Positions 1-64,000 of a DNA stretch of 64,000 nucleotides are shown here, one piece after another. This stretch comes from Caldifarciminota bacterium. Its GTDB lineage: Bacteria; Hydrothermota; UBA3073; JACQXS01; JAGMCI01. The stretch lies in assembly GCA_023129325.1 (NCBI GenBank), contig JAGMCI010000011.1:62001-126000 (forward strand), in the 5' to 3' direction. The translations under genes were made by a program, and so were the position numbers. Every line of letters begins with the position of its first letter. Positions within the stretch are counted from its first letter, which is position 1. A model generated the notes under the pieces. It worked only from the letters and a program-made list of their open reading frames with translations, was not told where the DNA came from and did not search any database.

Positions 1-438
1 CGTATGGCTGATGTTTTAAGAGATTATAGAAGAAAGAATTTAACATTCCCTGAACCAAATGTAAATACAGACTCCCTTTTTCATCCTTATTTTATAGAGA
101 CAACGATGAGTGGTGAGCAAATAGACCGCTGGGAAGCTACTTTATCTTGGTTTTCGTCCAGTCCAGTGTATAAGACTAAAGACCCAACTACAAGTTTTAT
201 GCTTGAGGCAAAAGTCAATAATAAAGAGCGCACTTCTCTCGCCTGTTGGGTTCAGGTTGAAAATCAGTGGGGCAAGATATTAAGTTCTTTTTCAAGTCCA
301 TTGATTTATACCACTCCGGATTCTCTTCGGACTTATTTTATAAAAGCAAGAGCAAAAGACAGTGGCAAAACTTGGATAACAGACCGTCCACCAATTGCCA
401 AGACCCGTCTGCCGTCTGTCGGGCAGAAAGGAGGCTAA
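1..438 (+). CDS. C-terminal part of an unrecognised protein (5' end outside window)
   Basis: The frame is open to the first base of the window, so the in-frame ATG at 4 is probably internal and this is the end of a longer protein. About 145 residues are visible. They are rich in Ser, Thr and aromatic residues in alternating patterns, which suggests a beta-sandwich (Ig or fibronectin-like) domain, but I recognise no family. The last residues (TRLPSVGQKGG) are encoded by a remnant of the GC-rich palindromic repeat at about 404-427, so the natural C-terminus has probably been altered. The stop codon abuts the ATG of the next gene, and the AAAGGAGG inside this tail serves as that gene's ribosome binding site. 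Confidence 0.5.
   Translation, partial: RMADVLRDYRRKNLTFPEPNVNTDSLFHPYFIETTMSGEQIDRWEATLSWFSSSPVYKTKDPTTSFMLEAKVNNKERTSLACWVQVENQWGKILSSFSSPLIYTTPDSLRTYFIKARAKDSGKTWITDRPPIAKTRLPSVGQKGG
404..427. repeat. GC-rich palindromic element remnant (family C)
   Basis: The segment carries GTCTGCCGTCTGTCGGGCAG. It belongs to the CCCGCCT/GGCGGGC repeat family seen throughout the window and forms the last codons of the first gene. Confidence 0.5.
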
Positions 439-1611
439 ATGAGTAAATCCTTATATCTTACCCGCCTGCTATTCGTCGGGCAGGTATCTGTTTTGTGTCT
501 TATAATTAGTTGTGCACCACCACCCGGATTAGAGGAGAAACCAGAGGGCTCAAATGCCCAATTTAGCGAATCCAAAAAGCACTATAGTTTTTGTCGAGAG
601 TATCTTAAAAATAAGATGTGGGATGATGCAATTAAGAATTGCGAACTTGCTGTTCAGGAAAGCACCTCTTATGTTGATGCTTATGTGGGACTTGGATTAG
701 CTTATCGGGGAAAAAGGGAATATAATAAAATGGAAGAGACCTATGTTAAAATGATAGAAATTGCTCCACTTAAAGGTCATTATGCTTTAGGGCAACTTTA
801 TACTGAAGAAAGGAAATATGAAAAAGCTTTATCCCGTTATAAAGAAGCTCTGAAAGTAGATACAAGTTATGCTGATGCTTGGTATGGTATAGGGTATGTT
901 TATGAAAAAAGAGGCGACCTCTCGACTGCTATTAAGAATTACAAACATGCTTTAAAACTTGACCCTGAGAGTGAGAATATAAGATATAGTCTTGGAAAAG
1001 CATATATAGAGAGTGGAGAACATGAAAAGGGCATAGCCGAACTTAAAATTTTAATTGCTACTTATCCAGAAGACTTGGATATCAGAGCCGCACTTGGAAA
1101 AGCTTATTTGTCCTTAAAAGATTATAATAAAGCCAAACAGGAATTTAGTTATATCATCCAGCAATCTCTAACTGATGTTACAAATAGGCTGAATTTTGGC
1201 ATAACATGTGAGGGATTAAAGGATTATGAATCTGCTGTCCATATATATAAAGAAGCCATTTCTATAGATACGACAAACATTTCTTCGTATTGTCATTTGA
1301 TAAACCTTTACATAAAGTTGAAGGACCCGGCTAAAGCTCTTAAATATCTGAATAAAGCTCGCCAAATAAATCCGAAGAGCCAAATCCTTTACTGTCTTTT
1401 TGGAGATATTCATATTTTAAGCGGAGATAAGCTATTCAATAAAAAGGAATTTGATGCCTCTATATCAAAATATAATAAAGCAATCAAAGAGTATAAGCTT
1501 GCTATTCAAGGGGAAGAAGCTGAATGGGTCTCTTATGCCCAAAAGGCTATAAAAATGGCAAAGGCTAAAATTAAAAATGCAGAAGAAGAAGCCTTCTGGC
1601 ACCGTAAATAA
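439..1611 (+). CDS. TPR-repeat lipoprotein
   Basis: Predicted lipoprotein of 390 residues. A hydrophobic signal ends in IISC with the lipidated Cys at residue 25, followed by tandem tetratricopeptide repeats of 34 residues from about residue 45 to the end (for example AWYGIGYVYEKRGDLSTAI). TPR arrays act as protein-binding scaffolds. An outer-membrane or periplasmic assembly role is plausible but not shown. The signal peptide contains a family C palindromic element (461-484) encoding TRLLFVGQ. The start follows AAAGGAGG directly after the preceding stop. The 3' end overlaps the HNH gene by 35 bases. A second TPR lipoprotein of similar design lies at 59336-60364. Confidence 0.85.
   Translation: MSKSLYLTRLLFVGQVSVLCLIISCAPPPGLEEKPEGSNAQFSESKKHYSFCREYLKNKMWDDAIKNCELAVQESTSYVDAYVGLGLAYRGKREYNKMEETYVKMIEIAPLKGHYALGQLYTEERKYEKALSRYKEALKVDTSYADAWYGIGYVYEKRGDLSTAIKNYKHALKLDPESENIRYSLGKAYIESGEHEKGIAELKILIATYPEDLDIRAALGKAYLSLKDYNKAKQEFSYIIQQSLTDVTNRLNFGITCEGLKDYESAVHIYKEAISIDTTNISSYCHLINLYIKLKDPAKALKYLNKARQINPKSQILYCLFGDIHILSGDKLFNKKEFDASISKYNKAIKEYKLAIQGEEAEWVSYAQKAIKMAKAKIKNAEEEAFWHRK
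461..484. repeat. Palindromic element (family C) inside a signal peptide
   Basis: CCCGCCTGCT followed by a TCGGGCAGG arm lies in frame within the signal peptide of the TPR lipoprotein. Confidence 0.55.
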
Positions 1612-2104
1612 AGCGTGTCTTGTTTTAAACCAGAACTATGAACCTCTTTCAATAACTCGTGTTAAGAGAGCTTTTTGCCTTATTTATCTCGGGAAGGCTG
1701 AAGTAGTTGAGCCTTACTCTTTTAAAATTCACTCCATCTCTACCTCTTTTGTTGCTCCATCGGTTTTAAGATTGCTCTATTTTATTCATGTAAAAAGGCC
1801 AAGCCTTCCACTCACCAAACGCAATATTTTAAAACGCGATAATTATACCTGTCAGTATTGTGGCGCCCAGAATGTTTCTATGACCACAGACCATATAATC
1901 CCTAAAAAACTTGGTGGTGAGGATAGCTGGGAAAATATGGTCTGTGCCTGTGTTAGATGTAATAATAAAAAAGGAGACAGCACTCTGGAAAAAGCAGGGC
2001 TGAAACTAATCAAGCGTCCCAAAAAGCCACATTTCTTTTTTATCATCCATAATTTGGTGACAATCCCTGACACCAGATGGAGACAATACCTGTTTATAGA
2101 TTAA
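1577..2104 (+). CDS. HNH endonuclease family protein
   Basis: Predicted HNH nuclease of 175 residues. The C-terminal half holds the fold: a CQYCG zinc knuckle, then TTDHIIPKKLGGEDSW with the catalytic DH, then CVRCNNKKGD with the second CxxC pair and the final N/K motif. The N-terminal 80 residues (NQNYEPLSI, ARRAF-like segment) match stand-alone HNH proteins found in many bacteria, so this is probably a housekeeping nuclease of unknown substrate and not a homing enzyme. The ATG at 1577 lies inside the end of the TPR gene. No other in-frame start is present before the conserved NQNYEPL segment, so the overlap is probably real. Confidence 0.85.
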   Translation: MQKKKPSGTVNKACLVLNQNYEPLSITRVKRAFCLIYLGKAEVVEPYSFKIHSISTSFVAPSVLRLLYFIHVKRPSLPLTKRNILKRDNYTCQYCGAQNVSMTTDHIIPKKLGGEDSWENMVCACVRCNNKKGDSTLEKAGLKLIKRPKKPHFFFIIHNLVTIPDTRWRQYLFID

Positions 2105-2122
2105 TAGAAGTTTTTTACACAT

Positions 2123-2202
2123 TGTAGGCACAAATTCAATTTGTGCAAGCACGATTTTCATGCCCGAGGCAGATTCGCCTTTGGCGAAAAATCGTGCCTA
2201 CA
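2123..2202. repeat. Intergenic nested palindromic repeat (family D)
   Basis: The outer arms TGTAGGCAC and GTGCCTACA enclose a smaller AAATTCAATTT palindrome and a second inner pair, CACGATTTT/AAAATCGTG. A GC-rich GGCAGATTCGCC core sits in the middle. A related TGTAGGCACAAATT copy lies at 38888-38905 between thiE and the ThiD2-like gene. Confidence 0.6.
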
Positions 2203-2219
2203 ATTGATTTCACATGTAA

Positions 2220-3878
2220 ATGGGAATTCTTCTGATTATTCTGATTTTAAGTGCTCCTATTATAGTCGGGAATAAGTATTTCTCTTCTAAACTTATTTCA
2301 AAGACTTTAAAAGAAAAAAATCCTGAACATCTGCTTGATTTATACAAGACCAACGGCTTTCTTAAAGTAAAAATTAAGGTTATAGGAGATACAATTTTAA
2401 TTGAAGAAGGACCTCAATTTAGAATTGGAAGTATAAAACTTAAAGGTAATAAAATATTTAGAGACCAAGATATTTTACACCTGTTAAAAACTCAATCAAA
2501 TGAAGTTTTCAATGAAGTTGACTTTAAAAATGATATGGAAACAATTTTAACAAAATATGAAAATGTAGGTTATCCATATTGTAAAATAAAACCTTTTGAC
2601 TTTGAACTTAAGGCTGATTCTGCCCGCCGTCAGGTAGGCGTCGGGCAGGTGAATTTTGGACTTGAAATTATTGAGGGACCTCTTGTAAGGATAAGTGGTA
2701 TCAAAGTCCAGGGTAATAAAGTGACAAAAGATTATGTGATTTCAAGGGAGTTAAGAATTAAACAAGGCGATATTTTCAGTGAACATAGCCTTAAGGAAGC
2801 TGAGCTCAGGCTTCGTAAACTTAGGTTTCTTGAGTCTGGGGAAATAGACCTTGTTGAGATGCCCGCCTACCCCGCTCCGACCCCGTTTCGATGGAATCGG
2901 GATTCTTTCGGAACAAGCGAAACGGGACGGAGTCGGCAAGGCAGGAATGAACTTGAAGTCAAGGTAAAAGAAGGACTTATGAATCGTGTTGATGGAATTA
3001 TTGGCTACAGGAACCGTGAATTTATTGGACTGATTGACCTTGAGCTTCTTAATCTTTTTGGAACTGGAAGAGCCATTAAGGTTAGCTGGCAGAAGCTAAG
3101 CAAACTTTCAACTTTCTTTGAACTTGGATATGAAGAACCCTGGCTATTTGGCTCTCCAATTAATCTTGTTATCAATGGGACACACAGAGTAGAAGACACA
3201 GTTTATATCAAGAATACAGCTGAAATTTTATTTAAAGCCCCAATCACTTTATCCTTTATGATAAATGGTGGTTTATGTGGCAACTGGATAGAAAGTAGCG
3301 CAGGGGTTTATCCCCCGCATCATAGAGAGGAAGAATATAGAGGGGTATTGGGAATTGATTTTGATACTTATGGAAAATCAAGTATTCATTATAAAGTGAA
3401 GACTGAATATGATACTAATGGATTAGAAAGGATGATACTTAATCTTAATAATTATTTATCTGTTCCTCCTTCTCACTCAGGCGGGCAGGTCTTTTTATCT
3501 CTCAATTGGCAACAAATATTTCGCAAAGAAGTTCCTGAATATGAGTTCTTTAAACTCGGCGGTTCACGAACACTTCGTGGTTATTGGGAAGAAGAGTTCC
3601 AAGGAGCTAAAGTTGGCTGGTTGAATCTTGAATACAGACGATTTGTTGGGGGTGGGTCTTACTTCTTTCCATTTTACGACATTGGTTACATATCTTGCCT
3701 GCCTGCCCGACATCTGGCAGGCGGGTCGGCAGACAGGGATGGTGATATAAAACAAGGTTTTGGATTAGGGGTTGCTCTGAATTCACCCATAGGCGTAATT
3801 ACTCTCGCTTATGGACTTGTAAAAGGAGTCAGTTTTATGGAAGGCAAAATCCACCTCTCAATCTCCTCACGCTTCTGA
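2220..3878 (+). CDS. Omp85/BamA-like outer-membrane beta-barrel protein
   Basis: A protein of 552 residues with an N-terminal signal or membrane segment. Two or three POTRA-type modules follow (about residues 30-235; FRIGSIKLKGNKIF and VRISGIKVQGNKVT are the typical beta-alpha starts). A C-terminal barrel ends in Phe, as usual for outer-membrane proteins. The LGGSRTLRGYWE segment near residue 450 matches the conserved LRGY loop of Omp85 proteins. It is shorter than typical BamA (five POTRAs), so it may be a TamA-like or lineage-specific paralogue that inserts or exports outer-membrane proteins. Four palindromic repeat copies are inserted in frame, at 2621-2649, 2860-2945, 3476-3490 and 3695-3738, all in linker or loop positions. 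The gene is convergent with the Mrp-type ATPase gene. Confidence 0.85.
   Translation: MGILLIILILSAPIIVGNKYFSSKLISKTLKEKNPEHLLDLYKTNGFLKVKIKVIGDTILIEEGPQFRIGSIKLKGNKIFRDQDILHLLKTQSNEVFNEVDFKNDMETILTKYENVGYPYCKIKPFDFELKADSARRQVGVGQVNFGLEIIEGPLVRISGIKVQGNKVTKDYVISRELRIKQGDIFSEHSLKEAELRLRKLRFLESGEIDLVEMPAYPAPTPFRWNRDSFGTSETGRSRQGRNELEVKVKEGLMNRVDGIIGYRNREFIGLIDLELLNLFGTGRAIKVSWQKLSKLSTFFELGYEEPWLFGSPINLVINGTHRVEDTVYIKNTAEILFKAPITLSFMINGGLCGNWIESSAGVYPPHHREEEYRGVLGIDFDTYGKSSIHYKVKTEYDTNGLERMILNLNNYLSVPPSHSGGQVFLSLNWQQIFRKEVPEYEFFKLGGSRTLRGYWEEEFQGAKVGWLNLEYRRFVGGGSYFFPFYDIGYISCLPARHLAGGSADRDGDIKQGFGLGVALNSPIGVITLAYGLVKGVSFMEGKIHLSISSRF
2621..2649. repeat. In-frame palindromic element (family C) in the Omp85 gene
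   Basis: TGCCCGCCGT and GTCGGGCAGG arms encode SARRQVGVGQ between the two POTRA-like modules. Confidence 0.6.
2860..2945. repeat. In-frame nested palindromic element (family C) in the Omp85 gene
   Basis: About 86 bases made of nested inverted repeats. The outer GCCCGCCT...AGGCAGG pair surrounds CCGCTCCGACCCCGTTTCG paired with CGAAACGGGACGGAGTCGG, and a small ATGGAATCGGGATTC core lies at the centre. It encodes about 28 residues (PAYPAPTPFRWNRDSFG onwards) at the POTRA-barrel junction, and the frame stays open. Confidence 0.7.
3476..3490. repeat. Partial palindromic element (family C)
   Basis: CTCAGGCGGGCAGGT looks like one arm of the family C element. It encodes SGGQV in a barrel loop. Confidence 0.4.
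3695..3738. repeat. In-frame palindromic element (family C) in the Omp85 gene
   Basis: TTGCCTGCCTGCCCGACAT and TGGCAGGCGGGTCGGCAGAC arms encode CLPARHLAGGSADRDG in an extracellular-type loop near the end of the barrel. Confidence 0.65.
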
Positions 3879-3929
3879 TATCTTTAGCAATTATACTACT
3901 TTCTCCACAATTCTGTAAATCTGCAGTTA

Positions 3930-3955
3930 CCCCGCACTTATGCATAAGTGCGGGG
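3930..3955. repeat. CCCGCAC palindrome (family E) forming the end of the Mrp gene
   Basis: CCCCGCACTTATGC and GCATAAGTGCGGGG form a perfect inverted repeat. Read on the minus strand it gives the last residues (PRTYA) and the TAA stop of the ATPase gene. The same sequence recurs at 22601-22644. Confidence 0.75.
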
Positions 3956-4798
3956 CTGAATATTGTCACGAATTTTGGCTACTATTTCTTTAAATGCCTT
4001 GCTCGCCGACGAATCAGGGAAATTTTTAATAAATAAAGTACCACTATCAGAAGTCTCTACAATATTAACATCAATTGGAATTCTACCCAGAAAGGGGACA
4101 TTGAGTTCTTTGGCAGATTTTTCTCCTCCACCGACCTTAAAAAGATTTATCTCCTTTTTACAATATGGACATATAAAACCACTCATATTCTCCACAATGC
4201 CAAGGATAGGTATCTTGAGCTGTCTCAGGAAATTAACACACTTTCTTGAGTCTGAGAGGGCAATAGCTTGGGGGGTAGTAACGATAATGCCACCATTTAA
4301 TTCTGGTATAAGCTGGCAAATTGATAAAGGCTCATCACCAGTGCCAGGTGGAGAATCAACTATGAGATAATCAAGTTTTCCCCAGTTTACTTCACCAATA
4401 AATTGTTTCAATGCAATCCCTTTTAGTGGACCTCTCCAGATGACCGGCACATCAGGACTATTTAGCAATGAAGCCATTGAAAATGCCCATAAATTGGGTT
4501 TTACAAGCATAGGGGTTAAGCCCTCAGAAGTTGCTACTGGTTTTTTACCCTCAAATCCCATCATTTTTGCTATTGATGGACCATGAATGTCTGCATCCAG
4601 TATGCCTATCTTGGCGTTATCCTCACTGAGACAGGCAGCAAGGTTTACTGCTACAAAACTTTTGCCAACGCCACCTTTATTGGAAAGAACCAAGAGCTTG
4701 TGTTTTATCTTCTCCAAGTTTTTTTGAATCTTGTGGTTCAATTCAGCTTGCTGTCTTTGCCGTTCCTCGGCAGTATTTTTTTGTTTACTTGTATTCAT
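3938..4798 (-). CDS. Mrp/NBP35-family Fe-S cluster carrier P-loop ATPase
   Basis: Member of the Mrp/ApbC/NBP35 family, cytosolic P-loop NTPases that carry and transfer iron-sulfur clusters. Visible are the deviant Walker A motif KGGVGKS (residues 41-47), [18 protein letters not shown] (Walker B region) and a C-terminal CPYC pair that binds the shared cluster. I start it at 4798 (MNTSKQ), where AAGGAGATATT precedes the ATG. A start 60 bases upstream would overlap the radical-SAM gene more deeply. It overlaps that gene's stop by 14 bases. The C-terminus is supplied by a palindromic repeat. It is the most downstream gene of the large minus-strand cofactor cluster. Confidence 0.9.
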
Positions 4799-5726
4799 AA
4801 TATCTCCTTCCTCCATAATTATAGGTTTTAATTTTACTCTCTTTTTTAAGAATTTCAAGATATTTTATTACTTCATTTCTATGTATTCCTAAAGAGTCAG
4901 AAATATCGGATAAAGTGACAGGACGTCTTTTGACTAATTCAATAATTCTATTTTCCATAGCTATAGGGTATGCTTTTTGTAGCTTCTTTTTAAATTCAGG
5001 AATGATTTCACAATTTTCACCAAAGGCATTTTTAATTTTTTCCAATTCAATGGGAGTCAGGGGGGAAATGGATTTCTCAGTTGGAGGACGGATTACTGTA
5101 TTTAACTGCACTTTATCAAACCCTATTTCTGAAATAATTGACTTAAAATGCTCAATCTCTTGAGAAGAAGCATTAATTCCTTTAATAAGCATTATTTCAA
5201 GCCATATTTTGCCCTTAAATTCGTGCCTAAAATCCTTTAACCCAAGTATAATTTCATCAAAATTAAGCGAAGCGTGTGGACGATTTACAAGATTAAAAGT
5301 CTCCAAATCAGCAGCATCCAGTGATGGAATGACTAAATCAGCTGGAAGCAGCTCTTTTCTCACTGTTCTGTCATATAGCAAAGACCCATTGGTGAGAACT
5401 GCAAGAGGTATTTTTGTTAACTTTTTGATACCGAGTATGATTTCTCCAATAGCTGAATTAAGGGCTGGTTCACCAGAACCCGAGAGAGTAATATAATCAA
5501 TTTTTTGGTTCAGAGAAATTGCTTCCTTAACCTGTGGCAGAATGTTGTCCCTTTTAACATATTCTTTTCTCTCAATAGTTTGGTTAGTCGTCACCCCTAA
5601 TTGACAGTAAATACAGTCAAATGAACAAGTTTTATAAGGGACAAGGTCAACACCTAAAGAAAATCCAAGTCTTCTGGATGGAACAGGTCCGTAAATATAC
5701 TTTTGCATATCCTTAATTTCAGTCAC
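4785..5726 (-). CDS. Radical SAM protein with C-terminal winged-helix domain
   Basis: A 313-residue radical-SAM protein of the COG0731 type. [17 protein letters not shown] leads into the cluster motif CSFDCIYC (CX3CX2C), followed by SGSGEPAL, the SAM-binding GGE-like segment. The last 60 residues ([20 protein letters not shown]) form a winged helix-turn-helix, a combination common in anaerobes. The substrate is unknown. The relation to wyosine-base enzymes is distant, so no tRNA role is claimed. The start codon overlaps the Nudix gene stop (ATGA), and the end overlaps the Mrp gene, so the three are translationally coupled. Confidence 0.85.
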
Positions 5727-6292
5727 AGAAAAACAGAGAACTGAAGACAGAGAACAGAAGACAAAAATTCTGACTTCTGGCTTCTGACATCTGACTTCTG
5801 ATTTTTTATTATGTCTTTAATAATTTCTCTGTTACTGGAAAAGGGTATAAATGGTAATTTTTCAACTCCTATAAACTTCACTTCTACCGTATCGGTGCCT
5901 GGTAGGAGTTTCCCTTTTTCTATCTTCACCTCATAGGCAATAAGCAACACATTCTTGTAAATTTTTGTCTTCTGGCTATATACACCAATCAATCTTAAAA
6001 TCTTTCCCTTTAAACCAGTTTCCTCTTTTAATTCTCTTAAGCAAGCTTTTTCTGGAGTCTCATTTATTTCTATAAATCCTGATGGCAAAGCCCATCTTCC
6101 TTTATGAGGGCTGACTCCCCTTTTTATTAAAAGGATTTCATTTTTTGAGTTCTTGACCAATGCTACCACAGAAGGAAGCGGGTTCTCATAATTTATCCAG
6201 TTACATTTGGGACACACAAGCCTCTTACGGCCATCCATTTTAAGTGTTTTAAGTAAATGTTTGCATCTCGGACAATATTTAATATTGGTCAT
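5723..6292 (-). CDS. Nudix hydrolase with N-terminal zinc ribbon
   Basis: A zinc ribbon (CPRC, then CPKC; residues 7-30) precedes a Nudix domain. The Nudix box is complete: G, five residues, E, seven residues, REL, x, EETGL, around residues 67-90. NADH pyrophosphatases of the NudC group share this ribbon-plus-Nudix order, but the rest is short, so the substrate is open. The last 25 residues (SDVRSQKSEF onwards) are encoded by a degenerate tandem repeat of TCTGACTTCTG units at 5735-5810 and probably replaced the original tail. ATGA overlaps join it to the radical-SAM gene downstream and the membrane protein upstream. Confidence 0.85.
   Translation of the reverse strand: MTNIKYCPRCKHLLKTLKMDGRKRLVCPKCNWINYENPLPSVVALVKNSKNEILLIKRGVSPHKGRWALPSGFIEINETPEKACLRELKEETGLKGKILRLIGVYSQKTKIYKNVLLIAYEVKIEKGKLLPGTDTVEVKFIGVEKLPFIPFSSNREIIKDIIKNQKSDVRSQKSEFLSSVLCLQFSVFL
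5735..5810. repeat. Degenerate TCTGACTTCTG tandem repeat
   Basis: Units close to TTCTGACTTCTGGC and ACAGAGAACTGAAGACAG repeat here and encode the tail of the Nudix protein. Single units recur near 10428 and 22637. Confidence 0.55.
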
Positions 6293-6891
6293 TTTTCATT
6301 CTCCTTTATAAATGAAAGGGGAAACACTATGTCACTTGTGCAACAAGGAATCCAAACTCCAAGAAATAAAAACAAGAAGGTAATGGCAAACAAGGCTAAA
6401 TTTATTGTCCCACCTAACGCCATAATTATGTGAAACAGTGTTGCCCAGGTACTTAATAAGACATGTCCGGCATGGGGAAATTTAGTTCTGGGTCTAAAAT
6501 AAGCAATTGTAATACCCACGAATGCCAAAGGATTCACAAGCCACCATTTTTCAATAAAACCTATATGGATTCCTCTATTAGGTAAATTAAGTAAAGTTTC
6601 ACCAAGATAGGGAATTATTGAATCACTTAATGTGGCGATACCAATTGACCCAAAATAACCAATTAAGAGCAATCCCCAGAGTTTAGGCTTTTTTTTAATA
6701 TGAAGTTCATACATAGATGCAGTTACAAGTGCGCTCAGGAGAACATGAATTGGATGTAAAATATAAAAAATATTATATGAGACCTTAAAAGGAAGATTAC
6801 GAAAAACTATCATAATACCAATTCCCGTGAGAGCTCCAAAAGCAGTAAATGGAGCGTGACGCTTAAGTTCAATTATTATCTGTTTAAACAT
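6289..6891 (-). CDS. Multi-pass membrane protein, function unknown
   Basis: A 200-residue protein with about six hydrophobic segments. Histidines lie within or next to the segments (HAPFTAF, HPIHVLL, HAGHVLL, FHIIMAL), and two adjacent cysteines (PCC) lie near the end. I do not recognise the family with certainty. The histidine-bearing helices and the position between a NifX-type gene and a Nudix gene in a metal-cofactor cluster make a metal or small-molecule transporter a fair guess, no more. The stop overlaps the Nudix start (ATGA). Confidence 0.7.
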   Translation of the reverse strand: MFKQIIIELKRHAPFTAFGALTGIGIMIVFRNLPFKVSYNIFYILHPIHVLLSALVTASMYELHIKKKPKLWGLLLIGYFGSIGIATLSDSIIPYLGETLLNLPNRGIHIGFIEKWWLVNPLAFVGITIAYFRPRTKFPHAGHVLLSTWATLFHIIMALGGTINLALFAITFLFLFLGVWIPCCTSDIVFPLSFIKENEK

Positions 6892-6894
6892 TAT

Positions 6895-7260
6895 TTATTC
6901 GGTTTTATCCAAGCCATAGCCCTTGCCAAGTCCAGGCTTACATATATTTTCTCCTCCCTTAAGAGTTCCTTTAACCAATTTATCTATCACCTCATCTATA
7001 CTGCCGCTAATCCCGATAATAGGTTCAACTCCTTGCTCAGCAAATAATCCAGAAGCACGGTGCCCCATACCACCTGCAACAATACAATTTACTCCCATAT
7101 TGTGTAAAAATTGAGGTAAATACCCTGGGTGATGCCCGGGGTTATCAATAGTTTTTTTACTTACTAAATTACCATCTTCAATTTTTACAATGGTAAAAGA
7201 AGGACATCTTCCAAAATGTTGGGATACAAAATTACTATCTGTTGAAATTGCAATAATCAT
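6895..7260 (-). CDS. NifX/NifB-type dinitrogenase cofactor-domain protein
   Basis: A single-domain protein of 121 residues of the NifX family (MTH1175-like), an RNase H-like fold that binds Fe-Mo or other Fe-S cofactor intermediates in nitrogenase maturation. Family marks are the start IAISTDSNFVSQHFGRCPSF, the central NCIVAGGMGHRA and GVEPIIGISGSIDE. No nitrogenase genes are visible, and in such genomes these proteins sit beside Mrp and MinD-ferredoxin ATPases, as here. The likely role is handling of an Fe-S or other metal cofactor. A GGAGG motif precedes the ATG. It is one of three paralogues in the cluster. Confidence 0.88.
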   Translation of the reverse strand: MIIAISTDSNFVSQHFGRCPSFTIVKIEDGNLVSKKTIDNPGHHPGYLPQFLHNMGVNCIVAGGMGHRASGLFAEQGVEPIIGISGSIDEVIDKLVKGTLKGGENICKPGLGKGYGLDKTE

Positions 7261-7271
7261 TTTACCTCCTT

Positions 7272-8234
7272 TTAAAATTTTGGTTTTAAAACATTATTTT
7301 TAAGATTTTTAAACTTTAACCCTTGAAAAAAATTTCTTCTTGTAAGTTCTTGTTCAATGCGAGAGACAATTTCGCTTTTTGTAAGATTCCATTTTGGTGC
7401 AATTAGCATATCGTCTTCAAGAACCTCACCTACGAGTCGTTGAATAGTAATATTTGGCGGAAGCAGTTCAATTATATCAGAGACAAGCGGTATATACTCT
7501 TCAATAGAAAGAGTTTTGAATTCTTTCTTTTCAAAATCTTTTGCAAGGTTTGTACTTTTAATTACTTGAAGATGATGGATTTTAATTCCATCTATATCCA
7601 TTTTTGCTAATGTTTTTACTGTTTCAAGCATATCCTTTTTTGTCTCATCAGGCAAACCAAGAATAATGTGAACACAAATAAAGATATTTCTGTTCCGAGT
7701 TCTTTTAATTGCATCTTTAAATTGGGCAAAGTTATGTCCACGATTGATTCTTAATAGTGTTTTATTATGTATTGATTGCAACCCATACTCAAGCCATACC
7801 TGACATTTTTTTGCGTAACTCTCAATAAGGTCAAGCACCTCATCAGGCACGCAATCTGGCCTTGTGCCAATACAGAGTCCAACAATATCAGGGTCAAGTA
7901 GAGCTTCATCATAAACTTTTTTTAAAAATTTTACATCAGCATAAGTATTTGTATAGGGTTGAAAGTAAGCAAGAAATTTTGTGCTTTTTCTCTCAAGTAA
8001 TTTCTTTCCATATTGTATCTGGTCATAAACACTTGTCTTTGTTCTTCCTGTCTGCCGATAGGCAAGAAATGTTGGCAAACTAAAACTTTGAGCATTACAG
8101 TAAGTACAGCCACTATACCCTAATGTTCCGTCTCTTGTAGGGCAGGTAAAACCAGCGTCTATAGGTATTTTGTAAACCTTGAATCCAAATTTATCTTTCA
8201 AAAACTGACTAAATGAATAATATCTTTGGTTCAT
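7272..8234 (-). CDS. Radical SAM protein, YhcC/TIGR01212 family
   Basis: A 320-residue radical-SAM enzyme. RYYSFSQFLKDKFGFKVYKI and FTCPTRDGTLGYSGCTYC match the YhcC family, with three cluster cysteines in the CX13-14CX2C arrangement special to it. LEYGLQSIH and HIILGLPDETKKDM are further family blocks. The exact reaction in this family is unsettled. Around 8048-8066 a short CTGTCTGCCGATAGGCAAG palindrome encodes AYRQTGR just after the cluster motif, where relatives have no such residues, so it is a probable in-frame insertion. Confidence 0.88.
   Translation of the reverse strand: MNQRYYSFSQFLKDKFGFKVYKIPIDAGFTCPTRDGTLGYSGCTYCNAQSFSLPTFLAYRQTGRTKTSVYDQIQYGKKLLERKSTKFLAYFQPYTNTYADVKFLKKVYDEALLDPDIVGLCIGTRPDCVPDEVLDLIESYAKKCQVWLEYGLQSIHNKTLLRINRGHNFAQFKDAIKRTRNRNIFICVHIILGLPDETKKDMLETVKTLAKMDIDGIKIHHLQVIKSTNLAKDFEKKEFKTLSIEEYIPLVSDIIELLPPNITIQRLVGEVLEDDMLIAPKWNLTKSEIVSRIEQELTRRNFFQGLKFKNLKNNVLKPKF
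8048..8066. repeat. Short palindromic element (family C) in the radical-SAM gene
   Basis: CTGTCTGCCGATAGGCAAG lies in frame 20 residues after the cysteine motif. Confidence 0.4.
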
Positions 8235-8236
8235 TT

Positions 8237-9118
8237 CTAAATATTTATTCCTTTTAGCACTATATCGCCATCTTTTAAGCCTATGTCTTTAGCTATTACA
8301 GGGCACTTTATTTTTAGGAGGAAAAATATAGGCCGCTTTTCTTCTGAAAGTGCTTCGTAATTTCCTTGTCCCTTGCTTATGATGAATTTTGCATTATTGT
8401 AAACTTTTCTAAACTCTTTATTTGTAGTTTTAAGGACAACACCGGGAGCATCTGTGCCTGAAGATAAAATGGTTGCAACTTGAGAAAGTCCTGCTTCTAC
8501 AGCATCCTCGCGAGTTGCATCATTTATTACTGGTTTTTCCCTTACGACAAATGTTGTAGGTTTATTCACCCCGCCCTTGTGCACAAGGGCGGGGTTCATT
8601 TCTTCTATTAAAATTCTGTCAAATACAGTTTCACCTGCATTATCTCCAATGTATAAAATCTCATCAGTAGACGCAAGATGCTCTTTGAACTTATTATAAT
8701 CACATATTGCAAATTTTTTCTCCTTTTTCAATATTTCATATATTTCTTTCTCAAGCTCAAACTCTCTATCTGCACCAAAGTCTATGACATTTCCAGCAAT
8801 GGAAAGTCTTATTGCTGTGAGCAATCTATCTTTTGATTCTTCAATCTCTTTCTTTAAAAATGGATAAAGTTTTAAAGCTATTTTTGTATATTTTTCTTTT
8901 ATTTTTTTAAATGGGTCAGGAACACCGAGCATTTCTCTTATTTTTTTATATACTAATCTCCCGGTTTCCGGTGGCGAACTATTAAGGGGAATATCTTTTA
9001 CCATCATTCCAATTTCATCTAATATTTCTTTTATCTTCTTTTCATCATTAGTTATTATCCGGGATGCCCAGAGTGCTTGTTTTAAAAAACAAGGGATACA
9101 ATCAAGATATGTCCTCAT
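8237..9118 (-). CDS. DUF89/ARMT1-like metal-dependent phosphatase
   Basis: A 293-residue DUF89 protein. The family comprises Mn/Ni/Co-dependent damage-control phosphatases that remove harmful phosphometabolites. The N-terminal DCIPCFLKQA with its CxxC pair, YIGDNAGETVFD (metal-binding Asp/Asn) and VINDATREDA followed by SSGTDAPG are all present. A perfect 28-base palindrome (8568-8595) inserts NPALVHKGGVN before the conserved TFVVREKPVINDA strand. The stop-start junctions with neighbours are tight; the ATGA start overlaps the YggS gene. The nickel or cobalt requirement of the family fits the adjacent nickel-cofactor genes, which is an inference from context. Confidence 0.88.
   Translation of the reverse strand: MRTYLDCIPCFLKQALWASRIITNDEKKIKEILDEIGMMVKDIPLNSSPPETGRLVYKKIREMLGVPDPFKKIKEKYTKIALKLYPFLKKEIEESKDRLLTAIRLSIAGNVIDFGADREFELEKEIYEILKKEKKFAICDYNKFKEHLASTDEILYIGDNAGETVFDRILIEEMNPALVHKGGVNKPTTFVVREKPVINDATREDAVEAGLSQVATILSSGTDAPGVVLKTTNKEFRKVYNNAKFIISKGQGNYEALSEEKRPIFFLLKIKCPVIAKDIGLKDGDIVLKGINI
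8568..8595. repeat. Perfect 28-base palindrome (family E) inserted in frame
   Basis: Each arm is ACCCCGCCCTTGTG or its complement, with no loop. It encodes NPALVHKGGV within the DUF89 protein. Confidence 0.75.
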
Positions 9119-9771
9119 TTCCTCTCACCGAATATTAAAGTCCCAATTCTTACAATATTTGCTCCTTCTTCTATCGCGATTTTGTATGAATTTGTCATCC
9201 CCATTGAAAGGTATTTCATCTCTATATTTGGAAGCTTAAGGGTTTTTATCTTCTCAAAAACCTTTTTTGTCTCAATAAAATAAGGTCTTGAGTCTTCTGG
9301 ATTTCCAAATCTTGGGCCCATTGTCATTAAGCCCAAAACCTTTATATGCGGAAGCTTTGAAATTTCTATTATAAGTTTTTCTGTGTTTTCAGGAAAGACA
9401 CCAGCTTTCTGAATTTCTTTGCCACTATTCACTTCTACTAAGACAGGCATAACCTTATCTAAAGCAGAACATCTCTTATTTATTTCTTCTGCGAGTTTGA
9501 TAGAATCAATGGTCTCTATCAGAGACACGAACTTTACAAGTTTTCTAACTTTGTTTTTTTGAGGATGACCGATAAAATGCCATTTTACCTTATTTCCTAT
9601 CTCTTTGTATCTATTTTCCATCTCTTGTGCATAGTTATCTCCTACAATTTTTATTCCTGCATCAATAGCTTCTAAAATTTCTTTAGTAGTTTTTGTCTTT
9701 ATTGCTGCCTCTAAGATAATTCCTTCTGGTAGTTTCTTAAGTATAGCCCTTACATTTTCTCTTATTCCCAT
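9115..9771 (-). CDS. YggS-family PLP homeostasis protein
   Basis: A PLP-binding TIM-barrel protein of the YggS/PROSC family, which buffers pyridoxal phosphate and has no racemase activity. The PLP lysine lies in AAIKTKTT, followed by GDNYAQEM, WHFIGHPQKNK, VLVEVNSG, LGLMTMGP, the SMGMTNSY phosphate-binding stretch and VRIGTLIFGER. At 218 residues it is near the family size. It overlaps the DUF89 gene by four bases (ATGA). The same cluster holds PLP-independent cofactor genes, so it is probably a passenger of the operon. Confidence 0.9.
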   Translation of the reverse strand: MGIRENVRAILKKLPEGIILEAAIKTKTTKEILEAIDAGIKIVGDNYAQEMENRYKEIGNKVKWHFIGHPQKNKVRKLVKFVSLIETIDSIKLAEEINKRCSALDKVMPVLVEVNSGKEIQKAGVFPENTEKLIIEISKLPHIKVLGLMTMGPRFGNPEDSRPYFIETKKVFEKIKTLKLPNIEMKYLSMGMTNSYKIAIEEGANIVRIGTLIFGERK

Positions 9772-9774
9772 TTT

Positions 9775-10692
9775 TTATCTGTGATTACAAAGTGCTTTTA
9801 TATTATTCCACATAATTTTTATGATTTTAGAGGCAGCATTTTCAGAATATTCTACTACAGGAACGCCATTTACCAATGCTTCTATAACTATTTTATCAAA
9901 AGGTATCTTGCCTATTAGATTGATATTTGACTTTTGGCAATATTCTTCGATAAATTTTGTATTTTTAAGATTTAAGTCATATTTATTTATGCAAACTACT
10001 GTTTTGACACCGAAGTGATTTGTTACTTTTATAATTCTTTCCATATCATGAATGCCTGAAAGACTTGGCTCTGTGACAATTAAAGCAAGGTCTGCCCCAG
10101 AGAGACTTGCAATTACAGGGCAACCAATACCAGGCGGACCATCAATTATGATATAATCCATTCCGCTTGAGGCGGACTCAGTAACGGATATTGCGTTTTG
10201 TCTTACTAAAGTTACAAGTCTGCCTGAATTCTCTTCAGCAATTCCTAATTTTGCATGAACTAATGCCCCATATTTAGTGTCAGAAATATACCACTCTCCA
10301 GATATGTTTTCTCTCATTGTAATTGCATTCTCTGGACATATATACTTACAAACTCCACATCCCTCACATGAAATTGTGTCAATTTCCACTATGTCATGCT
10401 GAACTTGTTTCAGCATCTCTCGCTTCCGACCCCTGACTTCTGATATTGCATCAAATCGACATACATTTATACATTTACCGCATTGAGTACATTTTTCTTG
10501 ATTTATAATTGCTTTCTTGCTTCCCATAAATTGGTGTGTCTCTTTTACATCAGGATGCAAAAGAAGATGAAGGTCAGCCGCATCCACATCACAATCTGCC
10601 ATTACTTTTTTCTCAGCCAATGCAGCAAAACTCGCAGCAATAACTGTCTTTCCTGTTCCTCCTTTACCACTAATGATAACAATTTGTTTCAT
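9775..10692 (-). CDS. MinD-superfamily ATPase with inserted ferredoxin domain (copy 1)
   Basis: A P-loop ATPase with a 2x[4Fe-4S] ferredoxin inserted between the Walker A region (GKGGTGKT, residues 9-16) and the DGPPGIGCP Walker B block. The cluster motifs are CTQCGKCINVC and CEGCGVCKYICP. Such COG1149 proteins often occur in pairs, as here with 13541-14425, and are thought to couple ATP hydrolysis to electron transfer or cluster transfer. Two repeats are inserted in frame: 10394-10418 (encoding MLKQVQHD, between the two cluster motifs) and 10158-10180 (encoding ESASSG). The start ATG overlaps the larC stop. Confidence 0.9.
   Translation of the reverse strand: MKQIVIISGKGGTGKTVIAASFAALAEKKVMADCDVDAADLHLLLHPDVKETHQFMGSKKAIINQEKCTQCGKCINVCRFDAISEVRGRKREMLKQVQHDIVEIDTISCEGCGVCKYICPENAITMRENISGEWYISDTKYGALVHAKLGIAEENSGRLVTLVRQNAISVTESASSGMDYIIIDGPPGIGCPVIASLSGADLALIVTEPSLSGIHDMERIIKVTNHFGVKTVVCINKYDLNLKNTKFIEEYCQKSNINLIGKIPFDKIVIEALVNGVPVVEYSENAASKIIKIMWNNIKALCNHR
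10158..10180. repeat. Short CCGCTTGAGGCGG palindrome in the ATPase gene
   Basis: It encodes ESASSG ahead of the DGPPG block. The same core recurs in frame at 36814-36828 and 63709-63725. Confidence 0.5.
10394..10418. repeat. In-frame palindrome encoding MLKQVQHD (family F)
   Basis: CATGCTGAACTTG and TTTCAGCATC arms form an inverted repeat between the two Fe-S motifs of the ATPase. MLKQVQHD-type peptides from this kind of repeat are familiar to me from other bacterial genomes (recollection, not checked). Confidence 0.65.
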
Positions 10693-11849
10693 TTTGACCT
10701 TCTTTTGACCTCTTCATATACTTCTTTGAGTGGAATTTTATATTTCTTAGCTATTTTCCCACAGTCTTCATACTCGGGGGAAAAGTTTTTTGCTCCATTT
10801 TCGGCTATACCAACCTTAATTTTAATCTTTCCAAATTTTGTATCAATAATTTTAGTTTCTCTTTTAAGTTTTTTCCGCCTCTTTATTTCTGAGATCCTTA
10901 CTCCTAAGGTAGTGGTCTCTTTGAATATAATTGTTAAAAGTTCATCAACCTTGTCAAGTGGGGATATAACACTGAGTATTATTCCAGGTCTTGTCTTTTT
11001 CATATAGACTGGTGTAAGGAAGACATCCTTGGCTCCTTTCTTAAGCAATAATTCCATAACATAACCATAGAGTTCAGGATTCATATCATCAATATTAGTC
11101 TCTAACTCAATTACCCTGTCCTCATCATGTATAATATCAGTGTCGCCAATTAAGACCCTTAATGCATTTGGTATGGATAGTTTTCGGCTCCCAAGACCGT
11201 AACCAATGCTTTCTATTTTCATTGGTGGCATCTCTCCAAAACTTTTAGATAAAATGGTAATGATACCAGCACCCGTCGGGGTTACAAGTTCGCTTCTTAT
11301 ACCGGTTGAGTAAATGGGGATACCTTTTAATAGTTCCATAGTAGCTGGAGCAGGGACTGGGAGTTTACCGTGAGCACAATCAATAAAGCCAGTTCCGGTA
11401 TGTAATTTTGAAGCATAAATTTCTTGTATATCCATTTCTTTAATAAGAATCATTGCACCAACAATATCAATTATTGAGTCTATGGCGCCTACTTCATGCA
11501 GATGAATTTCATTTATTTTCTTATTATGTATTTTAGCCTCAGCAGAAGCAATTTTTGAGAAAACTTTTTTGCTCTTTTCTTTAATCTCCTTATATAAGCC
11601 ACTCTCATCAATTATCTGGAATATATCCTTTATTTTCCTTTCCGACTGTTTTTGAGTTAAATTAACATCAAATTTAGTCCCCCAAATCCCATTTCTTTCT
11701 TCTTTTTCTGAAGTTATCTTGTAGCCCGAAAGATTTAATTTCTTAAGTTCAGCTTTCAAATATTTAATATCTACCCCAGCGTCAATCATTGAGCCAATTA
11801 TCATATCTCCTGCTATGCCAGAAAAACAATCAAAATAAGCTACTCTCAT
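10689..11849 (-). CDS. larC: LarC, nickel insertion protein for the nickel-pincer cofactor
   Basis: LarC uses CTP to insert nickel into the pyridinium bis-thiocarboxylate mononucleotide and complete the nickel-pincer cofactor. The start MRVAYFDCFSGIAGDM, the block HLHEVGAIDSIIDIVG, TPTGAGI and NIDDMNPE, and the C-terminal lysine-rich LarC2 part are all there. At 386 residues it is a single full-length chain, not the frameshifted larC1/larC2 form of Lactiplantibacillus. ATGA overlaps link it to larB upstream and the ATPase downstream. No larA (lactate racemase) gene is in the window, so the client enzyme must be elsewhere. Confidence 0.93.
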   Translation of the reverse strand: MRVAYFDCFSGIAGDMIIGSMIDAGVDIKYLKAELKKLNLSGYKITSEKEERNGIWGTKFDVNLTQKQSERKIKDIFQIIDESGLYKEIKEKSKKVFSKIASAEAKIHNKKINEIHLHEVGAIDSIIDIVGAMILIKEMDIQEIYASKLHTGTGFIDCAHGKLPVPAPATMELLKGIPIYSTGIRSELVTPTGAGIITILSKSFGEMPPMKIESIGYGLGSRKLSIPNALRVLIGDTDIIHDEDRVIELETNIDDMNPELYGYVMELLLKKGAKDVFLTPVYMKKTRPGIILSVISPLDKVDELLTIIFKETTTLGVRISEIKRRKKLKRETKIIDTKFGKIKIKVGIAENGAKNFSPEYEDCGKIAKKYKIPLKEVYEEVKRRSK

Positions 11850-12595
11850 CTCATTTGATTTATCAAGCTAGCTATATAGCCAGCTCCAAATCCGTTATCT
11901 ATGTTCACTACAGCTATACCAGGGGCACAGGAATTAAGCATAGTTAATAAAGGCGCCAGACCTTGAAAATTAGTTCCATATCCAACACTGGTTGGGACAG
12001 CAATTACAGGACGGTCAACCATACCACAAACCACGCCAGGGAGAGCTCCTTCCAGCCCGGCAACCACTATTAAAACATTTGCTGAAAATAAACTTTCCCT
12101 GTTATCAAGTAGACGATGCAATCCAGCAATTCCAACATCATACAGACGCTCAACTTTATTGCCCATTACTTCTGCTGTTAAAGCCGCTTCTTCAGCTACC
12201 GGTATATCAGCTGTTCCAGCAGTGATGACAAGTATAGTCTTTTTATTTTCTCTCCTTGGTCTCTTCCCGATTACGATTGCTCTTGCTTCCTTACAATATT
12301 CAACTTTAGGAGCTATGCCTTTTATCTCTTGGTATATTTCATCACTCACTCGTGTGGCAAGAATTGTCCGATTTAGAGGCAACATCTGTCTAACAATCTT
12401 TTTGATTTGTGATTTTGATTTGCCTTCGCAAAAGATAACTTCAGGAAATCCTTTTCTTAAACCCCGATGGGTATCTATTTTTGCAAATCCAATATCCTGG
12501 TAAGGAAGGCATTTAAGCTTTTCCATTGCCTCTTTGATAGTGAACTTGCCAGACTTAACATCTTCTAATATTTGTTTGATTTTTAGCTTATCCAT
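11846..12595 (-). CDS. larB: LarB, NaAD carboxylase/hydrolase of nickel-pincer synthesis
   Basis: LarB carboxylates and hydrolyses nicotinic acid adenine dinucleotide in the first step of nickel-pincer cofactor synthesis. It is related to PurE. The C-terminal PurE-like half has TAGTADIPVAEEAALTAE, RLYDVGIAGLHRLL, VVAGLEGALPGVV and PTSVGYG. The N-terminal DIGFAKIDTHRGLRKGFPEV is the LarB-specific helper region. Its stop overlaps the larC start. Upstream, 151 repeat-rich bases separate it from larE. Confidence 0.94.
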   Translation of the reverse strand: MDKLKIKQILEDVKSGKFTIKEAMEKLKCLPYQDIGFAKIDTHRGLRKGFPEVIFCEGKSKSQIKKIVRQMLPLNRTILATRVSDEIYQEIKGIAPKVEYCKEARAIVIGKRPRRENKKTILVITAGTADIPVAEEAALTAEVMGNKVERLYDVGIAGLHRLLDNRESLFSANVLIVVAGLEGALPGVVCGMVDRPVIAVPTSVGYGTNFQGLAPLLTMLNSCAPGIAVVNIDNGFGAGYIASLINQMR

Positions 12596-12746
12596 CTTCT
12601 TACTTCAATAAAAAAAGGATTCGAGGATTCGAGGCGTCAAGGATTCAAGTTCCCCTTGATTCCTAACCGATCTTAGTGGCTTTGTGCCTTGGCGGCAGAA
12701 AAAGTTGTAATTTAACATTTACTTCCCACTTCTTACTTCCTACTTC
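12596..12746. repeat. Simple direct repeats between larE and larB (family G)
   Basis: The stretch holds GGATTCGAGGATTCGAGG units and, at 12720-12764, repeats of ACTTCCCACTTCTTACTTC. The latter runs into larE and encodes its last residues (RRSGK). The same TTACTTC/ACTTCC units occur at 28575-28600 and, in frame, inside folC at 34893-34924. Confidence 0.6.
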
Positions 12747-13535
12747 TTACTTCCCACTTCTTCGGTAACCCTCAAGGTCTAATGTTATATGTTTATAGCC
12801 TAACTCCTTAAAAGATTCAGTTATTTGCTGAATAAGTTTGGGTTGCGTAAATTTAATAATATCCTCTTTAATTGTCTCAATTCTGGCAATATTGTTATGC
12901 TCCCTGACCCTCGCTCCTTTTATACCAAGCTTTCTGAGAAAAGATTCTGCTTTGTCAATTCTCTCTAATTTATCAATTGTCAATTTTTCATTATATGGGA
13001 TTCTTGTTGCTAAACAGGTATTAGGAAATTTGTCCCAGTTTTTAAGACCAAATTTTTTAGAAAAATTCCTAATCTCAAGTTTAGTAAGTCCTACTTCCTC
13101 TAAAGGACTTTTAATGCCAAACTCAATTGCGGCCTTTCTTCCAGGACGATAAGCATCAGCATCACTATAATTGGAGCCATCTAAAATATAGTTCAAGTCA
13201 TTCTGGCTTGCTATTTCCAATAAACTTGAGAACATCATCTTTTTACAGATATAACACCTGTTTTTAGGATTATTGACAAAATTTGGATTCTCTAATTGGT
13301 GAACATCAAAAAACTTCTGTTTGACATCAAGAAAATTAGCAATTTTTCGTGCATCCTTAATCTCATAAGAAGGAAAAATAGGTCCTGTTGCTGTTGCAGC
13401 TACTGTATTGTCTGGAAGCACTTCTTTGGCAATCAATAATAAGAAACTGCTATCCACGCCTCCGGAGCTTGCAATCAAAACGCTCTTCATGTCACTTATC
13501 GTATTCTTTAGATTTTTTAATTTAAGGAAAGTCAT
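12747..13535 (-). CDS. larE: LarE, sulfur transferase of nickel-pincer synthesis
   Basis: LarE adds sulfur to the carboxylated pyridinium intermediate. The ATP pyrophosphatase loop SSGGVDSS (residues 23-30), GSNYSDADAYRPGRKA and the NTCLATRIPY block with the sulfur-donor cysteine are present. Two further cysteines occur as RCYICKK near residue 94. A three-cysteine LarE is the type reported to hold a [4Fe-4S] cluster as reusable sulfur carrier, in contrast to the single-cysteine sacrificial type, so I infer the cluster type here. The C-terminal residues are encoded by the repeat at 12720-12764. Confidence 0.93.
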   Translation of the reverse strand: MTFLKLKNLKNTISDMKSVLIASSGGVDSSFLLLIAKEVLPDNTVAATATGPIFPSYEIKDARKIANFLDVKQKFFDVHQLENPNFVNNPKNRCYICKKMMFSSLLEIASQNDLNYILDGSNYSDADAYRPGRKAAIEFGIKSPLEEVGLTKLEIRNFSKKFGLKNWDKFPNTCLATRIPYNEKLTIDKLERIDKAESFLRKLGIKGARVREHNNIARIETIKEDIIKFTQPKLIQQITESFKELGYKHITLDLEGYRRSGK

Positions 13536-13540
13536 TCTTT

Positions 13541-14425
13541 TTAGTTCCTGATTAACTTTTCAATCTGTAACCAAAGATTCTTAAATTTCAGCCCCCAGTC
13601 CTTTTTATATAAAACAAAAGGTATGCCATTAGAGTATGTTACAGCAATTTCTCTATCAAAAGGAATATGCATTAAAATAGGTATTCTTTCTTGCTTACAA
13701 TATTCTGTTACTTTTTTATCTCCAATATCAGACCTATTTATGATTACACCAAAAGGAATACCAAGTTTTCTTAAGACCTCAACTGCAAGAATTAAATCGT
13801 TTAATCCAAATGGTGTAGGTTCTGTTACAAGTAAGCAAAAATCACTTCCCTTTACTGCTTCTATTACAGGACAGGAAGTACCAGGCGGAACATCAATAAT
13901 CGTAATTCCATTTTCACTTTTAACTTTTAACTTTACACTTCTTATTACAGGTGTAGCCCTTACCTCTCCAATATTGAGTTTCCCATGGATAAAATTGATT
14001 GCATCAGCCCTTCCTTCTTCAATAATACCTATTTCTCTTTTTATTTCAGAAATTGCGTCTTCTGGGCAAAGAAGGCTACATCCCCCGCACCCATTGCAAA
14101 GTTCAGGAAATATGAGGACATTATTCTTGACAACAGCAATAGCATTATATTGGCATACTTCTACGCATTTGCCACAATATGTACACTTCCTTTTGTCAAC
14201 TTCAGGTACAGGAATAGTTACTTGATAAGTTTTTTTAAATTTGGGTTTTAAAAATATATGTGCATTTGGTTCTTCTACATCGCAGTCAAGAAATAGGATA
14301 TTAGAATTTGTAGCCGAACCCTTTAGGGTTCGCTTCTTGTTTATCGGAGCTATTGAGAGAGCTAAATTAGTAGCGATTGTTGTCTTGCCTGTTCCACCTT
14401 TACCACTTGCAACTGAAATTATCAT
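13541..14425 (-). CDS. MinD-superfamily ATPase with inserted ferredoxin domain (copy 2)
   Basis: Partner-like paralogue of the ATPase at 9775-10692: SGKGGTGKTT P-loop, CTYCGKCVEVC and CNGCGGCSLLCPE cluster motifs, then DVPPGTSCP. I place the start at the ATG at 14425, not the GTG 15 bases upstream. The ATG overlaps the stop of the preceding 31-codon remnant reading frame (ATGA) and leads straight into IISVASGKGG. The two ferredoxin ATPases flank larE, larB and larC in one transcription unit. A role in supplying reduced clusters or electrons for these cofactors is an inference from that context. Confidence 0.9.
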   Translation of the reverse strand: MIISVASGKGGTGKTTIATNLALSIAPINKKRTLKGSATNSNILFLDCDVEEPNAHIFLKPKFKKTYQVTIPVPEVDKRKCTYCGKCVEVCQYNAIAVVKNNVLIFPELCNGCGGCSLLCPEDAISEIKREIGIIEEGRADAINFIHGKLNIGEVRATPVIRSVKLKVKSENGITIIDVPPGTSCPVIEAVKGSDFCLLVTEPTPFGLNDLILAVEVLRKLGIPFGVIINRSDIGDKKVTEYCKQERIPILMHIPFDREIAVTYSNGIPFVLYKKDWGLKFKNLWLQIEKLIRN

Positions 14426-14517
14426 ATAATTAATTTCCACCCATCAAGACTTGTAAATATCGCTGATGATAGCCCAGCAGGTCCACCACCAACAATTACC
14501 ACATCTCTTTGTTCCAT
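14422..14517 (-). pseudogene. Truncated FAD/NAD(P)-dependent oxidoreductase (N-terminal 31 codons)
   Basis: A short frame with an excellent ribosome binding site (AAGGAGGTG) encodes MEQRDVVIVGGGPAGLSSAI and then stops after 31 residues. VVIVGGGPAGLSSA is the dinucleotide-binding beta-alpha-beta start of thioredoxin-reductase-like flavoproteins, and everything after it is missing. Its TGA overlaps the ATG of the downstream ferredoxin ATPase, so the remnant may now act as a translated leader that couples ribosomes to that gene. Confidence 0.7.
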
Positions 14518-14534
14518 AAAACACCTCCTTGAAA

Positions 14535-14927
14535 TTAAGATAATACTATATGTTTTCTGTCCTCGCCTCTGTTTTTCTCCTGTATTATCTTATCCATATT
14601 ATCTCGGACAAGTTCAATTGCTTCCTTGATAGTTTCCCTTCTTGCCACTATACACACGATTTTTTTAAGTAATCTCGGCAAATTGGGTCCAAATCTTCTC
14701 CCCACAACACCATCTAATCCTTTTAGTACCGAGGATGTTGCTTGAGCTTTTCGGGAGTCTCCATGAAACATGGATTCGTCAAATTCCACTTTAACATTAT
14801 CCCTTTTTTCAACGAATTCTTCTCTCTTTTCAGAAAATCTGTAGACATAATAATATTTAGCCATACCGCAATGTCCCTTATTCAAATTCTCACCATCATC
14901 AGTGCCAAAAGCTATTAATAGTTCCAT
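14535..14927 (-). CDS. NifX-like protein, divergent
   Basis: A 130-residue protein with the outline of the dinitrogenase Fe-Mo cofactor domain: LIAFGTDDGENLNKGHCGMAKYY at the start (IAFGTD with HCG in place of HFG) and a later GLDGVVGRRFGPNLPRL. The extended middle and the LLKKIVCIVARRETIKEA end make it a divergent branch, so the family call is moderate. The ATG at 14927 has GGAGGTG eight bases upstream, which favours it over the GTG at 14936. It is immediately upstream of the flavoprotein remnant. Confidence 0.7.
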   Translation of the reverse strand: MELLIAFGTDDGENLNKGHCGMAKYYYVYRFSEKREEFVEKRDNVKVEFDESMFHGDSRKAQATSSVLKGLDGVVGRRFGPNLPRLLKKIVCIVARRETIKEAIELVRDNMDKIIQEKNRGEDRKHIVLS

Positions 14928-14940
14928 TAATTTCACCTCC

Positions 14941-15582
14941 TTAGTTTTTCATTACCTTGATTAGTCTCACATACTTACCGAACAAGAAATGTTCCTCAAA
15001 ATGGCTAAATCCATAATTTGCCAATATTTTTTTCCAATCCCTTTTAATAAAATCAAACATATACGGGCATTCAAAAAGTGTAAAAGGAATCTTTAAATAA
15101 AAGGGTATTGAAAACTCATTATAATCTAAAATAAGAAACCTCCCACTGTTTTTTAACAAATTAAAGGCATTTTTTATGATTATTTCCCTGACAACTTGGG
15201 GAAACCCATGGAGTACAAAGCAAATAAAAACTTTATCAAACTTTTCCCTAAAGGGTAAAGACTTATCAACTCTTGCATTGATAATTTTAGCATTCGGAAA
15301 TTCAGCACACCTCTTCTTAAACTGAGAAATCATCTCCCAAGAAATATCAACTCCAATTAATTTTCCTTTTCGTAAAAGGTATTGTAACATTAAATAAGCA
15401 TTTTTACCTGTTCCTGTCCCCAAGTCAAGAATTTTATCTGTAGGTTTAATTCCAATTAACTTAATGCATTTTTTTATCATTAAGGAATATCTCCAGAGTG
15501 TTGCAAGGTCCAATATGGTGTCGTAATGCCTTGCCATAAATCCTTTTGTCTCAACTTTTGATTCAGGATAATAATTGCCCAT
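14941..15582 (-). CDS. SAM-dependent methyltransferase, class I
   Basis: Rossmann-fold methyltransferase of 213 residues. Motif I is ILDLGTGTGKNAYLM (about residues 52-66), motif II LIGVDISWEMI, and the LPFREKFDKVF and RFLILDYNEF strands follow. It resembles UbiE/COQ5-type enzymes, but the substrate cannot be read. It sits between TrmO and a NifX-like gene. AAGGGGAG precedes the ATG. Confidence 0.85.
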   Translation of the reverse strand: MGNYYPESKVETKGFMARHYDTILDLATLWRYSLMIKKCIKLIGIKPTDKILDLGTGTGKNAYLMLQYLLRKGKLIGVDISWEMISQFKKRCAEFPNAKIINARVDKSLPFREKFDKVFICFVLHGFPQVVREIIIKNAFNLLKNSGRFLILDYNEFSIPFYLKIPFTLFECPYMFDFIKRDWKKILANYGFSHFEEHFLFGKYVRLIKVMKN

Positions 15583-15641
15583 TTACTCCCCTTGCCTATA
15601 GATACATGCTGATATAAGAATTTGCGTCCATTCGCCTTTTC

Positions 15642-16136
15642 TCAGTAATCATGAGGAATACCTTTAATATGTAAAGATAGATGTTCTCGGTCTTCTAATT
15701 TTTCTATCCATCCGTAGTTAGCATCACATTTAGAATCTAGGTCCTTTATGTAAGGTTTGATATCAAGTAGTGGGGTCCCATCAATTACATCTAATCCTGA
15801 TGTGAAGATCTCGTTATTGATTATCCGCTTCACCCGGACAATGCTGAGTCCTATTGGGTTTGGACGAACCGGTGCTCTACTTGCAAACAAGCCTACCTTC
15901 ATATCCCCAGTCCATGGAGGAATTACAGTTATTGACTCCTTACGTTTTATCCTATGCATATAGTAGATAACATAGATATAATGAAAAAGGTCAAGTTCAT
16001 GAAGGCCCTCAGCATATGCGGAATCGATTACAATACGGAATTCACCTTTATCATTGTTTATGGGCTGATAAGGTGCATTATCAGTGTATGGCGTTCGAAT
16101 TGTGCCAATCTGTTTCAACTCGAAACTCATAGACAT
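15642..16136 (-). CDS. trmO: TrmO-like tRNA m6t6A37 methyltransferase
   Basis: Member of the TrmO/YaeB (UPF0066) family, whose Escherichia coli member N6-methylates t6A37 of tRNA using SAM. Conserved blocks are GTIRTPY, GLHELDLFHYIYVIY, GLFASRAPVRPNPIGLS and LDVIDGTPLLDIKPYI. At 164 residues it has only the core domain, as do archaeal and many anaerobe members, so tRNA specificity is assumed from homology. The second ATG at 16130 overlaps the stop of the small upstream gene (ATGA) and is an equally good start. Confidence 0.9.
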   Translation of the reverse strand: MSMSFELKQIGTIRTPYTDNAPYQPINNDKGEFRIVIDSAYAEGLHELDLFHYIYVIYYMHRIKRKESITVIPPWTGDMKVGLFASRAPVRPNPIGLSIVRVKRIINNEIFTSGLDVIDGTPLLDIKPYIKDLDSKCDANYGWIEKLEDREHLSLHIKGIPHDY

Positions 16137-16288
16137 TTCTCTTTTAGCTTCACCTCGATCTCTGCCTCCAGCTTCATTACCGCCTCTTGCACACTATGCA
16201 CAAGGTAGTCCCTGATAAGAATTCCCAGAAAAGGAAGAGCCATTGTGAGTATAATTTTGTTATCTTTGATAGCTATATCTTTAATCAT
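16127..16288 (-). CDS. Small MIP18/DUF59-like protein
   Basis: A 53-residue gene fitted exactly between its neighbours. Its ATG overlaps the DUF1684 stop (ATGA) and its TGA overlaps the second ATG of trmO. The sequence (IAIKDNKIILTMALPFLG, then RDYLVHSVQEAVMKLEA) resembles the C-terminal half of MIP18/DUF59 Fe-S assembly proteins, though the usual Cys after the central turn is absent. The perfect coupling and the Fe-S theme of the cluster support a real small gene; the family call is tentative. Confidence 0.65.
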   Translation of the reverse strand: MIKDIAIKDNKIILTMALPFLGILIRDYLVHSVQEAVMKLEAEIEVKLKEKCL

Positions 16289-16827
16289 TTTTTATAATCC
16301 TTCTCACCAGCTCGTAACTCTACTTTTAACCAATTCTCTGGAGGTACAAAAGGACAAGCGTAATGCTCGCTATATGCACACCACGGATTGTATGCCTTAT
16401 TAAAATCAAGAATCCATTTACCATCAATATAATGCTCACTTGCATCAAGGTCAATATATCTTCCTGCTCCGTATGTCTCTTTTCCACTTGTTGCATCCCG
16501 GAAAGGGATAAACAATCTCTTTTCCATAGGCTCACTTTTATATGCCTGAAGTGTATAATCCTTACCTTCTATTTTAAATCTAAATTCACCCCATTGCAAG
16601 AAATTTCTTTCGTTTCCAATAGTATCTTGCACTTTCACTATTTCTTTCTCTTTATGCTCGTGAAGTTCAAGCTCAAACCTATATTTTGGGTCAGGAGGAT
16701 AATAGCCAAGTCCCTTAAAATTCATATGCTCTTCAGGAGGTATTGGAGACTGGAAATGTTGCCCAAAGAACATATCCTTATTTTCTCGCTCTAATTCAAT
16801 GCGCTTTTTCCATTCAGAAATTTCCAT
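16285..16827 (-). CDS. DUF1684 family protein
   Basis: A 180-residue protein with the DUF1684 signature: LFIPFRDATSGKETYGAGRY, then LDFNKAYNPWCAYSEHYACP and PPENWLKVELRAGE at the C-terminus. The biochemical role of the family is unknown. Conserved Asp, Asn, Cys and Tyr residues suggest a binding pocket. It overlaps the methyltransferase gene upstream by 14 bases and the small DUF59-like gene downstream by four, so it is part of a coupled series. Confidence 0.88.
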   Translation of the reverse strand: MEISEWKKRIELERENKDMFFGQHFQSPIPPEEHMNFKGLGYYPPDPKYRFELELHEHKEKEIVKVQDTIGNERNFLQWGEFRFKIEGKDYTLQAYKSEPMEKRLFIPFRDATSGKETYGAGRYIDLDASEHYIDGKWILDFNKAYNPWCAYSEHYACPFVPPENWLKVELRAGEKDYKK

Positions 16828-17389
16828 ATTTTTTCCTGAAATTTAAAATATAACCCTTATTATAGTTATCATCGTGCATAAGTTTTTTAAAAGTTTTTCT
16901 TTCTAAATAAAAATTTACGGCTTCTATTTCTTTTGTAATATCTTTTAACTTTAAATTAGTGAGTGTCCATAAGGGTTCATCTAACTTATAATGCTTTGGA
17001 TAAATTGAAAGAAGACCACCTATCTTTAAGACTTTGTAAACTTCATCATATATTTTCTTTCTATTATCTATATAATGTAAAACATCGTAAAGCAAAACTA
17101 CATCAACAGATTTGTCTTTTATGGGGATTTTTAATTCTCCTGAAGTTTTTACTATTTCTATGTTTTTTATACCTTTTGATTTCGCTATTTTTATTAATTT
17201 AGCTAAGTTTTCTGCATCTTTATCTAATGCATATATCTTACCTTTTTTACCAACTACTTTTGCGGCAGGGATTGTGTAGTGCCCCGCCCCACAACCAAAA
17301 TCAAGGACAATTTGTTCCCTCTTAATGCCTATTTCCTTCAAAAAGAGTTTTCCCTCATTGTTTAGCCATCTTTTAATATCATTTTTCAC
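16814..17389 (-). CDS. SAM-dependent methyltransferase, class I
   Basis: A 191-residue methyltransferase. Motif I is VLDFGCGAGHYTIPAAK, followed by IYALDKDAENL, PIKDKSVDVVLLYDVLHYID and the GGLLSIYPKH strand. This type (Methyltransf_31/11) is frequent in anaerobes beside arsenic, mercury or metal-handling genes. No substrate is assigned. The stop lies within the start region of the DUF1684 gene. Confidence 0.87.
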   Translation of the reverse strand: MKNDIKRWLNNEGKLFLKEIGIKREQIVLDFGCGAGHYTIPAAKVVGKKGKIYALDKDAENLAKLIKIAKSKGIKNIEIVKTSGELKIPIKDKSVDVVLLYDVLHYIDNRKKIYDEVYKVLKIGGLLSIYPKHYKLDEPLWTLTNLKLKDITKEIEAVNFYLERKTFKKLMHDDNYNKGYILNFRKKYGNF

Positions 17390-17398
17390 TTCTTTTTT

Positions 17399-17605
17399 CT
17401 ACTTCTCAAGAGCTTTGTTTAGATTGCTGAGTAAAGTATCAAGGGGAACATTATATTTTTTAGAAGTTTCTTCAACGGTTCCCCATAATGGCTCTCCACA
17501 TACCAAACAGGGAATCTTTAGGTCTATAAATACTTTAACAGTTTCGGGATATTTTTCAAGCACTTCTTCAATAGTTAGGTCTTTTGTTATTTTATCTTTT
17601 GGCAT
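17399..17605 (-). CDS. DUF1858 domain protein
   Basis: A 68-residue protein made of one DUF1858 domain: LTIEEVLEKYPETVKVFIDL followed by IPCLVCGEPLWGTVEE and a C-terminal helix. This helical domain is found alone or fused to hybrid-cluster and Fe-S proteins. The two cysteines (CLVC) suggest metal or redox sensing. It lies downstream of a truncated methyltransferase. Confidence 0.87.
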   Translation of the reverse strand: MPKDKITKDLTIEEVLEKYPETVKVFIDLKIPCLVCGEPLWGTVEETSKKYNVPLDTLLSNLNKALEK

Positions 17606-17625
17606 TTATTTCATTCCACTTATTA

Positions 17626-17766
17626 CTACAAAACTTCCCTCTCTATCCCTTTACCAGTTGGAGGAATTGCCTTCTTTAATGCCTTCAATTCAGTTAAATA
17701 GAAAGTATCATTCTTGTCAAACCATTTATCGTATTTTTCAGGATAAAGGTCAAAGGCGTTTTTCAT
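17626..17766 (-). pseudogene. N-terminal fragment of a SAM-dependent methyltransferase
   Basis: A 46-codon frame starting directly after the ferredoxin stop (TAAATG). KNAFDLYPEKYDKWFDKN followed by ELKALKKAIPPTGKGIE matches the start of a class I methyltransferase family, ending where the SAM-binding glycine loop should begin. It then runs into REVL and a stop, so the catalytic part is lost. Confidence 0.6.
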
Positions 17767-18030
17767 TTACTTTCTACTTTCTAACTGACTGAGTTTTATA
17801 TAGAGCTGTCCCATCTCTCTATGAAATTTTCGGAACTCAAATTTTAATTCAGAAATAGTTGGGATTTCTTCTTGGATAGCTCCTTGAGGACATTCTGCTA
17901 CACACCAGTGGCAGTTAATGCATCTTGAAAGGTTTATTTTCGCCTTCTTTAAAAGAGTTATTGCTCCTGTTGGACAAACTTGAGCGCATGACCCACACCC
18001 GATACATAACTTTTTTCTGACATGGAGCAT
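17767..18030 (-). CDS. 2x[4Fe-4S] ferredoxin-like protein
   Basis: An 87-residue protein with two cluster motifs in the first 55 residues: CIGCGSCAQVCPTGAI and CINCHWCVAECPQGAI. A 30-residue charged helix follows (FEFRKFHREMGQLYIKLSQL), probably a docking or oligomerisation helix. It presumably donates electrons to proteins of the cluster. The last residues (ESRK) come from a GAAAGTA repeat. Its start overlaps the FmdB gene stop by one base. Confidence 0.88.
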   Translation of the reverse strand: MLHVRKKLCIGCGSCAQVCPTGAITLLKKAKINLSRCINCHWCVAECPQGAIQEEIPTISELKFEFRKFHREMGQLYIKLSQLESRK

Positions 18031-18278
18031 TACCTGTCTCTTCTACAAACACCATCATCAGAGCATGGAGGAGTATCGCATCGCTCCGTCCTTCCACAGC
18101 AAGTAGTTCCTTTTGGAGAAGAATCTCCGACTCTAACCATTGTAGGAGCAGAAATCAATCGCATAAGATTAGTACTCCCACAATGAGAACATATGGCAGG
18201 TTCATTAGAAGTCAAGCTCTTTTGAAATATTTCTGTTACCTTGCCACACTTTTTGCATCTGTATTCATATACAGGCAT
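18030..18278 (-). CDS. FmdB-family zinc-ribbon protein (copy 1)
   Basis: An 82-residue protein beginning MPVYEYRCKKCGK with a second CSHC pair, the FmdB/CxxC regulatory-protein zinc ribbon. It continues into a Cys-rich tail (TTCCGRTERCDTPPC) that could bind another metal. The family is small, widespread and functionally unclear. It overlaps both neighbours by one base and is a tandem paralogue of the next gene upstream. Confidence 0.87.
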   Translation of the reverse strand: MPVYEYRCKKCGKVTEIFQKSLTSNEPAICSHCGSTNLMRLISAPTMVRVGDSSPKGTTCCGRTERCDTPPCSDDGVCRRDR

Positions 18279-18502
18279 TAGTTCTCATTGGGTGGTAAAG
18301 AACAAGTTCCAGTAGAGCAAGTGGGACAACTTGAGCTACCAGTAGATAAGCCCCCCATCCTGACTCCAAACGAAGACAAAAGACGCTCCAATTTTTGGCT
18401 ACCACACTTTGGACATTTTAGCTCTTTGTTTCCTTTTCCCACACCAATCAGAAGGTCAAACTCTTCATTGCACTCTTTGCATTTATAAGAATATACAGGC
18501 AT
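18278..18502 (-). CDS. FmdB-family zinc-ribbon protein (copy 2)
   Basis: A 74-residue paralogue of the previous gene: MPVYSYKCKECNEEFDLL, then CPKCGSQKLERLLSSFGVRM, and a C-terminal CPTCSTGTC that may form a second metal site. AAGGAGG precedes its ATG, so it probably heads this pair. The role is unknown. Confidence 0.87.
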   Translation of the reverse strand: MPVYSYKCKECNEEFDLLIGVGKGNKELKCPKCGSQKLERLLSSFGVRMGGLSTGSSSCPTCSTGTCSLPPNEN

Positions 18503-18516
18503 TGGTGCCTCCTTTA

Positions 18517-18726
18517 TTATTCTTCCAAAATTATTGCTTCACCAGGACAACTCTCAACTGCTTCTTTAACACATTCTATATCATCTGGCTCAGGAGTCTT
18601 TACCTTGGCAATATCATCTTCCACTCCGTGGTGAAGGTCGTGGCGAACCATCTCAAAAATATCAGGGCAGAGAGATTCACAAATCCCACAGCCTGTGCAT
18701 TTTTCTTCATCTATTTTCACTTTCAT
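18517..18726 (-). CDS. Small ferredoxin with an inserted repeat peptide
   Basis: A 69-residue ferredoxin. CTGCGICESLCP binds one [4Fe-4S] cluster, and a C-terminal Cys in AVESCPGEAI completes a Pyrococcus-type single-cluster fold. Between IFEM and DDIAKV the sequence VRHDLHHGVE is encoded by the family B palindromic repeat (18621-18651), the same peptide that begins FolC in this window. In relatives this loop is short, so the element has lengthened a compact electron carrier in frame. Confidence 0.88.
   Translation of the reverse strand: MKVKIDEEKCTGCGICESLCPDIFEMVRHDLHHGVEDDIAKVKTPEPDDIECVKEAVESCPGEAIILEE
18621..18651. repeat. Family B repeat in the ferredoxin gene
   Basis: CCACTCCGTGGTGAAGGTC followed by GTGGCGAACCAT, read on the minus strand as VRHDLHHGV. 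Confidence 0.75.
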
Positions 18727-18738
18727 TTCTGTCTCCTA

Positions 18739-18954
18739 TTACCTTGTCATCTTGGCACCACATTTAGGGCAGGTCATGTTGTAACAAGGTTGTCCAAGTT
18801 TATGGGCGACCTTTGTTCCACATTTTGGGCAGATACAATAGCCGCCGGGTCCTAAAGCTTGCCCACCTCCAAGACCTCTTCCACCACCTTGCCCTAAACC
18901 TCTACCTGTTCCTGGACCCTCGCCTCGTGGTCCTGTTCCATCACCTCTTGGCAT
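18739..18954 (-). CDS. DUF5320-type Gly-rich protein with zinc ribbon
   Basis: A 71-residue protein. MPRGDGTGPRGEGPGTGR is the DUF5320 start, followed by a Gly-rich stretch, and CPKC ... CPKCG form a zinc ribbon at the C-terminus (residues 42-67). DUF5320 proteins occur beside NifX-type and Mrp genes in anaerobes, and their function is unknown. A GGAGGTATTATGCC start context is identical to that of the next gene upstream. Confidence 0.82.
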   Translation of the reverse strand: MPRGDGTGPRGEGPGTGRGLGQGGGRGLGGGQALGPGGYCICPKCGTKVAHKLGQPCYNMTCPKCGAKMTR

Positions 18955-19041
18955 AATACCTCCTATGTTAAGTCATTGGGTTATTGAGTTATTAATATCT
19001 AATTACCCAATTACTCAATTACTTATTTTTACTGAGTGGTT

Positions 19042-19413
19042 TTATTTTTTCTGTTCTTGTTTCCTTAGCTCATCCATTCGTGTTTTAATTGCATCCATTT
19101 CAGACTTAAGAGCATCAGCTTGAGCTTTTAACATTTGAAGTTCATCTTGTGGCGCTGGCTGTGAATACCCGAAAGTTTGTGCATAAGGCTGTGAATAGTA
19201 TGAAGGGCTATAAGTTGGGTAAGGAGTATATGGATATGCTTGACCTCTCCAAAACCGGCCACGACCTCTACCCAAACCGAGTCCATATCCAAAGTAGCCT
19301 CTTCCAGGAATTGGATTTGTAAATCCTGGCGCAGAATAGCCAGCGCAGTAACCTGCTGCTCTACCTGTCATAGGTCCCATACCGGCGGGACCAGTTCCAT
19401 CACCTCTTGGCAT
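19042..19413 (-). CDS. DUF5320 protein with C-terminal coiled coil
   Basis: A 123-residue protein. MPRGDGTGPAGMGPMTGR is the family start, and a Gly/Tyr/Pro-rich middle of low complexity follows. A C-terminal coiled coil of about 28 residues (LQMLKAQADALKSEMDAI) ends the chain. The same coiled coil is found in the NifX-type protein at 19503 and in the protein at 20135, which suggests the three assemble together. The upstream GGAGG is followed by a start context shared with the DUF5320 ribbon protein, a sign of local duplication. Confidence 0.8.
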   Translation of the reverse strand: MPRGDGTGPAGMGPMTGRAAGYCAGYSAPGFTNPIPGRGYFGYGLGLGRGRGRFWRGQAYPYTPYPTYSPSYYSQPYAQTFGYSQPAPQDELQMLKAQADALKSEMDAIKTRMDELRKQEQKK

Positions 19414-19440
19414 AATACCTCCTATGTTAAGTCACTGAGT

Positions 19441-19500
19441 AGGGGCAGGGCTTGCCCCTGCCCTAAATCTCAGTGGGGCAACCGCAAGGGGTGCCCCTAC
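19441..19500. repeat. Intergenic GTAGGGGCA palindrome pair (family A-related)
   Basis: AGGGGCAGGGCTTGCCCCT and GGGGCAACCGCAAGGGGTG hairpins lie in tandem between two cofactor-cluster genes. They resemble the elements that lie in frame inside the sigma-54 activator and the lipoprotein at 26465. Confidence 0.65.
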
Positions 19501-19502
19501 AA

Positions 19503-20138
19503 TTACTTATTTTTACTGAGTTCTTTTATCCTTTTATTAATTTCATCAACTTGTTGTTTTAAAGAATCTGCCTGCTGCTTTAAAAGTGAAATTTCTTGTT
19601 CTTTTGTAGGTTGTTGCATTTGACCCATTCCCGGAGTCCCAAATCCCGTCCCAGGTGTTTGAGGCATTTGTTGGTATCCCATACCCATACCTCTTCCCAT
19701 TCCACGTCCCATACCCATACCTCTTCCCATTCCACTCTGTGGTGAAGGTCGTGGTGAACCATAACCGTCCCCCATTCCTACTCCAAAGTGGGAAGGGACA
19801 TTGGGTTGGACAGTGGGTTGGAGCTGACCTGTTTTATATTTCTGGATTGCATCCTGAACTGTTCCGGTAACTCCAACAATTACCTGAACTCCAGCTGCCT
19901 GAAGTGTCTGAAAAGCATTTGGGCCACAACTACCAGTCAGAAGAACCTGTGTTCCTTTGTTTGCAATAAGTTGTGCAGATTGAATACCTGCCCCACTCAT
20001 AGCTTGGATATTAGGATTCTTTACTGCCTCAAACTTTAGAGTATCAGAGTCTACAAATATAAAGTAAGTACATCTTCCAAATCGTGGGTCAACTTGAGAG
20101 TTAAGGTCAGGTCCTGTAGTTGTAATTGCAATCTTCAT
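19503..20138 (-). CDS. NifX-type protein with Gly/Met-rich linker and coiled coil
   Basis: A 211-residue protein of three parts: a NifX-type domain (residues 1-110; IAITTTGPDLNSQVDPRFGRC and LLTGSCGPNAFQTLQAAGV), a Gly/Met/Arg-rich linker, and a C-terminal coiled coil (EISLLKQQADSLKQQVDEI) shared with its neighbours. The linker includes GSPRPSPQSG, encoded by a family B repeat (19732-19762) in a different frame from the copies in FolC and ferredoxin. The architecture suggests a cofactor-binding domain tethered to a DUF5320-type assembly. The stop of the gene upstream overlaps its ATG. Confidence 0.85.
   Translation of the reverse strand: MKIAITTTGPDLNSQVDPRFGRCTYFIFVDSDTLKFEAVKNPNIQAMSGAGIQSAQLIANKGTQVLLTGSCGPNAFQTLQAAGVQVIVGVTGTVQDAIQKYKTGQLQPTVQPNVPSHFGVGMGDGYGSPRPSPQSGMGRGMGMGRGMGRGMGMGYQQMPQTPGTGFGTPGMGQMQQPTKEQEISLLKQQADSLKQQVDEINKRIKELSKNK
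19732..19762. repeat. Family B repeat in the NifX-type gene
   Basis: CCACTCTGTGGTGAAGGTC then GTGGTGAACCAT, read on the minus strand as GSPRPSPQSG, shifted in frame relative to the ferredoxin copy. Confidence 0.75.
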
Positions 20139-20512
20139 TTTTTCCCTCCTTCTAATTCTTTAATCCTTTGTCTTATGCCATCAAGTTCGTCCTCCAATAT
20201 TTCAGCCTGTCCCTTTAACATATTCAATTCCTGTTCTGGCGCAATAGGTGCAGCTCCCCATGGGTCATAAGGAGTTGGAAAACCAGTCATCGGAAACCCC
20301 GAAGTTGGAGTATATGGTTCACCACGGAGTGGAATTTGACCTGCTTGCCAAGAATAATTCATCTGGGGCGTAGGCCAGGTTCCATACATCAAATATTGAG
20401 CCGCAGGACCAACTCCATACGGACTTCTACCTACCCATCCAGGTGAATATCCAAATCTCACCCAGCCAGGAAGGCCAGTTGCGTAGTACATATACCGATG
20501 TCTATTACCCAT
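20135..20512 (-). CDS. DUF5320-like aromatic/Gly-rich protein with coiled coil
   Basis: A 125-residue protein. The N-terminal part is rich in Tyr, Trp, Gly and Pro (YYATGLPGWVRFGYSPGW), and the C-terminus is a coiled coil (LNMLKGQAEILEDELDGI) like those in the two genes downstream. I start it at 20512, where GGGGGTG lies six bases upstream; an in-frame ATG at 20545 has no such site. A shortened family B repeat (20316-20332) encodes PLRGEP. It is the first gene after the sigma-54 promoter, so it heads the cluster. Confidence 0.75.
   Translation of the reverse strand: MGNRHRYMYYATGLPGWVRFGYSPGWVGRSPYGVGPAAQYLMYGTWPTPQMNYSWQAGQIPLRGEPYTPTSGFPMTGFPTPYDPWGAAPIAPEQELNMLKGQAEILEDELDGIRQRIKELEGGKK
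20316..20332. repeat. Shortened family B repeat
   Basis: GGTTCACCACGGAGTGG equals the family B element with its internal CGACCTTCACCA unit missing. Confidence 0.5.
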
Positions 20513-20700
20513 AATAACACCCCCTTCTTCGTCTACTCTTGCCAATTTATTGGCTTAGAGTGGCGTGAGTCCCGCACTTATCTTTTAAATTATCAGGGCT
20601 GAATATAAGTGCGGGATGGATATTGTTTGTTTTTTGGTGCTTGTGATTTGAAATTTCTTCATAATTTGTGCCTCATTTCTAAATACCCTTTTAATTATAT

Positions 20701-20716
20701 AGCAAAATCTGTGCCA
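20701..20716 (-). promoter_or_regulatory. Sigma-54 (-24/-12) promoter
   Basis: On the minus strand the bases read TGGCACAGATTTTGCT, an exact match to the consensus TGGCAC, five bases, TTGCW. It points at the gene at 20512 and lies directly downstream of a sigma-54 activator gene. Confidence 0.8.
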
Positions 20717-20809
20717 CAAGTTAGTATTTCAGGCTAATGCCAAGCGACACAAAGAATTAGACAAAAGAACCCTCTCATAGATTGTAATCTTTTGTTTCGC
20801 AATTGCAAC

Positions 20810-20824
20810 AATGTTTGAAACATT
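20810..20824. promoter_or_regulatory. Probable activator-binding dyad (upstream activating site)
   Basis: AATGTTTGAAACATT is a perfect 7-1-7 dyad about 100 bases upstream of the -24 element, the usual distance for enhancer sites of sigma-54 activators. TTGCA and TGCAA flank it at 20803 and 20835. Confidence 0.55.
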
Positions 20825-20855
20825 AGTTCCAATGCTGCAACTTAATAAACTATTT

Positions 20856-22625
20856 TTATATAAGCGATAAGTTTTTTGGATAAATCGTTATCTTATGTTT
20901 TTTTATTTTTCTCCAAAGAGTGGTGCGGGAGAATTTGAGGGCTTTGGCGGTTTTTAGTTTATTCCAATTATTTTTCTTTAATGCCTCAAGGATAAGCTTT
21001 TTTTCTAACTCATCCAAAGTTAGTTCTCCGGAAGGACGGGCAGGGACAAGCCCTGCCCCTACAAGTTCATCTGGTTTTATTTCATCTGGCAGGTGTTGAG
21101 TTTGGATTATCTTGCTGCGGCAATGGACAAAGGCGTGTTCAACTGCATTTTCTAATTCTCTTACATTCCCGGGCCAGTTGTAGTCAATGAGTATATCCAT
21201 TACCTGAGGTGATACATTTTCTATATTCTTACCTGTTTTTTTTCTGAATTTCTGGATAAAATGTTTGACAAGAATAGGTATATCATCCCTTTTTTCTCTT
21301 AACGGGGGTAAGGAAATTGATACAACATTTAGTCTGTAATATAAGTCTTGCCTGAATTTTCTATCTTTTATTAGCTGTTTAAGGTCACGGTTAGTTGCGG
21401 CAATAATCCTGACATCTGCTTTTACAGTCTTTGTCCCTCCTATTCTTTCAAACTCTCCATCTTCTAGTACTCTAAGTAACTTAGCTTGCACATTACCTGG
21501 TATTTCTCCAATTTCATCTAAAAATATAGTACCTTCATTGGCAAGCTCAAATCTTCCAGGTTTATCTCTAATAGCTCCTGTAAAGGCTCCTTTTGTATGG
21601 CCGAAAAGTTCTGATTCTAAAAGATTTTCGGAAAGGTTGGCACAAAGTACTTTTATGAAAGGTTTATCTTTCCTTGGTGAATTGTAGTGAATTGCTCTTG
21701 CTACTAATTCTTTGCCAGTGCCTGTTTCACCCAAAACAAGAACTGTAGCTGATGTTTCACTAACAATTCCTAAAAGGTCATATATTTCTTGCATCTTGGG
21801 ATTTTTACCTACAATGTTGCTAAAGCTATATCTTTCGGCAAGCTCTTTGCTAAGATATTTTATTTTTGATAGGTCTCTAAAAGTTTCAACGCCTCCCATT
21901 ATTTCACCCTCTTCATCAATAAGGAGAGCTGTTGACACAGCTACTGGTATCTTTTTATGATTTTTAGTTAAGATTTCAATTTCGAAGTTAGATATTGGTT
22001 TACCTGTTTCCATAGTTTTACGAAGTGGGCAATTTTCTTTACAAACATTACTTCTGAATATAAGGCGACATTCTTTACCTATTGCTGCTTCTCTTTTGAA
22101 GCCTGTTATTTTCTCAGCTGATTGATTAAAACTGGTTATTTTCCACTCAGCATTTACAGTGAATACTCCATCTGCAATACTCTCAACAATAGCATGAAGC
22201 CTATTTCTTTCATTTAGGAGTTCAGAGCTAATTGTTTGAAGTTCGGCAATATTTCTAAATGCAAGTATGGCTCCAACTATCTTATGATTGACATTCTTTA
22301 AGGGAGTTGCGTTAATGGATATAGGGATTTTTATACCATTGGCAGTTTGTATGTTAACTATAATATTTGAAACTGCCTTTCCTGTTTTAATTACTTTTTG
22401 GACAGGACAATTTTTTTCGCAAAGTTCTGATTTAAAGATGTCTTTACAATTTTTACCCAAAACTTTTCCTGCACTATGGTGAGTTATTCTTTCAGCACTC
22501 TCACTCCAACTAACAATATGCAAATCTTTATCAATAAATGCAACTCCATCGCCAAGGGCTTCTAACATTTGTTCTGATAATTCTATTGGCATTAGAAATG
22601 CAGATGTCATCCCGCACTTATGCAT
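20856..22625 (-). CDS. Sigma-54-dependent activator with two cysteine-bearing PAS domains
   Basis: A 589-residue NtrC-type regulator: two PAS domains (about residues 20-130 and 145-250), an AAA+ domain (about 270-500; GETGTGKE, GAFTGA, TIFLDEIGEI) and a C-terminal Fis-type helix-turn-helix (AKALKFSRTTLWRKIKKH). Both PAS domains carry CX8CX3CP (ending ELCEKNCP and NVCKENCP), which suggests redox or Fe-S sensing. A family A-related repeat encodes VGAGLVPARPSG in the linker before the DNA-binding domain. The ATG at 22625 lies inside a 44-base palindrome; an ATG at 22592 (MPIELSEQ) is equally possible and neither has a clear ribosome binding site. It probably drives the 20701 promoter. Confidence 0.9.
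   Translation of the reverse strand: MHKCGMTSAFLMPIELSEQMLEALGDGVAFIDKDLHIVSWSESAERITHHSAGKVLGKNCKDIFKSELCEKNCPVQKVIKTGKAVSNIIVNIQTANGIKIPISINATPLKNVNHKIVGAILAFRNIAELQTISSELLNERNRLHAIVESIADGVFTVNAEWKITSFNQSAEKITGFKREAAIGKECRLIFRSNVCKENCPLRKTMETGKPISNFEIEILTKNHKKIPVAVSTALLIDEEGEIMGGVETFRDLSKIKYLSKELAERYSFSNIVGKNPKMQEIYDLLGIVSETSATVLVLGETGTGKELVARAIHYNSPRKDKPFIKVLCANLSENLLESELFGHTKGAFTGAIRDKPGRFELANEGTIFLDEIGEIPGNVQAKLLRVLEDGEFERIGGTKTVKADVRIIAATNRDLKQLIKDRKFRQDLYYRLNVVSISLPPLREKRDDIPILVKHFIQKFRKKTGKNIENVSPQVMDILIDYNWPGNVRELENAVEHAFVHCRSKIIQTQHLPDEIKPDELVGAGLVPARPSGELTLDELEKKLILEALKKNNWNKLKTAKALKFSRTTLWRKIKKHKITIYPKNLSLI
21035..21062. repeat. In-frame palindrome encoding VGAGLVPAR
   Basis: ACGGGCAGGGACAAG and CCCTGCCCCTAC form an inverted repeat in the linker between the AAA+ and helix-turn-helix domains. 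Confidence 0.7.
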
Positions 22626-22644
22626 AAGTGCGGGATGACATCTG
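22601..22644. repeat. Perfect 44-base palindrome (family E)
   Basis: Centred on TTATGCATAA, the two arms match without a mismatch over 22 bases each, covering CAGATGTCATCCCGCACTTA and its complement. It sits between the stop of the papain-like protease gene and the activator, so it may act as a terminator hairpin and also overlaps the longer activator start. Confidence 0.85.
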
Positions 22645-22655
22645 ACTTCTGTTTT

Positions 22656-25600
22656 TTATTTAATCCTGATTGCTTTCTTTATCTGTATGAAATTGCCAGC
22701 TTTCATACGATAAAAGTAAATTCCTGCTGGAACTCTTTTGCCTATCTCGTTATGACCATTCCAGATAACTTTATAGTAATTGGGTTTTTGTGATTCATTT
22801 ACTAATGTGCGAATGAGAGTGCCGGTAATGTCATATATTTTGAGAGAGACCGTGATATTCTTTTGTCTTAAGTCAGGAATCTGGTATCTAATTTCTGTGG
22901 TCTTAGTAAACGGATTAGGCACATTTTGATGGATAGCAAAAACTCTTGGCAATGAAGGGGGTTTTTCTTCTATTCCTGTTTCTACAATTATTATCCATTG
23001 AGTAGAATCATTGAGAATACCATCACTAACTATAACTTTAACTGTATCCACAGTCTTTTCATGGGACGAATACAAATAAGTTGAACCAGATGCTGTAGTG
23101 TCAATACTCCATTTATAAGTTAAAGAATCTTCAGGATTCGGGGCGTGAGCATATACTGTTAATAAAATAGAACTATCAATTTGAGTAGTACACGGGGATT
23201 GTGGGTTGATACTATCAATTACAGGTGTCTCTCCTTGGGAAGTTGTAGTTAAAGTCACTGGTACAGATACTATAGGCTCATCTGGGTCATTTGAATTTAT
23301 CTTAAGCCAGGCATAGTAAGTAGAATCTAATGTAAGTCCTGACGCATCATAAGAAATGAGTATATCAATACTATCTTCAGGCGGAATTGTGCCAGATATT
23401 GGGTCTTCAGAGAGCCATTTCATCTTATCTTTCGAAATCTTGATTACCAAATTATCGTGGACATAAGGGGTATTATAAGCAACTTGAAGTCCAATTGTTC
23501 CATCCTCATTTTGAATGCCAAGTGTAGCCTTATCAACCTGCTTTGCTGGCTCCGTCCCGCTTCGCTTGTCGGAGCGGGGCAGGCAGGTAAGTGTTCTCAT
23601 CAACTGATATTGATAGGTTATCACACCATCAGCAGCCAAAATTATTTCAAAAGTATATGGTCCCTCTCCAGAAGCTTGTGATACATTATAGTATTCAACA
23701 ATCAGCTTATCCTCATCAGAGTAATAATAAGCATTACCTCCGGCTGAAAAATCAAGGTCATCCCAAAAAGGTGCTAATAAATTAAAAGGTGCACTTGTAT
23801 TAGGTAAAGTAGTATTATTAAAGTGAGCTGCTGTACTTGTGAAACTCACCCATCCATTAGTACAAAACCTAAAAGATGTAAATTCATTTCCATAAAATGG
23901 GAAGGTAAAGCCAATAGGAAGAGGTCCAATATTTGAATCATCCCCAAGTCCTATTATTTCTGTTCCTGTTTTTGTAATATCAATCCAATCATAAGTGGGG
24001 CCACCAAGTTCATCAGAATCTATCCAACTGTAGCTGGCTGAATCTGGTCCCCCGGAACCATATTTATTGTCCCCAGTAGCAGGCAGGTTTGATTCAGTTA
24101 TTCTAAATTCAAGTGTATCGTTGCCAAAATTGTTGATTATTATTATTTGAGATGTAGTATCATTTACTTTTAAAACTGCTTGAAGTGACTCAGGTAACAC
24201 CTTTATATCAGGTGCTCTCAAGACAAAGTCTATTTCAGTATCTGGCGGCACGCTCGCATAAACTGGGTTAGAATTAAGAAATTCGGACGCTGATGCAATG
24301 AGAGTATAAGCTCCACCAGGCAAGTTGACAATTGTATAATAACCGCAGACATCAGTTGTATCTATGCCAAAGCTTGGTCCGGTACAAATTACTATTGCAT
24401 CTGGTATTCCAAGCCCTGTTGCGTCCGTAGCTCGTCCCGAAATTGTGCTGAAATGCCGTACTAAAATATTAAAATTAGATACCCAAATGGAACCAAGAAT
24501 ATCTTGGCAAGTCAAATTAAATGTCACTAAATGGCTATCTGGTGCGACTGAATCTACTTCAAAAATATATGGAGGTGTTTTTAAAGAATCTCCTGGTTCA
24601 ATAGTCCCAAATGTTTCTAAACTATCTATAACTGTGATAAAGGTATCAGTTGTTGAGATTTTACCTTCCACATTGTGAGCAGTATTAGTGCCGTAATTTT
24701 TTACCCACAGAGACATCTCAATTATCTCACCTTCATTTACAATTCCATCTCCATTCCCACTTGATGCTCCAATTGAATCATCATCTATTAAAGGATTAAA
24801 ACATGCAACATAGCAACCCTCAAGCACGGTTACTTTTACACTGTCTGATTTAGATACATTAAGGTCACTTGCTTTTAAAGTATATGTTGTTGTTATAGGA
24901 GGAGATACTTTAGGATTTTTAATATTTGAATCAGGTAAGTCAAATTCAGAGGACCAAAGATATGTGTATCCTGGTGGAGATTCTGCATAATTTGGAGCAC
25001 CATTCGTGACTGTTGGGTCCAGTGTTATAGTGTCACCATAATATATTGATGTGTCATTTCCTGCATCTACAAAAAGGGGTGCATATTCTGCATTATAAGT
25101 ATAGTAACCTAAATTACATTTCCCTTTTTCTATTCTCATATAACCGTTTTCTCCCCACCATTTACCCCAACTATTTTTAATTATCCAGTAAGTTGAATCA
25201 TCATTCCAACCAACAAATACAATGGCATGGTTAAGTATTTCATCAGGTGATGGAGTATATGAATATATACCTCCGCTGTAGGACCACCATCCATTGTCAA
25301 CCCATACGGTAGTGCTTAAAGGATGATTTATTAAAGCATTTTTAATGTCATTTTCATTATACCACCCGCCTGTTACTTGATTATATGATGTAATTTTTCT
25401 TGCCTGAGATTGCCAGTCTAAACATCTGTCACAAGGACCATTAGATGCTGTGTAAGGGTCACAGGATTCTAAAGGAATACCAGTATCTCTTGTGTAATGA
25501 AGCCCTGCATCATGCCAACCTCCATTACAACTTCCACACCAAGTGCAACAATCTGTAACTAATGTTTGTTCAGCAAGGTCAAGGTCAATAGAGGTATCAT

Positions 25601-26414
25601 TTTCTGCCACATTTATTAATGCTTCAATATGCCCAACAGCTGCAAATGCCCAACAACTGCCACAACCACCCTGGCTTTTAACTTCTGTCATCCAATTTTG
25701 GCCGTCTTTGTCCCGCCAGTCAAGAGATGAAGGGAAAAGCTTCCCGGTTTTGGGATATTTCAATTCTTGGGGAGAAACATCAGATGGAGGTAATAAACCA
25801 AGTAATTTTTGTCTATCTTTATCTGATAACATAAAGATTGGATTAAGCCCTGCTGCCCATTGGGCACCAGTAGCAAGTATGTTTTCTCTAATTTTTCTTA
25901 ACTCATTGAACCTCTTGAACACAAAGTCCCGTAGGTTTTCATCAATGTTAGCTTCGCCTATGTAATTGAATATATCCTCTGCTTGAGAAGTATTATATAC
26001 AAATTTATTTGCCTGACTTACTCTAATAGTATCTTTAGCAGAAATACCTTCTATGAAAATAGATATTTCAAATTCGCCCCGTAAGGCCTTTAGTCTCTTG
26101 CGGGGTTCATCTAATTCTTTTAACATATCTAATAATTTGGAAGCATTTATGATAACCTCACCCTCACGAATATCATCAGGAGATAACCTGTCTAAATATT
26201 TATCCTCTATATAGATACATCCTATCGGATTATTTAGCAGTTCCCGTCTGCCAGATGTCGGGCAGGGAGACTGAAATGATATCCTTGTGGTTTCCTGTTT
26301 CGCCGAGAGGGTGATTTCTGCATTTAAGAGGTTTGCAAAAAGAATACCTATAAATAGTGTTAAGGAAAGTCTTATTATTTTATATTTTGTAATTTGAGCA
26401 AATAGATTATTTAT
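22656..26414 (-). CDS. Secreted papain-family (C1A) protease with C-terminal sorting tail
   Basis: Very large secreted cysteine protease. From the ATG at 26126: papain domain with QGGCGSCWAFAA (Cys), LNHAIVFVGW (His) and IIKNSWGKWW (Asn); then an Ig/PKD-like module, a CARDB-like module, a carboxypeptidase-regulatory module, a nidogen-like FYGNEFTSFRFCTNGW module, and a FlgD/Por-type tail ending AGIYFYRMKAG. The ATG lacks a signal peptide, but the frame stays open upstream and there encodes a good one (IIRLSLTLFIGILFANLL). AAAGGAGG lies five bases before an ATA codon at 26414, so I take 26414 as the likely start. Repeats at 23536-23589 and 26241-26266 lie in frame. Confidence 0.85.
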   Translation of the reverse strand: MNNLFAQITKYKIIRLSLTLFIGILFANLLNAEITLSAKQETTRISFQSPCPTSGRRELLNNPIGCIYIEDKYLDRLSPDDIREGEVIINASKLLDMLKELDEPRKRLKALRGEFEISIFIEGISAKDTIRVSQANKFVYNTSQAEDIFNYIGEANIDENLRDFVFKRFNELRKIRENILATGAQWAAGLNPIFMLSDKDRQKLLGLLPPSDVSPQELKYPKTGKLFPSSLDWRDKDGQNWMTEVKSQGGCGSCWAFAAVGHIEALINVAENDTSIDLDLAEQTLVTDCCTWCGSCNGGWHDAGLHYTRDTGIPLESCDPYTASNGPCDRCLDWQSQARKITSYNQVTGGWYNENDIKNALINHPLSTTVWVDNGWWSYSGGIYSYTPSPDEILNHAIVFVGWNDDSTYWIIKNSWGKWWGENGYMRIEKGKCNLGYYTYNAEYAPLFVDAGNDTSIYYGDTITLDPTVTNGAPNYAESPPGYTYLWSSEFDLPDSNIKNPKVSPPITTTYTLKASDLNVSKSDSVKVTVLEGCYVACFNPLIDDDSIGASSGNGDGIVNEGEIIEMSLWVKNYGTNTAHNVEGKISTTDTFITVIDSLETFGTIEPGDSLKTPPYIFEVDSVAPDSHLVTFNLTCQDILGSIWVSNFNILVRHFSTISGRATDATGLGIPDAIVICTGPSFGIDTTDVCGYYTIVNLPGGAYTLIASASEFLNSNPVYASVPPDTEIDFVLRAPDIKVLPESLQAVLKVNDTTSQIIIINNFGNDTLEFRITESNLPATGDNKYGSGGPDSASYSWIDSDELGGPTYDWIDITKTGTEIIGLGDDSNIGPLPIGFTFPFYGNEFTSFRFCTNGWVSFTSTAAHFNNTTLPNTSAPFNLLAPFWDDLDFSAGGNAYYYSDEDKLIVEYYNVSQASGEGPYTFEIILAADGVITYQYQLMRTLTCLPRSDKRSGTEPAKQVDKATLGIQNEDGTIGLQVAYNTPYVHDNLVIKISKDKMKWLSEDPISGTIPPEDSIDILISYDASGLTLDSTYYAWLKINSNDPDEPIVSVPVTLTTTSQGETPVIDSINPQSPCTTQIDSSILLTVYAHAPNPEDSLTYKWSIDTTASGSTYLYSSHEKTVDTVKVIVSDGILNDSTQWIIIVETGIEEKPPSLPRVFAIHQNVPNPFTKTTEIRYQIPDLRQKNITVSLKIYDITGTLIRTLVNESQKPNYYKVIWNGHNEIGKRVPAGIYFYRMKAGNFIQIKKAIRIK
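23536..23589. repeat. In-frame palindromic element (family C) in the papain-like gene
   Basis: CCTGCTTTGCTGGCTCCGTC with its inverted partner GGAGCGGGGCAGGCAGG encodes about 17 residues (CLPRSDKRSGTEPAKQ). Confidence 0.65.
26241..26266. repeat. Palindromic element (family C) in the protease propeptide
   Basis: TTCCCGTCTGCCAGATG then TCGGGCAGGG encodes CPTSGRRE in the upstream extension. The frame stays open through it, which supports the upstream start. Confidence 0.5.
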
Positions 26415-26464
26415 AACTACCTCCTTTTATATAAATAAGGTATAATCTATTACTTGTCAACTTT

Positions 26465-28621
26465 TTAATTTTGAATCCGGTTTAGATGAAAATCTATACC
26501 AATTATAACCTCAGAATCTTTCACTTCCACAAGAGTAGCATTGTCAGGAATCTTTACTAACCAAGGGGTAGTGTCTACACAATCTGGTTCACCACGACAT
26601 TCACCACGGAGTGGCTCCGATAAATCTATGCCTTCATACCATTGTTCTATGTAGCCATTAAATTTGCCAGTTCTCAGGAAATACTTGCCAGGAGTAAGTC
26701 CTTTAAGTTTATAACTTCCATCATTAGAGTCCGTAAATTGAGCCATATGCCCTGTGGAATCATAAGCAATAATAGTTCCTGATGTTGAGACTTTACCTGA
26801 AATTAAGGAAGTATCATAAATAGTGCCACAAATCTGACATTCCCCAGGTGTGACATTAAAAGCAACCTCGGTCGTCTTCCCTTTTTCTATTTTGATAATC
26901 TTATTTCTTAAATCATTAAATTTTCTCCCTCCCCCAAACCATATAGCCGCAAAGTCAGAGTTAGGTGAGAAGGCACAGAGTTTGTATTCACCAGGGGAAA
27001 GCCCTGTAATCCTGTAACCACCACTAAATGTATTTTCACCTAATTTTATGACCTGATTCTCATTCGTGAAATCTGGACAAACAGAATAGGCAATGATTTT
27101 AAATTTAATAGAGTCGCTTGATAATGGTTCACCACGACCTTCACCACGGAGTGGAAAGTTATTCCTGGCGTCTCCGTTAGCTAACGGACGACGAATAAAT
27201 CCTCTAACCCATCCTCCAATAGATAATTTAAAATCAATATTAGTTGTGTTATATCCTTCTTTTATCTCAATCAGAGTGGAATTCTTGAAGCGAGTTGAGT
27301 TTTTGTAGTATTTATCAATATGAGTTATATGAGTGCGTGAATCAAAGGAATTTATCTTCAGTCTATATTTACCAGGTGGAATTTGTTTGAGTTCATATTT
27401 GCCTGTCGGTGAATGAAATGCCCACCTTTCTGGGAGTTTTTCTCCTTCTGGTGTATAAAGAGTTAAGTTAAATTCTTTTATAGGTTCTTCATTCTCATCT
27501 TTGACTATCCCTGAAATCATTCCTCCACTCTTAAGTTGAAAATCAATTCCAGTTATAGTATCTCTTGGAGTTACTGATAGCAGTGTCCCATAGGAAGGAC
27601 TAATAGCATCCCTGTAATATTGCCAACAGTATGGACTTTCACGAGATGGAGAGAGTTTTATCCTATATCTACCCTCTGGCAAGCCTGAAATTATATAGTG
27701 TCCTGTGGAGTCCACTTCTTTTTCAAGTCCTCCTTCTTTACTTATTACTTGGATTGAGACCTGTCCAATTTGTAGGGGCAATTCCCTGCGGTTGCCCACT
27801 CGAGGTGTAACTTTTCCTGAGATTGTGGCTCCTGGACTTACTTCAAAGTTGATTTCAGAAACAGTGTCAAGAATACTTTCTACCACTTGGGCACTATCCC
27901 AGCTTTGTAGGGGCAAGCCCTTGCGATTGCCCACTCTTTGTAGGGGCGAACCCGTGTGTTCGCCCCGTTTCCGTGCGGAACGGGGTTCGCCCACATAAAA
28001 GCTACCAATCCAGCCATCGGGTTCAATATAAATTTTATATGCACCAGGTTCTATGCCTGTTATTAAATATTTGCCAAGCGAATCTGTCAGGGAAAGATAA
28101 GTTGTGTATGAATTTTTTGATTTGTAAGCTTTTAGGAAAAAAGGGATTTTAATGACCGGTTTTTCAGTTCTTGCATCTATAATTTTACCTCGTATTACCC
28201 CTCCAGATTCAAGCAAAAAGTTTATCCCGGTTACAACCTTTCCTTTTTGTACACTAATTAGATTTGCATCTTCCCACCAATAAGTATTTTTATAATATTC
28301 CCCAGCATATCTACCTCCTGTGCCATAATATTCACCAGAATTGATTTTTAGAATATAATCTCCAGGGAGCAAATCACGAATTATATATCTACCATGAATA
28401 TCTGTAGAAGCACAGCTTGTTATATATCCGTATTTGTTGTATGCCCAGACCATAACTCCTGATATTGGGGTTTTCCCAGCACTCTCATAAGCCAATCCCT
28501 GGATTCCTCCTGTTTCCTTTACTTTGATTGGGATAAATTCTATTTTCTGTTGCCTAACGGATACACACCCAGAAATAAGCAAGAAGTAGGAAGTAAGAAG
28601 TAATAGGTTTCGAGGTTTCAA
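26465..28621 (-). CDS. Lipoprotein with repeated carboxypeptidase-regulatory (beta-sandwich) modules
   Basis: A 718-residue lipoprotein with the lipobox LLISGC (Cys 19) followed by about six beta-sandwich modules of about 100 residues related to the carboxypeptidase regulatory domain (SGKVTPR, SGIVKDENEEPI, and LPPGDYILKI-type ends). These modules bind or space extracellular structures. The TTG start and the signal peptide core are encoded by simple repeats (GAAACCTC and TTACTTCTTAC units). At least five palindromic elements are inserted in frame: 26586-26614, 27126-27154, 27171-27184, 27772-27799 and the pair 27907-27994. It lies next to the secreted protease gene. Confidence 0.8.
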   Translation of the reverse strand: MKPRNLLLLTSYFLLISGCVSVRQQKIEFIPIKVKETGGIQGLAYESAGKTPISGVMVWAYNKYGYITSCASTDIHGRYIIRDLLPGDYILKINSGEYYGTGGRYAGEYYKNTYWWEDANLISVQKGKVVTGINFLLESGGVIRGKIIDARTEKPVIKIPFFLKAYKSKNSYTTYLSLTDSLGKYLITGIEPGAYKIYIEPDGWIGSFYVGEPRSARKRGEHTGSPLQRVGNRKGLPLQSWDSAQVVESILDTVSEINFEVSPGATISGKVTPRVGNRRELPLQIGQVSIQVISKEGGLEKEVDSTGHYIISGLPEGRYRIKLSPSRESPYCWQYYRDAISPSYGTLLSVTPRDTITGIDFQLKSGGMISGIVKDENEEPIKEFNLTLYTPEGEKLPERWAFHSPTGKYELKQIPPGKYRLKINSFDSRTHITHIDKYYKNSTRFKNSTLIEIKEGYNTTNIDFKLSIGGWVRGFIRRPLANGDARNNFPLRGEGRGEPLSSDSIKFKIIAYSVCPDFTNENQVIKLGENTFSGGYRITGLSPGEYKLCAFSPNSDFAAIWFGGGRKFNDLRNKIIKIEKGKTTEVAFNVTPGECQICGTIYDTSLISGKVSTSGTIIAYDSTGHMAQFTDSNDGSYKLKGLTPGKYFLRTGKFNGYIEQWYEGIDLSEPLRGECRGEPDCVDTTPWLVKIPDNATLVEVKDSEVIIGIDFHLNRIQN
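26586..26614. repeat. Family B repeat in the lipoprotein gene (copy 1)
   Basis: GGTTCACCACGACATTCACC then ACGGAGTGG, in inverse orientation to the ferredoxin copy, encodes PLRGECRGEP. Confidence 0.7.
27126..27184. repeat. Family B repeat plus CCGTTAGCTAACGG palindrome
   Basis: 27126-27154 encodes PLRGEGRGEP, and 27171-27184 (CCGTTAGCTAACGG) encodes part of PLANGDAR. Two different elements sit 16 bases apart, both in frame. The second recurs as CCGTTAGCCAACGG near 57699. Confidence 0.65.
27772..27799. repeat. In-frame GTAGGGGCA palindrome (family A-related)
   Basis: GTAGGGGCAATTCC and GCGGTTGCCCAC encode VGNRRELPLQ. Confidence 0.65.
27907..27994. repeat. Two tandem in-frame GTAGGGGC palindromes, one nested
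   Basis: The first (27907-27934) encodes VGNRKGLPLQ. The second (27940-27994) has GTAGGGGCGAAC...GTTCGCCCAC outer arms interrupted by CCCCGTTTCCGTGCGGAACG, a separate hairpin. Together they add about 28 residues. Confidence 0.7.
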
Positions 28622-28680
28622 GGTTTCGAGGTTTCGTGGTTTCAGTTTTTCCTTGACCCCTTGACCCCTTGACCCCTCTT
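28575..28680. repeat. Simple direct repeats at the lipoprotein 5' end (family G)
   Basis: AGAAGTAGGAAGTAAGAAGT, then GGTTTCGAGGTTTC units, then CCTTGACCCCTTGACCCC units. The first two form the start codon and signal-peptide coding region of the lipoprotein. Confidence 0.65.
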
Positions 28681-28681
28681 T

Positions 28682-29371
28682 TCATTTTATTTTCTTTACT
28701 CTTTCTATATCCTCGTTTTGCCCAAGAAGCACAAGCCTATCTCCTTTAATCAACCCATCATCAGGCATCGGGGCTATTAGTATGTTTTCGCCAATTCCAG
28801 CCTTTCCATTTTTATCAACTTTGGTAACTTTACGCTTTATTGCCACGACCTGAACCCTATATTTTGAACGAATTGCCAATTCTCCAATAGTCTTTTCTTC
28901 AAAATTTTTAGGGACATCAACTTCCACAAGAGTATGAGTTGGAGAGAGTTTAATATGCTCAAAAATGCCTGGTTTTATAAGAGATTCAGTTACTTTGGCA
29001 CCCATTTCTCTCTCTGGATAAATAACCCTGCTGGCTCCAAGTTTTGTTAATACCTTTCCCTGGAGTGAAGTAAAAGCTTTGGCAATAATTGTTTTAATTT
29101 CAAATTCCTTTAAAATAAGAGTTATAAGAATGCTTGAAGCAATATTCCGTCCTATTCCGACTACAGCAACATCTACATCTGGGACACCTGCGTCCCTGAG
29201 AGCCGTTTCATCAGTTGCATCAAGCTCAATCGCCCGTGCAGCAAATTCTGATGCTATTTTTACTTTTTTCTCATCCATATCTATGGCAAGAACTTGAACA
29301 CCCTTTTTACTTAGTGTCTGAGCCACAGACATTCCAAAACGCCCGAGCCCTATTACTGCGAATTGTTTCAT
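28682..29371 (-). CDS. trkA: TrkA/KtrA-type potassium channel regulatory subunit
   Basis: A 229-residue RCK protein that gates the membrane partner encoded upstream. The Rossmann NAD/ATP-binding loop is VIGLGRFGMS (residues 6-15), with acidic AIDMDE after the second strand. DVAVVGIG and VIYPEREMGAKVTESL follow, and a TrkA-C domain (about residues 140-229) ends the chain. The size fits KtrA/TrkA of the one-module type. About 100 bases of AT-rich direct repeats (CCTAAATACCTAAA) separate it from the transporter gene, which is transcribed in the same direction. Confidence 0.92.
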   Translation of the reverse strand: MKQFAVIGLGRFGMSVAQTLSKKGVQVLAIDMDEKKVKIASEFAARAIELDATDETALRDAGVPDVDVAVVGIGRNIASSILITLILKEFEIKTIIAKAFTSLQGKVLTKLGASRVIYPEREMGAKVTESLIKPGIFEHIKLSPTHTLVEVDVPKNFEEKTIGELAIRSKYRVQVVAIKRKVTKVDKNGKAGIGENILIAPMPDDGLIKGDRLVLLGQNEDIERVKKIK

Positions 29372-29384
29372 CTCTCCCCCTTAC

Positions 29385-29465
29385 ATCAAATACCTAAATA
29401 CCTAAACACCTAAAATCCTAAATCCTTTTTTTAGACATTTAGGCATTTTGGACTTTTAGGCATTT
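29385..29465. repeat. CCTAAATACCTAAA direct repeats
   Basis: Repeats of TACCTAAACACCTAAA and the opposing TTTAGGCATTT lie between the two potassium-transport genes. The same units are found at 51495-51532 and 55655-55675. Confidence 0.5.
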
Positions 29466-29473
29466 GTTTCTTC

Positions 29474-30847
29474 CTATCCTGTTAAAACATCTTCCTTCGG
29501 AAGTTTGAATGTTTCAGGTCTGGCTCTTTGAATAATAGCTGTCCCTATAGTTATAGAGCCTATTCTTCCTATAAGCATTGTTAGAATAATTATAAATTTC
29601 CCAAGTCCTGTAAAATCGTGAGAAAGACTGCAAGCAGGGTTGATTTTTGACCCCATTGAAAGCCCGACCGTGCCAAAGGCTGAAATTTCTTCAAAAACAA
29701 TGTTAATGAAACTTTTCCCTGTCTCTGTTAAAGTAAGTACTATTATCCCAATGACCAAGAAAAGAACACTGATAAATACAATCATAAAAGCTCTATCTAT
29801 AATTGCTCTATCAACTCTTCGGTTAAAAGCTGAAATATTTTTTCTGCCCCGAAAATAGGCTATCATACTTATAAAAATAAGAGTGATAGTTGTCGTTTTT
29901 ACCCCTCCTCCTGTTCCCCCAGGCGATGCGCCGATAAACATAAGAATTGAAGTAAAGAATTTTGTCCCAAGTTTAAATTTACTAACCGGGACAACCTGGA
30001 AGCCAGCAGTTCTTGGCGTGCTTGCTTGAAAAAAAGCATTTGAGAGTTTATGCCCGATGCTCATATTTTTCAAAACGCCATTCCACTCCATTGTGAGAAT
30101 CCCAATAGTTCCAACACAGAGTAGAATGAGAGTGGCACATAAGACCAATTTTGTATGTAAACTTAAGAAGGTAAGTTTCTTCTTTCCCGCCTGCCAAAAC
30201 GAAGTGGCGGGCAGGAATCGCCAGTGTAATTCATTTACAACTATAAATCCCAGACCTCCAATAATAAAAAGTCCACTCACAGTAAAAATAAGCAATGGGT
30301 CTTTTGAAAATCTAATAAGACTATCAGAGAAAAGCGAAAATCCTGCATTGCAGAATCCACTTATTGAGTGAAATATGCCATTAAAAAAGGCATTTGCTAA
30401 AGTAAAACCAAGTCTTGAAAAATGAAGTGTTAATATGACAGTTCCTAATAATTCAACTCCAAATGTAAGTTTAACAGCTTGTAATATAAGTTGTTTCATT
30501 TCTCCAGATGAGTATCCCATAGCTTCAGAAGTCACGGTGGCTTGTCTTATGGATAGTCTTTTCCTGATAAATAGAAAAAGCAAACTTGCCAAAGTCATAT
30601 ATCCCAGCCCTCCAAGCTGTATCAGGAAAAGAATAATTCCTTTCCCAAATCTTGTAAAGTCATGAGGAGTATCCTTAACAATCAGTCCTGTGACACACAC
30701 AGCTGATGTAGATGTAAAAGCACTGTCTATAATTGAACATTTCTCAGAAGTTGAGGCGACAGGAAGAGAAAGGAGTAAAGTTCCAATAAGTATTATAATT
30801 ATATAACCTAATAAAATAGCTCTCTGGGGGGTAAAAAGCTTTCGCAT
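29474..30847 (-). CDS. ktrB: TrkH/KtrB-type potassium transporter membrane subunit
   Basis: A 457-residue potassium translocating subunit with four M1-P-M2 repeats. Selectivity-filter-like loops are seen at SAVCVTGL, SGFCNAGFS, PGGTGGGVK and EISAFGTVGLSMG. The partner regulator is encoded directly downstream. A family C element (30185-30214) encodes LPATSFWQAGKK in a cytoplasmic loop between helices, where length varies among homologues. Upstream on the minus strand TTGACT, 19 bases and TTTATA end six bases before the ATG, a leaderless pattern also seen at other genes here. Confidence 0.92.
   Translation of the reverse strand: MRKLFTPQRAILLGYIIIILIGTLLLSLPVASTSEKCSIIDSAFTSTSAVCVTGLIVKDTPHDFTRFGKGIILFLIQLGGLGYMTLASLLFLFIRKRLSIRQATVTSEAMGYSSGEMKQLILQAVKLTFGVELLGTVILTLHFSRLGFTLANAFFNGIFHSISGFCNAGFSLFSDSLIRFSKDPLLIFTVSGLFIIGGLGFIVVNELHWRFLPATSFWQAGKKKLTFLSLHTKLVLCATLILLCVGTIGILTMEWNGVLKNMSIGHKLSNAFFQASTPRTAGFQVVPVSKFKLGTKFFTSILMFIGASPGGTGGGVKTTTITLIFISMIAYFRGRKNISAFNRRVDRAIIDRAFMIVFISVLFLVIGIIVLTLTETGKSFINIVFEEISAFGTVGLSMGSKINPACSLSHDFTGLGKFIIILTMLIGRIGSITIGTAIIQRARPETFKLPKEDVLTG
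30185..30214. repeat. In-frame palindromic element (family C) in ktrB
   Basis: CCCGCCTGCCAAAACG and AAGTGGCGGGCAGG flank the insertion in a cytoplasmic loop. Confidence 0.65.
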
Positions 30848-30883
30848 TCTTTATATAAAGTAACATAAAATCTTTAAAAGTCA

Positions 30884-30969
30884 AGAAAATCTTTCTGATG
30901 ACCTCAATTTTATTGAGGTCTAATGATTAGATTTTCTGACCCCGCACAAATGTGTTTTGTGCTGTGGTC
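30884..30969. repeat. Double hairpin between ktrB and rpsT
   Basis: AGAAAATC ... GATTTTCT outer arms enclose GACCTCAAT-TTT-ATTGAGGTC (30900-30920). Directly after lies an imperfect GACCCCGCAC...GTGCTGTGGTC (30938-30969) related to family E. It may end rpsT transcription; no clear T run follows. Confidence 0.45.
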
Positions 30970-31043
30970 AAGAAAAAACTGCAACTATGAGATAAGGTGG
31001 TTATCTCCTTGTGAAATTACAGTTCGTTAGTTAGAGATTTTAG

Positions 31044-31400
31044 TTACTTTTCAGTTGACTTTGGGGGAGGTGATGTTTTGGGTGTTTCTTTTTTTGTGTT
31101 TTTAATTACTTTTTTCTCTTTCTTTTCAACAACTTTCTCTTTCTCAGATGGCTTTGTGGCTATTTTCTTTGATAGGAGTTTGGCAAGTCTTGATTTTTTG
31201 CGAGCCGCAGTGTTGGGGTGTAGAACTCCCTTTTTTACAGCTCTATCAAGAACAGAGTAAATCTCTTTTAAAGATTTGGGAGATTTAGATGCTTTTGATT
31301 TCTTCACAACAGAGCGTATTTCAGATTTTGCTTTTCTGTTTCTTAATCTCCTCTTCTTATTTTGGCGGGCACGTTTAATTGTTGAGCGATGACGAAGCAT
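31044..31400 (-). CDS. rpsT: 30S ribosomal protein S20 with extended basic tail
   Basis: Ribosomal protein S20, a three-helix 16S rRNA-binding protein of the small subunit. STIKRARQNKKRRLRNRKAK (residues 5-24), SVLDRAVKKGVLHPNTAARK and KSRLAKLL are the family core. The usual length is about 87; the additional 30-residue Lys/Glu/Pro tail (EKEKVVEKKEKKVIK) is unusual. The start is the ATG at 31400, with GGAGG six bases upstream. A consensus sigma-70 promoter precedes it (31419-31447). Confidence 0.93.
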   Translation of the reverse strand: MLRHRSTIKRARQNKKRRLRNRKAKSEIRSVVKKSKASKSPKSLKEIYSVLDRAVKKGVLHPNTAARKKSRLAKLLSKKIATKPSEKEKVVEKKEKKVIKNTKKETPKTSPPPKSTEK

Positions 31401-31418
31401 TTTTCCCTCCTCCAAAGG

Positions 31419-31447
31419 ATTATAATCTTTACTTCACTACTTGTCAA
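31419..31447 (-). promoter_or_regulatory. Sigma-70 promoter of rpsT
   Basis: On the minus strand TTGACA (31447-31442), 17 bases, TATAAT (31424-31419): exact consensus, followed by GGAGG and the ATG at 31400. It is divergent from the promoter at 31456. Confidence 0.85.
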
Positions 31448-31455
31448 GTTTTTTC

Positions 31456-31483
31456 TTGACACAAAGTTTAAATAATGTATACT
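31456..31483 (+). promoter_or_regulatory. Sigma-70 promoter of the JAB-domain gene
   Basis: TTGACA (31456-31461), 16 bases, TATACT (31478-31483). The ATG at 31494 is only 10 bases further on, so the transcript has almost no leader. Confidence 0.75.
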
Positions 31484-31493
31484 TTTACACCTA

Positions 31494-32015
31494 ATGTCTG
31501 ATATAAAGTCTGTTCATATAAAAGAACGTGCTTTTCTTGCAATGATACTTTCATCTGTTGAAGTTTATAGATATGAGACGCTCGGAATTTTACTTGGTTA
31601 TAAGGGCGAAGATTCATTTGTTGTTGAATATGCTATTCCTTATCAAACTGCCGTTAAGGGTTATTCTTGGGTAGCCCCGAAGTCAAGAGCATCTGAAAGG
31701 ATGGTCAAAATTCTTGAGCGTATGTCAATTAATGTTATAGGAGATTTCCATTCTCATACTCAGTGGGGTGACTTTAAAGGTAAACCCGTCCCTTCAGGGG
31801 AGGATATTGCTGATATGGAACTTAATAAAATTTATGCCATCGTTGCCGTTAATGATAAACAAAAGAAGGAATCGTGGCATCGTACAGAAGCAGGCACTAT
31901 TGTTGGGACTTTGAGTGATTATAGTCTGGAGATTGGAGCCCATATTCTTGTCAGTAATTACAAATCAAAGTCTGTAAAAATAATATGCCCAAGCGCCACG
32001 GGGCTATCATATTAA
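31494..32015 (+). CDS. JAB/MPN (JAMM) domain metallopeptidase-like protein
   Basis: A 173-residue protein with the JAMM zinc motif: an early Glu in YETLGILLGY, then GDFHSHTQW and PVPSGEDIADM (HxH, S, D). JAMM proteins cleave isopeptide or C-terminal tails (for example of small sulfur carriers) or act in cofactor paths. Which one applies here is unknown. It has its own promoter and runs straight into purM. Confidence 0.88.
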   Translation: MSDIKSVHIKERAFLAMILSSVEVYRYETLGILLGYKGEDSFVVEYAIPYQTAVKGYSWVAPKSRASERMVKILERMSINVIGDFHSHTQWGDFKGKPVPSGEDIADMELNKIYAIVAVNDKQKKESWHRTEAGTIVGTLSDYSLEIGAHILVSNYKSKSVKIICPSATGLSY

Positions 32016-32019
32016 AGTG

Positions 32020-33036
32020 ATGAAATATAAAGAGGCTGGTGTTGATATAGAAAAGGGCGACACCTTTAAAAAATATATTAAAAAGCTAAGTAATGTTATT
32101 GGAGGCTTTGGGGGGACTTTTGAGATTCCAAAAGGCTACAAACATCCTCTCCTTGTTTCCTCAGTGGATAGTGTGGGCACAAAGCTTAAAATTGCAATGC
32201 AACTCGGAATCCATAATACAGTTGGTAAAGATATAGTCAATCATTGCGTAAATGATATTTTAACCCTTGGCGCCAAGCCTTTATATTTTATGGATTATAT
32301 AGGAACTGGAAAGTTAAATTTAGAACAGCAAAAAGAAGTAATAAATGGAATTGTAGATGCTTGCAAAGAAAACGATATTTTGCTGCTTGGTGGCGAGACA
32401 GCTGAATTACCAGGACTTTACAATCTTGAAGAATACGATTTAGTTGGCTTTATTACTGGAATAGTAGAAAAAAATAATTTAATAGATGGAAGTAAGATAA
32501 TGCCAGGCGATAAACTCATCGGCCTTCCTTCAAACGGACTTCATACTAATGGGTATTCACTTGTCCGAAAGATTATAAAGGATAAAGGTCTATCACTTAA
32601 TCTTAAAATTCCAGAACTTGGTTCTGGACTTGGCGAAGAGCTTTTGAAAATCCACAGGTCTTATAAGGACTTGCTCACTCCCTTCCTTGACAAAGTAAAA
32701 GGACTTATTCACATAACAGGTGGTGGATTTTATGGAAATGTGCCAAGAATTTTGCCAAAAGGGTTGGGAGCTAAAATTTATAAAGACTCATGGGACATCC
32801 CACCTATATTTAAATTTATTCAGCATGAAGGAGAAGTTGAAGAAAGAGAAATGTTTGAAGTTTTTAATATGGGAATAGGAATGATTGTGATTGTGGATGA
32901 CTTTGAAGTACTCTCTGGGATTTGTGCCATAAGCACATCCCTGCCCGATGGACGGCAGGCGGGCACCTTTGGTGGAAAGGAAAAAATATCATTTATAGGA
33001 GAAATTAAGAGGGGAGAAAGAGTAGAAATTATTTGA
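32020..33036 (+). CDS. purM: PurM, phosphoribosylformylglycinamidine cyclo-ligase
   Basis: Catalyses ATP-dependent closure of FGAM to AIR in purine synthesis. MKYKEAGVDIEKGD, VSSVDSVGTKLKIA, DIVNHCVNDILTLGAKPLYF, GGETAELPGLY and ITGGGFYGNVPR are the family blocks. I use the ATG at 32020; a GTG three bases upstream is also in frame. Near the end a family C palindrome (32941-32966) encodes LPDGRQAGTFGG, an insertion before the last strand (ISFIGEI). At 338 residues it is otherwise standard. Confidence 0.95.
   Translation: MKYKEAGVDIEKGDTFKKYIKKLSNVIGGFGGTFEIPKGYKHPLLVSSVDSVGTKLKIAMQLGIHNTVGKDIVNHCVNDILTLGAKPLYFMDYIGTGKLNLEQQKEVINGIVDACKENDILLLGGETAELPGLYNLEEYDLVGFITGIVEKNNLIDGSKIMPGDKLIGLPSNGLHTNGYSLVRKIIKDKGLSLNLKIPELGSGLGEELLKIHRSYKDLLTPFLDKVKGLIHITGGGFYGNVPRILPKGLGAKIYKDSWDIPPIFKFIQHEGEVEEREMFEVFNMGIGMIVIVDDFEVLSGICAISTSLPDGRQAGTFGGKEKISFIGEIKRGERVEII
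32941..32966. repeat. In-frame palindromic element (family C) in purM
   Basis: CTGCCCGATGGACGGCAGG followed by CGGGCAC lies in frame near the 3' end of purM. Confidence 0.6.
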
Positions 33037-33108
33037 TGACAAATTAAAAATCAAAATGCAAAAATCAAAAATAATAATATTTAATACTTTATGAGAATAT
33101 CTGCGTTC

Positions 33109-33182
33109 ACCCCGTTAGATGACTTTTCGTATCTAACGGGGTTCATTTGCGTCTAATCCCGCACATAAGTCATGTGCGGGAC
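33109..33182. repeat. Two intergenic palindromes (family E)
   Basis: ACCCCGTTAGAT ... ATCTAACGGGGT (33109-33142) and TCCCGCACATAAG-TCATGTGCGGGA (33157-33181) fill the purM-prenyltransferase gap. They may act as terminator hairpins for purM. Confidence 0.6.
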
Positions 33183-33193
33183 AATTTTAAATT

Positions 33194-34111
33194 TTGAATT
33201 TTCTTGATTATATATTCCTGTTGCGTCCAACCCTTTTTGTTCCAGTATGGACTTTCTTCTTGCTTGGATTTTATAAAGGGAACTTATTGCAAGAAGGTTA
33301 TTCAAATTATCAAATAACAAAACCGTTTGTTCTTGCCTTTATCTTGTATACTCTTCTCATGGGTGGTGTTTATATATTAAATCAAATCACAGACATAAAA
33401 TCAGATAAAATAAACAAAAAACTCTACCTCTTACCCGGAGGTTATATATCAGTTAAATATGCTTACCTTGAGATGATAATTCTTTTTGTCATCGCTTTTG
33501 TTCTTGCCATTCCTTTTTCCAGACAATTTAAAATTATACTTCTCGCCTCGTTAGCTTTAGGAATCTTATATTCCAGCCAGCCATTCAAATTTAAAGCCAG
33601 ACCTTTTATTGATTTGTTATCAAACTCATTTGGTTATGGAATACTTGCCTTTTCTCTTGGTTGGGTTACCGGAAATCCGTTATCCAAAAAGACATTTCTT
33701 TTTGCCTTACCCTACTTCTTTGCTGTGGGAGCTGTTTTTATAAATACAACTATCCCTGATATTGAAGGAGATAGGAAGGCAAATCAGGTAACAACCAGCA
33801 TATTTATAGGAGAAAAGAAAGCCTATTTGTTAAGCACAAGTCTACTTTTTATATCACTTGGGTTTTCAATTTACCTAAAAGATTGGCTCTGTGGAATTGC
33901 ATGCTTAGGTGCTATGCCATTCTTTATATTGGCACTCCTAAAAAATGATTTGAAAAATTGCTTTTTGTCAATAAGGATAGGAGCTCCAATTCTTGTAATA
34001 CTTGTTGGTATTAAATTTCTCTGGTTTATTCCACTCCTTGTTGTTCTTTTCTTTGGTTTAAAAGCTTATTATAAAAAACGCTTTAACATAATGTATCCTA
34101 AAATAATATAA
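33194..34111 (+). CDS. UbiA-family prenyltransferase
   Basis: A polytopic (about eight helices) UbiA-type enzyme of 305 residues that transfers a prenyl group to an aromatic or related acceptor. The two Asp-rich motifs are NQITDIKSDKIN (about residues 72-83, N-D-D pattern) and DIEGDRKANQ (about 192-201), and LRPTLF starts the first helix. The substrate (quinone, chlorophyll-like or heme path) cannot be told. It starts at TTG without a visible ribosome binding site, directly after repeat hairpins, so the start is uncertain. Confidence 0.87.
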   Translation: MNFLDYIFLLRPTLFVPVWTFFLLGFYKGNLLQEGYSNYQITKPFVLAFILYTLLMGGVYILNQITDIKSDKINKKLYLLPGGYISVKYAYLEMIILFVIAFVLAIPFSRQFKIILLASLALGILYSSQPFKFKARPFIDLLSNSFGYGILAFSLGWVTGNPLSKKTFLFALPYFFAVGAVFINTTIPDIEGDRKANQVTTSIFIGEKKAYLLSTSLLFISLGFSIYLKDWLCGIACLGAMPFFILALLKNDLKNCFLSIRIGAPILVILVGIKFLWFIPLLVVLFFGLKAYYKKRFNIMYPKII

Positions 34112-34128
34112 GAAATAATAAAAAAAAC

Positions 34129-34156
34129 TTGACAAATTTAAAAAGTATAGTATAGA
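34129..34156 (+). promoter_or_regulatory. Sigma-70 promoter of the small membrane protein gene
   Basis: TTGACA (34129-34134), 16 bases, TATAGA (34151-34156), then AAAGGAGG and ATG at 34176. Confidence 0.65.
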
Positions 34157-34175
34157 TTAAGAAAGGAGGTATTTT

Positions 34176-34367
34176 ATGCGTTGGCCTATAGTAATTACTA
34201 TTGTAGCAGCAGTATCTTTCATTTTTGGAATAATAAGTAGATTAATGTATCCAGCAGGAGCTGGAGCTCTGTTCAGGATAAAGCCTCTTTCCTATATATC
34301 TGTTGCTGAGATGCTTCTCTTATTTGCTATCTCAATTGCTTGCATCATAAAATTCAAGAAAGACTGA
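34176..34367 (+). CDS. Small two-helix membrane protein
   Basis: A 63-residue hydrophobic protein with two probable membrane helices (IVITIVAAVSFIFGII and ISVAEMLLLFAISIACII) and a basic end. A strong AAAGGAGG site and its own promoter support it as a real gene. The function is unknown. It is convergent with folC. Confidence 0.75.
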   Translation: MRWPIVITIVAAVSFIFGIISRLMYPAGAGALFRIKPLSYISVAEMLLLFAISIACIIKFKKD

Positions 34368-34371
34368 AAGC

Positions 34372-35679
34372 TCATAGAGCTAAGAGTTCGCCGATAAGAT
34401 ATAAGGAACCTGTAGCTAAAATTAAATCATCGGGTTGAGCGCGCTGGCGTGCAAGGTGAAAAGCACTTTCTGTATTTTGTGTAATTTGGACTTGCACCTT
34501 TTTTTGTTTAAAAAGTTGAAAAATATCTTCTGGATTTGCTGAGCGTTCTGATTTAAGAGATGTTACATAAGTATAGTCAGTAATTGGTGATAATACTTGA
34601 ATTATTCCTTCTTTATCTTTATCCTTCAAAACTCCAAAAATAAGTATTAAGTGCCTGAAATTAAATAATTCAATAATAGCCCTTCGCAATACCCATGCAG
34701 AAGCAACATTATGTGCTCCGTCAAATACAATCCACGGGTTTTTGTTAATAATTTCTAATCTACCCGATGATTTAACTTCACGAAGCCCCTCTTTTATAAG
34801 AGTATCTGGAATATTGCAAACCCGAGCTGTGCAAATTGAAGTGAGTGCATTTATTATTTGATGTCTGCCTAAAAGGGGAAGCTCGTATCTCTTCACACTT
34901 CCTACTTCCCACTTCCTACTTCTCGGTGAAGCAGGTGATATTTTGAATCTTGAACCCGTTAGGTCACACTCTATATCTTCACAAAAAAGGTCTTCTCCAA
35001 TAACTTGAAGAGTTGTCTTTTTATCTTGGCAAGCTTTTTTAATTACTTCTAAAACTTCTGGAGCCTGGGGACTTGATATAACCTGCCCACCTTCTTTTAT
35101 TATGCCACACTTTTCATTAGCTATTGAGGTTAAAGTATGACCAAGAATTTTTGTATGGTCAAAACTTATTGGAGTTAGAATTGAGACCTCTGGGGTCAAA
35201 ACATTTGTAGCATCAAGTCTCCCTCCAAGTCCAACTTCAAAGATAGAAAAATCTGTCTTTTCTCTTGCAAAATAAGTAAAAGCAAGGGAAGTAAGAATCT
35301 CGTATGTTGAACATTCACTGGTGAGGTACGGTTTCATTTTTTCAAGAAGCTGAACAAAATCAGATTCAGGGATAGGCTGGTCATTTATTTTTATTCTCTC
35401 ACGGATATTTACAAGATGTGGCGAAGTGAAAGTCCCTGTTTTCCCAACTTTCTTAAATATTGAAGACAAAATATGTGCCGTAGAACCTTTGCCTTTGGTG
35501 CCTGCTATTAAGATAGGTCTCTTAAGTTGAGAATGAGGATAGTCAATTTTTTTGAGAAATTTATGGAATGAAGAAAGATTAAATTCATAGCGTCTTCCCC
35601 TTTCCCAATCTTTAAAACTGTATATAAATTCTAAAGCCTTTTTAAAATCCACTCCGTGGTGAAGGTCGTGGTGAACCAT
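34372..35679 (-). CDS. folC: FolC, folylpolyglutamate/dihydrofolate synthase
   Basis: ATP-dependent ligase that adds glutamate to folates. Conserved blocks are AGTKGKGSTAHILSSI (P-loop), TSPHLVNIRERI, GGRLDATNV, SFDHTKILG and WIVFDGAHN. The first ten residues, MVHHDLHHGVD, are encoded by a family B repeat (35649-35679) that also supplies the start codon. ALEFIYSF-type sequence, where homologues begin, follows at once. A TACTTCC-type simple repeat (34893-34924) encodes SRKWEVGSVKRY in a loop. It is unlinked to accD here, unlike in many genomes. Confidence 0.93.
   Translation of the reverse strand: MVHHDLHHGVDFKKALEFIYSFKDWERGRRYEFNLSSFHKFLKKIDYPHSQLKRPILIAGTKGKGSTAHILSSIFKKVGKTGTFTSPHLVNIRERIKINDQPIPESDFVQLLEKMKPYLTSECSTYEILTSLAFTYFAREKTDFSIFEVGLGGRLDATNVLTPEVSILTPISFDHTKILGHTLTSIANEKCGIIKEGGQVISSPQAPEVLEVIKKACQDKKTTLQVIGEDLFCEDIECDLTGSRFKISPASPRSRKWEVGSVKRYELPLLGRHQIINALTSICTARVCNIPDTLIKEGLREVKSSGRLEIINKNPWIVFDGAHNVASAWVLRRAIIELFNFRHLILIFGVLKDKDKEGIIQVLSPITDYTYVTSLKSERSANPEDIFQLFKQKKVQVQITQNTESAFHLARQRAQPDDLILATGSLYLIGELLAL
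34893..34924. repeat. In-frame ACTTCCTACTTCCC repeat inside folC (family G)
   Basis: Direct repeats of ACTTCC and TACTTC lie in frame and encode SRKWEVGSV. The same simple repeat is intergenic at 12720-12764. Confidence 0.6.
35649..35679. repeat. Family B repeat supplying the folC start codon
   Basis: CCACTCCGTGGTGAAGGTC then GTGGTGAACCAT. The final CAT is the folC start codon on the minus strand. Confidence 0.75.
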
Positions 35680-35731
35680 TATTCAATTTTCCGTCCGTTC
35701 TTGCCAATTTATTGACTTAGAACGGCGAGAA

Positions 35732-35755
35732 TCCCGCACCAAAATCGGTGCGGGG
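35732..35755. terminator. CCCGCACC palindrome after the SPOR-domain gene (family E)
   Basis: TCCCGCACC-AAAATC-GGTGCGGGG lies directly after the TAG stop of the minus-strand SPOR gene. The hairpin position suits a terminator, but no clear T run follows. Confidence 0.4.
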
Positions 35756-35756
35756 C

Positions 35757-37475
35757 CTATCGTTGGTTAATGGATTCTATAAATCCTCCATCTCTAAAAT
35801 CAATAATAGAGTAAACCTCTTTCTCAATAGTCGGAGTGATTATTTCAAGATTCTTATCCTCATCTATATTTTTAAATTCGGGTTGTCCTGTATAAGTTTC
35901 TATTTCTTTTGATAAAGAATAAATTTGAGCATAAACCCCATTTTGAACTTCGTATATTATAATTCTTTTGCCATTAAGCTGAACAGCTTCATTGGTCAAG
36001 CCATTTCCATTAACATCTCTTAATCCTATACTGGGTATCTCACTGGGGATAATAGAAGTTTTTGCTATCCACATAATTTCATTAACTAAAGTTTTCAATT
36101 TTTCTTTAATGATTTCAGCATCTTTTTTCCCGTCAGCTGAGGGATTAAATAATCCGACCCTAATTCTATACCATCCTTCATCTGAGGGACCAAATTTAGA
36201 AACCCAGGCAGGATAATAAGCAAGACGCAAAAATTCTGCCAACTGCTCGGCATTACTGTAATTACGGCTTGAGCCAACTTGAATTGTAAAAAATGAAGTC
36301 TTTGTAAAAATCCGTTGTTTAACAGACTCAGCTGATGGCCTATCAGCTAATGGGTAAGGTTTTTTTGCTTTTATGATAATCTTTTTACCACCTTTTATCT
36401 TTAGACGAGCTTGGACTTTAAAGCCATTGGAATTTATTACTATTAATTCATCTGGAGTAAGATAATACACTCTCGAATCACCAAAACTTGTCACCAAATC
36501 GCTTAATTTCAGAAATAATGTATCCGTTAGCTGGCAAATTAGTTCATCTGTTCCTGTATCAAAGAAACTAACTTTGTTTTCTTCTACAATAATACCATAG
36601 CTACCATCTCTGGATAAGAATAACTTTTTACCTTTTCTTATGGGTAATCTTTTTTCAACCCGATTAGTTACCCTTTTTATCACATAAAGTTCATTTGAGG
36701 TAAGACAATACAATTTATTGCTACCGGGTGTGAACTTGAGAACAATCGGAGTTCCATTAATCTTTATACTTGTCATAAGAGCAAATGTCTGTGTATCAAA
36801 GACATCAATTAATCCGCCTGAAGCGGAAGACCTGCCAATGTATAATCTGAGTCCGTAGGGAGCAATGGCAAAGTCTGTTATATTAGATAAAGGAATTTGT
36901 GCCTCTTTTTCAAAATCAATAAGCTTATAAATATATAAACCACTCTTATTAAGTACCCATATACGATTAAAATCAATAACAAATTTTGTAACACTTTCTT
37001 TAAGTTGAATTGTCCTTTTACCAAGGAGTTCAGAAATCTTATTAGGTGTCAGAACATAAATATTCTCTCCTTTCTTTATCACTTTTTCACAATTCTTTGG
37101 CAAATCACATACCCTTTTGAAATCTCCTTCTCGCCTCGCTGAGGCTCTCGCCTCGCTGAAGCTTCGGCGAAGCGGGTCGGCGAGGCGGGGCACCAACTGA
37201 AATAAGGCTTCACCTGCTATCCAGAGCGTGTCTTTTGATAGTCCAATTTGCTTTATTCTATCAGCTAACAGAGAAGGAAGTTTGAACTTGTTTAAAATTG
37301 AATCCTTCTCAAGATTAATTGTATAAACATCATTCTCTGTAAAGACATAGCCAATAGATTTACCAAGCTCTTCCTCTCTTACCGGCAATTTTTGAGTTTT
37401 AGTAGTTTTCCGTTTACATCCACCAAAGCCGATTAAGAGTCCAATTAACAGAAAAATACCAAAATATCTAATCAT
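35757..37475 (-). CDS. Lipoprotein with beta-propeller-like region and SPOR domain
   Basis: A 572-residue lipoprotein: lipobox IGFGGC (Cys 20), a beta-propeller-like middle with repeated strand pairs (LRLYIGRSS, KLYCLTSNELYVI, RVYYLTPDELIVI) and a SPOR domain at about residues 400-470 (FFTIQVGSSRNYSNAEQLAE, WYRIRVGLF). SPOR domains bind denuded peptidoglycan glycan strands, often at division sites. Repeats lie in frame at 37131-37193 (about 20 residues, Ala/Arg/Ser-rich), 36814-36828 (SSASGG) and near 36325-36360 (PLADRPSAES). The stop is followed by a palindrome. Confidence 0.82.
   Translation of the reverse strand: MIRYFGIFLLIGLLIGFGGCKRKTTKTQKLPVREEELGKSIGYVFTENDVYTINLEKDSILNKFKLPSLLADRIKQIGLSKDTLWIAGEALFQLVPRLADPLRRSFSEARASARREGDFKRVCDLPKNCEKVIKKGENIYVLTPNKISELLGKRTIQLKESVTKFVIDFNRIWVLNKSGLYIYKLIDFEKEAQIPLSNITDFAIAPYGLRLYIGRSSASGGLIDVFDTQTFALMTSIKINGTPIVLKFTPGSNKLYCLTSNELYVIKRVTNRVEKRLPIRKGKKLFLSRDGSYGIIVEENKVSFFDTGTDELICQLTDTLFLKLSDLVTSFGDSRVYYLTPDELIVINSNGFKVQARLKIKGGKKIIIKAKKPYPLADRPSAESVKQRIFTKTSFFTIQVGSSRNYSNAEQLAEFLRLAYYPAWVSKFGPSDEGWYRIRVGLFNPSADGKKDAEIIKEKLKTLVNEIMWIAKTSIIPSEIPSIGLRDVNGNGLTNEAVQLNGKRIIIYEVQNGVYAQIYSLSKEIETYTGQPEFKNIDEDKNLEIITPTIEKEVYSIIDFRDGGFIESINQR
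36814..36828. repeat. Short CCGCCTGAAGCGG palindrome
   Basis: It encodes SASGG in the SPOR lipoprotein; same core as 10158-10180 and 63709-63725. Confidence 0.5.
37131..37193. repeat. In-frame nested palindromic element (family C) in the SPOR gene
   Basis: TCGCCTCGCTGAGGC units with the partner GGTCGGCGAGGCGGGGCAC and an inner GAAGCTTCGGCGAAGC. It adds about 21 residues. Confidence 0.65.
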
Positions 37476-38189
37476 TTACTTAATAAGGGTTATCATTTCT
37501 TTCACTGCTCTCTCAAGTCCCACAAATATAGCTCTTGCAATGATAGAATGCCCAATGCTAAATTCTGCAATTTCAGGAATGGTTGCTACTTGCTGGACAT
37601 TACGGTAGTTAAGCCCATGACCAGCATGAACCTCAAGCCCAAGTGAAGAAGCTAAAGTCGCCGCATCTTTAATTCGCTTGAGTTCATTTGCCATTTCAGT
37701 TTCAGTAGTGGCTTCTGAGTATTTGCCAGTATTTATTTCTATAGTATCGGCTCCACATTCGGGGACGGCTTTTATTAATTTTTCATCAGGCTCAATAAAA
37801 ATAGTGCTCAATATCCCGGCGAGCTTTAACTTTTTGATAGCCTTTTTAGTTGATTCCATAAACCTAATAATATTTAGTCCCCCTTCAGTAGTTACTTCTT
37901 CAGCCCTTTCCGGAACAAAACAGCAGGCACTGGGTTTTATCTTTAAGATGAAATTTAGTATCTTCTCATTTAAGCTTAATTCCACATTTAAGCATGATTT
38001 AATAGTTTGCTTAAGAAGTTCAACATCTCTCTCTTTTATATGACGCATATCTTGCCGTAAATGAACAGTTATCCCATAAGCGCCTGCCGACTCAACTAAC
38101 ACAGCAGCTTGAACTGGGTCAGGATAATTTATCCCTCTTGCTTCCCTCACAGTAGCAACATGGTCTATATTTACTGAAAGTCTTGCCAT
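37476..38189 (-). CDS. pdxJ: PdxJ, pyridoxine 5'-phosphate synthase
   Basis: Condenses 1-deoxy-D-xylulose 5-phosphate with 3-amino-2-oxopropyl phosphate to form PNP. It is a TIM barrel of 237 residues, the normal size: LSVNIDHVATVREARG, ITVHLRQDMRHI, CFVPE, FIEPDEK, EINTGKYSEA, HAGHGLNYRN and EFSIGHSII all match. Its start overlaps the thiE stop region by 19 bases. Confidence 0.96.
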   Translation of the reverse strand: MARLSVNIDHVATVREARGINYPDPVQAAVLVESAGAYGITVHLRQDMRHIKERDVELLKQTIKSCLNVELSLNEKILNFILKIKPSACCFVPERAEEVTTEGGLNIIRFMESTKKAIKKLKLAGILSTIFIEPDEKLIKAVPECGADTIEINTGKYSEATTETEMANELKRIKDAATLASSLGLEVHAGHGLNYRNVQQVATIPEIAEFSIGHSIIARAIFVGLERAVKEMITLIK

Positions 38190-38884
38190 AATTCCTCCCT
38201 TTTACATTTTGAGATTTGCATTTTAAATTTATATGTCCTTTCTCTTAAATTTGCCTGCCCGCCGTCTTTTAACTCTGACAGGCGGGGATGATTAAATAAA
38301 TCTCCTGCTACACAAATACCATCTGCTCCAGCATTCAAAACTTTGTCAATCTTATCAAGAGTTATACCACCAATCCCAAGAATTTGTAGGGGCGTATTGC
38401 TATACGCCCCTATCACTTTTTTAATCTCAGAAATAAGAGATAATTTAACAAGAGGTTTAGATTTTGTAGAGGATGGAAATAAACAACCTACAGCTACATA
38501 ATTAGCCCCAGATTTAACTGCCTCAAGTGCCTGATTGACAGAATTTACACTTGTTCCAATTATCTTGTTTCCTAAAATCTTCCTGGCGTGGGAGGGAGGC
38601 ATATCAGATTCACCAAGATGTACTCCATCTGCTTGAGTTGCTAAAGCTACATCTGCTCTATCATTCACAATAAATGGGACCTTGAACTTTCCCGTTGCTC
38701 GCCAGATTGCGGTTCTAACTGTTAATGCATCTTGAAGAAAAGCCCTCGTATCCTGGGTTTTCTCGCGAAGTTGAATTACCGTGGCTCCTCCAAGGACTAA
38801 ATCCTCTACAATTTTAGTTAAATTTCTTGATTCACGACTTATATACTTCTCATCCAATATGACATATAAACTAAAGTCTATCAT
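38171..38884 (-). CDS. thiE: ThiE, thiamine-phosphate synthase
   Basis: Joins HMP-PP and thiazole phosphate into thiamine phosphate. QLREKTQDTRAF, FIVNDRADVALATQADGVHLG, IIGTSVNSVNQALEA, GANYVAVG and LGIGGITLDKI are the usual blocks. Two elements are inserted: family A (38386-38412), encoding VIGAYSNTPLQ before GIGGIT, and family C (38251-38288) within the C-terminal region (PRLSELKDGGQANL). The tail after that is probably not native. A ThiD2-like domain that is often fused to ThiE is encoded separately just upstream. Confidence 0.93.
   Translation of the reverse strand: MIDFSLYVILDEKYISRESRNLTKIVEDLVLGGATVIQLREKTQDTRAFLQDALTVRTAIWRATGKFKVPFIVNDRADVALATQADGVHLGESDMPPSHARKILGNKIIGTSVNSVNQALEAVKSGANYVAVGCLFPSSTKSKPLVKLSLISEIKKVIGAYSNTPLQILGIGGITLDKIDKVLNAGADGICVAGDLFNHPRLSELKDGGQANLRERTYKFKMQISKCKREELWQDFQ
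38251..38288. repeat. In-frame palindromic element (family C) at the thiE 3' end
   Basis: TTGCCTGCCCGCCGTC and GACAGGCGGGGATG arms encode the start of the odd C-terminal tail of ThiE. Confidence 0.6.
38386..38412. repeat. Family A palindrome in thiE (GAYSNTPL)
   Basis: GTAGGGGCGTATTGC and TATACGCCCCTA arms. Read on the minus strand it gives GAYSNTPL. Confidence 0.75.
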
Positions 38885-38901
38885 TTATTGTAGGCACAAA
38901 T

Positions 38902-39405
38902 TTATCTGTGTTTACCTGCCCGCCGCTTTGCTTTGGCAGGCGGGTCTGCGGTTAAAACTTTAAGTAATGTTTTCTCAAGGTCATAAATCTTAAATCTTAT
39001 TTCCTTAACTTGAGACGAGATTTTGGCACTAAATAATTTGCTAAATTCTTCTATTGCCCGACACCCCTCTTGAGCCCTTCTTAGATTTCTTTGGACAATC
39101 TCTTTTAAATCTTTATAAGAATGAGTATCAAAGTTACCATATTTCCCTAAATCCTTTCCTGTATCCCTGAATTCAATGAGATTAGAATTGGCAAAGAGAC
39201 TACTTAATTTATGCCTTTCAGTTTTTATCTCTTTGGTCAACTTTTTATCCTTAAGTATAAATCTTGCAACCTCCTCAACAATTCTTAAGCCTTCTCTTGC
39301 CCTGTTCAAGTTAGCATCAATGATTTGAAGAACCTCCCCGCCTTGACTCGCAACAGGCGAGGCAGGTAAGTTGAACTTTTCTTGGTGGAGAGATATATTT
39401 TTCAT
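38902..39405 (-). CDS. ThiD2-like domain protein
   Basis: A 167-residue protein with the helical domain usually found N-terminal to ThiE (ThiD2 family): IIDANLNRAREGLRIVEEVA, then KLTKEIKTERHKL, then RDTGKDLGKYGNFDTHSYKD and NLRRAQEGCRAIEEF. In several lineages this domain is fused to ThiE; here the two are separate genes with repeats between them. Both ends carry family C elements (39335-39366 encoding LPASPVASQGGE; 38914-38945 encoding ADPPAKAKRRAG). I start it at 39405 because the promoter leaves only nine bases before this ATG. Confidence 0.82.
   Translation of the reverse strand: MKNISLHQEKFNLPASPVASQGGEVLQIIDANLNRAREGLRIVEEVARFILKDKKLTKEIKTERHKLSSLFANSNLIEFRDTGKDLGKYGNFDTHSYKDLKEIVQRNLRRAQEGCRAIEEFSKLFSAKISSQVKEIRFKIYDLEKTLLKVLTADPPAKAKRRAGKHR
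38914..38945. repeat. Palindromic element (family C) at the end of the ThiD2-like gene
   Basis: CCTGCCCGCCGCTTTGC and TTTGGCAGGCGGG encode PPAKAKRRAG just before the stop, next to a TGTAGGCACAAATT family D copy. Confidence 0.65.
39335..39366. repeat. In-frame palindromic element (family C) near the ThiD2-like start
   Basis: CCCCGCCTTGACTCGC with ACAGGCGAGGCAGG encodes LPASPVASQGG. Confidence 0.55.
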
Positions 39406-39414
39406 TATATTTAT

Positions 39415-39442
39415 ATAATACAAATATAATACAAAAAGTCAA
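39415..39442 (-). promoter_or_regulatory. Promoter of the ThiD2-like gene
   Basis: TTGACT (39442-39437), 16 bases, TATTAT (39420-39415) on the minus strand; ATG at 39405, nine bases on. Confidence 0.65.
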
Positions 39443-39453
39443 CTTTTTATTTC

Positions 39454-39481
39454 TTGACTTATTTCTATATTTACTTATAAT
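39454..39481 (+). promoter_or_regulatory. Promoter of the gingipain-like gene
   Basis: TTGACT (39454-39459), 16 bases, TATAAT (39476-39481). The coding start is at 39635, so a leader of about 145 bases follows, in contrast to the leaderless genes. Confidence 0.65.
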
Positions 39482-39634
39482 TTTTATGAGGTCTATGAAA
39501 TAGAAACTATTAATTTGGGAAGCTAACAGAGAAAAATTAAAATCACTTGTTAAAAGTTGCATTTCAACAGCAACTTTACTATATAGGAAACAAATTGCAG
39601 GAATTATGGGTAAATTTATTAGAAAGGAGGAGTA

Positions 39635-42600
39635 ATGAAAAAATGCATTTTGTCTTTTTTCAGTATATTGTTTGTTTCTATGCCATTATTTGCTCCTACA
39701 ATTAAAGTAGCAAGTTCTACAGCGAATAATCTTATAGTAGGAGTCTCTTTACCCGAAGTTGAATTTACAAAAAGGGAATATCAAGATGGGAATATCTACT
39801 CAAGCCTTAAAGTCCACGGCAGTGGTATATGGAAAATAGGTAATCCAGAGATTCCTTGTTTTGGTAAGTGGATTCTTGTCCCTAATGGAGCGAGTGCGCA
39901 TATTAATACTTATCCGGGTAAACCAGTAATTTATAAGGATATTGATTTACCACCTGTCCAGCCACCCCAGCCAGACTTAAAGAATGCCCCCCCTCAATAC
40001 TTTACCAGGAATGAGCAAATTTATAATGAAGATAAGGATTACCCATGGAAGTTTGCCTTAATTGAGCCACTGAAAAAGATGCGTGGTCAGTCCTGCACTA
40101 TTTTATGGATTTTGCCTTATCAATATAATCCAGTTAAGAAGACATTGAAAGTATATCCTGACTTACGAGTAAATGTTGATTTCTCTGGACCAATAAAACC
40201 AATACCGTCCAATTTAAAGAGCAAAAACTATGAAAAAAAGATTCTTGGTATGGCTCTCAATGCCAGAGAAGTTTTAAATGCCCAGGAGAATGTTAAGGAT
40301 AGCAAGAGGGATAATAACAGTAAAACTAATGGATGTGAATTACTTATTATTACACACGATGATTTTGAAAGTGCTGCTAATACATTGGCTGATTGGAAGA
40401 TGAAAACCGGGTTAATAACAAAGGTGGCGAAAACCTCTATCATTGGGGATACAACTGTTGATATTGAAGCTTATATAGATAGTGCTGTTAGTAATTGGAG
40501 TCCGGCACCGGAATATCTGCTATTTTTGGGTGATGCTGAATATGTTCCTACCTGGTATAAGAATTTTCATCCCTATCCATCTCAAGGACCCACAGGTACT
40601 GATATTTTTTATGCAGATATAGATAATCCAGCAGATTATGTCGCTGACCTGGGTTATGGAAGATTATCAGTAGATACGCCCGAACAAGCAGATAGCTTGG
40701 TTGCCCGTATCATTAGATATGAGAAAATAGCAAATAGCAATAGTTATTACTCAAATACTACAATGGCAGGTTGCTTCCAAGACGGTGCTTATGGTGACCC
40801 GCCAGACAGCGTGGCAAATAGGAGATTTGCTAAAACAAGTGAAGATGTAAGGAATTATCTGAATATTCAAGGATTTATGACGCAAAGGATTTATGCAACC
40901 TATAATGGATATGATTATACCGAAATATTTCCGAAATATTGGAGCACATACTATGTTTTTGAAAATGATACTTCCGGTGTAGAAATTCCTGCTGATTTAC
41001 AAAAACCCACTTTCCCCTGGAATGGCAGCACCGCAGATGTTTCCAATGCTGTTAATAATGGGACTTTCTTTTTATTGCACCGCGACCATGGGGGACGGAG
41101 TGGTTGGGGGGAGCCGTATTTCCGCAAGTGGGATGTAGATGCTCTTAATAATGGAGAAAAAAGACCCATTGTCTGGAGTATCAACTGTAACACCGGTTGG
41201 TTTGATAATGAGACAGATAGTGTCGGATGTGGGACGGATTTCAGTGACGAGTGTTTTGCAGAACATTGGCTTAGACACAATACTGGTGGGAGTTGTGGTC
41301 TTATTGCTGCTACAAGAGTTAGTTACTCGGGCATAAATGACAGATTGGTATGGGGATGGATGGATGCTATTTGGCCTGGATTTCTTACCTGGTGTAATAA
41401 CCCTTATGGAGGCAGCGAGCGGATATATAGAATAGGAGATGTCTTAAATTATGGGAAAGAATATATGAGGACAAAATATTATTTCGACGATTATATACGA
41501 ACTGCTCTTGAAGAATTTCACTGGCTTGGAGACCCTACAATGATTATCTGGACAGGTATTCCAGAGATAATGGCTGTAAGCTATCCCTCTACTGTTTCCA
41601 TTGGCTCAGGTAGCCTCACAGTATATGTTGAAACCACTCCCAAGGGAACACCGATAGACAGTGCCTGGGTATGCGTTATGAAGGGTGATGAGGTTTATGA
41701 GCGGGGATTGACAGATGCCTCTGGAAATGTAATACTTTCTATATCGTCATCAACTATTGGGACACTCTGGGTAACTACAATAGGAGAAAATTATATCCCA
41801 GATGAAGGTTCTGCCCTTGTTGTTTGCTATGGTGATGTAAGCCCAGATTCAGTCATAAATCCGACAGATACTGTTTTTGTTGACTCTATCTACTTGCCCG
41901 GGGTATATGTAAAAAATATGGGAACAGACACAATTCAAGCTTTTGATGTCACTTGCACAATTGATACTTCAGGAGTTAAAGGCTACAGTGATATACAACC
42001 TGTTTCCAATCTTGCTGGTGGAGATAGTGTTATTGTGACATTTTCAGGATGGACAGTTCCTTTTGCGAGAAAGAGTTATACAATTACTTTCTTTGCTTCA
42101 GGCACATTTTTGGTTGATACTAACCCTTCAAATGATACGCTGGTAAGCACTGTGTATGAATATAATGATGCACCATTAGTCTCAGGTCTGCCTGATACAA
42201 GTTTTTCGGAAGATGATACTCTCTATATAAACCTTAATAACTATGTATTTGATAGCGATGACCCAGATTCGTCTCTTAACTGGAATTATTCAATCTATGA
42301 AACTAAGAATAAAAGCGGTGTGTCTCTGAAAGCATCTCTACCAGCAAGTAGAGATAAAGGTCTAAGTTTGCCAAGATACAGTAAAAATAGTCCACTTTAT
42401 GTAGATATTGACTTAACTGCTCACATTGCTACAATTACAGCTGACCCTGATTGGAGTGGTTCGCGAAATATTGTCTTTACAGCAGAAGACCCATGGGGAC
42501 TAAGTGATTCTGATACAATGATTCTTACAGTCAAGTCTGTAAATGATGCACCAGTAGTATTTATCCCGGATACAAGTTTTAATGAAGATGATTCACTAAT

Positions 42601-43435
42601 GCTTTATCTAAATGATTATGTTAGTGATGTGGATAATCCTCTTGATAGTCTTATATGGAGCTGTTCGGGAAATGATACTATTATTGTAGACATAGACCCT
42701 GTAACACATTGGGCAACCTTCTCTGCTCCAAAAAACTGGCGCGGCAGTGAACTACTTATATTTATGGTTGATGATGCTACCTCAAAGGCAACCACCACAG
42801 ACTCAGCCACAATTACAGTTATATCTGTCAATGACCTACCTGTAATTGATAGTTCTGCTCCAGAGTCGCCCTGTTCTACTTTTGTGGATTCAATTCTTTT
42901 ATTTTATGTATTTGCTCATGATGTGGATGTAACTGACACATTAGCTTATGACTGGATTATTAATGGGACTCTTGATACGACAACTTATACTGGAATTTAT
43001 TCCTATTCAAGTTCAGAAGAGACAGTGGATACAATGAAAGTCAGGGTAAGTGATGGAGTATTGGGAGATTCAGTTATGTGGATAGTAACTGTCAAATCTA
43101 TAGGTGTAGAAGCTGAAAGCCCTCAAGTACCTAATGATTTTTCTCTTTCACAAAACTGTCCAAATCCATTTATGCAAACAACTGAAATTAGATATGCGAT
43201 TCCAGAGGATGTACAAGTAGAGATTGCTATTTACAATATACTGGGACAAAAAGTTATGACGCTGATAAACCGTAATCAAAAAGCTGGTTATTATGCAATA
43301 AAATGGAGTGGCATAGATGATTCTGGGGAAAGGGTAGCAAGCGGTATTTATTTTTACAGAATCAAAGCCCACCCAACGGATGGCGGGCAAGCAGAAAAAT
43401 ATACAGCAACTAAGAAAATGTATCGGATGAGGTAA
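39635..43435 (+). CDS. Secreted gingipain-like (C25) peptidase with C-terminal sorting tail
   Basis: A 1266-residue secreted protein: signal peptide (CILSFFSILFVSMPLFA), a propeptide-like region, then a C25 peptidase domain (about residues 220-640). Candidate catalytic residues lie in FFLLHRDHGGRSGW (His) and IVWSINCNTGWF (Cys). After it come an Ig-like module, a CARDB-like module, two or three cadherin-like modules (NDAPLVSGLPDTSFSEDD, NDAPVVFIPDTSFNEDD) and a FlgD/Por tail with WSGIDDSGERVASGIYFYR. A family C remnant (about 43370-43391) encodes HPTDGGQAE near the end. AAAGGAGGAGTA precedes the ATG. The tail implies surface delivery through a type IX-like or related pathway, whose genes are not here. 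Confidence 0.9.
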   Translation: MKKCILSFFSILFVSMPLFAPTIKVASSTANNLIVGVSLPEVEFTKREYQDGNIYSSLKVHGSGIWKIGNPEIPCFGKWILVPNGASAHINTYPGKPVIYKDIDLPPVQPPQPDLKNAPPQYFTRNEQIYNEDKDYPWKFALIEPLKKMRGQSCTILWILPYQYNPVKKTLKVYPDLRVNVDFSGPIKPIPSNLKSKNYEKKILGMALNAREVLNAQENVKDSKRDNNSKTNGCELLIITHDDFESAANTLADWKMKTGLITKVAKTSIIGDTTVDIEAYIDSAVSNWSPAPEYLLFLGDAEYVPTWYKNFHPYPSQGPTGTDIFYADIDNPADYVADLGYGRLSVDTPEQADSLVARIIRYEKIANSNSYYSNTTMAGCFQDGAYGDPPDSVANRRFAKTSEDVRNYLNIQGFMTQRIYATYNGYDYTEIFPKYWSTYYVFENDTSGVEIPADLQKPTFPWNGSTADVSNAVNNGTFFLLHRDHGGRSGWGEPYFRKWDVDALNNGEKRPIVWSINCNTGWFDNETDSVGCGTDFSDECFAEHWLRHNTGGSCGLIAATRVSYSGINDRLVWGWMDAIWPGFLTWCNNPYGGSERIYRIGDVLNYGKEYMRTKYYFDDYIRTALEEFHWLGDPTMIIWTGIPEIMAVSYPSTVSIGSGSLTVYVETTPKGTPIDSAWVCVMKGDEVYERGLTDASGNVILSISSSTIGTLWVTTIGENYIPDEGSALVVCYGDVSPDSVINPTDTVFVDSIYLPGVYVKNMGTDTIQAFDVTCTIDTSGVKGYSDIQPVSNLAGGDSVIVTFSGWTVPFARKSYTITFFASGTFLVDTNPSNDTLVSTVYEYNDAPLVSGLPDTSFSEDDTLYINLNNYVFDSDDPDSSLNWNYSIYETKNKSGVSLKASLPASRDKGLSLPRYSKNSPLYVDIDLTAHIATITADPDWSGSRNIVFTAEDPWGLSDSDTMILTVKSVNDAPVVFIPDTSFNEDDSLMLYLNDYVSDVDNPLDSLIWSCSGNDTIIVDIDPVTHWATFSAPKNWRGSELLIFMVDDATSKATTTDSATITVISVNDLPVIDSSAPESPCSTFVDSILLFYVFAHDVDVTDTLAYDWIINGTLDTTTYTGIYSYSSSEETVDTMKVRVSDGVLGDSVMWIVTVKSIGVEAESPQVPNDFSLSQNCPNPFMQTTEIRYAIPEDVQVEIAIYNILGQKVMTLINRNQKAGYYAIKWSGIDDSGERVASGIYFYRIKAHPTDGGQAEKYTATKKMYRMR
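43370..43391. repeat. Palindromic element remnant (family C) in the gingipain-like gene
   Basis: CCCACCCAACGGATGGCGGG interrupts the end of the sorting tail and encodes HPTDGGQ. Confidence 0.4.
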
Positions 43436-43580
43436 GGTCAGAAGTAATTTTACTGGACAGGTTTGTAATTTGCCAGGAGAGGATTCTGTAATCACCAGAA
43501 TATTTTTCTAATTTTTCCTCACAAATTTGAGAAAAGAGCGGCATTATAAACCACAAGATTTACGCGAGAAGTGTCATCTT

Positions 43581-43618
43581 GTGAAAATCTGTGTAATCTG
43601 TGGTTATTTTTCTTGACT
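43581..43618. repeat. Promoter-bearing repeat (family J), purE copy
   Basis: AATCTGTGTAATCTGTGGTT then ATTTTTCTTGACT. Its final TTGACT is the -35 box of purE. Related copies lie at 46971-47008, 50361-50408, 52817-52855 and, without TTGAC, elsewhere. Confidence 0.65.
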
Positions 43619-43641
43619 TCTTTAAATATGTAGTTTATAAT
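43613..43641 (+). promoter_or_regulatory. Sigma-70 promoter of purE (leaderless)
   Basis: TTGACT (43613-43618), 17 bases, TATAAT (43636-43641), then six T and the ATG at 43648. Confidence 0.8.
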
Positions 43642-43647
43642 TTTTTT

Positions 43648-44049
43648 ATGACTGAAATAAGTATTGTTATAGGAAGTAAATCAGACGAACCTTGGCTTAA
43701 GGAATGTACCAAAGTACTCGCTGAGGCAAAACTCTCTTACGAAGTTGCAATAACATCTTGCCACCGAGAGCCTGAAAAGACGAGAAATTATGCTAAATCA
43801 CTCAAAAAGAGAGGAATAAAAGTTGTTATTGCAATGTGTGGGTATTCGTGTGCACTTCCTGGGTTTATAGCTTCGCACACTGATTTACCCGTTATAGGAG
43901 TCCCGCTTCCAACTTCACCACTAAAAGGCATTGATTCGTTACTTTCAATAGTTGAGCTTCCATCTGGAGTTCCAGTTGCTACAATGGGAATAGGTAAAGC
44001 TGGAGCTAAGAATGCTGCCCTCTTTGCATGCAAGATACTTAAAAAATGA
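43648..44049 (+). CDS. purE: PurE, 5-(carboxyamino)imidazole ribonucleotide mutase type
   Basis: Purine-pathway enzyme of 133 residues acting at the AIR/CAIR step. IVIGSKSDEPWLKEC (the PurE GSxSD start), ITSCHREPEKTRNYAK (SxHR), GIKVVIAMCGYSCALPGFIA and GVPLPTSPLKGIDSLLSI are present. The AGMSAALPG segment is replaced by CGYSCALPG, which is closer to class II enzymes that use CO2 directly. No purK is visible, which fits that. The -10 box ends six bases before this ATG, so the message is leaderless and longer upstream starts are ruled out. It overlaps murA by four bases. Confidence 0.92.
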   Translation: MTEISIVIGSKSDEPWLKECTKVLAEAKLSYEVAITSCHREPEKTRNYAKSLKKRGIKVVIAMCGYSCALPGFIASHTDLPVIGVPLPTSPLKGIDSLLSIVELPSGVPVATMGIGKAGAKNAALFACKILKK

Positions 44050-45290
44050 AGAAGTTTGTCATTGAGGGAGGGCGTCCACTTAAAGGTGAAGTTACTCTTT
44101 CGGGCTCTAAAAATGCTTCTCTTCCTATTTTAGCCGCCACTTTACTTGCCCCTGGCGAACATATAATACATAATGTGCCAATGCTTGGTGATGTTAAAAC
44201 AATGATAAAAATTTTAAAAGCTACAGGAGCAATTACGAAATTTGAAAACCATACACTTGTTATAAATACAAAATCAATAACTAATTCCAAAGTTCCTTAT
44301 GAGCTTGTTTCTACTATGAGAGCTTCTTTTCTCATTGCTGGAGCTTTGATTGGTAGACTTGGCGAAGCTTATGTATCAAGACCTGGCGGCTGTGCAATAG
44401 GGTCAAGACCAATTGATGGACATTTAAAGGGCTTTGAGGCTCTGGGTGTAAAAATTGAAGAAAAACATGGATATATCAATGCAACTACCAAGGACCTCAA
44501 AGGAGCTGAAATATGGCTTAATGAACGCTCGGTTACTGGAACTGAAAATATTTTGCTCGCTTCAGTATTTGCAAAGGGAGAAACACGTGTCACAAACTAT
44601 GCTAAGGAACCACATGTTATTGACCTTATAAAATTCTTAAATTCTATGGGCGCAAAAATTAAGGCTCAAGACGATAGCATTATAATTGAAGGCGTTAAAA
44701 AACTTCAACCTAAAGAATATACTATATCCCCGGATTATAATGAAGCTGGGACATTTATGATTGGAAGCGCAATTACAGGCGGAGATATTTTCTTGAGAGA
44801 TGTAAGATGGGAAGACTCAATCTCAGAGATTGCAAAACTTCGTGAAATAGGAGTAGAGGTCAAAAAAGATAAGCTCGGTATAAGAGTGAAAAGAAAAAAA
44901 ATAATAAAACCCTGCACTGTAAAAACCGCCCCTTGTCCTGGCTTCCCAACTGACCTTCAGCCACAAATAACAGCCTTACTTACTCTCGCAGATGGCACTT
45001 CAATAGTGACAGAAACAATGTTTGAACAAAGATTTAATCATATTCCAGAGCTCCGAAGAATGGGCGCTCAAATAGAACTTGAAGAAAGGAGCGCCATAAT
45101 TAAAGGGGTTTCTGAACTATCAGGCGCAAAAGTTATGGCTTCAGACATTCGTGCAGGAGCAGCTCTTGTCCTTGCAGGACTTTCTGCAAAAGGAGTAACA
45201 GAAATATCAAGAATCTACCATATAGATAGAGGCTACGAAAACCTTGAAACTAAATTAAGCACCTTAGGTGCCAAAATAAAAAGAGTATGA
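44046..45290 (+). CDS. murA: MurA, UDP-GlcNAc 1-carboxyvinyltransferase
   Basis: First committed step of peptidoglycan synthesis: enolpyruvyl transfer from PEP to UDP-GlcNAc. LKGEVTLSGSKNASLPILAA begins the chain; VSRPGGCAIGSRPIDGHLKG carries the active-site Cys (fosfomycin target), and CPGFPTDLQPQ and MFEQRFNHIPEL follow. At 414 residues it is full length. It overlaps purE upstream and the lipoprotein gene downstream by four bases each. Confidence 0.96.
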   Translation: MKKFVIEGGRPLKGEVTLSGSKNASLPILAATLLAPGEHIIHNVPMLGDVKTMIKILKATGAITKFENHTLVINTKSITNSKVPYELVSTMRASFLIAGALIGRLGEAYVSRPGGCAIGSRPIDGHLKGFEALGVKIEEKHGYINATTKDLKGAEIWLNERSVTGTENILLASVFAKGETRVTNYAKEPHVIDLIKFLNSMGAKIKAQDDSIIIEGVKKLQPKEYTISPDYNEAGTFMIGSAITGGDIFLRDVRWEDSISEIAKLREIGVEVKKDKLGIRVKRKKIIKPCTVKTAPCPGFPTDLQPQITALLTLADGTSIVTETMFEQRFNHIPELRRMGAQIELEERSAIIKGVSELSGAKVMASDIRAGAALVLAGLSAKGVTEISRIYHIDRGYENLETKLSTLGAKIKRV

Positions 45291-45760
45291 GAATTACAAT
45301 TTTAATTTGGACAATTATAATATTTTTGTTAGTGGGTTGCAATAAACTAAATCATCAATATAAAGTTACTATTCCTGTTAATAAAGAAATTGTAGCAGAT
45401 GGGGTTGGAGACCATAATGGTATCGCTTCAGAAGATGAGTTAAAATTCATTGAAGAATATTTTAATTCTGACCCCGAAGCTTGGTGCATGGGTTACTTTC
45501 CACTCTCCTATGCAGGCAAAACTCAAATTCCAGCGGATACAGTTCTGTGGGCATTTAAGCAAAATAGCCTTGCAGGACCTTACAAAAGTGAAACGGAGTT
45601 AAGGGAAGCATTCAAAGGAGTTAATATAAGAACTCCGTGTGTGGGAGTATATGTGCTTATATTAGATGAAGAATGCGAAATTACGCATCTTTTTCGAGCT
45701 CCAGGGCCTCAGTTTAGCAAGAGCGAATGGATTCAAATGAAAGTCGTGCTTGGTGGATGA
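45287..45760 (+). CDS. Lipoprotein of unknown function
   Basis: A 157-residue predicted lipoprotein: hydrophobic signal with LLVGC (Cys 18), then an acidic mixed alpha-beta domain with EAWCMGYFPLSYAGK, IRTPCVGVYVLIL and ECEITHLFRAPG. Three further cysteines could pair in the periplasm. I do not recognise the family. It is translationally coupled to murA (ATGA) and is followed by the first of the attC-like sites. Confidence 0.7.
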   Translation: MRITILIWTIIIFLLVGCNKLNHQYKVTIPVNKEIVADGVGDHNGIASEDELKFIEEYFNSDPEAWCMGYFPLSYAGKTQIPADTVLWAFKQNSLAGPYKSETELREAFKGVNIRTPCVGVYVLILDEECEITHLFRAPGPQFSKSEWIQMKVVLGG

Positions 45761-45768
45761 TAAATACT

Positions 45769-45817
45769 GCATCTAACAGCATATTCGCGGACTTCACAAA
45801 CACACAGGATGTTATGC
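45769..45817. other. attC-like site 1
   Basis: ATCTAACAGCATATTCGCGG at the 5' side (RYYYAAC core) and GATGTTATGC at the 3' side; GCAT-AACA pairs with TGTTATGC. It shares CTAACAGCAT with sites at 46867 and 49859. Confidence 0.35.
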
Positions 45818-45850
45818 ATCATTGCTTCACAGAGAAATTGTGGGGATTAA

Positions 45851-46849
45851 ATGAAAATTAAGGGAATATGTTATGATACTGGAACAGGGTTCACTCCCAC
45901 CTATTTTTCAAGGGATAAATTAACAACGAAAACAATGCAAAAAGAAATTAAGATTATTAAAAACGAATTGAATTGCAACGCGGTTCGTATCTATGGGGAT
46001 AGGATTAACAGATTGATGTCGTGTTCAAAAATTGCAATTGATAATAATCTGGAAGTTTGGATTTCTCCAAGATTTGTTGATAGAACAGAGGAAGAAACAT
46101 TAAAATTAACAGGAGAATGTGCTAAAGAAGCTGAGGGACTGAGAAAATTAAATTCAGAATTAGTTTTTGTTGTTGGAAACGAACTGACTTTGGATATGAC
46201 AGGATTATTATTTGGAGAAACAGCCCAAAAGAGGGTGCAATATTTATGGCACTGCAAGGATGGCTCTTTTGCTCTATTAAAAGAACGGCTTAGAAATTCA
46301 AATGAGTTATTAAATCAATTTTTAGAAAAGCTTGTTACTTATACCAAAAATTCTTTTAAGGGAGAGATAACCTATGGTGCAGGTGAGTGGGAGCAAATTA
46401 ATTGGGACTTTTTCGATATTATTAGCCTAAATAGATATTTACCAAAATCAGAGAAAGAAAAATTAGTTAGAGAATTCAGGAAATTAAAAGAATCCGGCAA
46501 ACCAATAGCAATAACTGAATTTGGTTCTGAATCCTATGCGGGTGTGTTTGATAAAGGGCCCGGGAGATGTGATCCTGTTGATTGGAAAAACTTTGAAATT
46601 AAAGACGGTTTTAAAAGAAGTGAAAAGGAACAAGCAGATTATATGAAGTACGATTTAGAATTATTTGAGAAGGAGGGAATATTAGCAACATTTGTGTATA
46701 CTTTTACAGAACCACTTTATACATATTCAAAAAACCCTAAAAAAGATTTAGATATAGGCAGTTGTAATGTTGTGAGGGTATATGCTGATGGGCATATAGA
46801 GCCTAAAAAATCTTTTCAGGTTATTTCCAATTTTTATAAAAACCACTAA
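45851..46849 (+). CDS. Glycoside-hydrolase-like TIM-barrel protein
   Basis: A 332-residue protein that resembles clan GH-A folds: KGICYDTGTGF start, NCNAVRIYGD, LEVWISPRF, then VFVVGNELTL (candidate acid/base Glu in a GNE context) and AITEFGSESY (candidate nucleophile). Similar proteins occur in Actinobacteria, some labelled abortive-infection proteins without proof. It has no signal peptide, so it is cytoplasmic. It lies between two attC-like sites, in the manner of a cassette gene. GGGGA precedes the ATG. Confidence 0.7.
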   Translation: MKIKGICYDTGTGFTPTYFSRDKLTTKTMQKEIKIIKNELNCNAVRIYGDRINRLMSCSKIAIDNNLEVWISPRFVDRTEEETLKLTGECAKEAEGLRKLNSELVFVVGNELTLDMTGLLFGETAQKRVQYLWHCKDGSFALLKERLRNSNELLNQFLEKLVTYTKNSFKGEITYGAGEWEQINWDFFDIISLNRYLPKSEKEKLVREFRKLKESGKPIAITEFGSESYAGVFDKGPGRCDPVDWKNFEIKDGFKRSEKEQADYMKYDLELFEKEGILATFVYTFTEPLYTYSKNPKKDLDIGSCNVVRVYADGHIEPKKSFQVISNFYKNH

Positions 46850-46866
46850 ATATATGAAGTAATGGT

Positions 46867-46910
46867 ATCTAACAGCATGTTTGCAGTTCTTTGTAAGGAT
46901 AATGTGAAAT
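46867..46910. other. attC-like site 2
   Basis: ATCTAACAGCATGTTTGCAG follows the TIM-barrel gene, with a GATAATGTG stretch 3'. The 5' half matches site 1 closely; the 3' half is weak. Confidence 0.3.
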
Positions 46911-46930
46911 GAAATTTGCATTTTAAAAAT

Positions 46931-46953
46931 CCACCTGCCTCACCAGTCAAGGC
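46931..46953. repeat. Intergenic palindrome (family C)
   Basis: CCACCTGCCT-CACCAGTCA-AGGCAGGTGTGG. Confidence 0.55.
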
Positions 46954-46970
46954 AGGTGTGGTTATTATTT

Positions 46971-47008
46971 GAGTAATTCGTGAATTTCGTGGTTGTTTTT
47001 TCTTGGCT
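46971..47008. repeat. Promoter-bearing repeat (family J), GNAT gene copy
   Basis: TTCGTGAATTTCGTGGTTG then TTTTTTCTTGGCT. A TATAAT follows at 47020, but only 11 bases away, so the promoter is uncertain. Confidence 0.45.
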
Positions 47009-47044
47009 TTTTAAGTTCCTATAATATTGTATTGGTCAGAGAAA

Positions 47045-47503
47045 ATGAAAGTATTTAATAAGAATTTGTCAAATATAGTAATAAGGAATTTCTGTATAGA
47101 AGATTATGATACACTTATAACACTATGGGATAATGCACAGCTTCCATATAAACCAAAAGGCCGAGATAGACGAGATAAGATTAAACAGGAGCTCAATTGG
47201 GGAAATGCTATTTTTTTGGTCGCTGAGGCAAATGGCAAATTAGTAGGCTCTATTTTAGGCACGCATGATGGTCGAAAAGGCTGGATAAATAGACTTGCAG
47301 TAGCTCCTGAATTTCAGAAACAAGGCATTGCGAGAAAGCTCGTGGCTGAAGTAGAAGCTCGTCTTTCTGAACTTGGAATTGAAATAGTAGCTTGTTTGAT
47401 TGAAGACTGGAATACGAAATCTATGCAAGCTTTTGAAAGATTAGGATATAAGCAGTCCCCGGAAGTAATGTATTTTTCTAAAAGAAAAAATTCAGATGTA
47501 TAA
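47045..47503 (+). CDS. GNAT-family N-acetyltransferase
   Basis: A 152-residue GNAT acetyltransferase. The acetyl-CoA loop is VAPEFQKQGIARKLV (Q/R-x-x-G-x-A/G, about residues 86-100), preceded by GSILGTHDGRKGWINRLAV and followed by CLIEDWNTKSMQAFERLGY. Acceptor unknown; RimI-like and antibiotic-acetylating enzymes share this outline. I use the ATG at 47045; the frame opens upstream only with TTG. It is a typical cassette-type gene by size and setting. Confidence 0.87.
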   Translation: MKVFNKNLSNIVIRNFCIEDYDTLITLWDNAQLPYKPKGRDRRDKIKQELNWGNAIFLVAEANGKLVGSILGTHDGRKGWINRLAVAPEFQKQGIARKLVAEVEARLSELGIEIVACLIEDWNTKSMQAFERLGYKQSPEVMYFSKRKNSDV

Positions 47504-47514
47504 TACAGCACAGC

Positions 47515-47545
47515 AGATAACATGGTGTGTACGATTCATGGAGTT
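47515..47545. other. attC-like site 3 (5' half)
   Basis: AGATAACATGGTGTGTACGA then TTCATGG. It aligns with the 5' half of the site at 52699 (TTTAACAAAGCATTTACGAC). Confidence 0.25.
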
Positions 47546-47585
47546 TATCCAGTCGGAATTTGTTTACTCATAAAGGGGAGATACT

Positions 47586-48251
47586 ATGGTGAAATTGAAC
47601 TTATCTTTACCCTCTGAGATTGAAGACAAACGTGCTTATTATCATAATCTCATTGGCTCTTCTTTAAACTATGTTATATCTTGGTTTAAAAATATAGGGT
47701 TCGCAGTTACCCTTGATGAGATAATTACTAATGCTGCAGTTTTTAATGACAACGATTTTCTTAGGAATAAGATGGCCGAGGTTTTCGGTATTCCTCTGAA
47801 TCAAATTATTAAGACCTTTTGTGGAACCGTGCATAATAAGACACTTTATATACTTTCTATTAAAAAGTACGAAGCAATTTACAAAACCCTTTATCCAGAC
47901 TATCAATGGAATACAGATTGCTATAAGAAACTTATCATTCATGAACTCGCTCACAAAGCGCATGCTTTGACGGCAATACATTTGAAAGGAACAGAGGATG
48001 GAATGGGACCAAGATGGTTTTTTGAGGGATTGGCAATGCTTTGTGCCAATCAATTTATCTCGGTTTCTAATAGAAAAATGACAATCAATGAGATAGAGAG
48101 ATATGCTCGGGAAGACCAAAATGAACTATTATCTTATCCAATTTATGCGTCAATGGTTAGGTCTCTGGCTATTTCTATTCCTCTCAATGACTTAATCAAA
48201 ACGGCTGATTCGCCTAACTTTTTAGATTTTATAAAAGAGCACTATCTATAA
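47586..48251 (+). CDS. Putative zinc metallopeptidase (HELAH)
   Basis: A 221-residue protein with LIIHELAHKAHAL (HExxH, about residues 117-129) and a later GPRWFFEGLAMLC, where the Glu may be the third zinc ligand as in gluzincins. No signal peptide, so it would act in the cytoplasm. It overlaps the next gene, another HExxH protein, by one base. Substrate and family are not recognised. Confidence 0.65.
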   Translation: MVKLNLSLPSEIEDKRAYYHNLIGSSLNYVISWFKNIGFAVTLDEIITNAAVFNDNDFLRNKMAEVFGIPLNQIIKTFCGTVHNKTLYILSIKKYEAIYKTLYPDYQWNTDCYKKLIIHELAHKAHALTAIHLKGTEDGMGPRWFFEGLAMLCANQFISVSNRKMTINEIERYAREDQNELLSYPIYASMVRSLAISIPLNDLIKTADSPNFLDFIKEHYL

Positions 48252-49189
48252 TGAAAATACAAATTTCGGACAATAGTGCCTGTGGACAAATAAATTATGA
48301 TTTTTCGGCAGTTGAATTGGTTATAGACTACTTTCTAAAACGTAACAATAACAAAATAAACGAAATTGTAAATCATCCAGCTTATAAGCTTGTATTTGAG
48401 CATAGCAAGCGTTTTTCTTCAACCGCACTTAATAAGGATATGTTGGTATTATCGTTAAAGGGAAAGTCTACTGCTTTTGGTTTTTCAAATATAAATGAGC
48501 GGTTATCTATACTAAAAGAGATGGTCAATTATCTCAAAAACAACGAACAAAAGATAAAAGAAGAGTTTATACCACTTGCTTTGTTTTATCTCCCAAGGGA
48601 TTATAAACCAGAGGTAACAGTGTATTTTATCATTGGCGGTTATAATGGGATAGCATTAAATGATGAAGTAGCTATTAATATTGATTGGGAACAATTTCGT
48701 AGTGCTCCACAAGAAATATTCTTATATCTTCCACATGAGTTATTTCATATTGGTTTTGCCCATTATCAACAAGTGCCTGATATTTCAATAGTAAAGACCA
48801 AAGAAGATTTAAGGAAATTGGTTATGAGTTTTACAATGAATGAAGGGTTAGCTACCTTAGTGACCTATCAAAAACGGATTGACTTAAATGCACTATCAGA
48901 CTATGATTATTCTATCCTAATTAATAGTCTTTTGCTCACAAAAAAAGTGAAGCAATTCATGAGTCTAATACAAATATTAGGTAGAAATATTAGTGATTTT
49001 GTAACTAACAAATTGTTGGCAGAAGTCCTTGGACAGTGTTCAGGTGATAGGCTGTTTTATGTTGTTGGGTGTTATATGGGATTGAAGATAGAGCAGAACT
49101 ATGGTAGGGAAAAACTCATTGAACTAATAAAACATTCTCCTGAAAAGTTCTTTGAAGTTTTTAAAAATGTAGATAGGCAAAATATTTAA
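48251..49189 (+). CDS. Putative zinc metallopeptidase (HELFH)
   Basis: A 312-residue protein with YLPHELFHIGF (HExxH, about residues 171-181) and MNEGLATLVTYQKR (third ligand Glu), the pattern of several uncharacterised zinc-peptidase families. It lacks a signal peptide. The ATG overlaps the preceding stop, so the two HExxH proteins are produced together and may form a complex or an enzyme/regulator pair. Family assignment is open. Confidence 0.65.
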   Translation: MKIQISDNSACGQINYDFSAVELVIDYFLKRNNNKINEIVNHPAYKLVFEHSKRFSSTALNKDMLVLSLKGKSTAFGFSNINERLSILKEMVNYLKNNEQKIKEEFIPLALFYLPRDYKPEVTVYFIIGGYNGIALNDEVAINIDWEQFRSAPQEIFLYLPHELFHIGFAHYQQVPDISIVKTKEDLRKLVMSFTMNEGLATLVTYQKRIDLNALSDYDYSILINSLLLTKKVKQFMSLIQILGRNISDFVTNKLLAEVLGQCSGDRLFYVVGCYMGLKIEQNYGREKLIELIKHSPEKFFEVFKNVDRQNI

Positions 49190-49204
49190 AAAGGGATTGA
49201 TTGT

Positions 49205-49849
49205 GTGAAGACAACAATTGTAACACTTGCTACTTTACATCAATTTCATCTGAAATCTAAGTTTTATTCCCTTAGTCATTTAAGGACAATCATTGAAAAA
49301 GCAAATCCAGATGTAATTTGTGTTGAGTTAACAGCGGCGGACTTAAGATGCAAAGAGGACTGGACAGCAAAGAGCGAATATTCTAAATGTATTATACCGC
49401 TTAGTGAGAAAAAGGGCTATAATCTTGTTCCTATGGAGCCTAACGAACCGAAATATTCAAGGATAGTAAATATGCATGAGCAAATGCTTAAAAAGACTGA
49501 ATCCGAAGAACCAAAGAAAATAGAAATCTTCAACCAATATACCGAAATACTTTATGACTATTTGTTTACTTATTGGGGTTCTCCTACTGATGTAAATTCA
49601 TCTTTAACAAATACTCTCTTTGAGTTGAAACACGCATTTCAAAACTCTCTTTTTGGTCCGATAGAAAAACAGTGTTGGGAGGAATGGAATACTCATTTTC
49701 TGAATACGATACTTGAGACTGCTGAAGAGTATGAAGGTAAAAGAATACTGGTAACAGTTGGCGTAGAGCATGTATATTGGTTAAAGAAACACTTAAAAAA
49801 TAATTCAAGAGTTAGATTGGTAGAAGTCAATGAAGTGTTTAACGAATGA
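49205..49849 (+). CDS. TraB/TIKI/ChaN-superfamily-like protein
   Basis: A 214-residue protein. TLATLHQFHLKSKFYSLSHL at the start, ANPDVICVELTAADL, and the end VTVGVEHVYWLKKHL match the arrangement of TraB/TIKI-like proteins (GxxH at both ends and an acidic strand), some of which are metal-dependent proteases. It begins with GTG at 49205. Third gene of a coupled trio with two HExxH proteins, and followed by the clearest attC-like site. The call is tentative. Confidence 0.55.
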   Translation: MKTTIVTLATLHQFHLKSKFYSLSHLRTIIEKANPDVICVELTAADLRCKEDWTAKSEYSKCIIPLSEKKGYNLVPMEPNEPKYSRIVNMHEQMLKKTESEEPKKIEIFNQYTEILYDYLFTYWGSPTDVNSSLTNTLFELKHAFQNSLFGPIEKQCWEEWNTHFLNTILETAEEYEGKRILVTVGVEHVYWLKKHLKNNSRVRLVEVNEVFNE

Positions 49850-49858
49850 TAGCACTTC

Positions 49859-49945
49859 GCCTAACAGCAAGTTTACGGGTTGCCCTGATAAAATTAGAGG
49901 TATCTGCAACAAGGTGGCACTTCACAAATACAGAAAAGGTTAGGC
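49859..49945. other. attC-like site 4 (best match)
   Basis: GCCTAAC (49859-49865) and GTTAGGC (49939-49945) are exact inverse complements 73 bases apart, matching the RYYYAAC and GTTRRRY cores of integron attC sites. Inner arms AGTTTACGGGTTGCC and GGCACTTCACAAATAC pair imperfectly, as attC arms do. Confidence 0.5.
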
Positions 49946-49978
49946 AAAATGATATAATAAATTAAAGGGAGGTTTAAT

Positions 49979-50224
49979 ATGGGACAAAGGAAAAGTAAAT
50001 TTGCTCCTCTGTTGCTTGGTATAATCGTTGGTGTGATAATATTGGTATTAAGCATTACTCCCATTTCACCAAATGCCAGGTCTGTGGTTCAGTATATACT
50101 TATTGGAATCTTTTTTTCATTTGGCATAATCGGATGGAGGGCAGAAAATAAAAGAAGTATAATTATTGCTAATATAATCCTTTGGTGTGCAATAATTGCT
50201 GCAATTGTTATTACATTGATTTGA
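49979..50224 (+). CDS. Small membrane protein, unknown function
   Basis: An 81-residue protein with three hydrophobic segments (LLLGIIVGVIILVLSI, YILIGIFFSFGIIGW, IANIILWCAIIAAIVI). AAGGGAGG precedes the ATG. No family recognised. Placed between two attC-like sites. Confidence 0.65.
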   Translation: MGQRKSKFAPLLLGIIVGVIILVLSITPISPNARSVVQYILIGIFFSFGIIGWRAENKRSIIIANIILWCAIIAAIVITLI

Positions 50225-50237
50225 AAGTTAGAAACGG

Positions 50238-50330
50238 TATTTAACAAGATTCAAGTGAGATAAAGAATAGTATTTTAAAAATCTGCTTCACCTAATAGCG
50301 TGTTCCCAAGCTTCACAATAAAATGGTGTG
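50238..50330. other. attC-like sequences 5a and 5b
   Basis: TATTTAACAAGATTCAAG (50238) and ACCTAATAGCGTGTTCCCAA (50290), then a TTCACA...TGTGAA hairpin (50310-50332). The second matches the 5' half shared with sites 1, 2 and 4. Confidence 0.3.
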
Positions 50331-50334
50331 AAAT

Positions 50335-50361
50335 TCCCCAGCACATAATTATGTGCGGGAC
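50335..50361. repeat. Intergenic palindrome (family E)
   Basis: TCCCCAGCACATAA and TTATGTGCGGGA form an inverted repeat. The same core recurs, perfect, at 59251-59276. Confidence 0.6.
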
Positions 50362-50408
50362 GGGTCTGTGAACTCTGTGGTCTGTGTGGTTTCATCTTTT
50401 TCTTGACT
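50361..50408. repeat. Promoter-bearing repeat (family J), ispG copy
   Basis: CTGTGAACTCTGTGGTCTGT, then GTGGTTTCATC, then TTTTTCTTGACT, whose last six bases are the -35 box of ispG. Confidence 0.6.
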
Positions 50409-50433
50409 TTTCCAATCCCTGTGATAGTATAAT
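50403..50433 (+). promoter_or_regulatory. Promoter of ispG (leaderless)
   Basis: TTGACT (50403-50408), 19 bases, TATAAT (50428-50433), six bases, ATG at 50440. Confidence 0.65.
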
Positions 50434-50439
50434 TAGAAA

Positions 50440-51498
50440 ATGATTAAAAGAAAACTTACTAAACAAGTTAAGGTCGGAAATGTAAAAATTGGTGGTGGAG
50501 CAATAGTTTCAGTCCAGTCAATGACTAAATCTAAAAATTTATTAGAAATCATTAAAGAAATTAAAGAACTTGAATCTCTTGGATGTGAGCTTATAAGAGT
50601 GGCAATCCCTGATTTTGAATCTGTAAAAAAGATTAAAAAAATTAAAAAGGAAACTCATATACCTCTTATTGCAGATATACACTTCAATTATAAGTTAGCA
50701 ATTGAGTCAATAAAACAAGGTGCGGACAAAGTAAGAATGAATCCTGGTAATATAGGAAGTAAAGAAAAGGTGCGAGAAGTTGTAAAATATGCTAAGGATT
50801 ATAATATTCCTATAAGAATTGGTGTAAACTCTGGTTCTCTTGAAAAGGATATACTCTCAAAATATGGGAGTTCAACCTCAGATGCTCTTTTTGAAAGCAT
50901 CAAAAAATGGGTCAAGATTATTGAAGATTTCGGCTTTGACTCTCTTGTTTTATCAGCCAAATCATCTGATACTAATACTACTATAGAGACTTACCGTAAA
51001 ATTTCAAGAGAGCTTAATTACCCACTTCATATTGGTGTCACAGCCACAGGCTCAGGAATTCAGGGAATGGTTCGCTCATCAATTGGGATTGGAACTTTGC
51101 TTTCTGAAGGAATCGGTGATACACTCAGAGTGTCTCTTACAGGGTCATCAAGAGATGAAGTAAAATTGGGTCACGAAATTTTAAAATCGTTGGGTTTTAA
51201 GAAAAAAGAGCCCCAAATCATAGCCTGTCCAACTTGTGGAAGATGTGAGATTAATGTTGAAAAACTTGCTAACGAAGTAGAAAAAGGATTGAATTCTGTA
51301 GGGGCGTATTGCAATACGCCCCTACGGATTGCTGTAATGGGTTGCATAGTAAATGGTCCCGGTGAAGCAAGGGATGCGGATTTTGGCGTAACAGGAGGTA
51401 AAGGGAAAGGAATTATATTTAGAAAAGGCAAAATAATAAAAAAGGTTGCAGAAAATAAAATAGTTGCTACATTATTAGAGGAAATTAAAAATACCTAA
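50440..51498 (+). CDS. ispG: IspG, 4-hydroxy-3-methylbut-2-enyl diphosphate synthase
   Basis: Fe-S enzyme of the MEP isoprenoid path that reduces MEcPP to HMBPP. VGNVKIGGGAIVSVQSMTKS, IPLIADIHFNYKLAI, VRMNPGNIGS and LHIGVTATGSG form the TIM barrel. CPTCGRCEIN and MGCIVNGPGEA hold the three cluster cysteines and the catalytic Glu. It is the short bacterial form. A family A repeat (51298-51325) encodes GAYCNTPL between the two cysteine blocks, only 8 residues from the second, in a region that is otherwise well conserved. Confidence 0.95.
   Translation: MIKRKLTKQVKVGNVKIGGGAIVSVQSMTKSKNLLEIIKEIKELESLGCELIRVAIPDFESVKKIKKIKKETHIPLIADIHFNYKLAIESIKQGADKVRMNPGNIGSKEKVREVVKYAKDYNIPIRIGVNSGSLEKDILSKYGSSTSDALFESIKKWVKIIEDFGFDSLVLSAKSSDTNTTIETYRKISRELNYPLHIGVTATGSGIQGMVRSSIGIGTLLSEGIGDTLRVSLTGSSRDEVKLGHEILKSLGFKKKEPQIIACPTCGRCEINVEKLANEVEKGLNSVGAYCNTPLRIAVMGCIVNGPGEARDADFGVTGGKGKGIIFRKGKIIKKVAENKIVATLLEEIKNT
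51298..51325. repeat. Family A palindrome in ispG (GAYCNTPL)
   Basis: GTAGGGGCGTATTG and CAATACGCCCCTAC are perfect inverse complements (28 bases, no loop). Confidence 0.85.
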
Positions 51499-51548
51499 AA
51501 AGAATTTAGGTGTTTAGGAATTTAGGCATTTACTATAGTGGAGGTGAT

Positions 51549-51893
51549 ATGCAAAGAATAATGTGTAAATCCAAGGTCTATGGACTTTGGGTAACTGGTA
51601 AGTCTATTGAATATGGAGGCTCAATTGAGATGCCGCCTGAAGTTCTTGAAGCTTCAGATATTTTGCCAGGCGAGATTGTGCTTGTTGTTAATATAAATAC
51701 AGGGGCAAGATTTAATACTTATGTGATAAAAGGCAAGCCAGGCGAATGCCGATTACTCGGAGGAGCAGCAAGGCTTGGAGATATAGGAGATAAATTACTT
51801 GTCATATCTTATGGCTTAATGGATACCAAAGATGCTCAGTTTCACAAGCCGAAATTTGTCTTTGTAGACGAGAAAAACAGAATAAAAAAATGA
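51549..51893 (+). CDS. panD: PanD-like aspartate 1-decarboxylase
   Basis: PanD makes beta-alanine for pantothenate. It is a proenzyme that cleaves itself before Ser25 to form a pyruvoyl group. The line-up is good: MQRIMCKSKVYGLWVTG, IEYGGSIEMPPEVLEASDIL with the Gly-Ser cleavage site, VVNINTGARFNTYVIKG, then LGGAARLGDIGD. I start it at 51549, where GGAGGTG precedes the ATG; the frame is open 39 bases further up. At 114 residues it is slightly short. It follows ispG with CCTAAA-type repeats in the gap. Confidence 0.87.
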   Translation: MQRIMCKSKVYGLWVTGKSIEYGGSIEMPPEVLEASDILPGEIVLVVNINTGARFNTYVIKGKPGECRLLGGAARLGDIGDKLLVISYGLMDTKDAQFHKPKFVFVDEKNRIKK

Positions 51894-52017
51894 GCCACAG
51901 ATTGCACAGATTTAAAGTCAAACACGAACAAATTTCATCTGCATAAATCTGTGTCTAAATAAATTCGCAGATACGGAACTAAATGCAAATATGACTTATT
52001 TTTGTTAGAGAAATAAA

Positions 52018-52704
52018 ATGAATATTGATAAGGATGACAAATTCGATTTAATTTACAATATAGTAACAACAGCTGCTGCAAACATATTAGATCCGATAGA
52101 AAAGGCTGCAAAAAAGATTTTCAAAAATGAAAATAAACCAGAAGTATGGGATCTTGGTTTTCTGGAAATAGTAGTATTTTTGCTTTTTGAAGTAGATTTT
52201 GCCATGAATCTTTTCAAACAAGATAGAAAAATCAGAGAAAGTTTGATAATTTATTTAATAGATAACTTTATTAAGCAAACAGACATGAAAGAATTTAAGC
52301 TTTTCCTTAAAAAGCTTTTTAATCAAAGATGCCTTGAGTATAGCGAGATAGTTAATAGCAAAGAATACAGAAAGACACAAAAAATAGAACTTATTATTGA
52401 ACCTCTTTTCAATAATGTACTTCTTGCCATTAATAATGGAGAAATTAATTTAAAAAAAGAGGGAATAAGACCTCTATCACTTGATTTTTGGGGGTTAACA
52501 TTAGCGAGAGAATCATATTTCGATTCAGGTTTTAGGCATCATTTTGGGCTAAAAATATATTTAAAACATATTTTACAAAATAACACAAATTTTACATTGA
52601 TTAGTCAAGATGAAATTGACGATAAGATAATAGATGCAAATAAAGAAATAGAAAGTTTATTGAAAAAACGAAGGATAAAAGAAAACAAGTCATCCATCGT
52701 TTAA
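52018..52704 (+). CDS. Hypothetical protein with attC-like 3' flank
   Basis: A 228-residue soluble, mostly helical protein of charged composition (IEKAAKKIFKNENKPEVWDL, FLKKLFNQRCLEYSEI). No family recognised. Its stop codon lies inside a GTTTAAC core of the attC-like site at 52699. Upstream, GTTAGAG lies ten bases before the ATG, a possible 3' core of a preceding site. Confidence 0.6.
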   Translation: MNIDKDDKFDLIYNIVTTAAANILDPIEKAAKKIFKNENKPEVWDLGFLEIVVFLLFEVDFAMNLFKQDRKIRESLIIYLIDNFIKQTDMKEFKLFLKKLFNQRCLEYSEIVNSKEYRKTQKIELIIEPLFNNVLLAINNGEINLKKEGIRPLSLDFWGLTLARESYFDSGFRHHFGLKIYLKHILQNNTNFTLISQDEIDDKIIDANKEIESLLKKRRIKENKSSIV

Positions 52705-52777
52705 CAAAGCATTTACGACTTCATTTCGTTTCGCTCAATTATTGTGTGGTTTTGTAAATGCTTAAATGTTGTATGAT
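52699..52777. other. attC-like site 6
   Basis: GTTTAAC then AAAGCATTTACGAC, paired with GTAAATGCTTAAATG at the other end: eight perfect base pairs (GCATTTAC/GTAAATGC) plus a TTTAA/TTAAA pair and unpaired CAAA on one side only, like the extrahelical bases of attC. Confidence 0.4.
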
Positions 52778-53007
52778 ATGGAATTCAGGAGGGGCTTGAT
52801 TTTTTGGAGATTGAGAATAATCTGTGTAATCAGTGGCTTAATTTTTTCCTTGCAATTTGGGTAAAGTATGCTAAATTTAACCGCAGATAATCGCAGATTA
52901 AAAGAGATTGTGCTGCTGTTTTGCTGTTCTGCAGTTTTGCTGTTAACCGCAACACGGCATAACTGCATTGTGAAATTCTGTGTCTTTCTGTGGCTGATTT
53001 TTAAAAT
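52705..53007. other. Repeat-rich intergenic region
   Basis: After the attC-like site this region carries a family J copy (52817-52855, ending TTGCAA), TAACCGCAGATAATCGCAGA repeats, and TGCTGTTTTGCTGTTCTGC direct repeats. A final TTCTGTGTCTTTCTGTGGC copy ends directly at the ATG of the next gene. A TTGCAA...TAAATT pair (52850-52877) could be a promoter. No gene is seen. Confidence 0.55.
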
Positions 53008-53199
53008 ATGAAAGTTAAGAAAGGGAATAAGAAATATTACGAAATACTTAAAAATATGAGTGGCGAAAAAAGGATGAAGATAGGGTTTGAGATGTATGAC
53101 TTTGCTCTGAAAATCGTGGAGTCATCTATCAGAAACCAAGAGCCTGGGATTTCTGAAAATGAACTTAAACAAAAGATAAAAGAAAGACTTCCAAAATGA
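53008..53199 (+). CDS. Small partner of the nucleotidyltransferase gene
   Basis: A 63-residue basic helical protein (KGNKKYYEILKNMSGEKRMK, then ENELKQKIKERL). Its stop overlaps the start of the next gene (ATGA), so it is a coupled pair. Small proteins of this kind occur just before DUF6036/AbiEii-like nucleotidyltransferases. Whether the pair is a toxin-antitoxin unit is not known. Confidence 0.6.
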   Translation: MKVKKGNKKYYEILKNMSGEKRMKIGFEMYDFALKIVESSIRNQEPGISENELKQKIKERLPK

Positions 53200-53747
53200 A
53201 CTTTGGGCAAGTCGTATTAGATGTAATTGAAAAGCTAAACCAATCCAATATTTCCTATATGCTCACAGGTGCTTTGGCAGTAAATTATTATGGTGAACCT
53301 CGCACAACCCATGACATAGACTTAGTATTAGAAATCACTGAAAATGATGCTTCCACACTTGTTGAATTTTTTGAGAAAGATTTCTTTATTGATAATGAAT
53401 CAATCCAAATTGCTCTGCACGAAAGAAGTATGTTCAATATTATTCATAAAGAAATTGGTCTTAAAGTGGACTTTTGGATATTGGGAAACGATGAATTTAC
53501 TTGTAAAGAATTTGGACAGCGTGTTAAAGTCAAGGCTATTGGAACTGAAATGTGGCTACCAAAAGCAGAGGATGTAATTATTAGAAAGTTAGACTGGTAT
53601 AAAAACTCTGATATTGATAAGCATTATCTGGATGCCCTCGGGATATATAGAATTCAGAAAGAAAATCTTGATATAAAATATATTACCAATTGGGTTACTA
53701 AAAAGTCAACTCTCAAAATCTGGCAAAAAATACAAGAGGCATTATGA
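53196..53747 (+). CDS. Nucleotidyltransferase-fold protein (AbiEii/DUF6036-like)
   Basis: A 183-residue protein with a minimal nucleotidyltransferase core: YMLTGALAVNYYGEPRTTHD, then HDIDLVLEI with the metal-binding DxD, and a third acidic strand KVDFWIL. It resembles AbiEii-type toxins and DUF6036 enzymes that modify tRNA or proteins. The small gene upstream could be its antidote, by analogy only. It overlaps glmU by four bases. Confidence 0.75.
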   Translation: MNFGQVVLDVIEKLNQSNISYMLTGALAVNYYGEPRTTHDIDLVLEITENDASTLVEFFEKDFFIDNESIQIALHERSMFNIIHKEIGLKVDFWILGNDEFTCKEFGQRVKVKAIGTEMWLPKAEDVIIRKLDWYKNSDIDKHYLDALGIYRIQKENLDIKYITNWVTKKSTLKIWQKIQEAL

Positions 53748-54751
53748 AGTCTTTTTCGGTTGTTATCTTGGCGGCTGGGGTTGGGAAGAGGATGAAGTCA
53801 AAAACTCCAAAGGTTATGCATAATATGTGCGGTAGACCTATGCTATTTTATGTAGTTGATACTGCTAAGCGTTTGAAGCCAGAAAAAATTGTCCTCGTGG
53901 TTGGAAAGAAAATAGATAAGAAATATTTTATAGGAGCATATTGCAATACGCCCCTACAATTTGTTGTTCAAGACCCACCGTTAGGAACAGGAGATGCTGT
54001 CCTTAAAACTGAATCTATGTTTAAAGATGTAGAGGCATATCGCCTGTCTCGCCGAGCCAAGGCGGGCAATACGCCCCTACTTATTCTTTGTGGTGATGTG
54101 CCATTACTTAAATCATCAACTTTGAGAGAACTTATTAAATTCCATTATAAAATTAAAGCATCAGCTACTGTGCTTACTGCAATTGTGCCAGACCCAAGTC
54201 TTTATGGCAGAATTATAAGAAGAGGGAATAAGCTAATTAAAATTGTAGAAGACCAAGATGCTTCTCCAGAAGAAAAGGAAATCTCTGAAATAAATTCAGG
54301 TATTTATGTTTTTGAAAAAACACCTTTATTTGAGGCGCTCCAAGAAATTAAGCCAGTAAATGCTCAAAAAGAATATTATCTTACAGATACTATAGAAATA
54401 CTGCGTAAAAAGGGATTGCCTGTAAGTGCCTATAAGACTCCTGATTATCATGAAGTGCTGGGCATAAATACGAGAAGGACACTAACTGAGGTAGAAAATA
54501 TTCTTCAAGATAGAATAATTGAAAACTTTCAGTTAGAAGGAGTAACTGTTGAAGAACCCGAAACAACACACATAGACTTTGATGTCCAAATAGGGAAAGA
54601 CACTTTAATTCACCCACGTGCCCATATTCTTGGAAATACCAAAATAGGCAAGAACTGTGAAATTGGTGCGGGAACAAGGATTAGGAATTCAAAGATATCC
54701 CCGGGAACAATAATTGGGGAGGATTCATCTATTGAAAATGCACAACTCTAA
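53744..54751 (+). CDS. glmU: GlmU-type UDP-GlcNAc pyrophosphorylase, shortened
   Basis: N-terminal uridyltransferase domain: VVILAAGVGKRMKSKTPKVM (UTP loop), DPPLGTGDAVL, LILCGDVPLL and EINSGIYVFE. The C-terminal left-handed helix acetyltransferase domain of GlmU is cut to about four turns (IGKDTLIHPRAHILGNTKIG to the end, total 335 residues against about 455), so acetylation must be done elsewhere. Family A elements at 53931-53957 and 54029-54080 encode FIGAYCNTPLQF and EAYRLSRRAKAGNTPL in surface positions flanking conserved strands. The 3' end overlaps the next gene by 14 bases. Confidence 0.88.
   Translation: MKSFSVVILAAGVGKRMKSKTPKVMHNMCGRPMLFYVVDTAKRLKPEKIVLVVGKKIDKKYFIGAYCNTPLQFVVQDPPLGTGDAVLKTESMFKDVEAYRLSRRAKAGNTPLLILCGDVPLLKSSTLRELIKFHYKIKASATVLTAIVPDPSLYGRIIRRGNKLIKIVEDQDASPEEKEISEINSGIYVFEKTPLFEALQEIKPVNAQKEYYLTDTIEILRKKGLPVSAYKTPDYHEVLGINTRRTLTEVENILQDRIIENFQLEGVTVEEPETTHIDFDVQIGKDTLIHPRAHILGNTKIGKNCEIGAGTRIRNSKISPGTIIGEDSSIENAQL
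53931..53957. repeat. Family A palindrome in glmU, copy 1 (GAYCNTPL)
   Basis: TAGGAGCATATTG and CAATACGCCCCTAC, slightly diverged from the perfect ispG copy. Confidence 0.8.
54029..54080. repeat. Nested repeat in glmU: family C inside family A
   Basis: GTAGAGGCATAT and AATACGCCCCTAC are the two ends of a family A element. Between them lies GCCTGTCTCGCCGAGCC with AAGGCGGGC, a family C element. Confidence 0.75.
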
Positions 54752-55187
54752 CCAACCTAACAAAAAAGCAAAGATTGGGGCATTCGTTTTGCTATTGGCG
54801 GGTATTTTTTCCATCATTTATTTAATTTCAACTGGCGAGAACTTCATAAGAAGCCGAACTAAAATAAATAAGAAACTATTAAGTCAAATAAGGGTGGAGG
54901 TTTTAAATGGGACTTCCATATCTGGGCTTGCAGAGCGGACGGCTGACTTTTTGCGTGAAAAGGGATTTGATGTGGTGGATGTAGGAAGTGCAAATGAGAA
55001 GATTGAAGCAACAGTAATACTTGATAGGGCAGATAGGGATTTAAGGAATGCAAGATTAGTAAGAAGGGTATTACGACAAGGAAGAACAAGCTTTGAGCCT
55101 CATCCATTACAACTTTTAGAAATAAGTTTAGTTCTTGGGAGTGACTTTAAGGAAAGGAGACAAGCTTCAATTTTAGAGCGTAGGTGA
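54738..55187 (+). CDS. LytR C-terminal-like (LytR_C) membrane-anchored protein
   Basis: A 149-residue protein with one N-terminal membrane helix (AFVLLLAGIFSIIYLIS) and a periplasmic LytR_C-type domain: IRVEVLNGTSISGLAERTAD, FLREKGFDVVDVG, then VILDRADRDLRNARLVR. Such domains bind cell-wall polymers or accompany LytR-CpsA-Psr proteins. I use the ATG at 54738; a TTG lies 24 bases upstream. It overlaps the rsfS start by four bases. Confidence 0.8.
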   Translation: MHNSNQPNKKAKIGAFVLLLAGIFSIIYLISTGENFIRSRTKINKKLLSQIRVEVLNGTSISGLAERTADFLREKGFDVVDVGSANEKIEATVILDRADRDLRNARLVRRVLRQGRTSFEPHPLQLLEISLVLGSDFKERRQASILERR

Positions 55188-55663
55188 GTCCAAAAAACAC
55201 GGATAAACACGCCCGCCTGCCAGAGTGTAACGGCGGGCAGGGAGATAGACACGGAATTACACAGAGTAAATTGGCAAAGTCAACTTGCCTGACGACCCGC
55301 TTCGCCGAAGCTCCAGCGAGGCGAGCAAGGCAGGTAGGTAGATTCCTTCATGAGAAGAAGGGTGAGGATATTGTGATAATGAGTCTTTGGAAAGTAACGG
55401 ATATGACTCGTTATTTTGTAATTTGCACAGCATCTTCAGAAATTCATTCAAGAGCACTTGCAAATAGGGTTAAAGAAAAATTTGGTAGACCATGGCATAC
55501 TGAGGGCTATTCGTATGCACATTGGATTTTATTAGATTATATGGATGTAGTAGTACATATTTTTTTAAAAGAGACACGCGATTATTATGGACTTGAAAGA
55601 CTATGGGGGGATGTACCTATAACAAAAATACCTACCTACCTGACGGCAGGCAGGAATGCCTAA
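55184..55663 (+). CDS. rsfS: RsfS, ribosomal silencing factor, with repeat-derived N-terminus
   Basis: RsfS binds ribosomal protein L14 and blocks subunit joining during starvation. The core runs from about residue 55: LHEKKGEDIVIMSLWKVTDM, YFVICTASSEIHSRALANRV, WILLDYMDVVVHIF and YYGLERLWGD. The first 50 residues do not resemble the family and are encoded by family C elements (55210-55241 and 55284-55336) and a family J-like remnant. The GTG at 55184 overlaps the stop of the preceding gene (GTGA). The C-terminal TYLTAGRNA also comes from a palindrome (55631-55652). Confidence 0.88.
   Translation: MSPKNTDKHARLPECNGGQGDRHGITQSKLAKSTCLTTRFAEAPARRARQVGRFLHEKKGEDIVIMSLWKVTDMTRYFVICTASSEIHSRALANRVKEKFGRPWHTEGYSYAHWILLDYMDVVVHIFLKETRDYYGLERLWGDVPITKIPTYLTAGRNA
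55210..55336. repeat. Two palindromic elements (family C) forming the RsfS N-terminus
   Basis: 55210-55241 (CGCCCGCCTGCCAGAG with GGCGGGCAGG) and 55284-55336 (TTGCCTGACGACCCGC with GCGAGCAAGGCAGG, inner TTCGCCGAAGC) lie in one frame with the RsfS core. Confidence 0.65.
55631..55652. repeat. Palindrome at the rsfS 3' end (family C)
   Basis: CTACCTACCTGACGGCAGGC then AGG encodes the last residues of RsfS. Confidence 0.5.
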
Positions 55664-55681
55664 ATACCTAAATTCGCGGAT

Positions 55682-56128
55682 ATGATGTTAGTTTATGTAA
55701 GCAGAAAGGGAAACACAAAAAAATATGCTGATGTATTAGGAAAACTAATTGAGATTGTGCCAGTAAAAATGAATGAAGTAAGAGACATAGAGGGGGATTT
55801 AGTGATTATAGGAACGCCTGTTTACAATCATCACCGTGTTAGCTCGGAGACAAAAGAGTTTTTAGCTAAGTTTAAAAATAAATTGGCAAAATGTAAGGCA
55901 GCACTTTTTACAGTGTCTTCTCATAAGAATGAAAAAGAGATTAAAGAAATTATGAAATTATTACCGTATCCCCCTGTGGCGTATGCGAGTTTTAAGACTC
56001 TTGAGCATAGACATAAGAAACTTGTCGGAGACTTGTTTGGCACAAAGTACAGAAATATAGGGAAATCAGAGTTTTCTTGCGTAAAGACTTTTGCTGATAA
56101 GATTAATGAAGCAAGAGAAAAACTTTAA
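55682..56128 (+). CDS. Flavodoxin-fold protein
   Basis: A 148-residue flavodoxin-like protein. MLVYVSRKGNTKKYADVL is the FMN phosphate loop (SxxGNT), and LVIIGTPVYNHHRVSSETKE is the typical GTPxY loop before the isoalloxazine site. KAALFTVSSHKN follows. It probably carries electrons in the cytoplasm. It is adjacent to rsfS but separated by a short CCTAAA repeat. Confidence 0.83.
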   Translation: MMLVYVSRKGNTKKYADVLGKLIEIVPVKMNEVRDIEGDLVIIGTPVYNHHRVSSETKEFLAKFKNKLAKCKAALFTVSSHKNEKEIKEIMKLLPYPPVAYASFKTLEHRHKKLVGDLFGTKYRNIGKSEFSCVKTFADKINEAREKL

Positions 56129-56145
56129 GGTAGAAGAAAAAGTTT

Positions 56146-57246
56146 ATGAATAAGCAACAATTGTGGATACTGGGAGTTATTATTGGCATTTTGAACATTA
56201 GCATTACCCAGCTGAAAGCAGCAAGCACTACCGACTCAGTAGTTGCTACTATCCGTGTTGGAAAACAACCAAGTGCTTTGATTCGACACTTGACGGGTAA
56301 AAAGATTTATTGTGCTAATTACGGAAGTGATAATATTACTATCATTAGTGAGAACAAAGATGCAGTGAATGGCCGTATCGCTGTTGGAAATAAACCTTTA
56401 GCTTTAGTTTGGAACTCATGGGATAATAAAATTTACTGTGCTAATCGGGGAAGTAATAATGTCACAATAATCAACAGCGCTATAAACTTAGTAATCGCTA
56501 CTGTTCGTGTTGGTAATCGTCCTTATGCTTTGACATGGAATACTTGGAACAACAAAGTTTACTGTGCTAATAGAGGAAGCGATAATATTACAGTAATTGA
56601 TGGAGCTACAAATAAAGTAATTGCTACTATTTCCACTGGTGACGAGCCTTATGCTTTAACACAGAACTTAAAAAATGATAAAATTTATTGTGCTAATTGT
56701 GGGAGTAATAATGTTACGGTAATCAGTGGAGCTACAAATAGAATAATTGCTACTGTTCATGTTGGAGAGTATCCTTGTGCCTTGGTTTGGAATTCAGAAA
56801 ATAACAAGGTTTATTGCGTAAATTATGGGAGTAATAATGTTACAGTAATTGATGGCGTTAGAAACAAAGTGATTGCTACTGTTCCTGTCGGTGACCATCC
56901 TCGAGCTCTTGCATGGAACTTAACAGATAATAAAATTTACTGTGCAAATTATGGAAGCAATGATGTTACAGTGATTAATGGATTTACAAACTCTGTAATC
57001 ACGACTATTCGTGTTGGGAGCCGTCCTCGGACTCTTCTCTGGAACTCAACGGATGACAAGATTTACTGTGCAAATTATGGGAGTAATAATGTTACAGTAA
57101 TTGATGGAGCCACAAATTCAGTGATTACTGCTATTCCAGTTGGTAGTCGCCCTCGTGCTCTCGTGTGGAATATAAACGATGATAAAATCTATTGTGTAAA
57201 CTCCAGTAGCTATGATATTACAGTGATTAGAAGCAAAAGCCACTGA
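56146..57246 (+). CDS. Secreted YVTN-type beta-propeller protein
   Basis: A 366-residue protein with a signal peptide (LWILGVIIGILNISI, ending near LKAAS) followed by about eight repeats of 42 residues with the pattern TVRVGNRPYALTWN and NKVYCANRGSDNITVIDG. This is a YVTN/NHL propeller, as in S-layer and surface-binding proteins. Each repeat carries a Cys in YCAN, unusual for YVTN repeats. The repeats are so alike that the gene probably expanded recently. AAGGTAG precedes the ATG weakly. Confidence 0.87.
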   Translation: MNKQQLWILGVIIGILNISITQLKAASTTDSVVATIRVGKQPSALIRHLTGKKIYCANYGSDNITIISENKDAVNGRIAVGNKPLALVWNSWDNKIYCANRGSNNVTIINSAINLVIATVRVGNRPYALTWNTWNNKVYCANRGSDNITVIDGATNKVIATISTGDEPYALTQNLKNDKIYCANCGSNNVTVISGATNRIIATVHVGEYPCALVWNSENNKVYCVNYGSNNVTVIDGVRNKVIATVPVGDHPRALAWNLTDNKIYCANYGSNDVTVINGFTNSVITTIRVGSRPRTLLWNSTDDKIYCANYGSNNVTVIDGATNSVITAIPVGSRPRALVWNINDDKIYCVNSSSYDITVIRSKSH

Positions 57247-57752
57247 TTTCAGTAACACAGATTGCACCGATTTTCAAGGATTACACAGATTAGTTAACCC
57301 GTGCAATTTGTGGTTTTATTTTAACTTGCGTGTCAGGTATAATACCCACTCGCTTTTTGAGTCAAATGGGCGCCTATCAGAATCGCCAAATCTATCAATG
57401 ACTTTAAAACCAGTAAGTTTGAGTAATAGCTCAATCTCAGATGGATGAGTATAGCGAACTTTGCTTGTATTAAATCTGCGTTTTATAGGCATCCTGATTT
57501 ATTGGGACTTAATATGAAGTACAACGACTGTGTCGTTGCCTGTCTCGCCGAGCCAATGCGGGCGAGTCAAGGCGGGCATGCAAAAACACCGTTTTTGCAC
57601 TCCAAAACGGGCAGAGTAAACTCTGCTACTACATTATTTAACCAATTACCATTCACCATTTAACCAAAGGTCTGTGTAAATCAGCGTCTATCCGTTAGCC
57701 AACGGATAAATCTGTGTAATCTGTGGCTATTTTTGATATCTGTATTCTTCCC
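57247..57752. other. Intergenic region with gene remnant and dense hairpins
   Basis: Of about 500 bases, 57316-57492 is a methyltransferase fragment on the minus strand. 57520-57640 is a tight series of inverted repeats: CAACGACTGTGTCGTTG, a GCCTGTCTCGCC...AAGGCGGGC element, GCAAAAACACCGTTTTTGC and a GCAGAGTAAACTCTGC palindrome. Family J copies flank both ends (57253-57320, 57663-57735). An intact gene is not seen. Confidence 0.6.
57316..57492 (-). pseudogene. C-terminal fragment of a SAM-dependent methyltransferase
   Basis: A 58-codon frame: NTSKVRYTHPSEIELLLKLT, GFKVIDRFGDSDRRPFDSKS and EWVLYLTRKLK match the C-terminal strand-helix-strand of class I methyltransferases (THPSEI/E and FG-DFDRRPF blocks). 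The SAM-binding half is missing; repeat hairpins take its place upstream. Confidence 0.6.
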
Positions 57753-58277
57753 TTATCTTCTCCATGCTCTTGATTGCCATTTTCTGGCTTCTTGCTTCAG
57801 TCGCTTAAGCTCGAGTTCCCAGGGCTCTCTTTCTACAAATTTGGACTCGTAAGATGTTATTTTATCTACTCTGCGTTTGTGTCTATTGCCTTCAAAATTA
57901 GCTTTTAGCCAGGTTTCAATAATCTTTTTACCTAATTCTTCATTCACAAACTCAGCACTTAAAACAAGAATATTAGCATCATTATGTCTTCTGGCATATT
58001 CGGCAAGTTTTTCATTTATACATAGAGCTGCCCTTACTCCTTTTACTTTATTAGCTGTAATTGACATACCGAGCCCTGTATTGCATATAAGAAGTCCAAA
58101 ATCAAAATTCCCTTTTGCTACCTCTTCTGCGACCTTAAAACCAAAGTCTGGATAATCGCAGGACTTTTTACCCTTTGTTCCAAAGTCTTTAACCTCTATC
58201 TTTTTGGAGGTCAAAAATTTATTCAATTTACTCTTAAGCTCCACTCCCCTGTGGTCACTACCAATTGCAATCTTCAT
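57753..58277 (-). CDS. rpiB: RpiB, ribose-5-phosphate isomerase B
   Basis: Interconverts ribose 5-phosphate and ribulose 5-phosphate. IAIGSDHRGVELKSKL (phosphate-binding start), CDYPDFGFKVAEEVA, GLLICNTGLGMSITANK with the catalytic Cys, and RRHNDANILVLSAEF are clear. A 30-residue basic C-terminal extension (VDKITSYESKFVEREPWELE) goes slightly beyond the usual 140-150 residues. The start at 58277 has AAGGAGG seven bases upstream; an in-frame ATG 27 bases earlier does not. Confidence 0.95.
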   Translation of the reverse strand: MKIAIGSDHRGVELKSKLNKFLTSKKIEVKDFGTKGKKSCDYPDFGFKVAEEVAKGNFDFGLLICNTGLGMSITANKVKGVRAALCINEKLAEYARRHNDANILVLSAEFVNEELGKKIIETWLKANFEGNRHKRRVDKITSYESKFVEREPWELELKRLKQEARKWQSRAWRR

Positions 58278-58331
58278 TTTTCCTCCTTGCCAAAGATATA
58301 TCATAGTGTTCCAATTTTGTCAATAATTTTC

Positions 58332-58360
58332 TTGACAAGAGTATATTTCTTTTGTAAAAT
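58332..58360 (+). promoter_or_regulatory. Sigma-70 promoter of accD (leaderless)
   Basis: TTGACA (58332-58337), 17 bases, TAAAAT (58355-58360), six bases, ATG at 58367. Confidence 0.78.
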
Positions 58361-58366
58361 AAAAAT

Positions 58367-59224
58367 ATGTGGTTTAAGAAAAAACGTGGCTTAAAACCCA
58401 CTCCAAGGCGTGAAGTTCCTGACGGACTTTGGTTAAAATGCAAGGAGTGCGGTGAAATCCTTTATCGGAAGGAACTTGAAAAAAATTTCTGGGTGTGTGA
58501 AAAATGTGGGTATCATTTTAAAATGCCTGCCAAGAAATACATTGAGATATTGACTGATAGCTTTGTTGAAAAGGAAAACTCAATAGAAACAACTAATCCA
58601 TTAGAATTTAAAGGTTATTCTGAGAAATTAACTGCTGATTTTGAAAAGACAGGCTTAAAAGAAGCAATTGTTGTAGGAGAAGCTAAAATCGGTAGCCATC
58701 GTGTAGCCCTTGGAGTAATGGATTTCAGGTTTGTAGGTGGCTCACTGGGCTCTGTCGTGGGAGAGAAAGTGAAGCGATTAATTAAGTTAGCCCTGAGTAA
58801 AAAAATACCTCTTATAATCGTAGGTGCCTCTGGTGGGGCAAGAATGCAAGAGGGCATCTTGTCTCTTATGCAGATGGCAAAAACAGCCAGTGCGCTTGCT
58901 GAACTTTCTAATGCCCATATACCTTACATAAGCATACTTACAAATCCAACAACTGCTGGAGTGATGGCATCTTATGCCTCGTTAGGTGATATAGTAATGG
59001 CTGAACCAAAAGCATTAATTGGGTTTGCAGGACCAAGAGTAATTGAACAAACAATAAAACAGGAACTACCTGAAGGATTTCAGAAGTCAGAATTTTTACT
59101 TGAACATGGATTACTTGATATCGTTGTTCCAAGACATAAATTAAAGACTACATTGATGAAAACATTGGATTTCTTTTCCCGATGTAAATCGGGATGTGCC
59201 TCTGGCACAAAAAACCACAGATGA
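58367..59224 (+). CDS. accD: AccD, acetyl-CoA carboxylase carboxyltransferase beta subunit
   Basis: Transfers the carboxyl group from biotin to acetyl-CoA together with AccA. An N-terminal zinc finger (CKECG, CEKCG; residues 25-47) and the crotonase-like core (VALGVMDFRFVGGSLGSVVG, IIVGASGGARMQEG, TNPTTAGVMASYASLGD, IGFAGPRVIEQT) are complete. The last residues after TLMKTLDFF (SRCKSGCASGTKNHR) are encoded by a CCCGATGTAAATCGGG hairpin and family J remnant and are not native. No ribosome binding site; the promoter makes it leaderless. Confidence 0.95.
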   Translation: MWFKKKRGLKPTPRREVPDGLWLKCKECGEILYRKELEKNFWVCEKCGYHFKMPAKKYIEILTDSFVEKENSIETTNPLEFKGYSEKLTADFEKTGLKEAIVVGEAKIGSHRVALGVMDFRFVGGSLGSVVGEKVKRLIKLALSKKIPLIIVGASGGARMQEGILSLMQMAKTASALAELSNAHIPYISILTNPTTAGVMASYASLGDIVMAEPKALIGFAGPRVIEQTIKQELPEGFQKSEFLLEHGLLDIVVPRHKLKTTLMKTLDFFSRCKSGCASGTKNHR

Positions 59225-59250
59225 TACAGATGGAACAGAATACAGAAACC

Positions 59251-59276
59251 ATCCCGCACATAATTATGTGCGGGAT
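59251..59276. repeat. Perfect 26-base palindrome (family E)
   Basis: ATCCCGCACATAA joined to TTATGTGCGGGAT without a loop, between accD and the TPR gene. It may serve as accD terminator. Confidence 0.7.
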
Positions 59277-59335
59277 TCTCAATGTTCTAATCCCTGACTG
59301 CGTTAAGGAAAGAACATTGGAAAAGGAGGTGTGAA

Positions 59336-60364
59336 ATGAAGAAGTGTTTTTGGGGTAAGGGAGTTTTTGGCTTGGGGCTGATGAGCTTCGGGCTCATATT
59401 ACTTACTGGCTGCGTAAGTAAATATATGACGGCTGGTAAAGTATATGTGCAACAACAAGAGTATAAGAAAGCCGAAGAGCAATTTAAGCTCCAGCTTCAG
59501 GAATATCCAAATGACCCTGATGCCTTGTGGTGGCTTGGGACAGTTTATACTTATGAAAAAGAGTACGAGGAAGCTTGTAAATGCTTTGCTAAAGTAGTTG
59601 AAATAACCCCAGAAAAGGAAGAGTTGGAAAAGGAGAAATACTTTTTATGGTCAGTATACTATAATGCAGGGCTTTACCATCAGCGTGATGAAAAGTGGGA
59701 ATTGGCATGTGAAAGATTTAAAGGAGCAATTGAGTTTGAACCTGATTCTGCTATTACATATGTAAACCTTGCTTGGGTTTACTCAAATCTCGGGCAAGAA
59801 GATACTATGGTTTTATATTATAAAAAGGCACTTGAACTTGGACCTGAGAACATAGAAGTATATAGGAATTTAGGAATTCATTATATGAAGGATAAAAAAT
59901 ATGATGAAGCTATAGGTTATTTAAAACAAGGTTTAACTGTGGACTCAGTGGATGCCGACCTTTTGTATCGGCTTGGTGTCTGTTATTATAATAAGAAAGA
60001 TTATTCAAATGCCAAAAAATCTTTTGAACTCACAATTAAGGCTGATTCTACATTAGAAGATGCTTACTTTAATCTGGGTGCCGTTTTGATAAAAGAAAAA
60101 GAACACGAAAAAGCTGTAGAAGTCCTTAGCAAAGCAGTTGAATTAAAACCAGATGATGTGGAAGCTCTTTTTCATTTAGGAGGTGCTTATCTTGAGCTTA
60201 AGAAGTATGATAAAGCAGTTGATATTTATACGAACATCATTGAACTTGATTCTACCAATGTGGATGCTTACAGCGGAAGAGCTCATGCTTACTGGAAACT
60301 CGGGGCAAAAAAGAAATCAGAGACTGATTTGAAAAAGGAAAAAAAACTCAGAAAACAGAAATAG
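59336..60364 (+). CDS. TPR-repeat lipoprotein
   Basis: A 342-residue predicted lipoprotein: hydrophobic signal with LLTGC (Cys 26), then eight or nine TPRs (for example DALWWLGTVYTYEKEYEEA, AYFNLGAVLIKEKEHEKAV). It resembles the protein at 439-1611 in build and may be a lineage-specific paralogue. AAAGGAGGTGTGAA gives a strong start. A scaffold at the periplasmic side of the outer membrane is likely. Confidence 0.87.
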   Translation: MKKCFWGKGVFGLGLMSFGLILLTGCVSKYMTAGKVYVQQQEYKKAEEQFKLQLQEYPNDPDALWWLGTVYTYEKEYEEACKCFAKVVEITPEKEELEKEKYFLWSVYYNAGLYHQRDEKWELACERFKGAIEFEPDSAITYVNLAWVYSNLGQEDTMVLYYKKALELGPENIEVYRNLGIHYMKDKKYDEAIGYLKQGLTVDSVDADLLYRLGVCYYNKKDYSNAKKSFELTIKADSTLEDAYFNLGAVLIKEKEHEKAVEVLSKAVELKPDDVEALFHLGGAYLELKKYDKAVDIYTNIIELDSTNVDAYSGRAHAYWKLGAKKKSETDLKKEKKLRKQK

Positions 60365-60391
60365 AACCTAAAAGTTATAAAAAGTCATAAA

Positions 60392-60412
60392 GTTTAGATT
60401 ATCCCCGATAAT
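60392..60412. terminator. Hairpin after the TPR lipoprotein gene
   Basis: AGATTATC-CCC-GATAATCT is a perfect 8-base stem about 30 bases after the stop; no T run follows. Confidence 0.35.
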
Positions 60413-60437
60413 CTCAAATAATACATTAGCCATAGAT

Positions 60438-60542
60438 TTTGATACCAAATATCACCAATTATTTTTCAAGTATGGTGTTAAAAACTTTTCATCTGGTGTT
60501 TATTTTGGCAGGACTGAACATAGGGGCAAAGCCCATTATTGA
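60438..60542 (+). pseudogene. Possible remnant of a secreted-protein sorting tail
   Basis: A start-less frame reads KYGVKNFSSGVYFGRTE and then stops. SSGVYF resembles the SGIYFYR end of the FlgD/Por tails at 22656 and 39635. Short and uncertain. Confidence 0.25.
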
Positions 60543-60591
60543 AATAAGGAATTACTTGACAAATTTGAGCTTATGGATTAAGTTTGTATAG

Positions 60592-61776
60592 ATGGAAATA
60601 TTAAAAAAGATTGAAGGCATTACCACTTCTCATAATGTTAAAGTCTATACAGTGGGTGGGCCAGTGCGTGATTATTTGTTAGGTAATTCATTAGTTGACA
60701 AAAACATAGATATCACAGTTGAAGGAGATGGCATTGCTTTTGGAAAATTGCTTCAAAAGGAAATGGGGGGAAAATTAAATACACATCTGGATTTTGGCAC
60801 TTGTTCTTTAATCCTTCCAAATGCAACAATTGATATTGCAAGCTGCAGGAAAGAAAAATATGCTCGCCCAGCAAAACTGCCCGAAGTAGAAAAAACTACT
60901 CTCCTTGAAGACCTTAAACGAAGAGACTTTACAATAAATGCAATGGCAATAGAAATGTCAAAAATTAAAAATCAAAAATCAAATATTATAGACCCATTTG
61001 GTGGAATGAGTGATTTAAAAAATGGGTTAATAAGAGTACTTCATCCTAAAAGTTTCATTGATGACCCAACAAGAATATTCAGGGCTTTAAGATTTGCTGG
61101 CAAGTTTGACTTTAGACTTGAATCTGAGACTGATATTTTAGCTAAAAAAGCTATAAAAGCTGGACTTGTAGAAAAGCTTTCTCCTAAAAGGATACGAAGG
61201 GAAACTATTTTAATCCTTGAAGAACAAAAGAGAGAAAGAATAATAAGACTTTCAGACAAATTTGGACTCCTCAAAATTCTTAAACTCAAGCTTCCTGAAC
61301 CTGGGCTATTTAAGAAATTAGAAGCAACCACTTACCCCTCTTTGGCAAATAAATGGTTTGTCTATTTACTTGGAATTCTTGACCTTGAAAATCCATCTCC
61401 ATTTCTTTCTTTTACCAATAAAGAGCTTCAAAAAATAAAACATACAAATACAATCTTAAAAAATTTGCACCCCCTAAAAAATGCCAAAAAGCCAAGTGAG
61501 ATATACAACCTCCTTAAAGAAGCTGGTGATGAAGAACTCTTATTCATAATGTTAGTTGTCTCTCAAGTGAAATCAAGAATTATAAAATTTTTACAAGTGT
61601 ATAAGAAAGTTAAATTAAAAATTAATGGAAAAGATTTGATAAAATTAGGGATAAAAGAGGGTCCCTTATATAAGGAGCTCCTTTCTGCTACTTTATATGC
61701 CAAACTTGATGGTATGGTTCGCACTAAAAAAGAGGAACTTGAGTTTGCAAAAAAATACAGCAAGGACAATTCATGA
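60592..61776 (+). CDS. cca: tRNA nucleotidyltransferase / poly(A) polymerase family protein
   Basis: A 394-residue class II nucleotidyltransferase that adds CCA to tRNA 3' ends or poly(A) to RNA. YTVGGPVRDYLLGNSL, then NIDITVEGDGIAFG (catalytic Asp pair), RRDFTINAMAIEM, IDPFGGMSDLKNGLIRVLHP and DPTRIFRALRFAGKF are the canonical motifs. The C-terminal helical part is about 200 residues. CCA-adding, A-adding and polymerase types cannot be told apart by eye. The ATG at 60592 is the first in frame. Confidence 0.9.
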   Translation: MEILKKIEGITTSHNVKVYTVGGPVRDYLLGNSLVDKNIDITVEGDGIAFGKLLQKEMGGKLNTHLDFGTCSLILPNATIDIASCRKEKYARPAKLPEVEKTTLLEDLKRRDFTINAMAIEMSKIKNQKSNIIDPFGGMSDLKNGLIRVLHPKSFIDDPTRIFRALRFAGKFDFRLESETDILAKKAIKAGLVEKLSPKRIRRETILILEEQKRERIIRLSDKFGLLKILKLKLPEPGLFKKLEATTYPSLANKWFVYLLGILDLENPSPFLSFTNKELQKIKHTNTILKNLHPLKNAKKPSEIYNLLKEAGDEELLFIMLVVSQVKSRIIKFLQVYKKVKLKINGKDLIKLGIKEGPLYKELLSATLYAKLDGMVRTKKEELEFAKKYSKDNS

Positions 61777-61789
61777 ATTATTTCTAATA

Positions 61790-62335
61790 ATGGAGTTAGA
61801 GCGAAATATTAGGTCGTTTGGAAAAGTAATTGGCTTATCTATTATAACTCTGGGGATATACTTCTGGGTCTATCTTTTCAAAACACTAATTGAAATGGAA
61901 AGTGCCTTCACATTTACTTATCAAGAGATAGCTCCAAAAAAAGTTAGAGTGCTCTTAATTGTATACCTTGTGATTACAGGAACATTAGCTATTATTGGTT
62001 TTGGTGTGGGGCTTAAGAATTCCTTAGAGACTCTATATTATTCAGATGCTCTATCAGATTTTTATACTTGGAAGATAATTAGTAATTTTATTTCCATGTT
62101 GGTAACTGTTGCATTTTGGGTTCCATTTGTAAAGCTAATTGAAGTCTGTCAGACCAAAAGAAAAATAACTCCTTTGGATAAGGGGATTATGTGGATACTG
62201 CTTACGGTAATTGTAGTTTTGCCTTTCGCTTCTATTGTTGGCACAAAAGCTTTAATGTTGCTAAATCTACCTGTTTCTTTAATTTTTCTTTACATGATAG
62301 TAAAACAGGTAAATAGAATCTGGAAAAGTGCATAA
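61790..62335 (+). CDS. Membrane protein, DUF4234-like
   Basis: A 181-residue protein with four or five membrane helices. The first segment (VIGLSIITLGIYFWVYLFKT) has the TLGIY/F-W-Y pattern of DUF4234 proteins. Function unknown. I start at 61790 because earlier codons lie inside the preceding gene. It ends just before the LptE-like gene. Confidence 0.7.
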   Translation: MELERNIRSFGKVIGLSIITLGIYFWVYLFKTLIEMESAFTFTYQEIAPKKVRVLLIVYLVITGTLAIIGFGVGLKNSLETLYYSDALSDFYTWKIISNFISMLVTVAFWVPFVKLIEVCQTKRKITPLDKGIMWILLTVIVVLPFASIVGTKALMLLNLPVSLIFLYMIVKQVNRIWKSA

Positions 62336-62341
62336 TTAATT

Positions 62342-62824
62342 ATGGTACTATTGCGAAAAATTTGTGCCCCTGTGCTCTTGTGCTCTTGTGCTCTGGGGTG
62401 CACTTATAATTTTTCTGGCTTTACAAAAAGCGATATAAAATCTATAGCTATCCCCGTATTTGAGAATCAAACAATTAAATATGGGATTGAAGAAATTTTA
62501 ACTCGCTTTGTAATAGATGCTTTTATCCAGGACAATAGATTAAAAGTATTGGAACGCAAATCTGCAGATTCTATCCTTTTGGGGAAGATAATAAGTTATA
62601 AGAGAGCGCCCTTTTCTTACAATGAAAATGCAGAAGTTAAGGATTATAAGATTGAGCTCGTTATAAAGCTCACTTATAAAGATAAGGAAAGGAAAACTAT
62701 ATTTGAGAAAGAACTTAATGAATGGATTTTATACTCTTCTGAAGTGACAGAAGAAGACGGAATAGAAAACCTATGCACTAAGACCTCAGCCGATATTCTA
62801 AGAGGAATCATAGAAGGTTGGTAA
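62342..62824 (+). CDS. lptE: LptE-like lipopolysaccharide-assembly lipoprotein
   Basis: LptE plugs the LptD barrel and helps place LPS in the outer membrane. A 160-residue lipoprotein: LGC (Cys 20) then TYNFSGFTKSDIKSIAIPVF, IEEILTRFVIDAFIQDNRLK and ADSILLGKIISYKRAPFSYN, the LptE family outline. The signal peptide (PVLLCSCALGC) is encoded by three tandem copies of TGTGCTCT (about 62370-62393). lptD is not in the window. It supports a diderm envelope. Confidence 0.85.
   Translation: MVLLRKICAPVLLCSCALGCTYNFSGFTKSDIKSIAIPVFENQTIKYGIEEILTRFVIDAFIQDNRLKVLERKSADSILLGKIISYKRAPFSYNENAEVKDYKIELVIKLTYKDKERKTIFEKELNEWILYSSEVTEEDGIENLCTKTSADILRGIIEGW
62370..62393. repeat. Tandem TGTGCTCT repeat in a signal peptide
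   Basis: Three 8-base units in a row encode the core of the LptE-like signal peptide; copy-number change would shift the frame. Confidence 0.7.
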
Positions 62825-62896
62825 AAATCAGTAATTGTACATTAACTCGTATTATATAATTTCTGCGGTACAAACAAAGTTTGATATATTTCGTAT

Positions 62897-63241
62897 CTAA
62901 AGACTTCTTCTTATTTCTTCAAGGGTCGTTTTTGCTTCAGGCATATACTTCAAAAGATTATTAAGTTTCTCGCAAGAATACTCATCGCAACAAGCACAGT
63001 TTTTGACATTCTTTTCCAGCCCACACTTTCTTATTTCACAAACTTTACAGTGACCAAAAAGTTTCCCCTTCTCAATCAAACAACCGTCACAATTAATGTT
63101 CTCTGGCTTCAAGTCAGTATTAAATGCCTTTGACCACATTTCGGCAACTTTCTTTCTCTTTTCATCATCGTTTTCTTGCGTTGCAATAAAAGCAGGGCAG
63201 TCAGTACAAACAAGTCCACAAATAGCAATCATTTTTTGCAT
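62897..63241 (-). CDS. DUF3795 cysteine-rich protein
   Basis: A 114-residue protein of the DUF3795 family: IAICGLVCTDCPAFIA at the start, then INCDGCLIEKGKLFGHCKVC, CGLEKNVKNCACCDEYSCEK. The many Cys pairs suggest two or more zinc or Fe-S sites. Role unknown. GGAAG lies before the ATG. A TTGACA, 17 bases, TAAACT promoter (63293-63321) lies upstream on the minus strand. Confidence 0.88.
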   Translation of the reverse strand: MQKMIAICGLVCTDCPAFIATQENDDEKRKKVAEMWSKAFNTDLKPENINCDGCLIEKGKLFGHCKVCEIRKCGLEKNVKNCACCDEYSCEKLNNLLKYMPEAKTTLEEIRRSL

Positions 63242-63292
63242 AGTTCTTACTTCCTTTCTCTATATCTGCATTGCAAATATATCTCTATTTGT

Positions 63293-63321
63293 AGTTTATT
63301 GGCTAAAAGTGATTTTGTCAA
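63293..63321 (-). promoter_or_regulatory. Sigma-70 promoter of the DUF3795 gene
   Basis: On the minus strand TTGACA (63321-63316), 17 bases, TAAACT (63298-63293). Confidence 0.6.
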
Positions 63322-63383
63322 GTTTTTAAGCACTCCAAAAATTCTACATTAGTTCGTGGATATACTTTTAAATGTAAATTTTC

Positions 63384-63412
63384 TTGCAATTTGGGAGAAG
63401 TAGTGGTATCTT
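63384..63412 (+). promoter_or_regulatory. Promoter of the amidohydrolase gene (leaderless)
   Basis: TTGCAA (63384-63389), 17 bases, TATCTT (63407-63412), seven bases, ATG at 63420. TTCTTGCAATTTGGG repeats the sequence at 52848-52861. Confidence 0.6.
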
Positions 63413-63419
63413 TAAATTA

Positions 63420-64000
63420 ATGATAATAATCAATGCACATATTTTTCACGCTGGAGACGGCTCCACCTTTGGCAAAAATGACAAAAGGGATGCTTTGTTT
63501 ATAGAGAATGGAAAGATTAAGAAGATTGGATATGCTCACGAATTTAGAGGAGATAAATTCTTGGACCTAAATGGGAACTTCCTTTTGCCAGGGTTTATTG
63601 ATTGTCATGTTCACTTTCTTGAAACAGGTCTTGGAACCCAAGAAATGAACCTCTCCAATGCTTTGTCAATATCTGATATACTTTCTATTATCTTTGAAAA
63701 AGGAGTCAATCCGCCTGAGGCGGAAAGGGGTCAAGGAGTCATAATAGCGACCAATTTTGCCCCATATAAACTTAAAGAAAAAAGGTATCCTGAAAAAGAG
63801 GAACTTAATAAGCTAAGTTTGAAAATTCCAATATGTGTTATAAGGGAAGATTTTCACTCAGGTGTCTTTAATACAGGAGCTCTGAAATTATTAAGAATTA
63901 AATCTAAAACAGGCATACTAAGAGGAAAGGATTTTGAAAAAGCACAAAAAAGGATGAAAAAACTAATTCCAAAGGAGGAAATGATTTCCACATATATCAA
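63420..64000 (+). CDS. Amidohydrolase-family protein (3' end outside window)
   Basis: The first 193 residues of a metal-dependent amidohydrolase of the YtcJ-like group: MIIINAHIFHAGDGS, then ALFIENGKIKKIG (the beta-sandwich), LPGFIDCHVHFLETG with the HxH metal ligands at about residues 63-65. The frame runs off the window. A short CCGCCTGAGGCGG palindrome (63709-63725) encodes NPPEAE in frame. The promoter leaves about seven bases before the ATG. Confidence 0.83.
   Translation, partial: MIIINAHIFHAGDGSTFGKNDKRDALFIENGKIKKIGYAHEFRGDKFLDLNGNFLLPGFIDCHVHFLETGLGTQEMNLSNALSISDILSIIFEKGVNPPEAERGQGVIIATNFAPYKLKEKRYPEKEELNKLSLKIPICVIREDFHSGVFNTGALKLLRIKSKTGILRGKDFEKAQKRMKKLIPKEEMISTYI
63709..63725. 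repeat. Short CCGCCTGAGGCGG palindrome in the amidohydrolase gene
   Basis: It encodes NPPEAE. The same core is found at 10158-10180 and 36814-36828. Confidence 0.55.

Follow-up and report, generated by a model that had tools for sequence, protein, structure and literature searches.

REPs are defined as extragenic elements, and their mode of spread is still unsettled. The class closest to the elements described here is that of the double-foot REPs of TnpA_REP subclass 2.4, which corresponds to RAYT group 4; a REP located inside tnpA_REP, between the HuH and Y motifs, is also already on record for this subclass (Quentin 2018, PMC6006769). REP insertions in genes, including those of the GTAG type, have been described (Di Nocera 2013, PMC3733652). 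Binding and cleavage of single-stranded REPs by RAYTs have been published for groups 2 and 3, where the GTAG motif matters for cleavage (PMC8266576). Our literature search, with most subscription journals outside its reach, found no biochemistry of subclass 2.4.

Palindromes in the window and the host genome

The window, a stretch of 64,000 nucleotides, belongs to the 2.02 Mb genome of a Caldifarciminota bacterium (G000). A sequence-only reading of the window had proposed that a palindrome of 27-28 bases is inserted in frame into three or four conserved enzymes. Every claimed copy (in ispG, glmU and thiE) is indeed present (Table 1), and the half-site is found six times in the window as against 0.18 times in shuffles. 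The details needed adjustment: the elements are 28 bp long with one or more ends mutated, the bounds of the ThiE copy and of the first GlmU copy are those given in Table 1, and there are three enzymes carrying four copies. The common frame, read as GAY(C/S)NTPL, holds for all four, which encode VGAY.NTPL or, in two cases, the variant IGAY.NTPL. The enzymes were identified with NCBIfam/Pfam curated models.

Table 1. Palindromic elements, repeats and host genes of the window
Feature	Position	Strand	Sequence or model	Reading
ispG	CDS 50440-51498	+	TIGR00612, 387 bits	
ispG palindrome	51298-51325		perfect 28-bp double-foot, GTAGGGGCGTATTGCAATACGCCCCTAC	codons 287-296, VGAYCNTPLR
glmU, short form	CDS 53744-54751	+	best model NF010934, score under its cut-off	
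glmU copy 1	53930-53957		28 bp, three bases altered (ATAGGAGCATATTG...)	IGAYCNTPLQ
glmU copy 2	54029-54080		left half 54029-54040, right half 54067-54080	read as VEAYRLSRRAKAGNTPLL
Element nested in glmU copy 2	about 54041-54066		CGCCTGTCTCGCCGAGCCAAGGCGGG	
thiE	CDS 38171-38884	-	TIGR00693	
thiE palindrome	38386-38413		28 bp, mismatches in arms	IGAYSNTPLQ
Second palindrome family, thiE	38250-38286		TTTGCCTGCCCGCC...GGCGGG	in frame close to C-terminus
Second place of the CGCCTGTCTCGCCGAGCCAAGGCGGG family	57538-57563			
GC-rich palindromes	3699-3725, 30186-30215, 37147-37179, 55212-55241, 55293-55325		CCTGCCCGCC..., CTCGCCTCGCTGAAG...	in frame in ORFs
Repeat protein, 718 aa	26465-28621	-	five or more in-frame palindromic elements from two other families	RVGNRRELPLQ, RVGNRKGLPLQ, KRGEHTGSPLQ, PLRGEGRGEP, PLRGECRGEP
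126-bp repeat, seven tandem copies	56256-57170		inside one ORF (56146-57246)	

The insertion points had been thought to fall in conserved regions. This was not borne out by the alignments, in which homologues show loops of variable length at these places. The position of the IspG site between the Fe-S cysteine blocks was confirmed, since it falls between CPTCGR and MGC. Within the phylum and the solved structures, the inserted residues are absent from IspG of other families, relatives of the same order excepted. GlmU is 335 residues long and stops past the start of the left-handed beta-helix. The frames are short in several relatives too, so the acetyltransferase part may be absent or separate in this order. 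Besides the main element, the CGCCTGTCTCGCCGAGCCAAGGCGGG family occurs nested in it, with the frame kept, in GlmU, PrmC and other genes (also at L007 and L013 of the host genome).

As the sequence-only reading anticipated, the palindrome recurs throughout the genome. Exact matches to the half-site number 21, compared with zero for the reversed control; a search for the complete element that allowed up to three mismatches gave 32 sites, compared with one. In addition to ThiE, IspG and GlmU, the hosts recognized from the reading of their ORFs are UvrA, PheT, XseA, PrmC, LeuS, Lnt, FtsA, GlmM, EtfA/EtfB, LipA, a GalE-like epimerase and a MurF/MurE-like ligase. The lineage carries the element in frame within dozens of housekeeping enzymes, and the proposed translation-tolerant mobile repeat is supported. 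Thirty of the 31 sites tested lie within stop-free frames of at least 120 residues; random windows of the same DNA give 28.4, so the copies show no avoidance of coding sequence and no preference for it. Likewise, 17 of 22 copies in the relative G007 are in ORFs (19.4 expected). In genus g36, which is more distantly related within the phylum, copies shun genes (4 of 18 in ORFs versus 14.7 expected), and so do those of other phyla (42 of 104 versus 81.5). The description of REPs as mainly extragenic therefore fails in G000 and G007 and holds in g36 and the other phyla.

One of the three frames of the element contains TAG, which leaves just two open. In the host genome 24 copies are read as VGAY.NTPL (VGAYxNTPL), five as RGVLQYAPT (FtsA and a MurF-like ORF among them) and one in the third frame, opened by mutation. 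This strong preference, 24 versus 5, is what would be expected if GAY.NTPL were a functional peptide motif selected in enzymes, the resemblance at the DNA level being due to chance or codon-level convergence. We consider this explanation extremely improbable: conservation is at the level of DNA rather than peptide, the second frame is also used, other cores encode other peptides (VGARYIVPL, VGAIHELPL, VGAVREPPL), and some copies are intergenic, which contradicts it. The frame bias is absent in G007 (7 to 10).

Architecture, distribution and the associated transposase

The element consists of an arm GTAGGGGC, a 12-base palindromic core and an arm GCCCCTAC. With spacers of 0-40 permitted, the two arms are separated by exactly 12 bases in 212 of 231 distinct sites across all DNA fetched. 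The core is perfectly palindromic in 215 of 244 sites, and 49 different cores were seen; these counts include sites that were collected by palindrome patterns. The 8-base arms are conserved, and the cores are interchangeable. The 5' end reads GT[AG]G and its reverse complement C[TC]AC stands at the 3' end, as in double-foot REPs, and the arms form a long predicted hairpin whose stem is closed at its base by G-C pairs. The CGTC tag of RPE-4/-6 is not what the copies carry: they have GTAG or one-base variants of it.

The transcript of the palindrome folds strongly (-27 kcal/mol, z -5.6), which might point to a transcription or RNA signal, such as a terminator or riboregulator, that happens to fall in genes. 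We regard this as very unlikely, since an Rfam search with the palindrome gave no match, the position relative to genes is not fixed, and copies occur in conserved domains of many unrelated genes.

Judging by record titles, the exact 28-mer is present in more than 15 phyla, among them Cyanobacteria, Omnitrophota, Planctomycetes, Zixibacteria, Chloroflexi, Atribacteria and candidate phyla radiation bacteria, as well as in five viral contigs. Within the phylum of the window, palindromes of the same form (pattern with a variable spacer) were found in 32 of 147 genomes. The listed matches (15 of 134) of a literature text search for GTAGGGGCG were unrelated, mostly primer sequences judging by their titles.

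In several phyla a Y1 transposase gene harbors the 28-mer, at a distance of 33-61 bp past its HUH codons. The clade of these transposases matches NF047646, the REP-associated tyrosine transposase, with 72.7 bits, below the cut-off of 80, and the match is broken into two stretches by the palindrome. A search with PF01797 had returned four Y1 transposases, none with the element, and missed the relevant RAYT, which was then found by a clade-specific query. We examined 24 full RAYT ORFs, which came from this phylum and from the named loci. In 18 of them the centre of the best palindrome falls 20-110 bp past the HUH codons, an in-frame copy between the HuH and Y motifs. The motifs of the query (MPNHVH, IWQCNYYEH, YIINNP) and the ORF lengths, mostly 164-220 aa, agree with subclass 2.4/group 4, which has the motifs NH[IFV]H, WQ and YIxNNP, an extended distance between HuH and Y and a length of about 194 aa. 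Based on these motifs, the internal REP and the NF047646 match, the RAYT likely belongs to subclass 2.4 (group 4).

Copies also flank the tnpA_REP of the same genome in G000 (C37:21166), G047, G043 and G015. Within a genome, the core inside the RAYT tends to agree with those of the genomic copies. In G005, 10 of 13 palindromes, that of the RAYT included, are GTAGGGACAGATTATAATCTGTCCCTAC, the RAYT-internal sequence. In G043 the RAYT-internal and 3' copies are both GTTCAATTGAAC; the other RAYT of this genome carries AATTCGTGAATT, and the remaining copies are mostly of the AATTC type. G078 has one core common to three of its six copies, one of them beside the RAYT. G047 is mixed: its commonest core differs from the one inside its main RAYT, and a GTTCAATTGAAC copy overlaps the 3' end of the main RAYT ORF. 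In the host genome the only RAYT of the clade (C37:21280-21780) contains other palindrome types, with a GTATTG copy flanking it 87 bp away. The host genome also has two other Y1 transposase genes, L030 and L033, flanked by their own paired palindromes (GCACGATTTCAAATCGTGC and TGCAAAATCGGTGATTTTGCA), which are probably separate REP systems.

Over the 147 genomes, palindromes are present in 16 of 25 genomes with a RAYT of this clade and in 16 of 122 without (P = 4e-7, phylogeny not corrected); half of the 32 palindrome-bearing genomes thus have no detected RAYT of this clade. Overall, we interpret the element as a double-foot GTAG REP that is non-autonomous and mobilised as a single-stranded hairpin by a subclass 2.4 RAYT (TnpA_REP), and put the probability of this interpretation at about 0.87. 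The RAYT would handle the hairpin as single-stranded DNA, as is known for other groups, cut it at the GTAG/CTAC feet and then move or exchange hairpins. Copies would land in or convert loops, and those breaking the frame or the fold would be lost; a copy in a gene would persist only if the reading frame remains open and the loop can accommodate the change.

Length and core changes at occupied sites

Alignment with the nearest element-free relatives gave net gains of +6 residues in ThiE, LipA and PheT, +5 in XseA, +4 in IspG, +3 in GlmM and FtsA and about +1 in UvrA. The value for ThiE was measured against five relatives, and that for IspG against G001 of the same family and the solved structure PDB 3noy. 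A clean 28-bp insertion would add 9-10 residues once in frame. The observed gains are small by comparison (mostly +3 to +6), so that the element appears to have replaced target codons. The same small gains might result if 28-bp insertions were clean at first and adjacent codons were trimmed later: insertions would be selected for being in frame and fitting the loop, and the age of the sites in GlmU and IspG is such that they are shared between families. However, the palindromes of XseA, PheT and IspG are perfect even though their flanks would have shed several codons, and the DNA gain of G007 over its sisters is +18 bp at L088 and +12 bp at L362 instead of 27-30. We consider trimming unlikely.

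The palindromes of G007 were aligned with the orthologous DNA of G008 (84-87% identical) and G002 (75-79%). Ten sites have an orthologue. Four of these (L356, L358, L367 and L368) show a palindrome with a different core, or its recognizable remnant, in a sister; one (L366) has the same core, one (L354) probably a decayed same core, and four no clear palindrome. Two sites in genus g36 (L422 and L426) likewise differ in core, so that such differences are known in two classes. In the ispG loop, G000 has a GTATTG palindrome, G005 one interrupted by another element, and G007 a 17-bp GTAGGAGCAGCCCCTAC; at the site of glmU copy 1, the orthologues of G007/G008 have a decayed copy, GTAGGAGTATATCACAATGCGTCCCTAC. 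In G111 of genus g36 a further element is nested at the palindrome centre (ACCCTATGAGATGTCAAACATCTCAAGGGGCAGGCCC or a near variant, at L444 and L454).

Different hairpins at the same spot in sisters suggest that copies were swapped in place. Alternatively, these six sites could be hot spots of repeated insertion, with differing cores representing independent events in each species. Flanks are T-rich (T frequency 0.46 at -1 and 0.43 at -2), hinting at a target preference, and within genes only loops tolerate the element. Between very closely related genomes no insertion was observed. The cleanest site, L356, has GTTCAATTGAAC, GGTTCGCGAATC and GGTTTTTGAACT in three species with identical flanks; it is intergenic, so protein tolerance is irrelevant there. 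Furthermore, copies are equal in length and register and never in tandem. Hot spots are thus a serious but doubtful possibility. Overwriting of old sites would be the simplest reading of the core differences. The conserved 8-base arms would offer a shared landing sequence, making an old copy a ready target for the currently active palindrome of the genome; this would account for the perfection of palindromes at old sites as well as for the small net gains and the differences in core. That old REP sites, enzyme loops included, are repeatedly overwritten in this way through the GTAGGGGC/GCCCCTAC arms, in concert with the RAYT, is a tentative proposal to which we give somewhat less than even odds.

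Comparison with known systems

The kind of element is known: double-foot architecture, the transposase-internal copy and intragenic REPs have all been published. The elements share with subclass 2.4 REPs the 5' GTAG, its complement at the 3' end, a long stem with a G-C base and occurrence in many phyla; near-wholly genic populations, codon replacement and core exchange are not described in the accessible part of that study (PMC6006769). In the literature searched, to which most subscription journals did not belong, we found no earlier description of a REP population without coding avoidance, of apparent codon replacement at small net gain, or of differing or exchanged cores at orthologous sites. 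A lineage whose REPs are nearly all genic, and whose RAYT-internal copy agrees with the genomic ones in several genomes, offers a natural readout: the loops of orthologous enzymes preserve the identity and timing of the active palindrome. Should cores be exchanged in place, part of REP spread would be conversion instead of insertion, and essential enzymes would owe some in-frame changes of their loops to small selfish hairpins.

The sequence-only reading had named the Rickettsia palindromic elements as the nearest analogue; the GTAG double-foot REP of RAYT subclass 2.4 (PMC6006769) is closer. Those of Rickettsia (Ogata 2000/2002, cited in PMC6649704 and PMC3733652) are also selfish and lie in frame in conserved proteins, but their sequence differs, RPE-4/-6 being CGTC REPs (PMC3733652), a type that lacks a dedicated transposase, and RPE-1 being longer. 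Coding palindromes of nematomorph mitochondria (PMC6649704) are likewise perfect, located in essential genes and thought to be actively maintained. However, they reach 284 bp and are scattered perfect repeats without a transposase, not presented as a shared mobile sequence. The GTAG/CGTC REPs of Di Nocera (PMC3733652) resemble the present elements in that GTAG palindromes occur in ORFs, uvrA and tRNA synthetases included, and add residues in frame. The string GTAGGGG is absent from the main text of that paper; its GTAG is unpaired at one end and its REPs are mostly intergenic, whereas in the elements described here both feet pair.

Follow-up and report, generated by a model that had tools for sequence, protein, structure and literature searches.

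The region between 45.7 and 52.7 kb of the window, i.e., the whole stretch of 64,000 nucleotides analysed here, very probably consists of decayed integron cassettes, which belong to a phylum-wide type of integron with attI just behind the gene of an I2-less XerA/IntI-like recombinase. Accessory genes, each ending in an attC-type hairpin site, would have been inserted into and beside a conserved cluster of cell-wall and cofactor genes. The sites would then have decayed through loss of halves and of stems, and the integrase would have disappeared.

Matches to the consensus YYTAACARMRNRTTYRCRG with at most two mismatches occur seven times in the window, compared with 1.08 expected, and seven was reached by no shuffled sequence. 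An initial annotation had reported five similar motifs after accessory genes, all of which are present where reported, and had taken them for attC 5' halves. A 5'-half weight matrix, trained on 51 sites outside the window and used to score the 64 kb on both strands, bears this out: the six best 5' halves in the window are these five and a sixth, previously overlooked, after the GNAT stop codon (Table 1). Out of 128,000 scored positions, these top six all lie on the + strand within a span of about 7 kb (45.7–52.7 kb); the next-best score is 12.4, and the maximum in shuffles averages 12.8. The 3'-half matrix gives two clear matches, at 49939 (28.6) and 45811 (24.1), compared with an average shuffle maximum of 10.3; these are the partners of two of the six 5' halves. 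R1, a site model built without the window sites, matches three of them, at 45766, 49854 and 52694, with intervals of about 4.1 and 2.8 kb from one to the next; the R1 training sites were found by a pattern begun from the window motif, so that R1 is not entirely independent of the window.

Table 1. attC-type sites and genes of the region; the last column gives the 5'-half matrix score with the position of AAC in parentheses
Feature	Position	Strand	Evidence	5'-half score
murA, left edge of conserved cluster	44046..45290	+		
Lipoprotein-like gene, upstream of site 1; cassette or ancestral	45287..45760	+		
attC-type site 1; both halves, short central part, decayed stem	45766..45818	+	R1 17.9 bits	23.7 (45775)
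GH113-like gene, presumed cassette gene	45851..46849	+		
attC-type site 2, 5' half, after GH113-like gene	46862..46886	+	Consensus and 5'-half matrix	16.0 (46871)
GNAT acetyltransferase gene, presumed cassette gene	47048..47503	+		
attC-type 5' half, after GNAT stop codon	47510..47534	+	5'-half matrix	18.3 (47519)
p221, gene with HELAH motif	47586..48251	+		
DUF5700 peptidase-like gene	48251..49189	+		
DUF5694-like gene	49205..49849	+		
attC-type site, perfect R''/R' boxes, decayed L stem	49854..49948	+	R1 25.9 bits	28.3 (49863)
Small membrane protein gene, presumed cassette gene	49979..50224	+		
attC-type 5' half, after small membrane protein gene	50285..50309	+	5'-half matrix	14.3 (50294)
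ispG and panD, conserved, between accessory blocks	50440..51893	+		
228-aa gene, presumed single-gene cassette	52018..52704	+		
Most intact attC-type site	52694..52777	+	R1 36.2 bits, E 1.4e-6	19.0 (52703)

The sole nearly intact site in the window is that at 52694–52777, and the 228-aa gene has its stop codon within the R'' box of this site. The stem with unpaired bases on one side that had been proposed here was recovered as an L stem of 10–11 bp with spacers of 1 nt and 4 nt. Paired L''/L' arms are present in this site and are decayed in the remaining window sites. The R'' (RYYYAAC) and R' (GTTRRRY) boxes both occur at 45766 (R' GTTATGC) and at 49854, and nearly so at 52694 (GTTGTAT), whereas the other three sites keep R'' alone. 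At 49854, the boxes are the exact pair GCCTAAC/GTTAGGC with 73 bases between them, as had been noticed before. Window sites fold no better than shuffled sequences (z of -0.73, -0.01 and -0.71), in contrast to intact sites of relatives (-4.65 and -4.44).

All accessory genes are encoded on the + strand, as had been described. Most are followed by a motif of their own, as had been said of several, whereas p221, DUF5700 and DUF5694 have one site in common and resemble a single operon. At least one of the accessory genes occurs as a cassette elsewhere: a close relative of the DUF5700 gene in the distant genome G047 is a single-gene cassette flanked by two attC sites. The murA-ispG-panD-glmU cluster, compact in relatives, is split by accessory genes in the window, with the housekeeping genes ispG and panD inside the site-bearing interval. 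The gene order, whose conservation in distant relatives had been named as an argument against cassettes, is not conserved among relatives, and the accessory insert is absent from them.

About nine further attC-type sites are scattered elsewhere in the same genome; an ORF on the same strand precedes all nine that were checked, at -33 to +10 nt in eight. No integron integrase was found in this genome (89% complete), in which the recombinases are only XerC-like and phage-type. The region thus resembles a CALIN, as the initial annotation had proposed, in having at least two attC-type sites close by, accessory genes in one direction and no integrase found in the genome. It differs in being older, more degraded and more atypical than a standard CALIN, and it is not one intact array: most sites are damaged, housekeeping genes lie between them, and single sites are dispersed over the genome. 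In addition, related complete systems have an I2-less recombinase.

In related genomes, the sites form co-oriented arrays that directly follow a tyrosine recombinase with an attI-like site. The attI-like element is located directly 3' of the genes for I2-less recombinases and has two palindromic arms, ending AACRAGTT; attC sites of the phylum type have a long L stem which begins 0–1 nt past the R'' box. Integrase gene, attI and cassette array occur together in relatives with an I2-less recombinase, but not in the genome of the window. The recombinase would cut out cassettes as circles at G|TT in attC, and the circles would enter at attI, such that the cassette start would be the complement of the cassette's own R'' box. 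As predicted by such circular insertion at G|TT, the attI boundary agrees with the end of the first cassette at five of five bases in all seven loci in which a confident site accompanies a recombinase gene or a fragment of one; G116 and G112, which have attI-like motifs and less certain sites, match at only three of five. Between neighbouring sites, the boundary match is 4.06 of 5 bases versus 2.77 at random (p 5e-5). G|TT boundaries with a start complementary to the own R'' are present in relatives, and the single readable example in the window, from 49854 to 50285, is decayed and matches at six of seven bases. The pairing of I2-less recombinase and array recurs in IMG/VR contigs, in which 278 sites are in the divergent upstream position compared with 2.6 expected. 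No report of an I2-less recombinase with an attC array was found in the literature searched.

The array-adjacent recombinases are XerA/IntI-like and lack the I2 domain of about 41 residues, which is regarded as necessary for capturing cassettes. The distance from ArgI to HxxR is 92 aa (101 in G014 and G011), whereas it is 132–134 in eight IntI proteins, which corresponds to a shortfall of about 41 residues (31–33 in G014 and G011). Aligned with its best fold match, 2A3V (V. cholerae IntI), the recombinase shows a gap in place of I2, and the predicted model has no helix at this position. The recombinase passes NF040815, 'site-specific tyrosine recombinase/integron integrase' (244 bits versus a cutoff of 220), and the top sequence-profile match of the IMG/VR recombinase group is an archaeal XerC/XerA-like structure. 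This recombinase would be the active enzyme and may use folded single strands. Canonical IntI (TIGR02249, curated cutoff 265 bits) was detected in none of the 147 phylum genomes; the recombinase of one relative scored 217.8 bits. A search for IntI with the additional domain, as recommended initially, finds none in the window's genome either, and this target misses the integrase next to the arrays of relatives, which is I2-less.

These systems probably represent a separate, widespread integron lineage in which the integrase would never have had I2, the attC geometry differs by a short R-L spacer and a long L stem, and members are scored as CALIN because detection requires the additional domain of IntI. 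It is unlikely, in comparison, that a standard I2-bearing IntI captured the cassettes and was then lost, or that they were delivered from other bacteria, with the I2-less recombinases as unrelated neighbours. CALINs are common where IntI is absent from the genome (PMC9024848), no integron integrase was found in the window's own genome, the R''/R' boxes resemble those of canonical attC, and an IntI may act from another cell. Nevertheless, the lack of IntI above the cutoff in the 147 phylum genomes, the position of the I2-less recombinase beside attI and the first cassette with an exact boundary at every confident locus, the excess of divergent upstream sites in IMG/VR and the site geometry unlike that of canonical attC all argue against such an ordinary CALIN.

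Of the 147 phylum genomes, 57 have sites matching R1, which share fixed R''/R' boxes and one orientation along contigs. As a family, they form an imperfect palindrome with paired L''/L' arms: in 64 aligned sites, 280 cells are compensated on both sides compared with 113 after shuffling, and all ten L-stem pairs are compensated. Decayed sites that follow genes, in a genome with other intergenic repeats, would also suit an origin as terminators, as hairpins between genes or as some other dispersed repeat placed 3' of genes by happenstance. This origin is very improbable given the L-stem covariation, the constant boxes and orientation, the attI beside the recombinase and the boundary matches, which no terminator family predicts; also, R1 yields zero matches in 276 kb of control loci. 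Chance similarity in AT-rich sequence, with an ordinary operon of accessory genes, can be virtually dismissed: three window sites are halves and p221-DUF5700-DUF5694 is operon-like, but the clustering of the six top-scoring positions, the missing insert in relatives and the DUF5700 cassette elsewhere are all at odds with it.

Integron plasmids of class 1, class 2 and Vibrio type, taken as positive controls, give no R1 match below E 1, indicating that R1 is specific to the site type of this phylum. As canonical IntI-type attC sites are detected neither by R1 nor by a sequence-free rule, the grounds for equating the phylum sites with canonical attC are the core boxes, the geometry and the boundary test. 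One attC site of Polaribacter phage P12002L is recombined by IntI1 (PMC9892861); this phage was considered as a bridge to canonical attC and dropped, as R1 matches there are weak only. The sequence-free rule gave no sites in the Arenibacter and Cellulophaga phage relatives.

Archaeal integrons (PMC9668308) similarly have attI directly 3' of the integrase gene, co-oriented cassettes and a G|TT boundary, but the integrase of the phylum lacks the I2/additional domain, its attI has two palindromic arms with AACRAGTT, and its attC L stem begins 0–1 nt past R''. Archaeal XerA/NF040815 proteins are similar in that the I2-less recombinase passes their cutoff and the IMG/VR profile match is archaeal; unlike them, the phylum recombinase is tied to attI and attC arrays, with 2A3V as its best fold match. 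In phage-borne CALINs, likewise, attC sites occur in viruses that lack canonical IntI, whereas the IMG/VR contigs have an I2-less recombinase beside the array; the additional domain is not mentioned in the paper on phage CALINs (PMC9892861).

According to the standard view (PMC7790495, citing Messier and Roy, 2001), the I2 helix is the hallmark of integron integrases, and its gain enabled cassette capture. If a natural I2-less lineage exists, the origin of integrons would become directly testable, many arrays now called CALIN would obtain their missing partner, and surveys demanding the additional domain would undercount integrons. Should its enzyme recombine folded attC strands, cassette capture would not require I2; should the enzyme recombine double-stranded sites instead, it would represent the pre-I2 state of the integron. 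The window shows the end state of cassettes, in which captured genes persist among housekeeping genes while the sites decay.

Recombinases associated with IS91 (in G110, G047 and Thiothrix) form a separate group without arrays. An N-terminal HARP-like domain (GHRWHPEEKYWSFP) was considered as a replacement for I2 and set aside as only an idea; it has no PDB match, is absent in G002 and most IMG/VR members, and its Pfam match, in three of six members, is sub-threshold (18.4 of 25 bits, E 0.0016).

The five motifs from which the initial annotation proposed an array of attC sites lacking an integron integrase (CALIN) at 45769-52777 are present in the window, where the consensus YYTAACARMRNRTTYRCRG has seven matches with up to two mismatches (1.08 expected; 0 of 100 shuffles reached seven). 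In the whole genome (G000; 2.0 Mb, 57 contigs, 89% complete), of which the window is C3:62001-126000, six forward matches with one mismatch are found, versus one and one for the reversed control. Full sites were gathered from other genomes of the phylum by a gapped pattern, and seven were aligned without window sites to build the covariance model R1; the window motif was the starting point of that pattern, so the training sites depend in part on the window. R1 matches three window sites (see table). With half-site weight matrices trained on 51 sites outside the window, the six top 5' halves are the five reported sites and a new one (AAC at 47519, downstream of the GNAT gene), and the two best 3' halves coincide exactly with the partners of 45766 and 49854. 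A good stem is retained only in the 52694 site. As folding of the window sites is not better than that of shuffles (z <= -4.4 for intact relatives) and three are 5' halves only, they are relics. The window very probably carries decayed attC-type cassettes; the original observation is confirmed and extended, and its CALIN interpretation holds in part, the region being CALIN-like debris.

Features of the window and recombinase genes at attC arrays in the phylum (G, genome; C, contig)
Feature	Location	Detail
murA	44046-45290	rightward
attC-type site	45766-45818	R1 17.9 bits, E 0.07
5' half only	46862	
5' half only	47510	
attC-type site	49854-49948	R1 25.9 bits, E 6e-4
5' half only	50285	
attC-type site	52694-52777	R1 36.2 bits, E 1.4e-6
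glmU	starts 53744	rightward
recombinase	G009:C120	
recombinase	G045:C25	
recombinase	G104:C9	
recombinase	G145:C14	stop codon breaks gene
recombinase	G014:C9	
recombinase	G023:C70	fragment
recombinase	G066:C89	fragment

The accessory genes encode GH113-like, GNAT, DUF5700 and DUF5694-like proteins, a small membrane protein and two proteins of unknown function, one with a HELAH motif and one of 228 aa. The clearest single proof of cassette nature is the DUF5700 gene (48251-49189), whose counterpart on G047:C306, in another family of the phylum, is a single-gene cassette with an attC site on either side (78.6% DNA identity over 877 bp, 70% protein identity). For scale, G016, the sole genome compared at phylum distance, has an ispG housekeeping protein with 46% identity to that of the window.

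Every gene from murA to glmU points rightward. The initial annotation had named conserved gene order in distant relatives among the grounds for refuting a cassette region; the murA-ispG gap is 5.15 kb here versus 11 to about 500 bp in relatives carrying both genes on one contig, and panD and glmU are likewise neighbours in several relatives and have different genes between them in others, so that the order is not conserved. At loci of different relatives (L074, L077, L078, L079) the panD-glmU interval is an insertion hot spot with differing accessory reading frames, e.g., TolB-like, rubrerythrin-like and methyltransferase-like, and no attC sites were detected in this interval. Between murA and ispG, G001 has a different lipoprotein gene at the equivalent place (L074 8899-9394), bordered by 13-nt inverted repeats GTGCAAAGTTGAC/GTCAACTTTGCAC. 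The palindromic element GTAGGGGCGTATTGCAATACGCCCCTA lies within the ispG reading frame (51293-51335) and an 81% similar copy within that of glmU (53925-53967); both of these housekeeping genes thus carry the repeat as an in-frame insertion. At 53008-53747, past the last site and ahead of glmU, a small gene overlaps one that is nucleotidyltransferase-like, with a weak match to PF10706; the two may form a toxin-antitoxin-like pair.

R1 sites (E <=1) occur in 57 of 147 phylum genomes, with well over 100 sites at E below 1e-3, and most sites of any contig share one orientation; R1 has no matches in 276 kb of control loci. An alignment of 64 sites has 280 cells with compensation on both sides versus 113 in shuffles, and the inner arms (L stem) show compensated variation in 10 of 10 pairs. 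Because this alignment is fitted to the model, a sequence-free rule was also applied (YAAC, stem of at least 9 pairs after 0-4 nt, 3-6 nt, GTTR), giving six matches on control loci versus 3.0 expected. The window genome has about nine more sites, either outside the window on its contig, C3, or on other contigs; all nine examined lie downstream of a same-strand ORF, at -33 to +10 nt for eight of them and at 67 nt for the weakest, on C42.

The helix I2 of the IntI additional domain is described as necessary for cassette capture and present in no other protein (PMC7790495), and the additional domain is taken as a defining feature (PMC9668308). No IntI was found above the TIGR02249 cutoff in the 147 phylum genomes. 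The best partial matches are recombinases, with the match divided in two where the middle part is absent, and those at attC arrays are listed in the table; several other such genes lie at contig ends with merely 136-724 bases beyond the gene, as repeats would cause. Their ArgI-HxxR distance is 92 residues (101 in G014 and G011) versus 132-134 in eight IntI, and the missing segment aligns where I2 sits in the V. cholerae IntI structure 2A3V. Whereas IntI reaches the TIGR02249 cutoff and has I2, the phylum recombinases do neither, and by these two defining tests they are not IntI. In trees, IntI is a single clade (100/100) separate from the I2-less group, with a weak branch between them (69/89). 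The predicted structure of one IMG/VR member (mean pLDDT 78) is nearest to 2A3V, an IntI-attC complex, and has no helix at the I2 place. Some members have a weak HARP-like N-terminal domain; that it bears on avoiding a harmful second strand exchange is only an idea. The I2-less recombinase is probably the partner of the attC-type sites.

Each I2-less recombinase gene is followed by an element that has two palindromic arms, of which most end in AACRAGTTRNGCGAAA or a close variant. With one mismatch allowed, this attI-like pattern occurs in 56 genomes, a number for which chance, judged by control counts, accounts in part. Cassettes would enter as circles at G|TT, so that a cassette start would have to be the complement of its own 5' core box (R''). 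In seven of seven loci, all five variable positions of the first cassette behind attI are complementary to its own R'' (random exact rate about 0.10), rare GTTGTGCGA included; two more loci, with less certain sites, match at 3/5. Neighbouring sites match at a mean of 4.06/5 in the phylum versus 2.77 at random (p 5e-5), and at 3.55 versus 2.52 on IMG/VR contigs (p < 5e-5). The window genome has one attI-like motif (C42:34880), with a 4/5 match, a weak attC match 2.9 kb onward and no recombinase at the motif. The system appears to work like an integron; open-licence PubMed Central literature, which holds no preprints and few subscription journals, yielded no paper describing attC arrays together with an integrase that lacks I2. 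Two contigs (G047:C62, G112:C67) have two or three attI-like motifs each, so that several integron platforms, or cassettes that bear attI, may be present in one genome. At L050, L148 and L275, attI-like motifs lie close 3' of I2-less recombinase fragments; inactivated integrases therefore seem common in the phylum.

Outside the phylum, a Chryseobacterium plasmid has a recombinase with attC-like sites downstream, and a recombinase alignment search of IMG/VR gave 80 loci. Applied to 52 of these loci, the sequence-free rule places 278 sites on the opposite strand upstream, versus 2.6 expected; the three remaining placements have 5, 9 and 5 sites. These arrays show the classical divergent layout. 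On many IMG/VR contigs filed as viral (L165-L244), up to 13 attC-like sites form a divergent array adjoining an I2-less recombinase; such arrays may belong to phage integrons or to bacteria whose contigs were misfiled.
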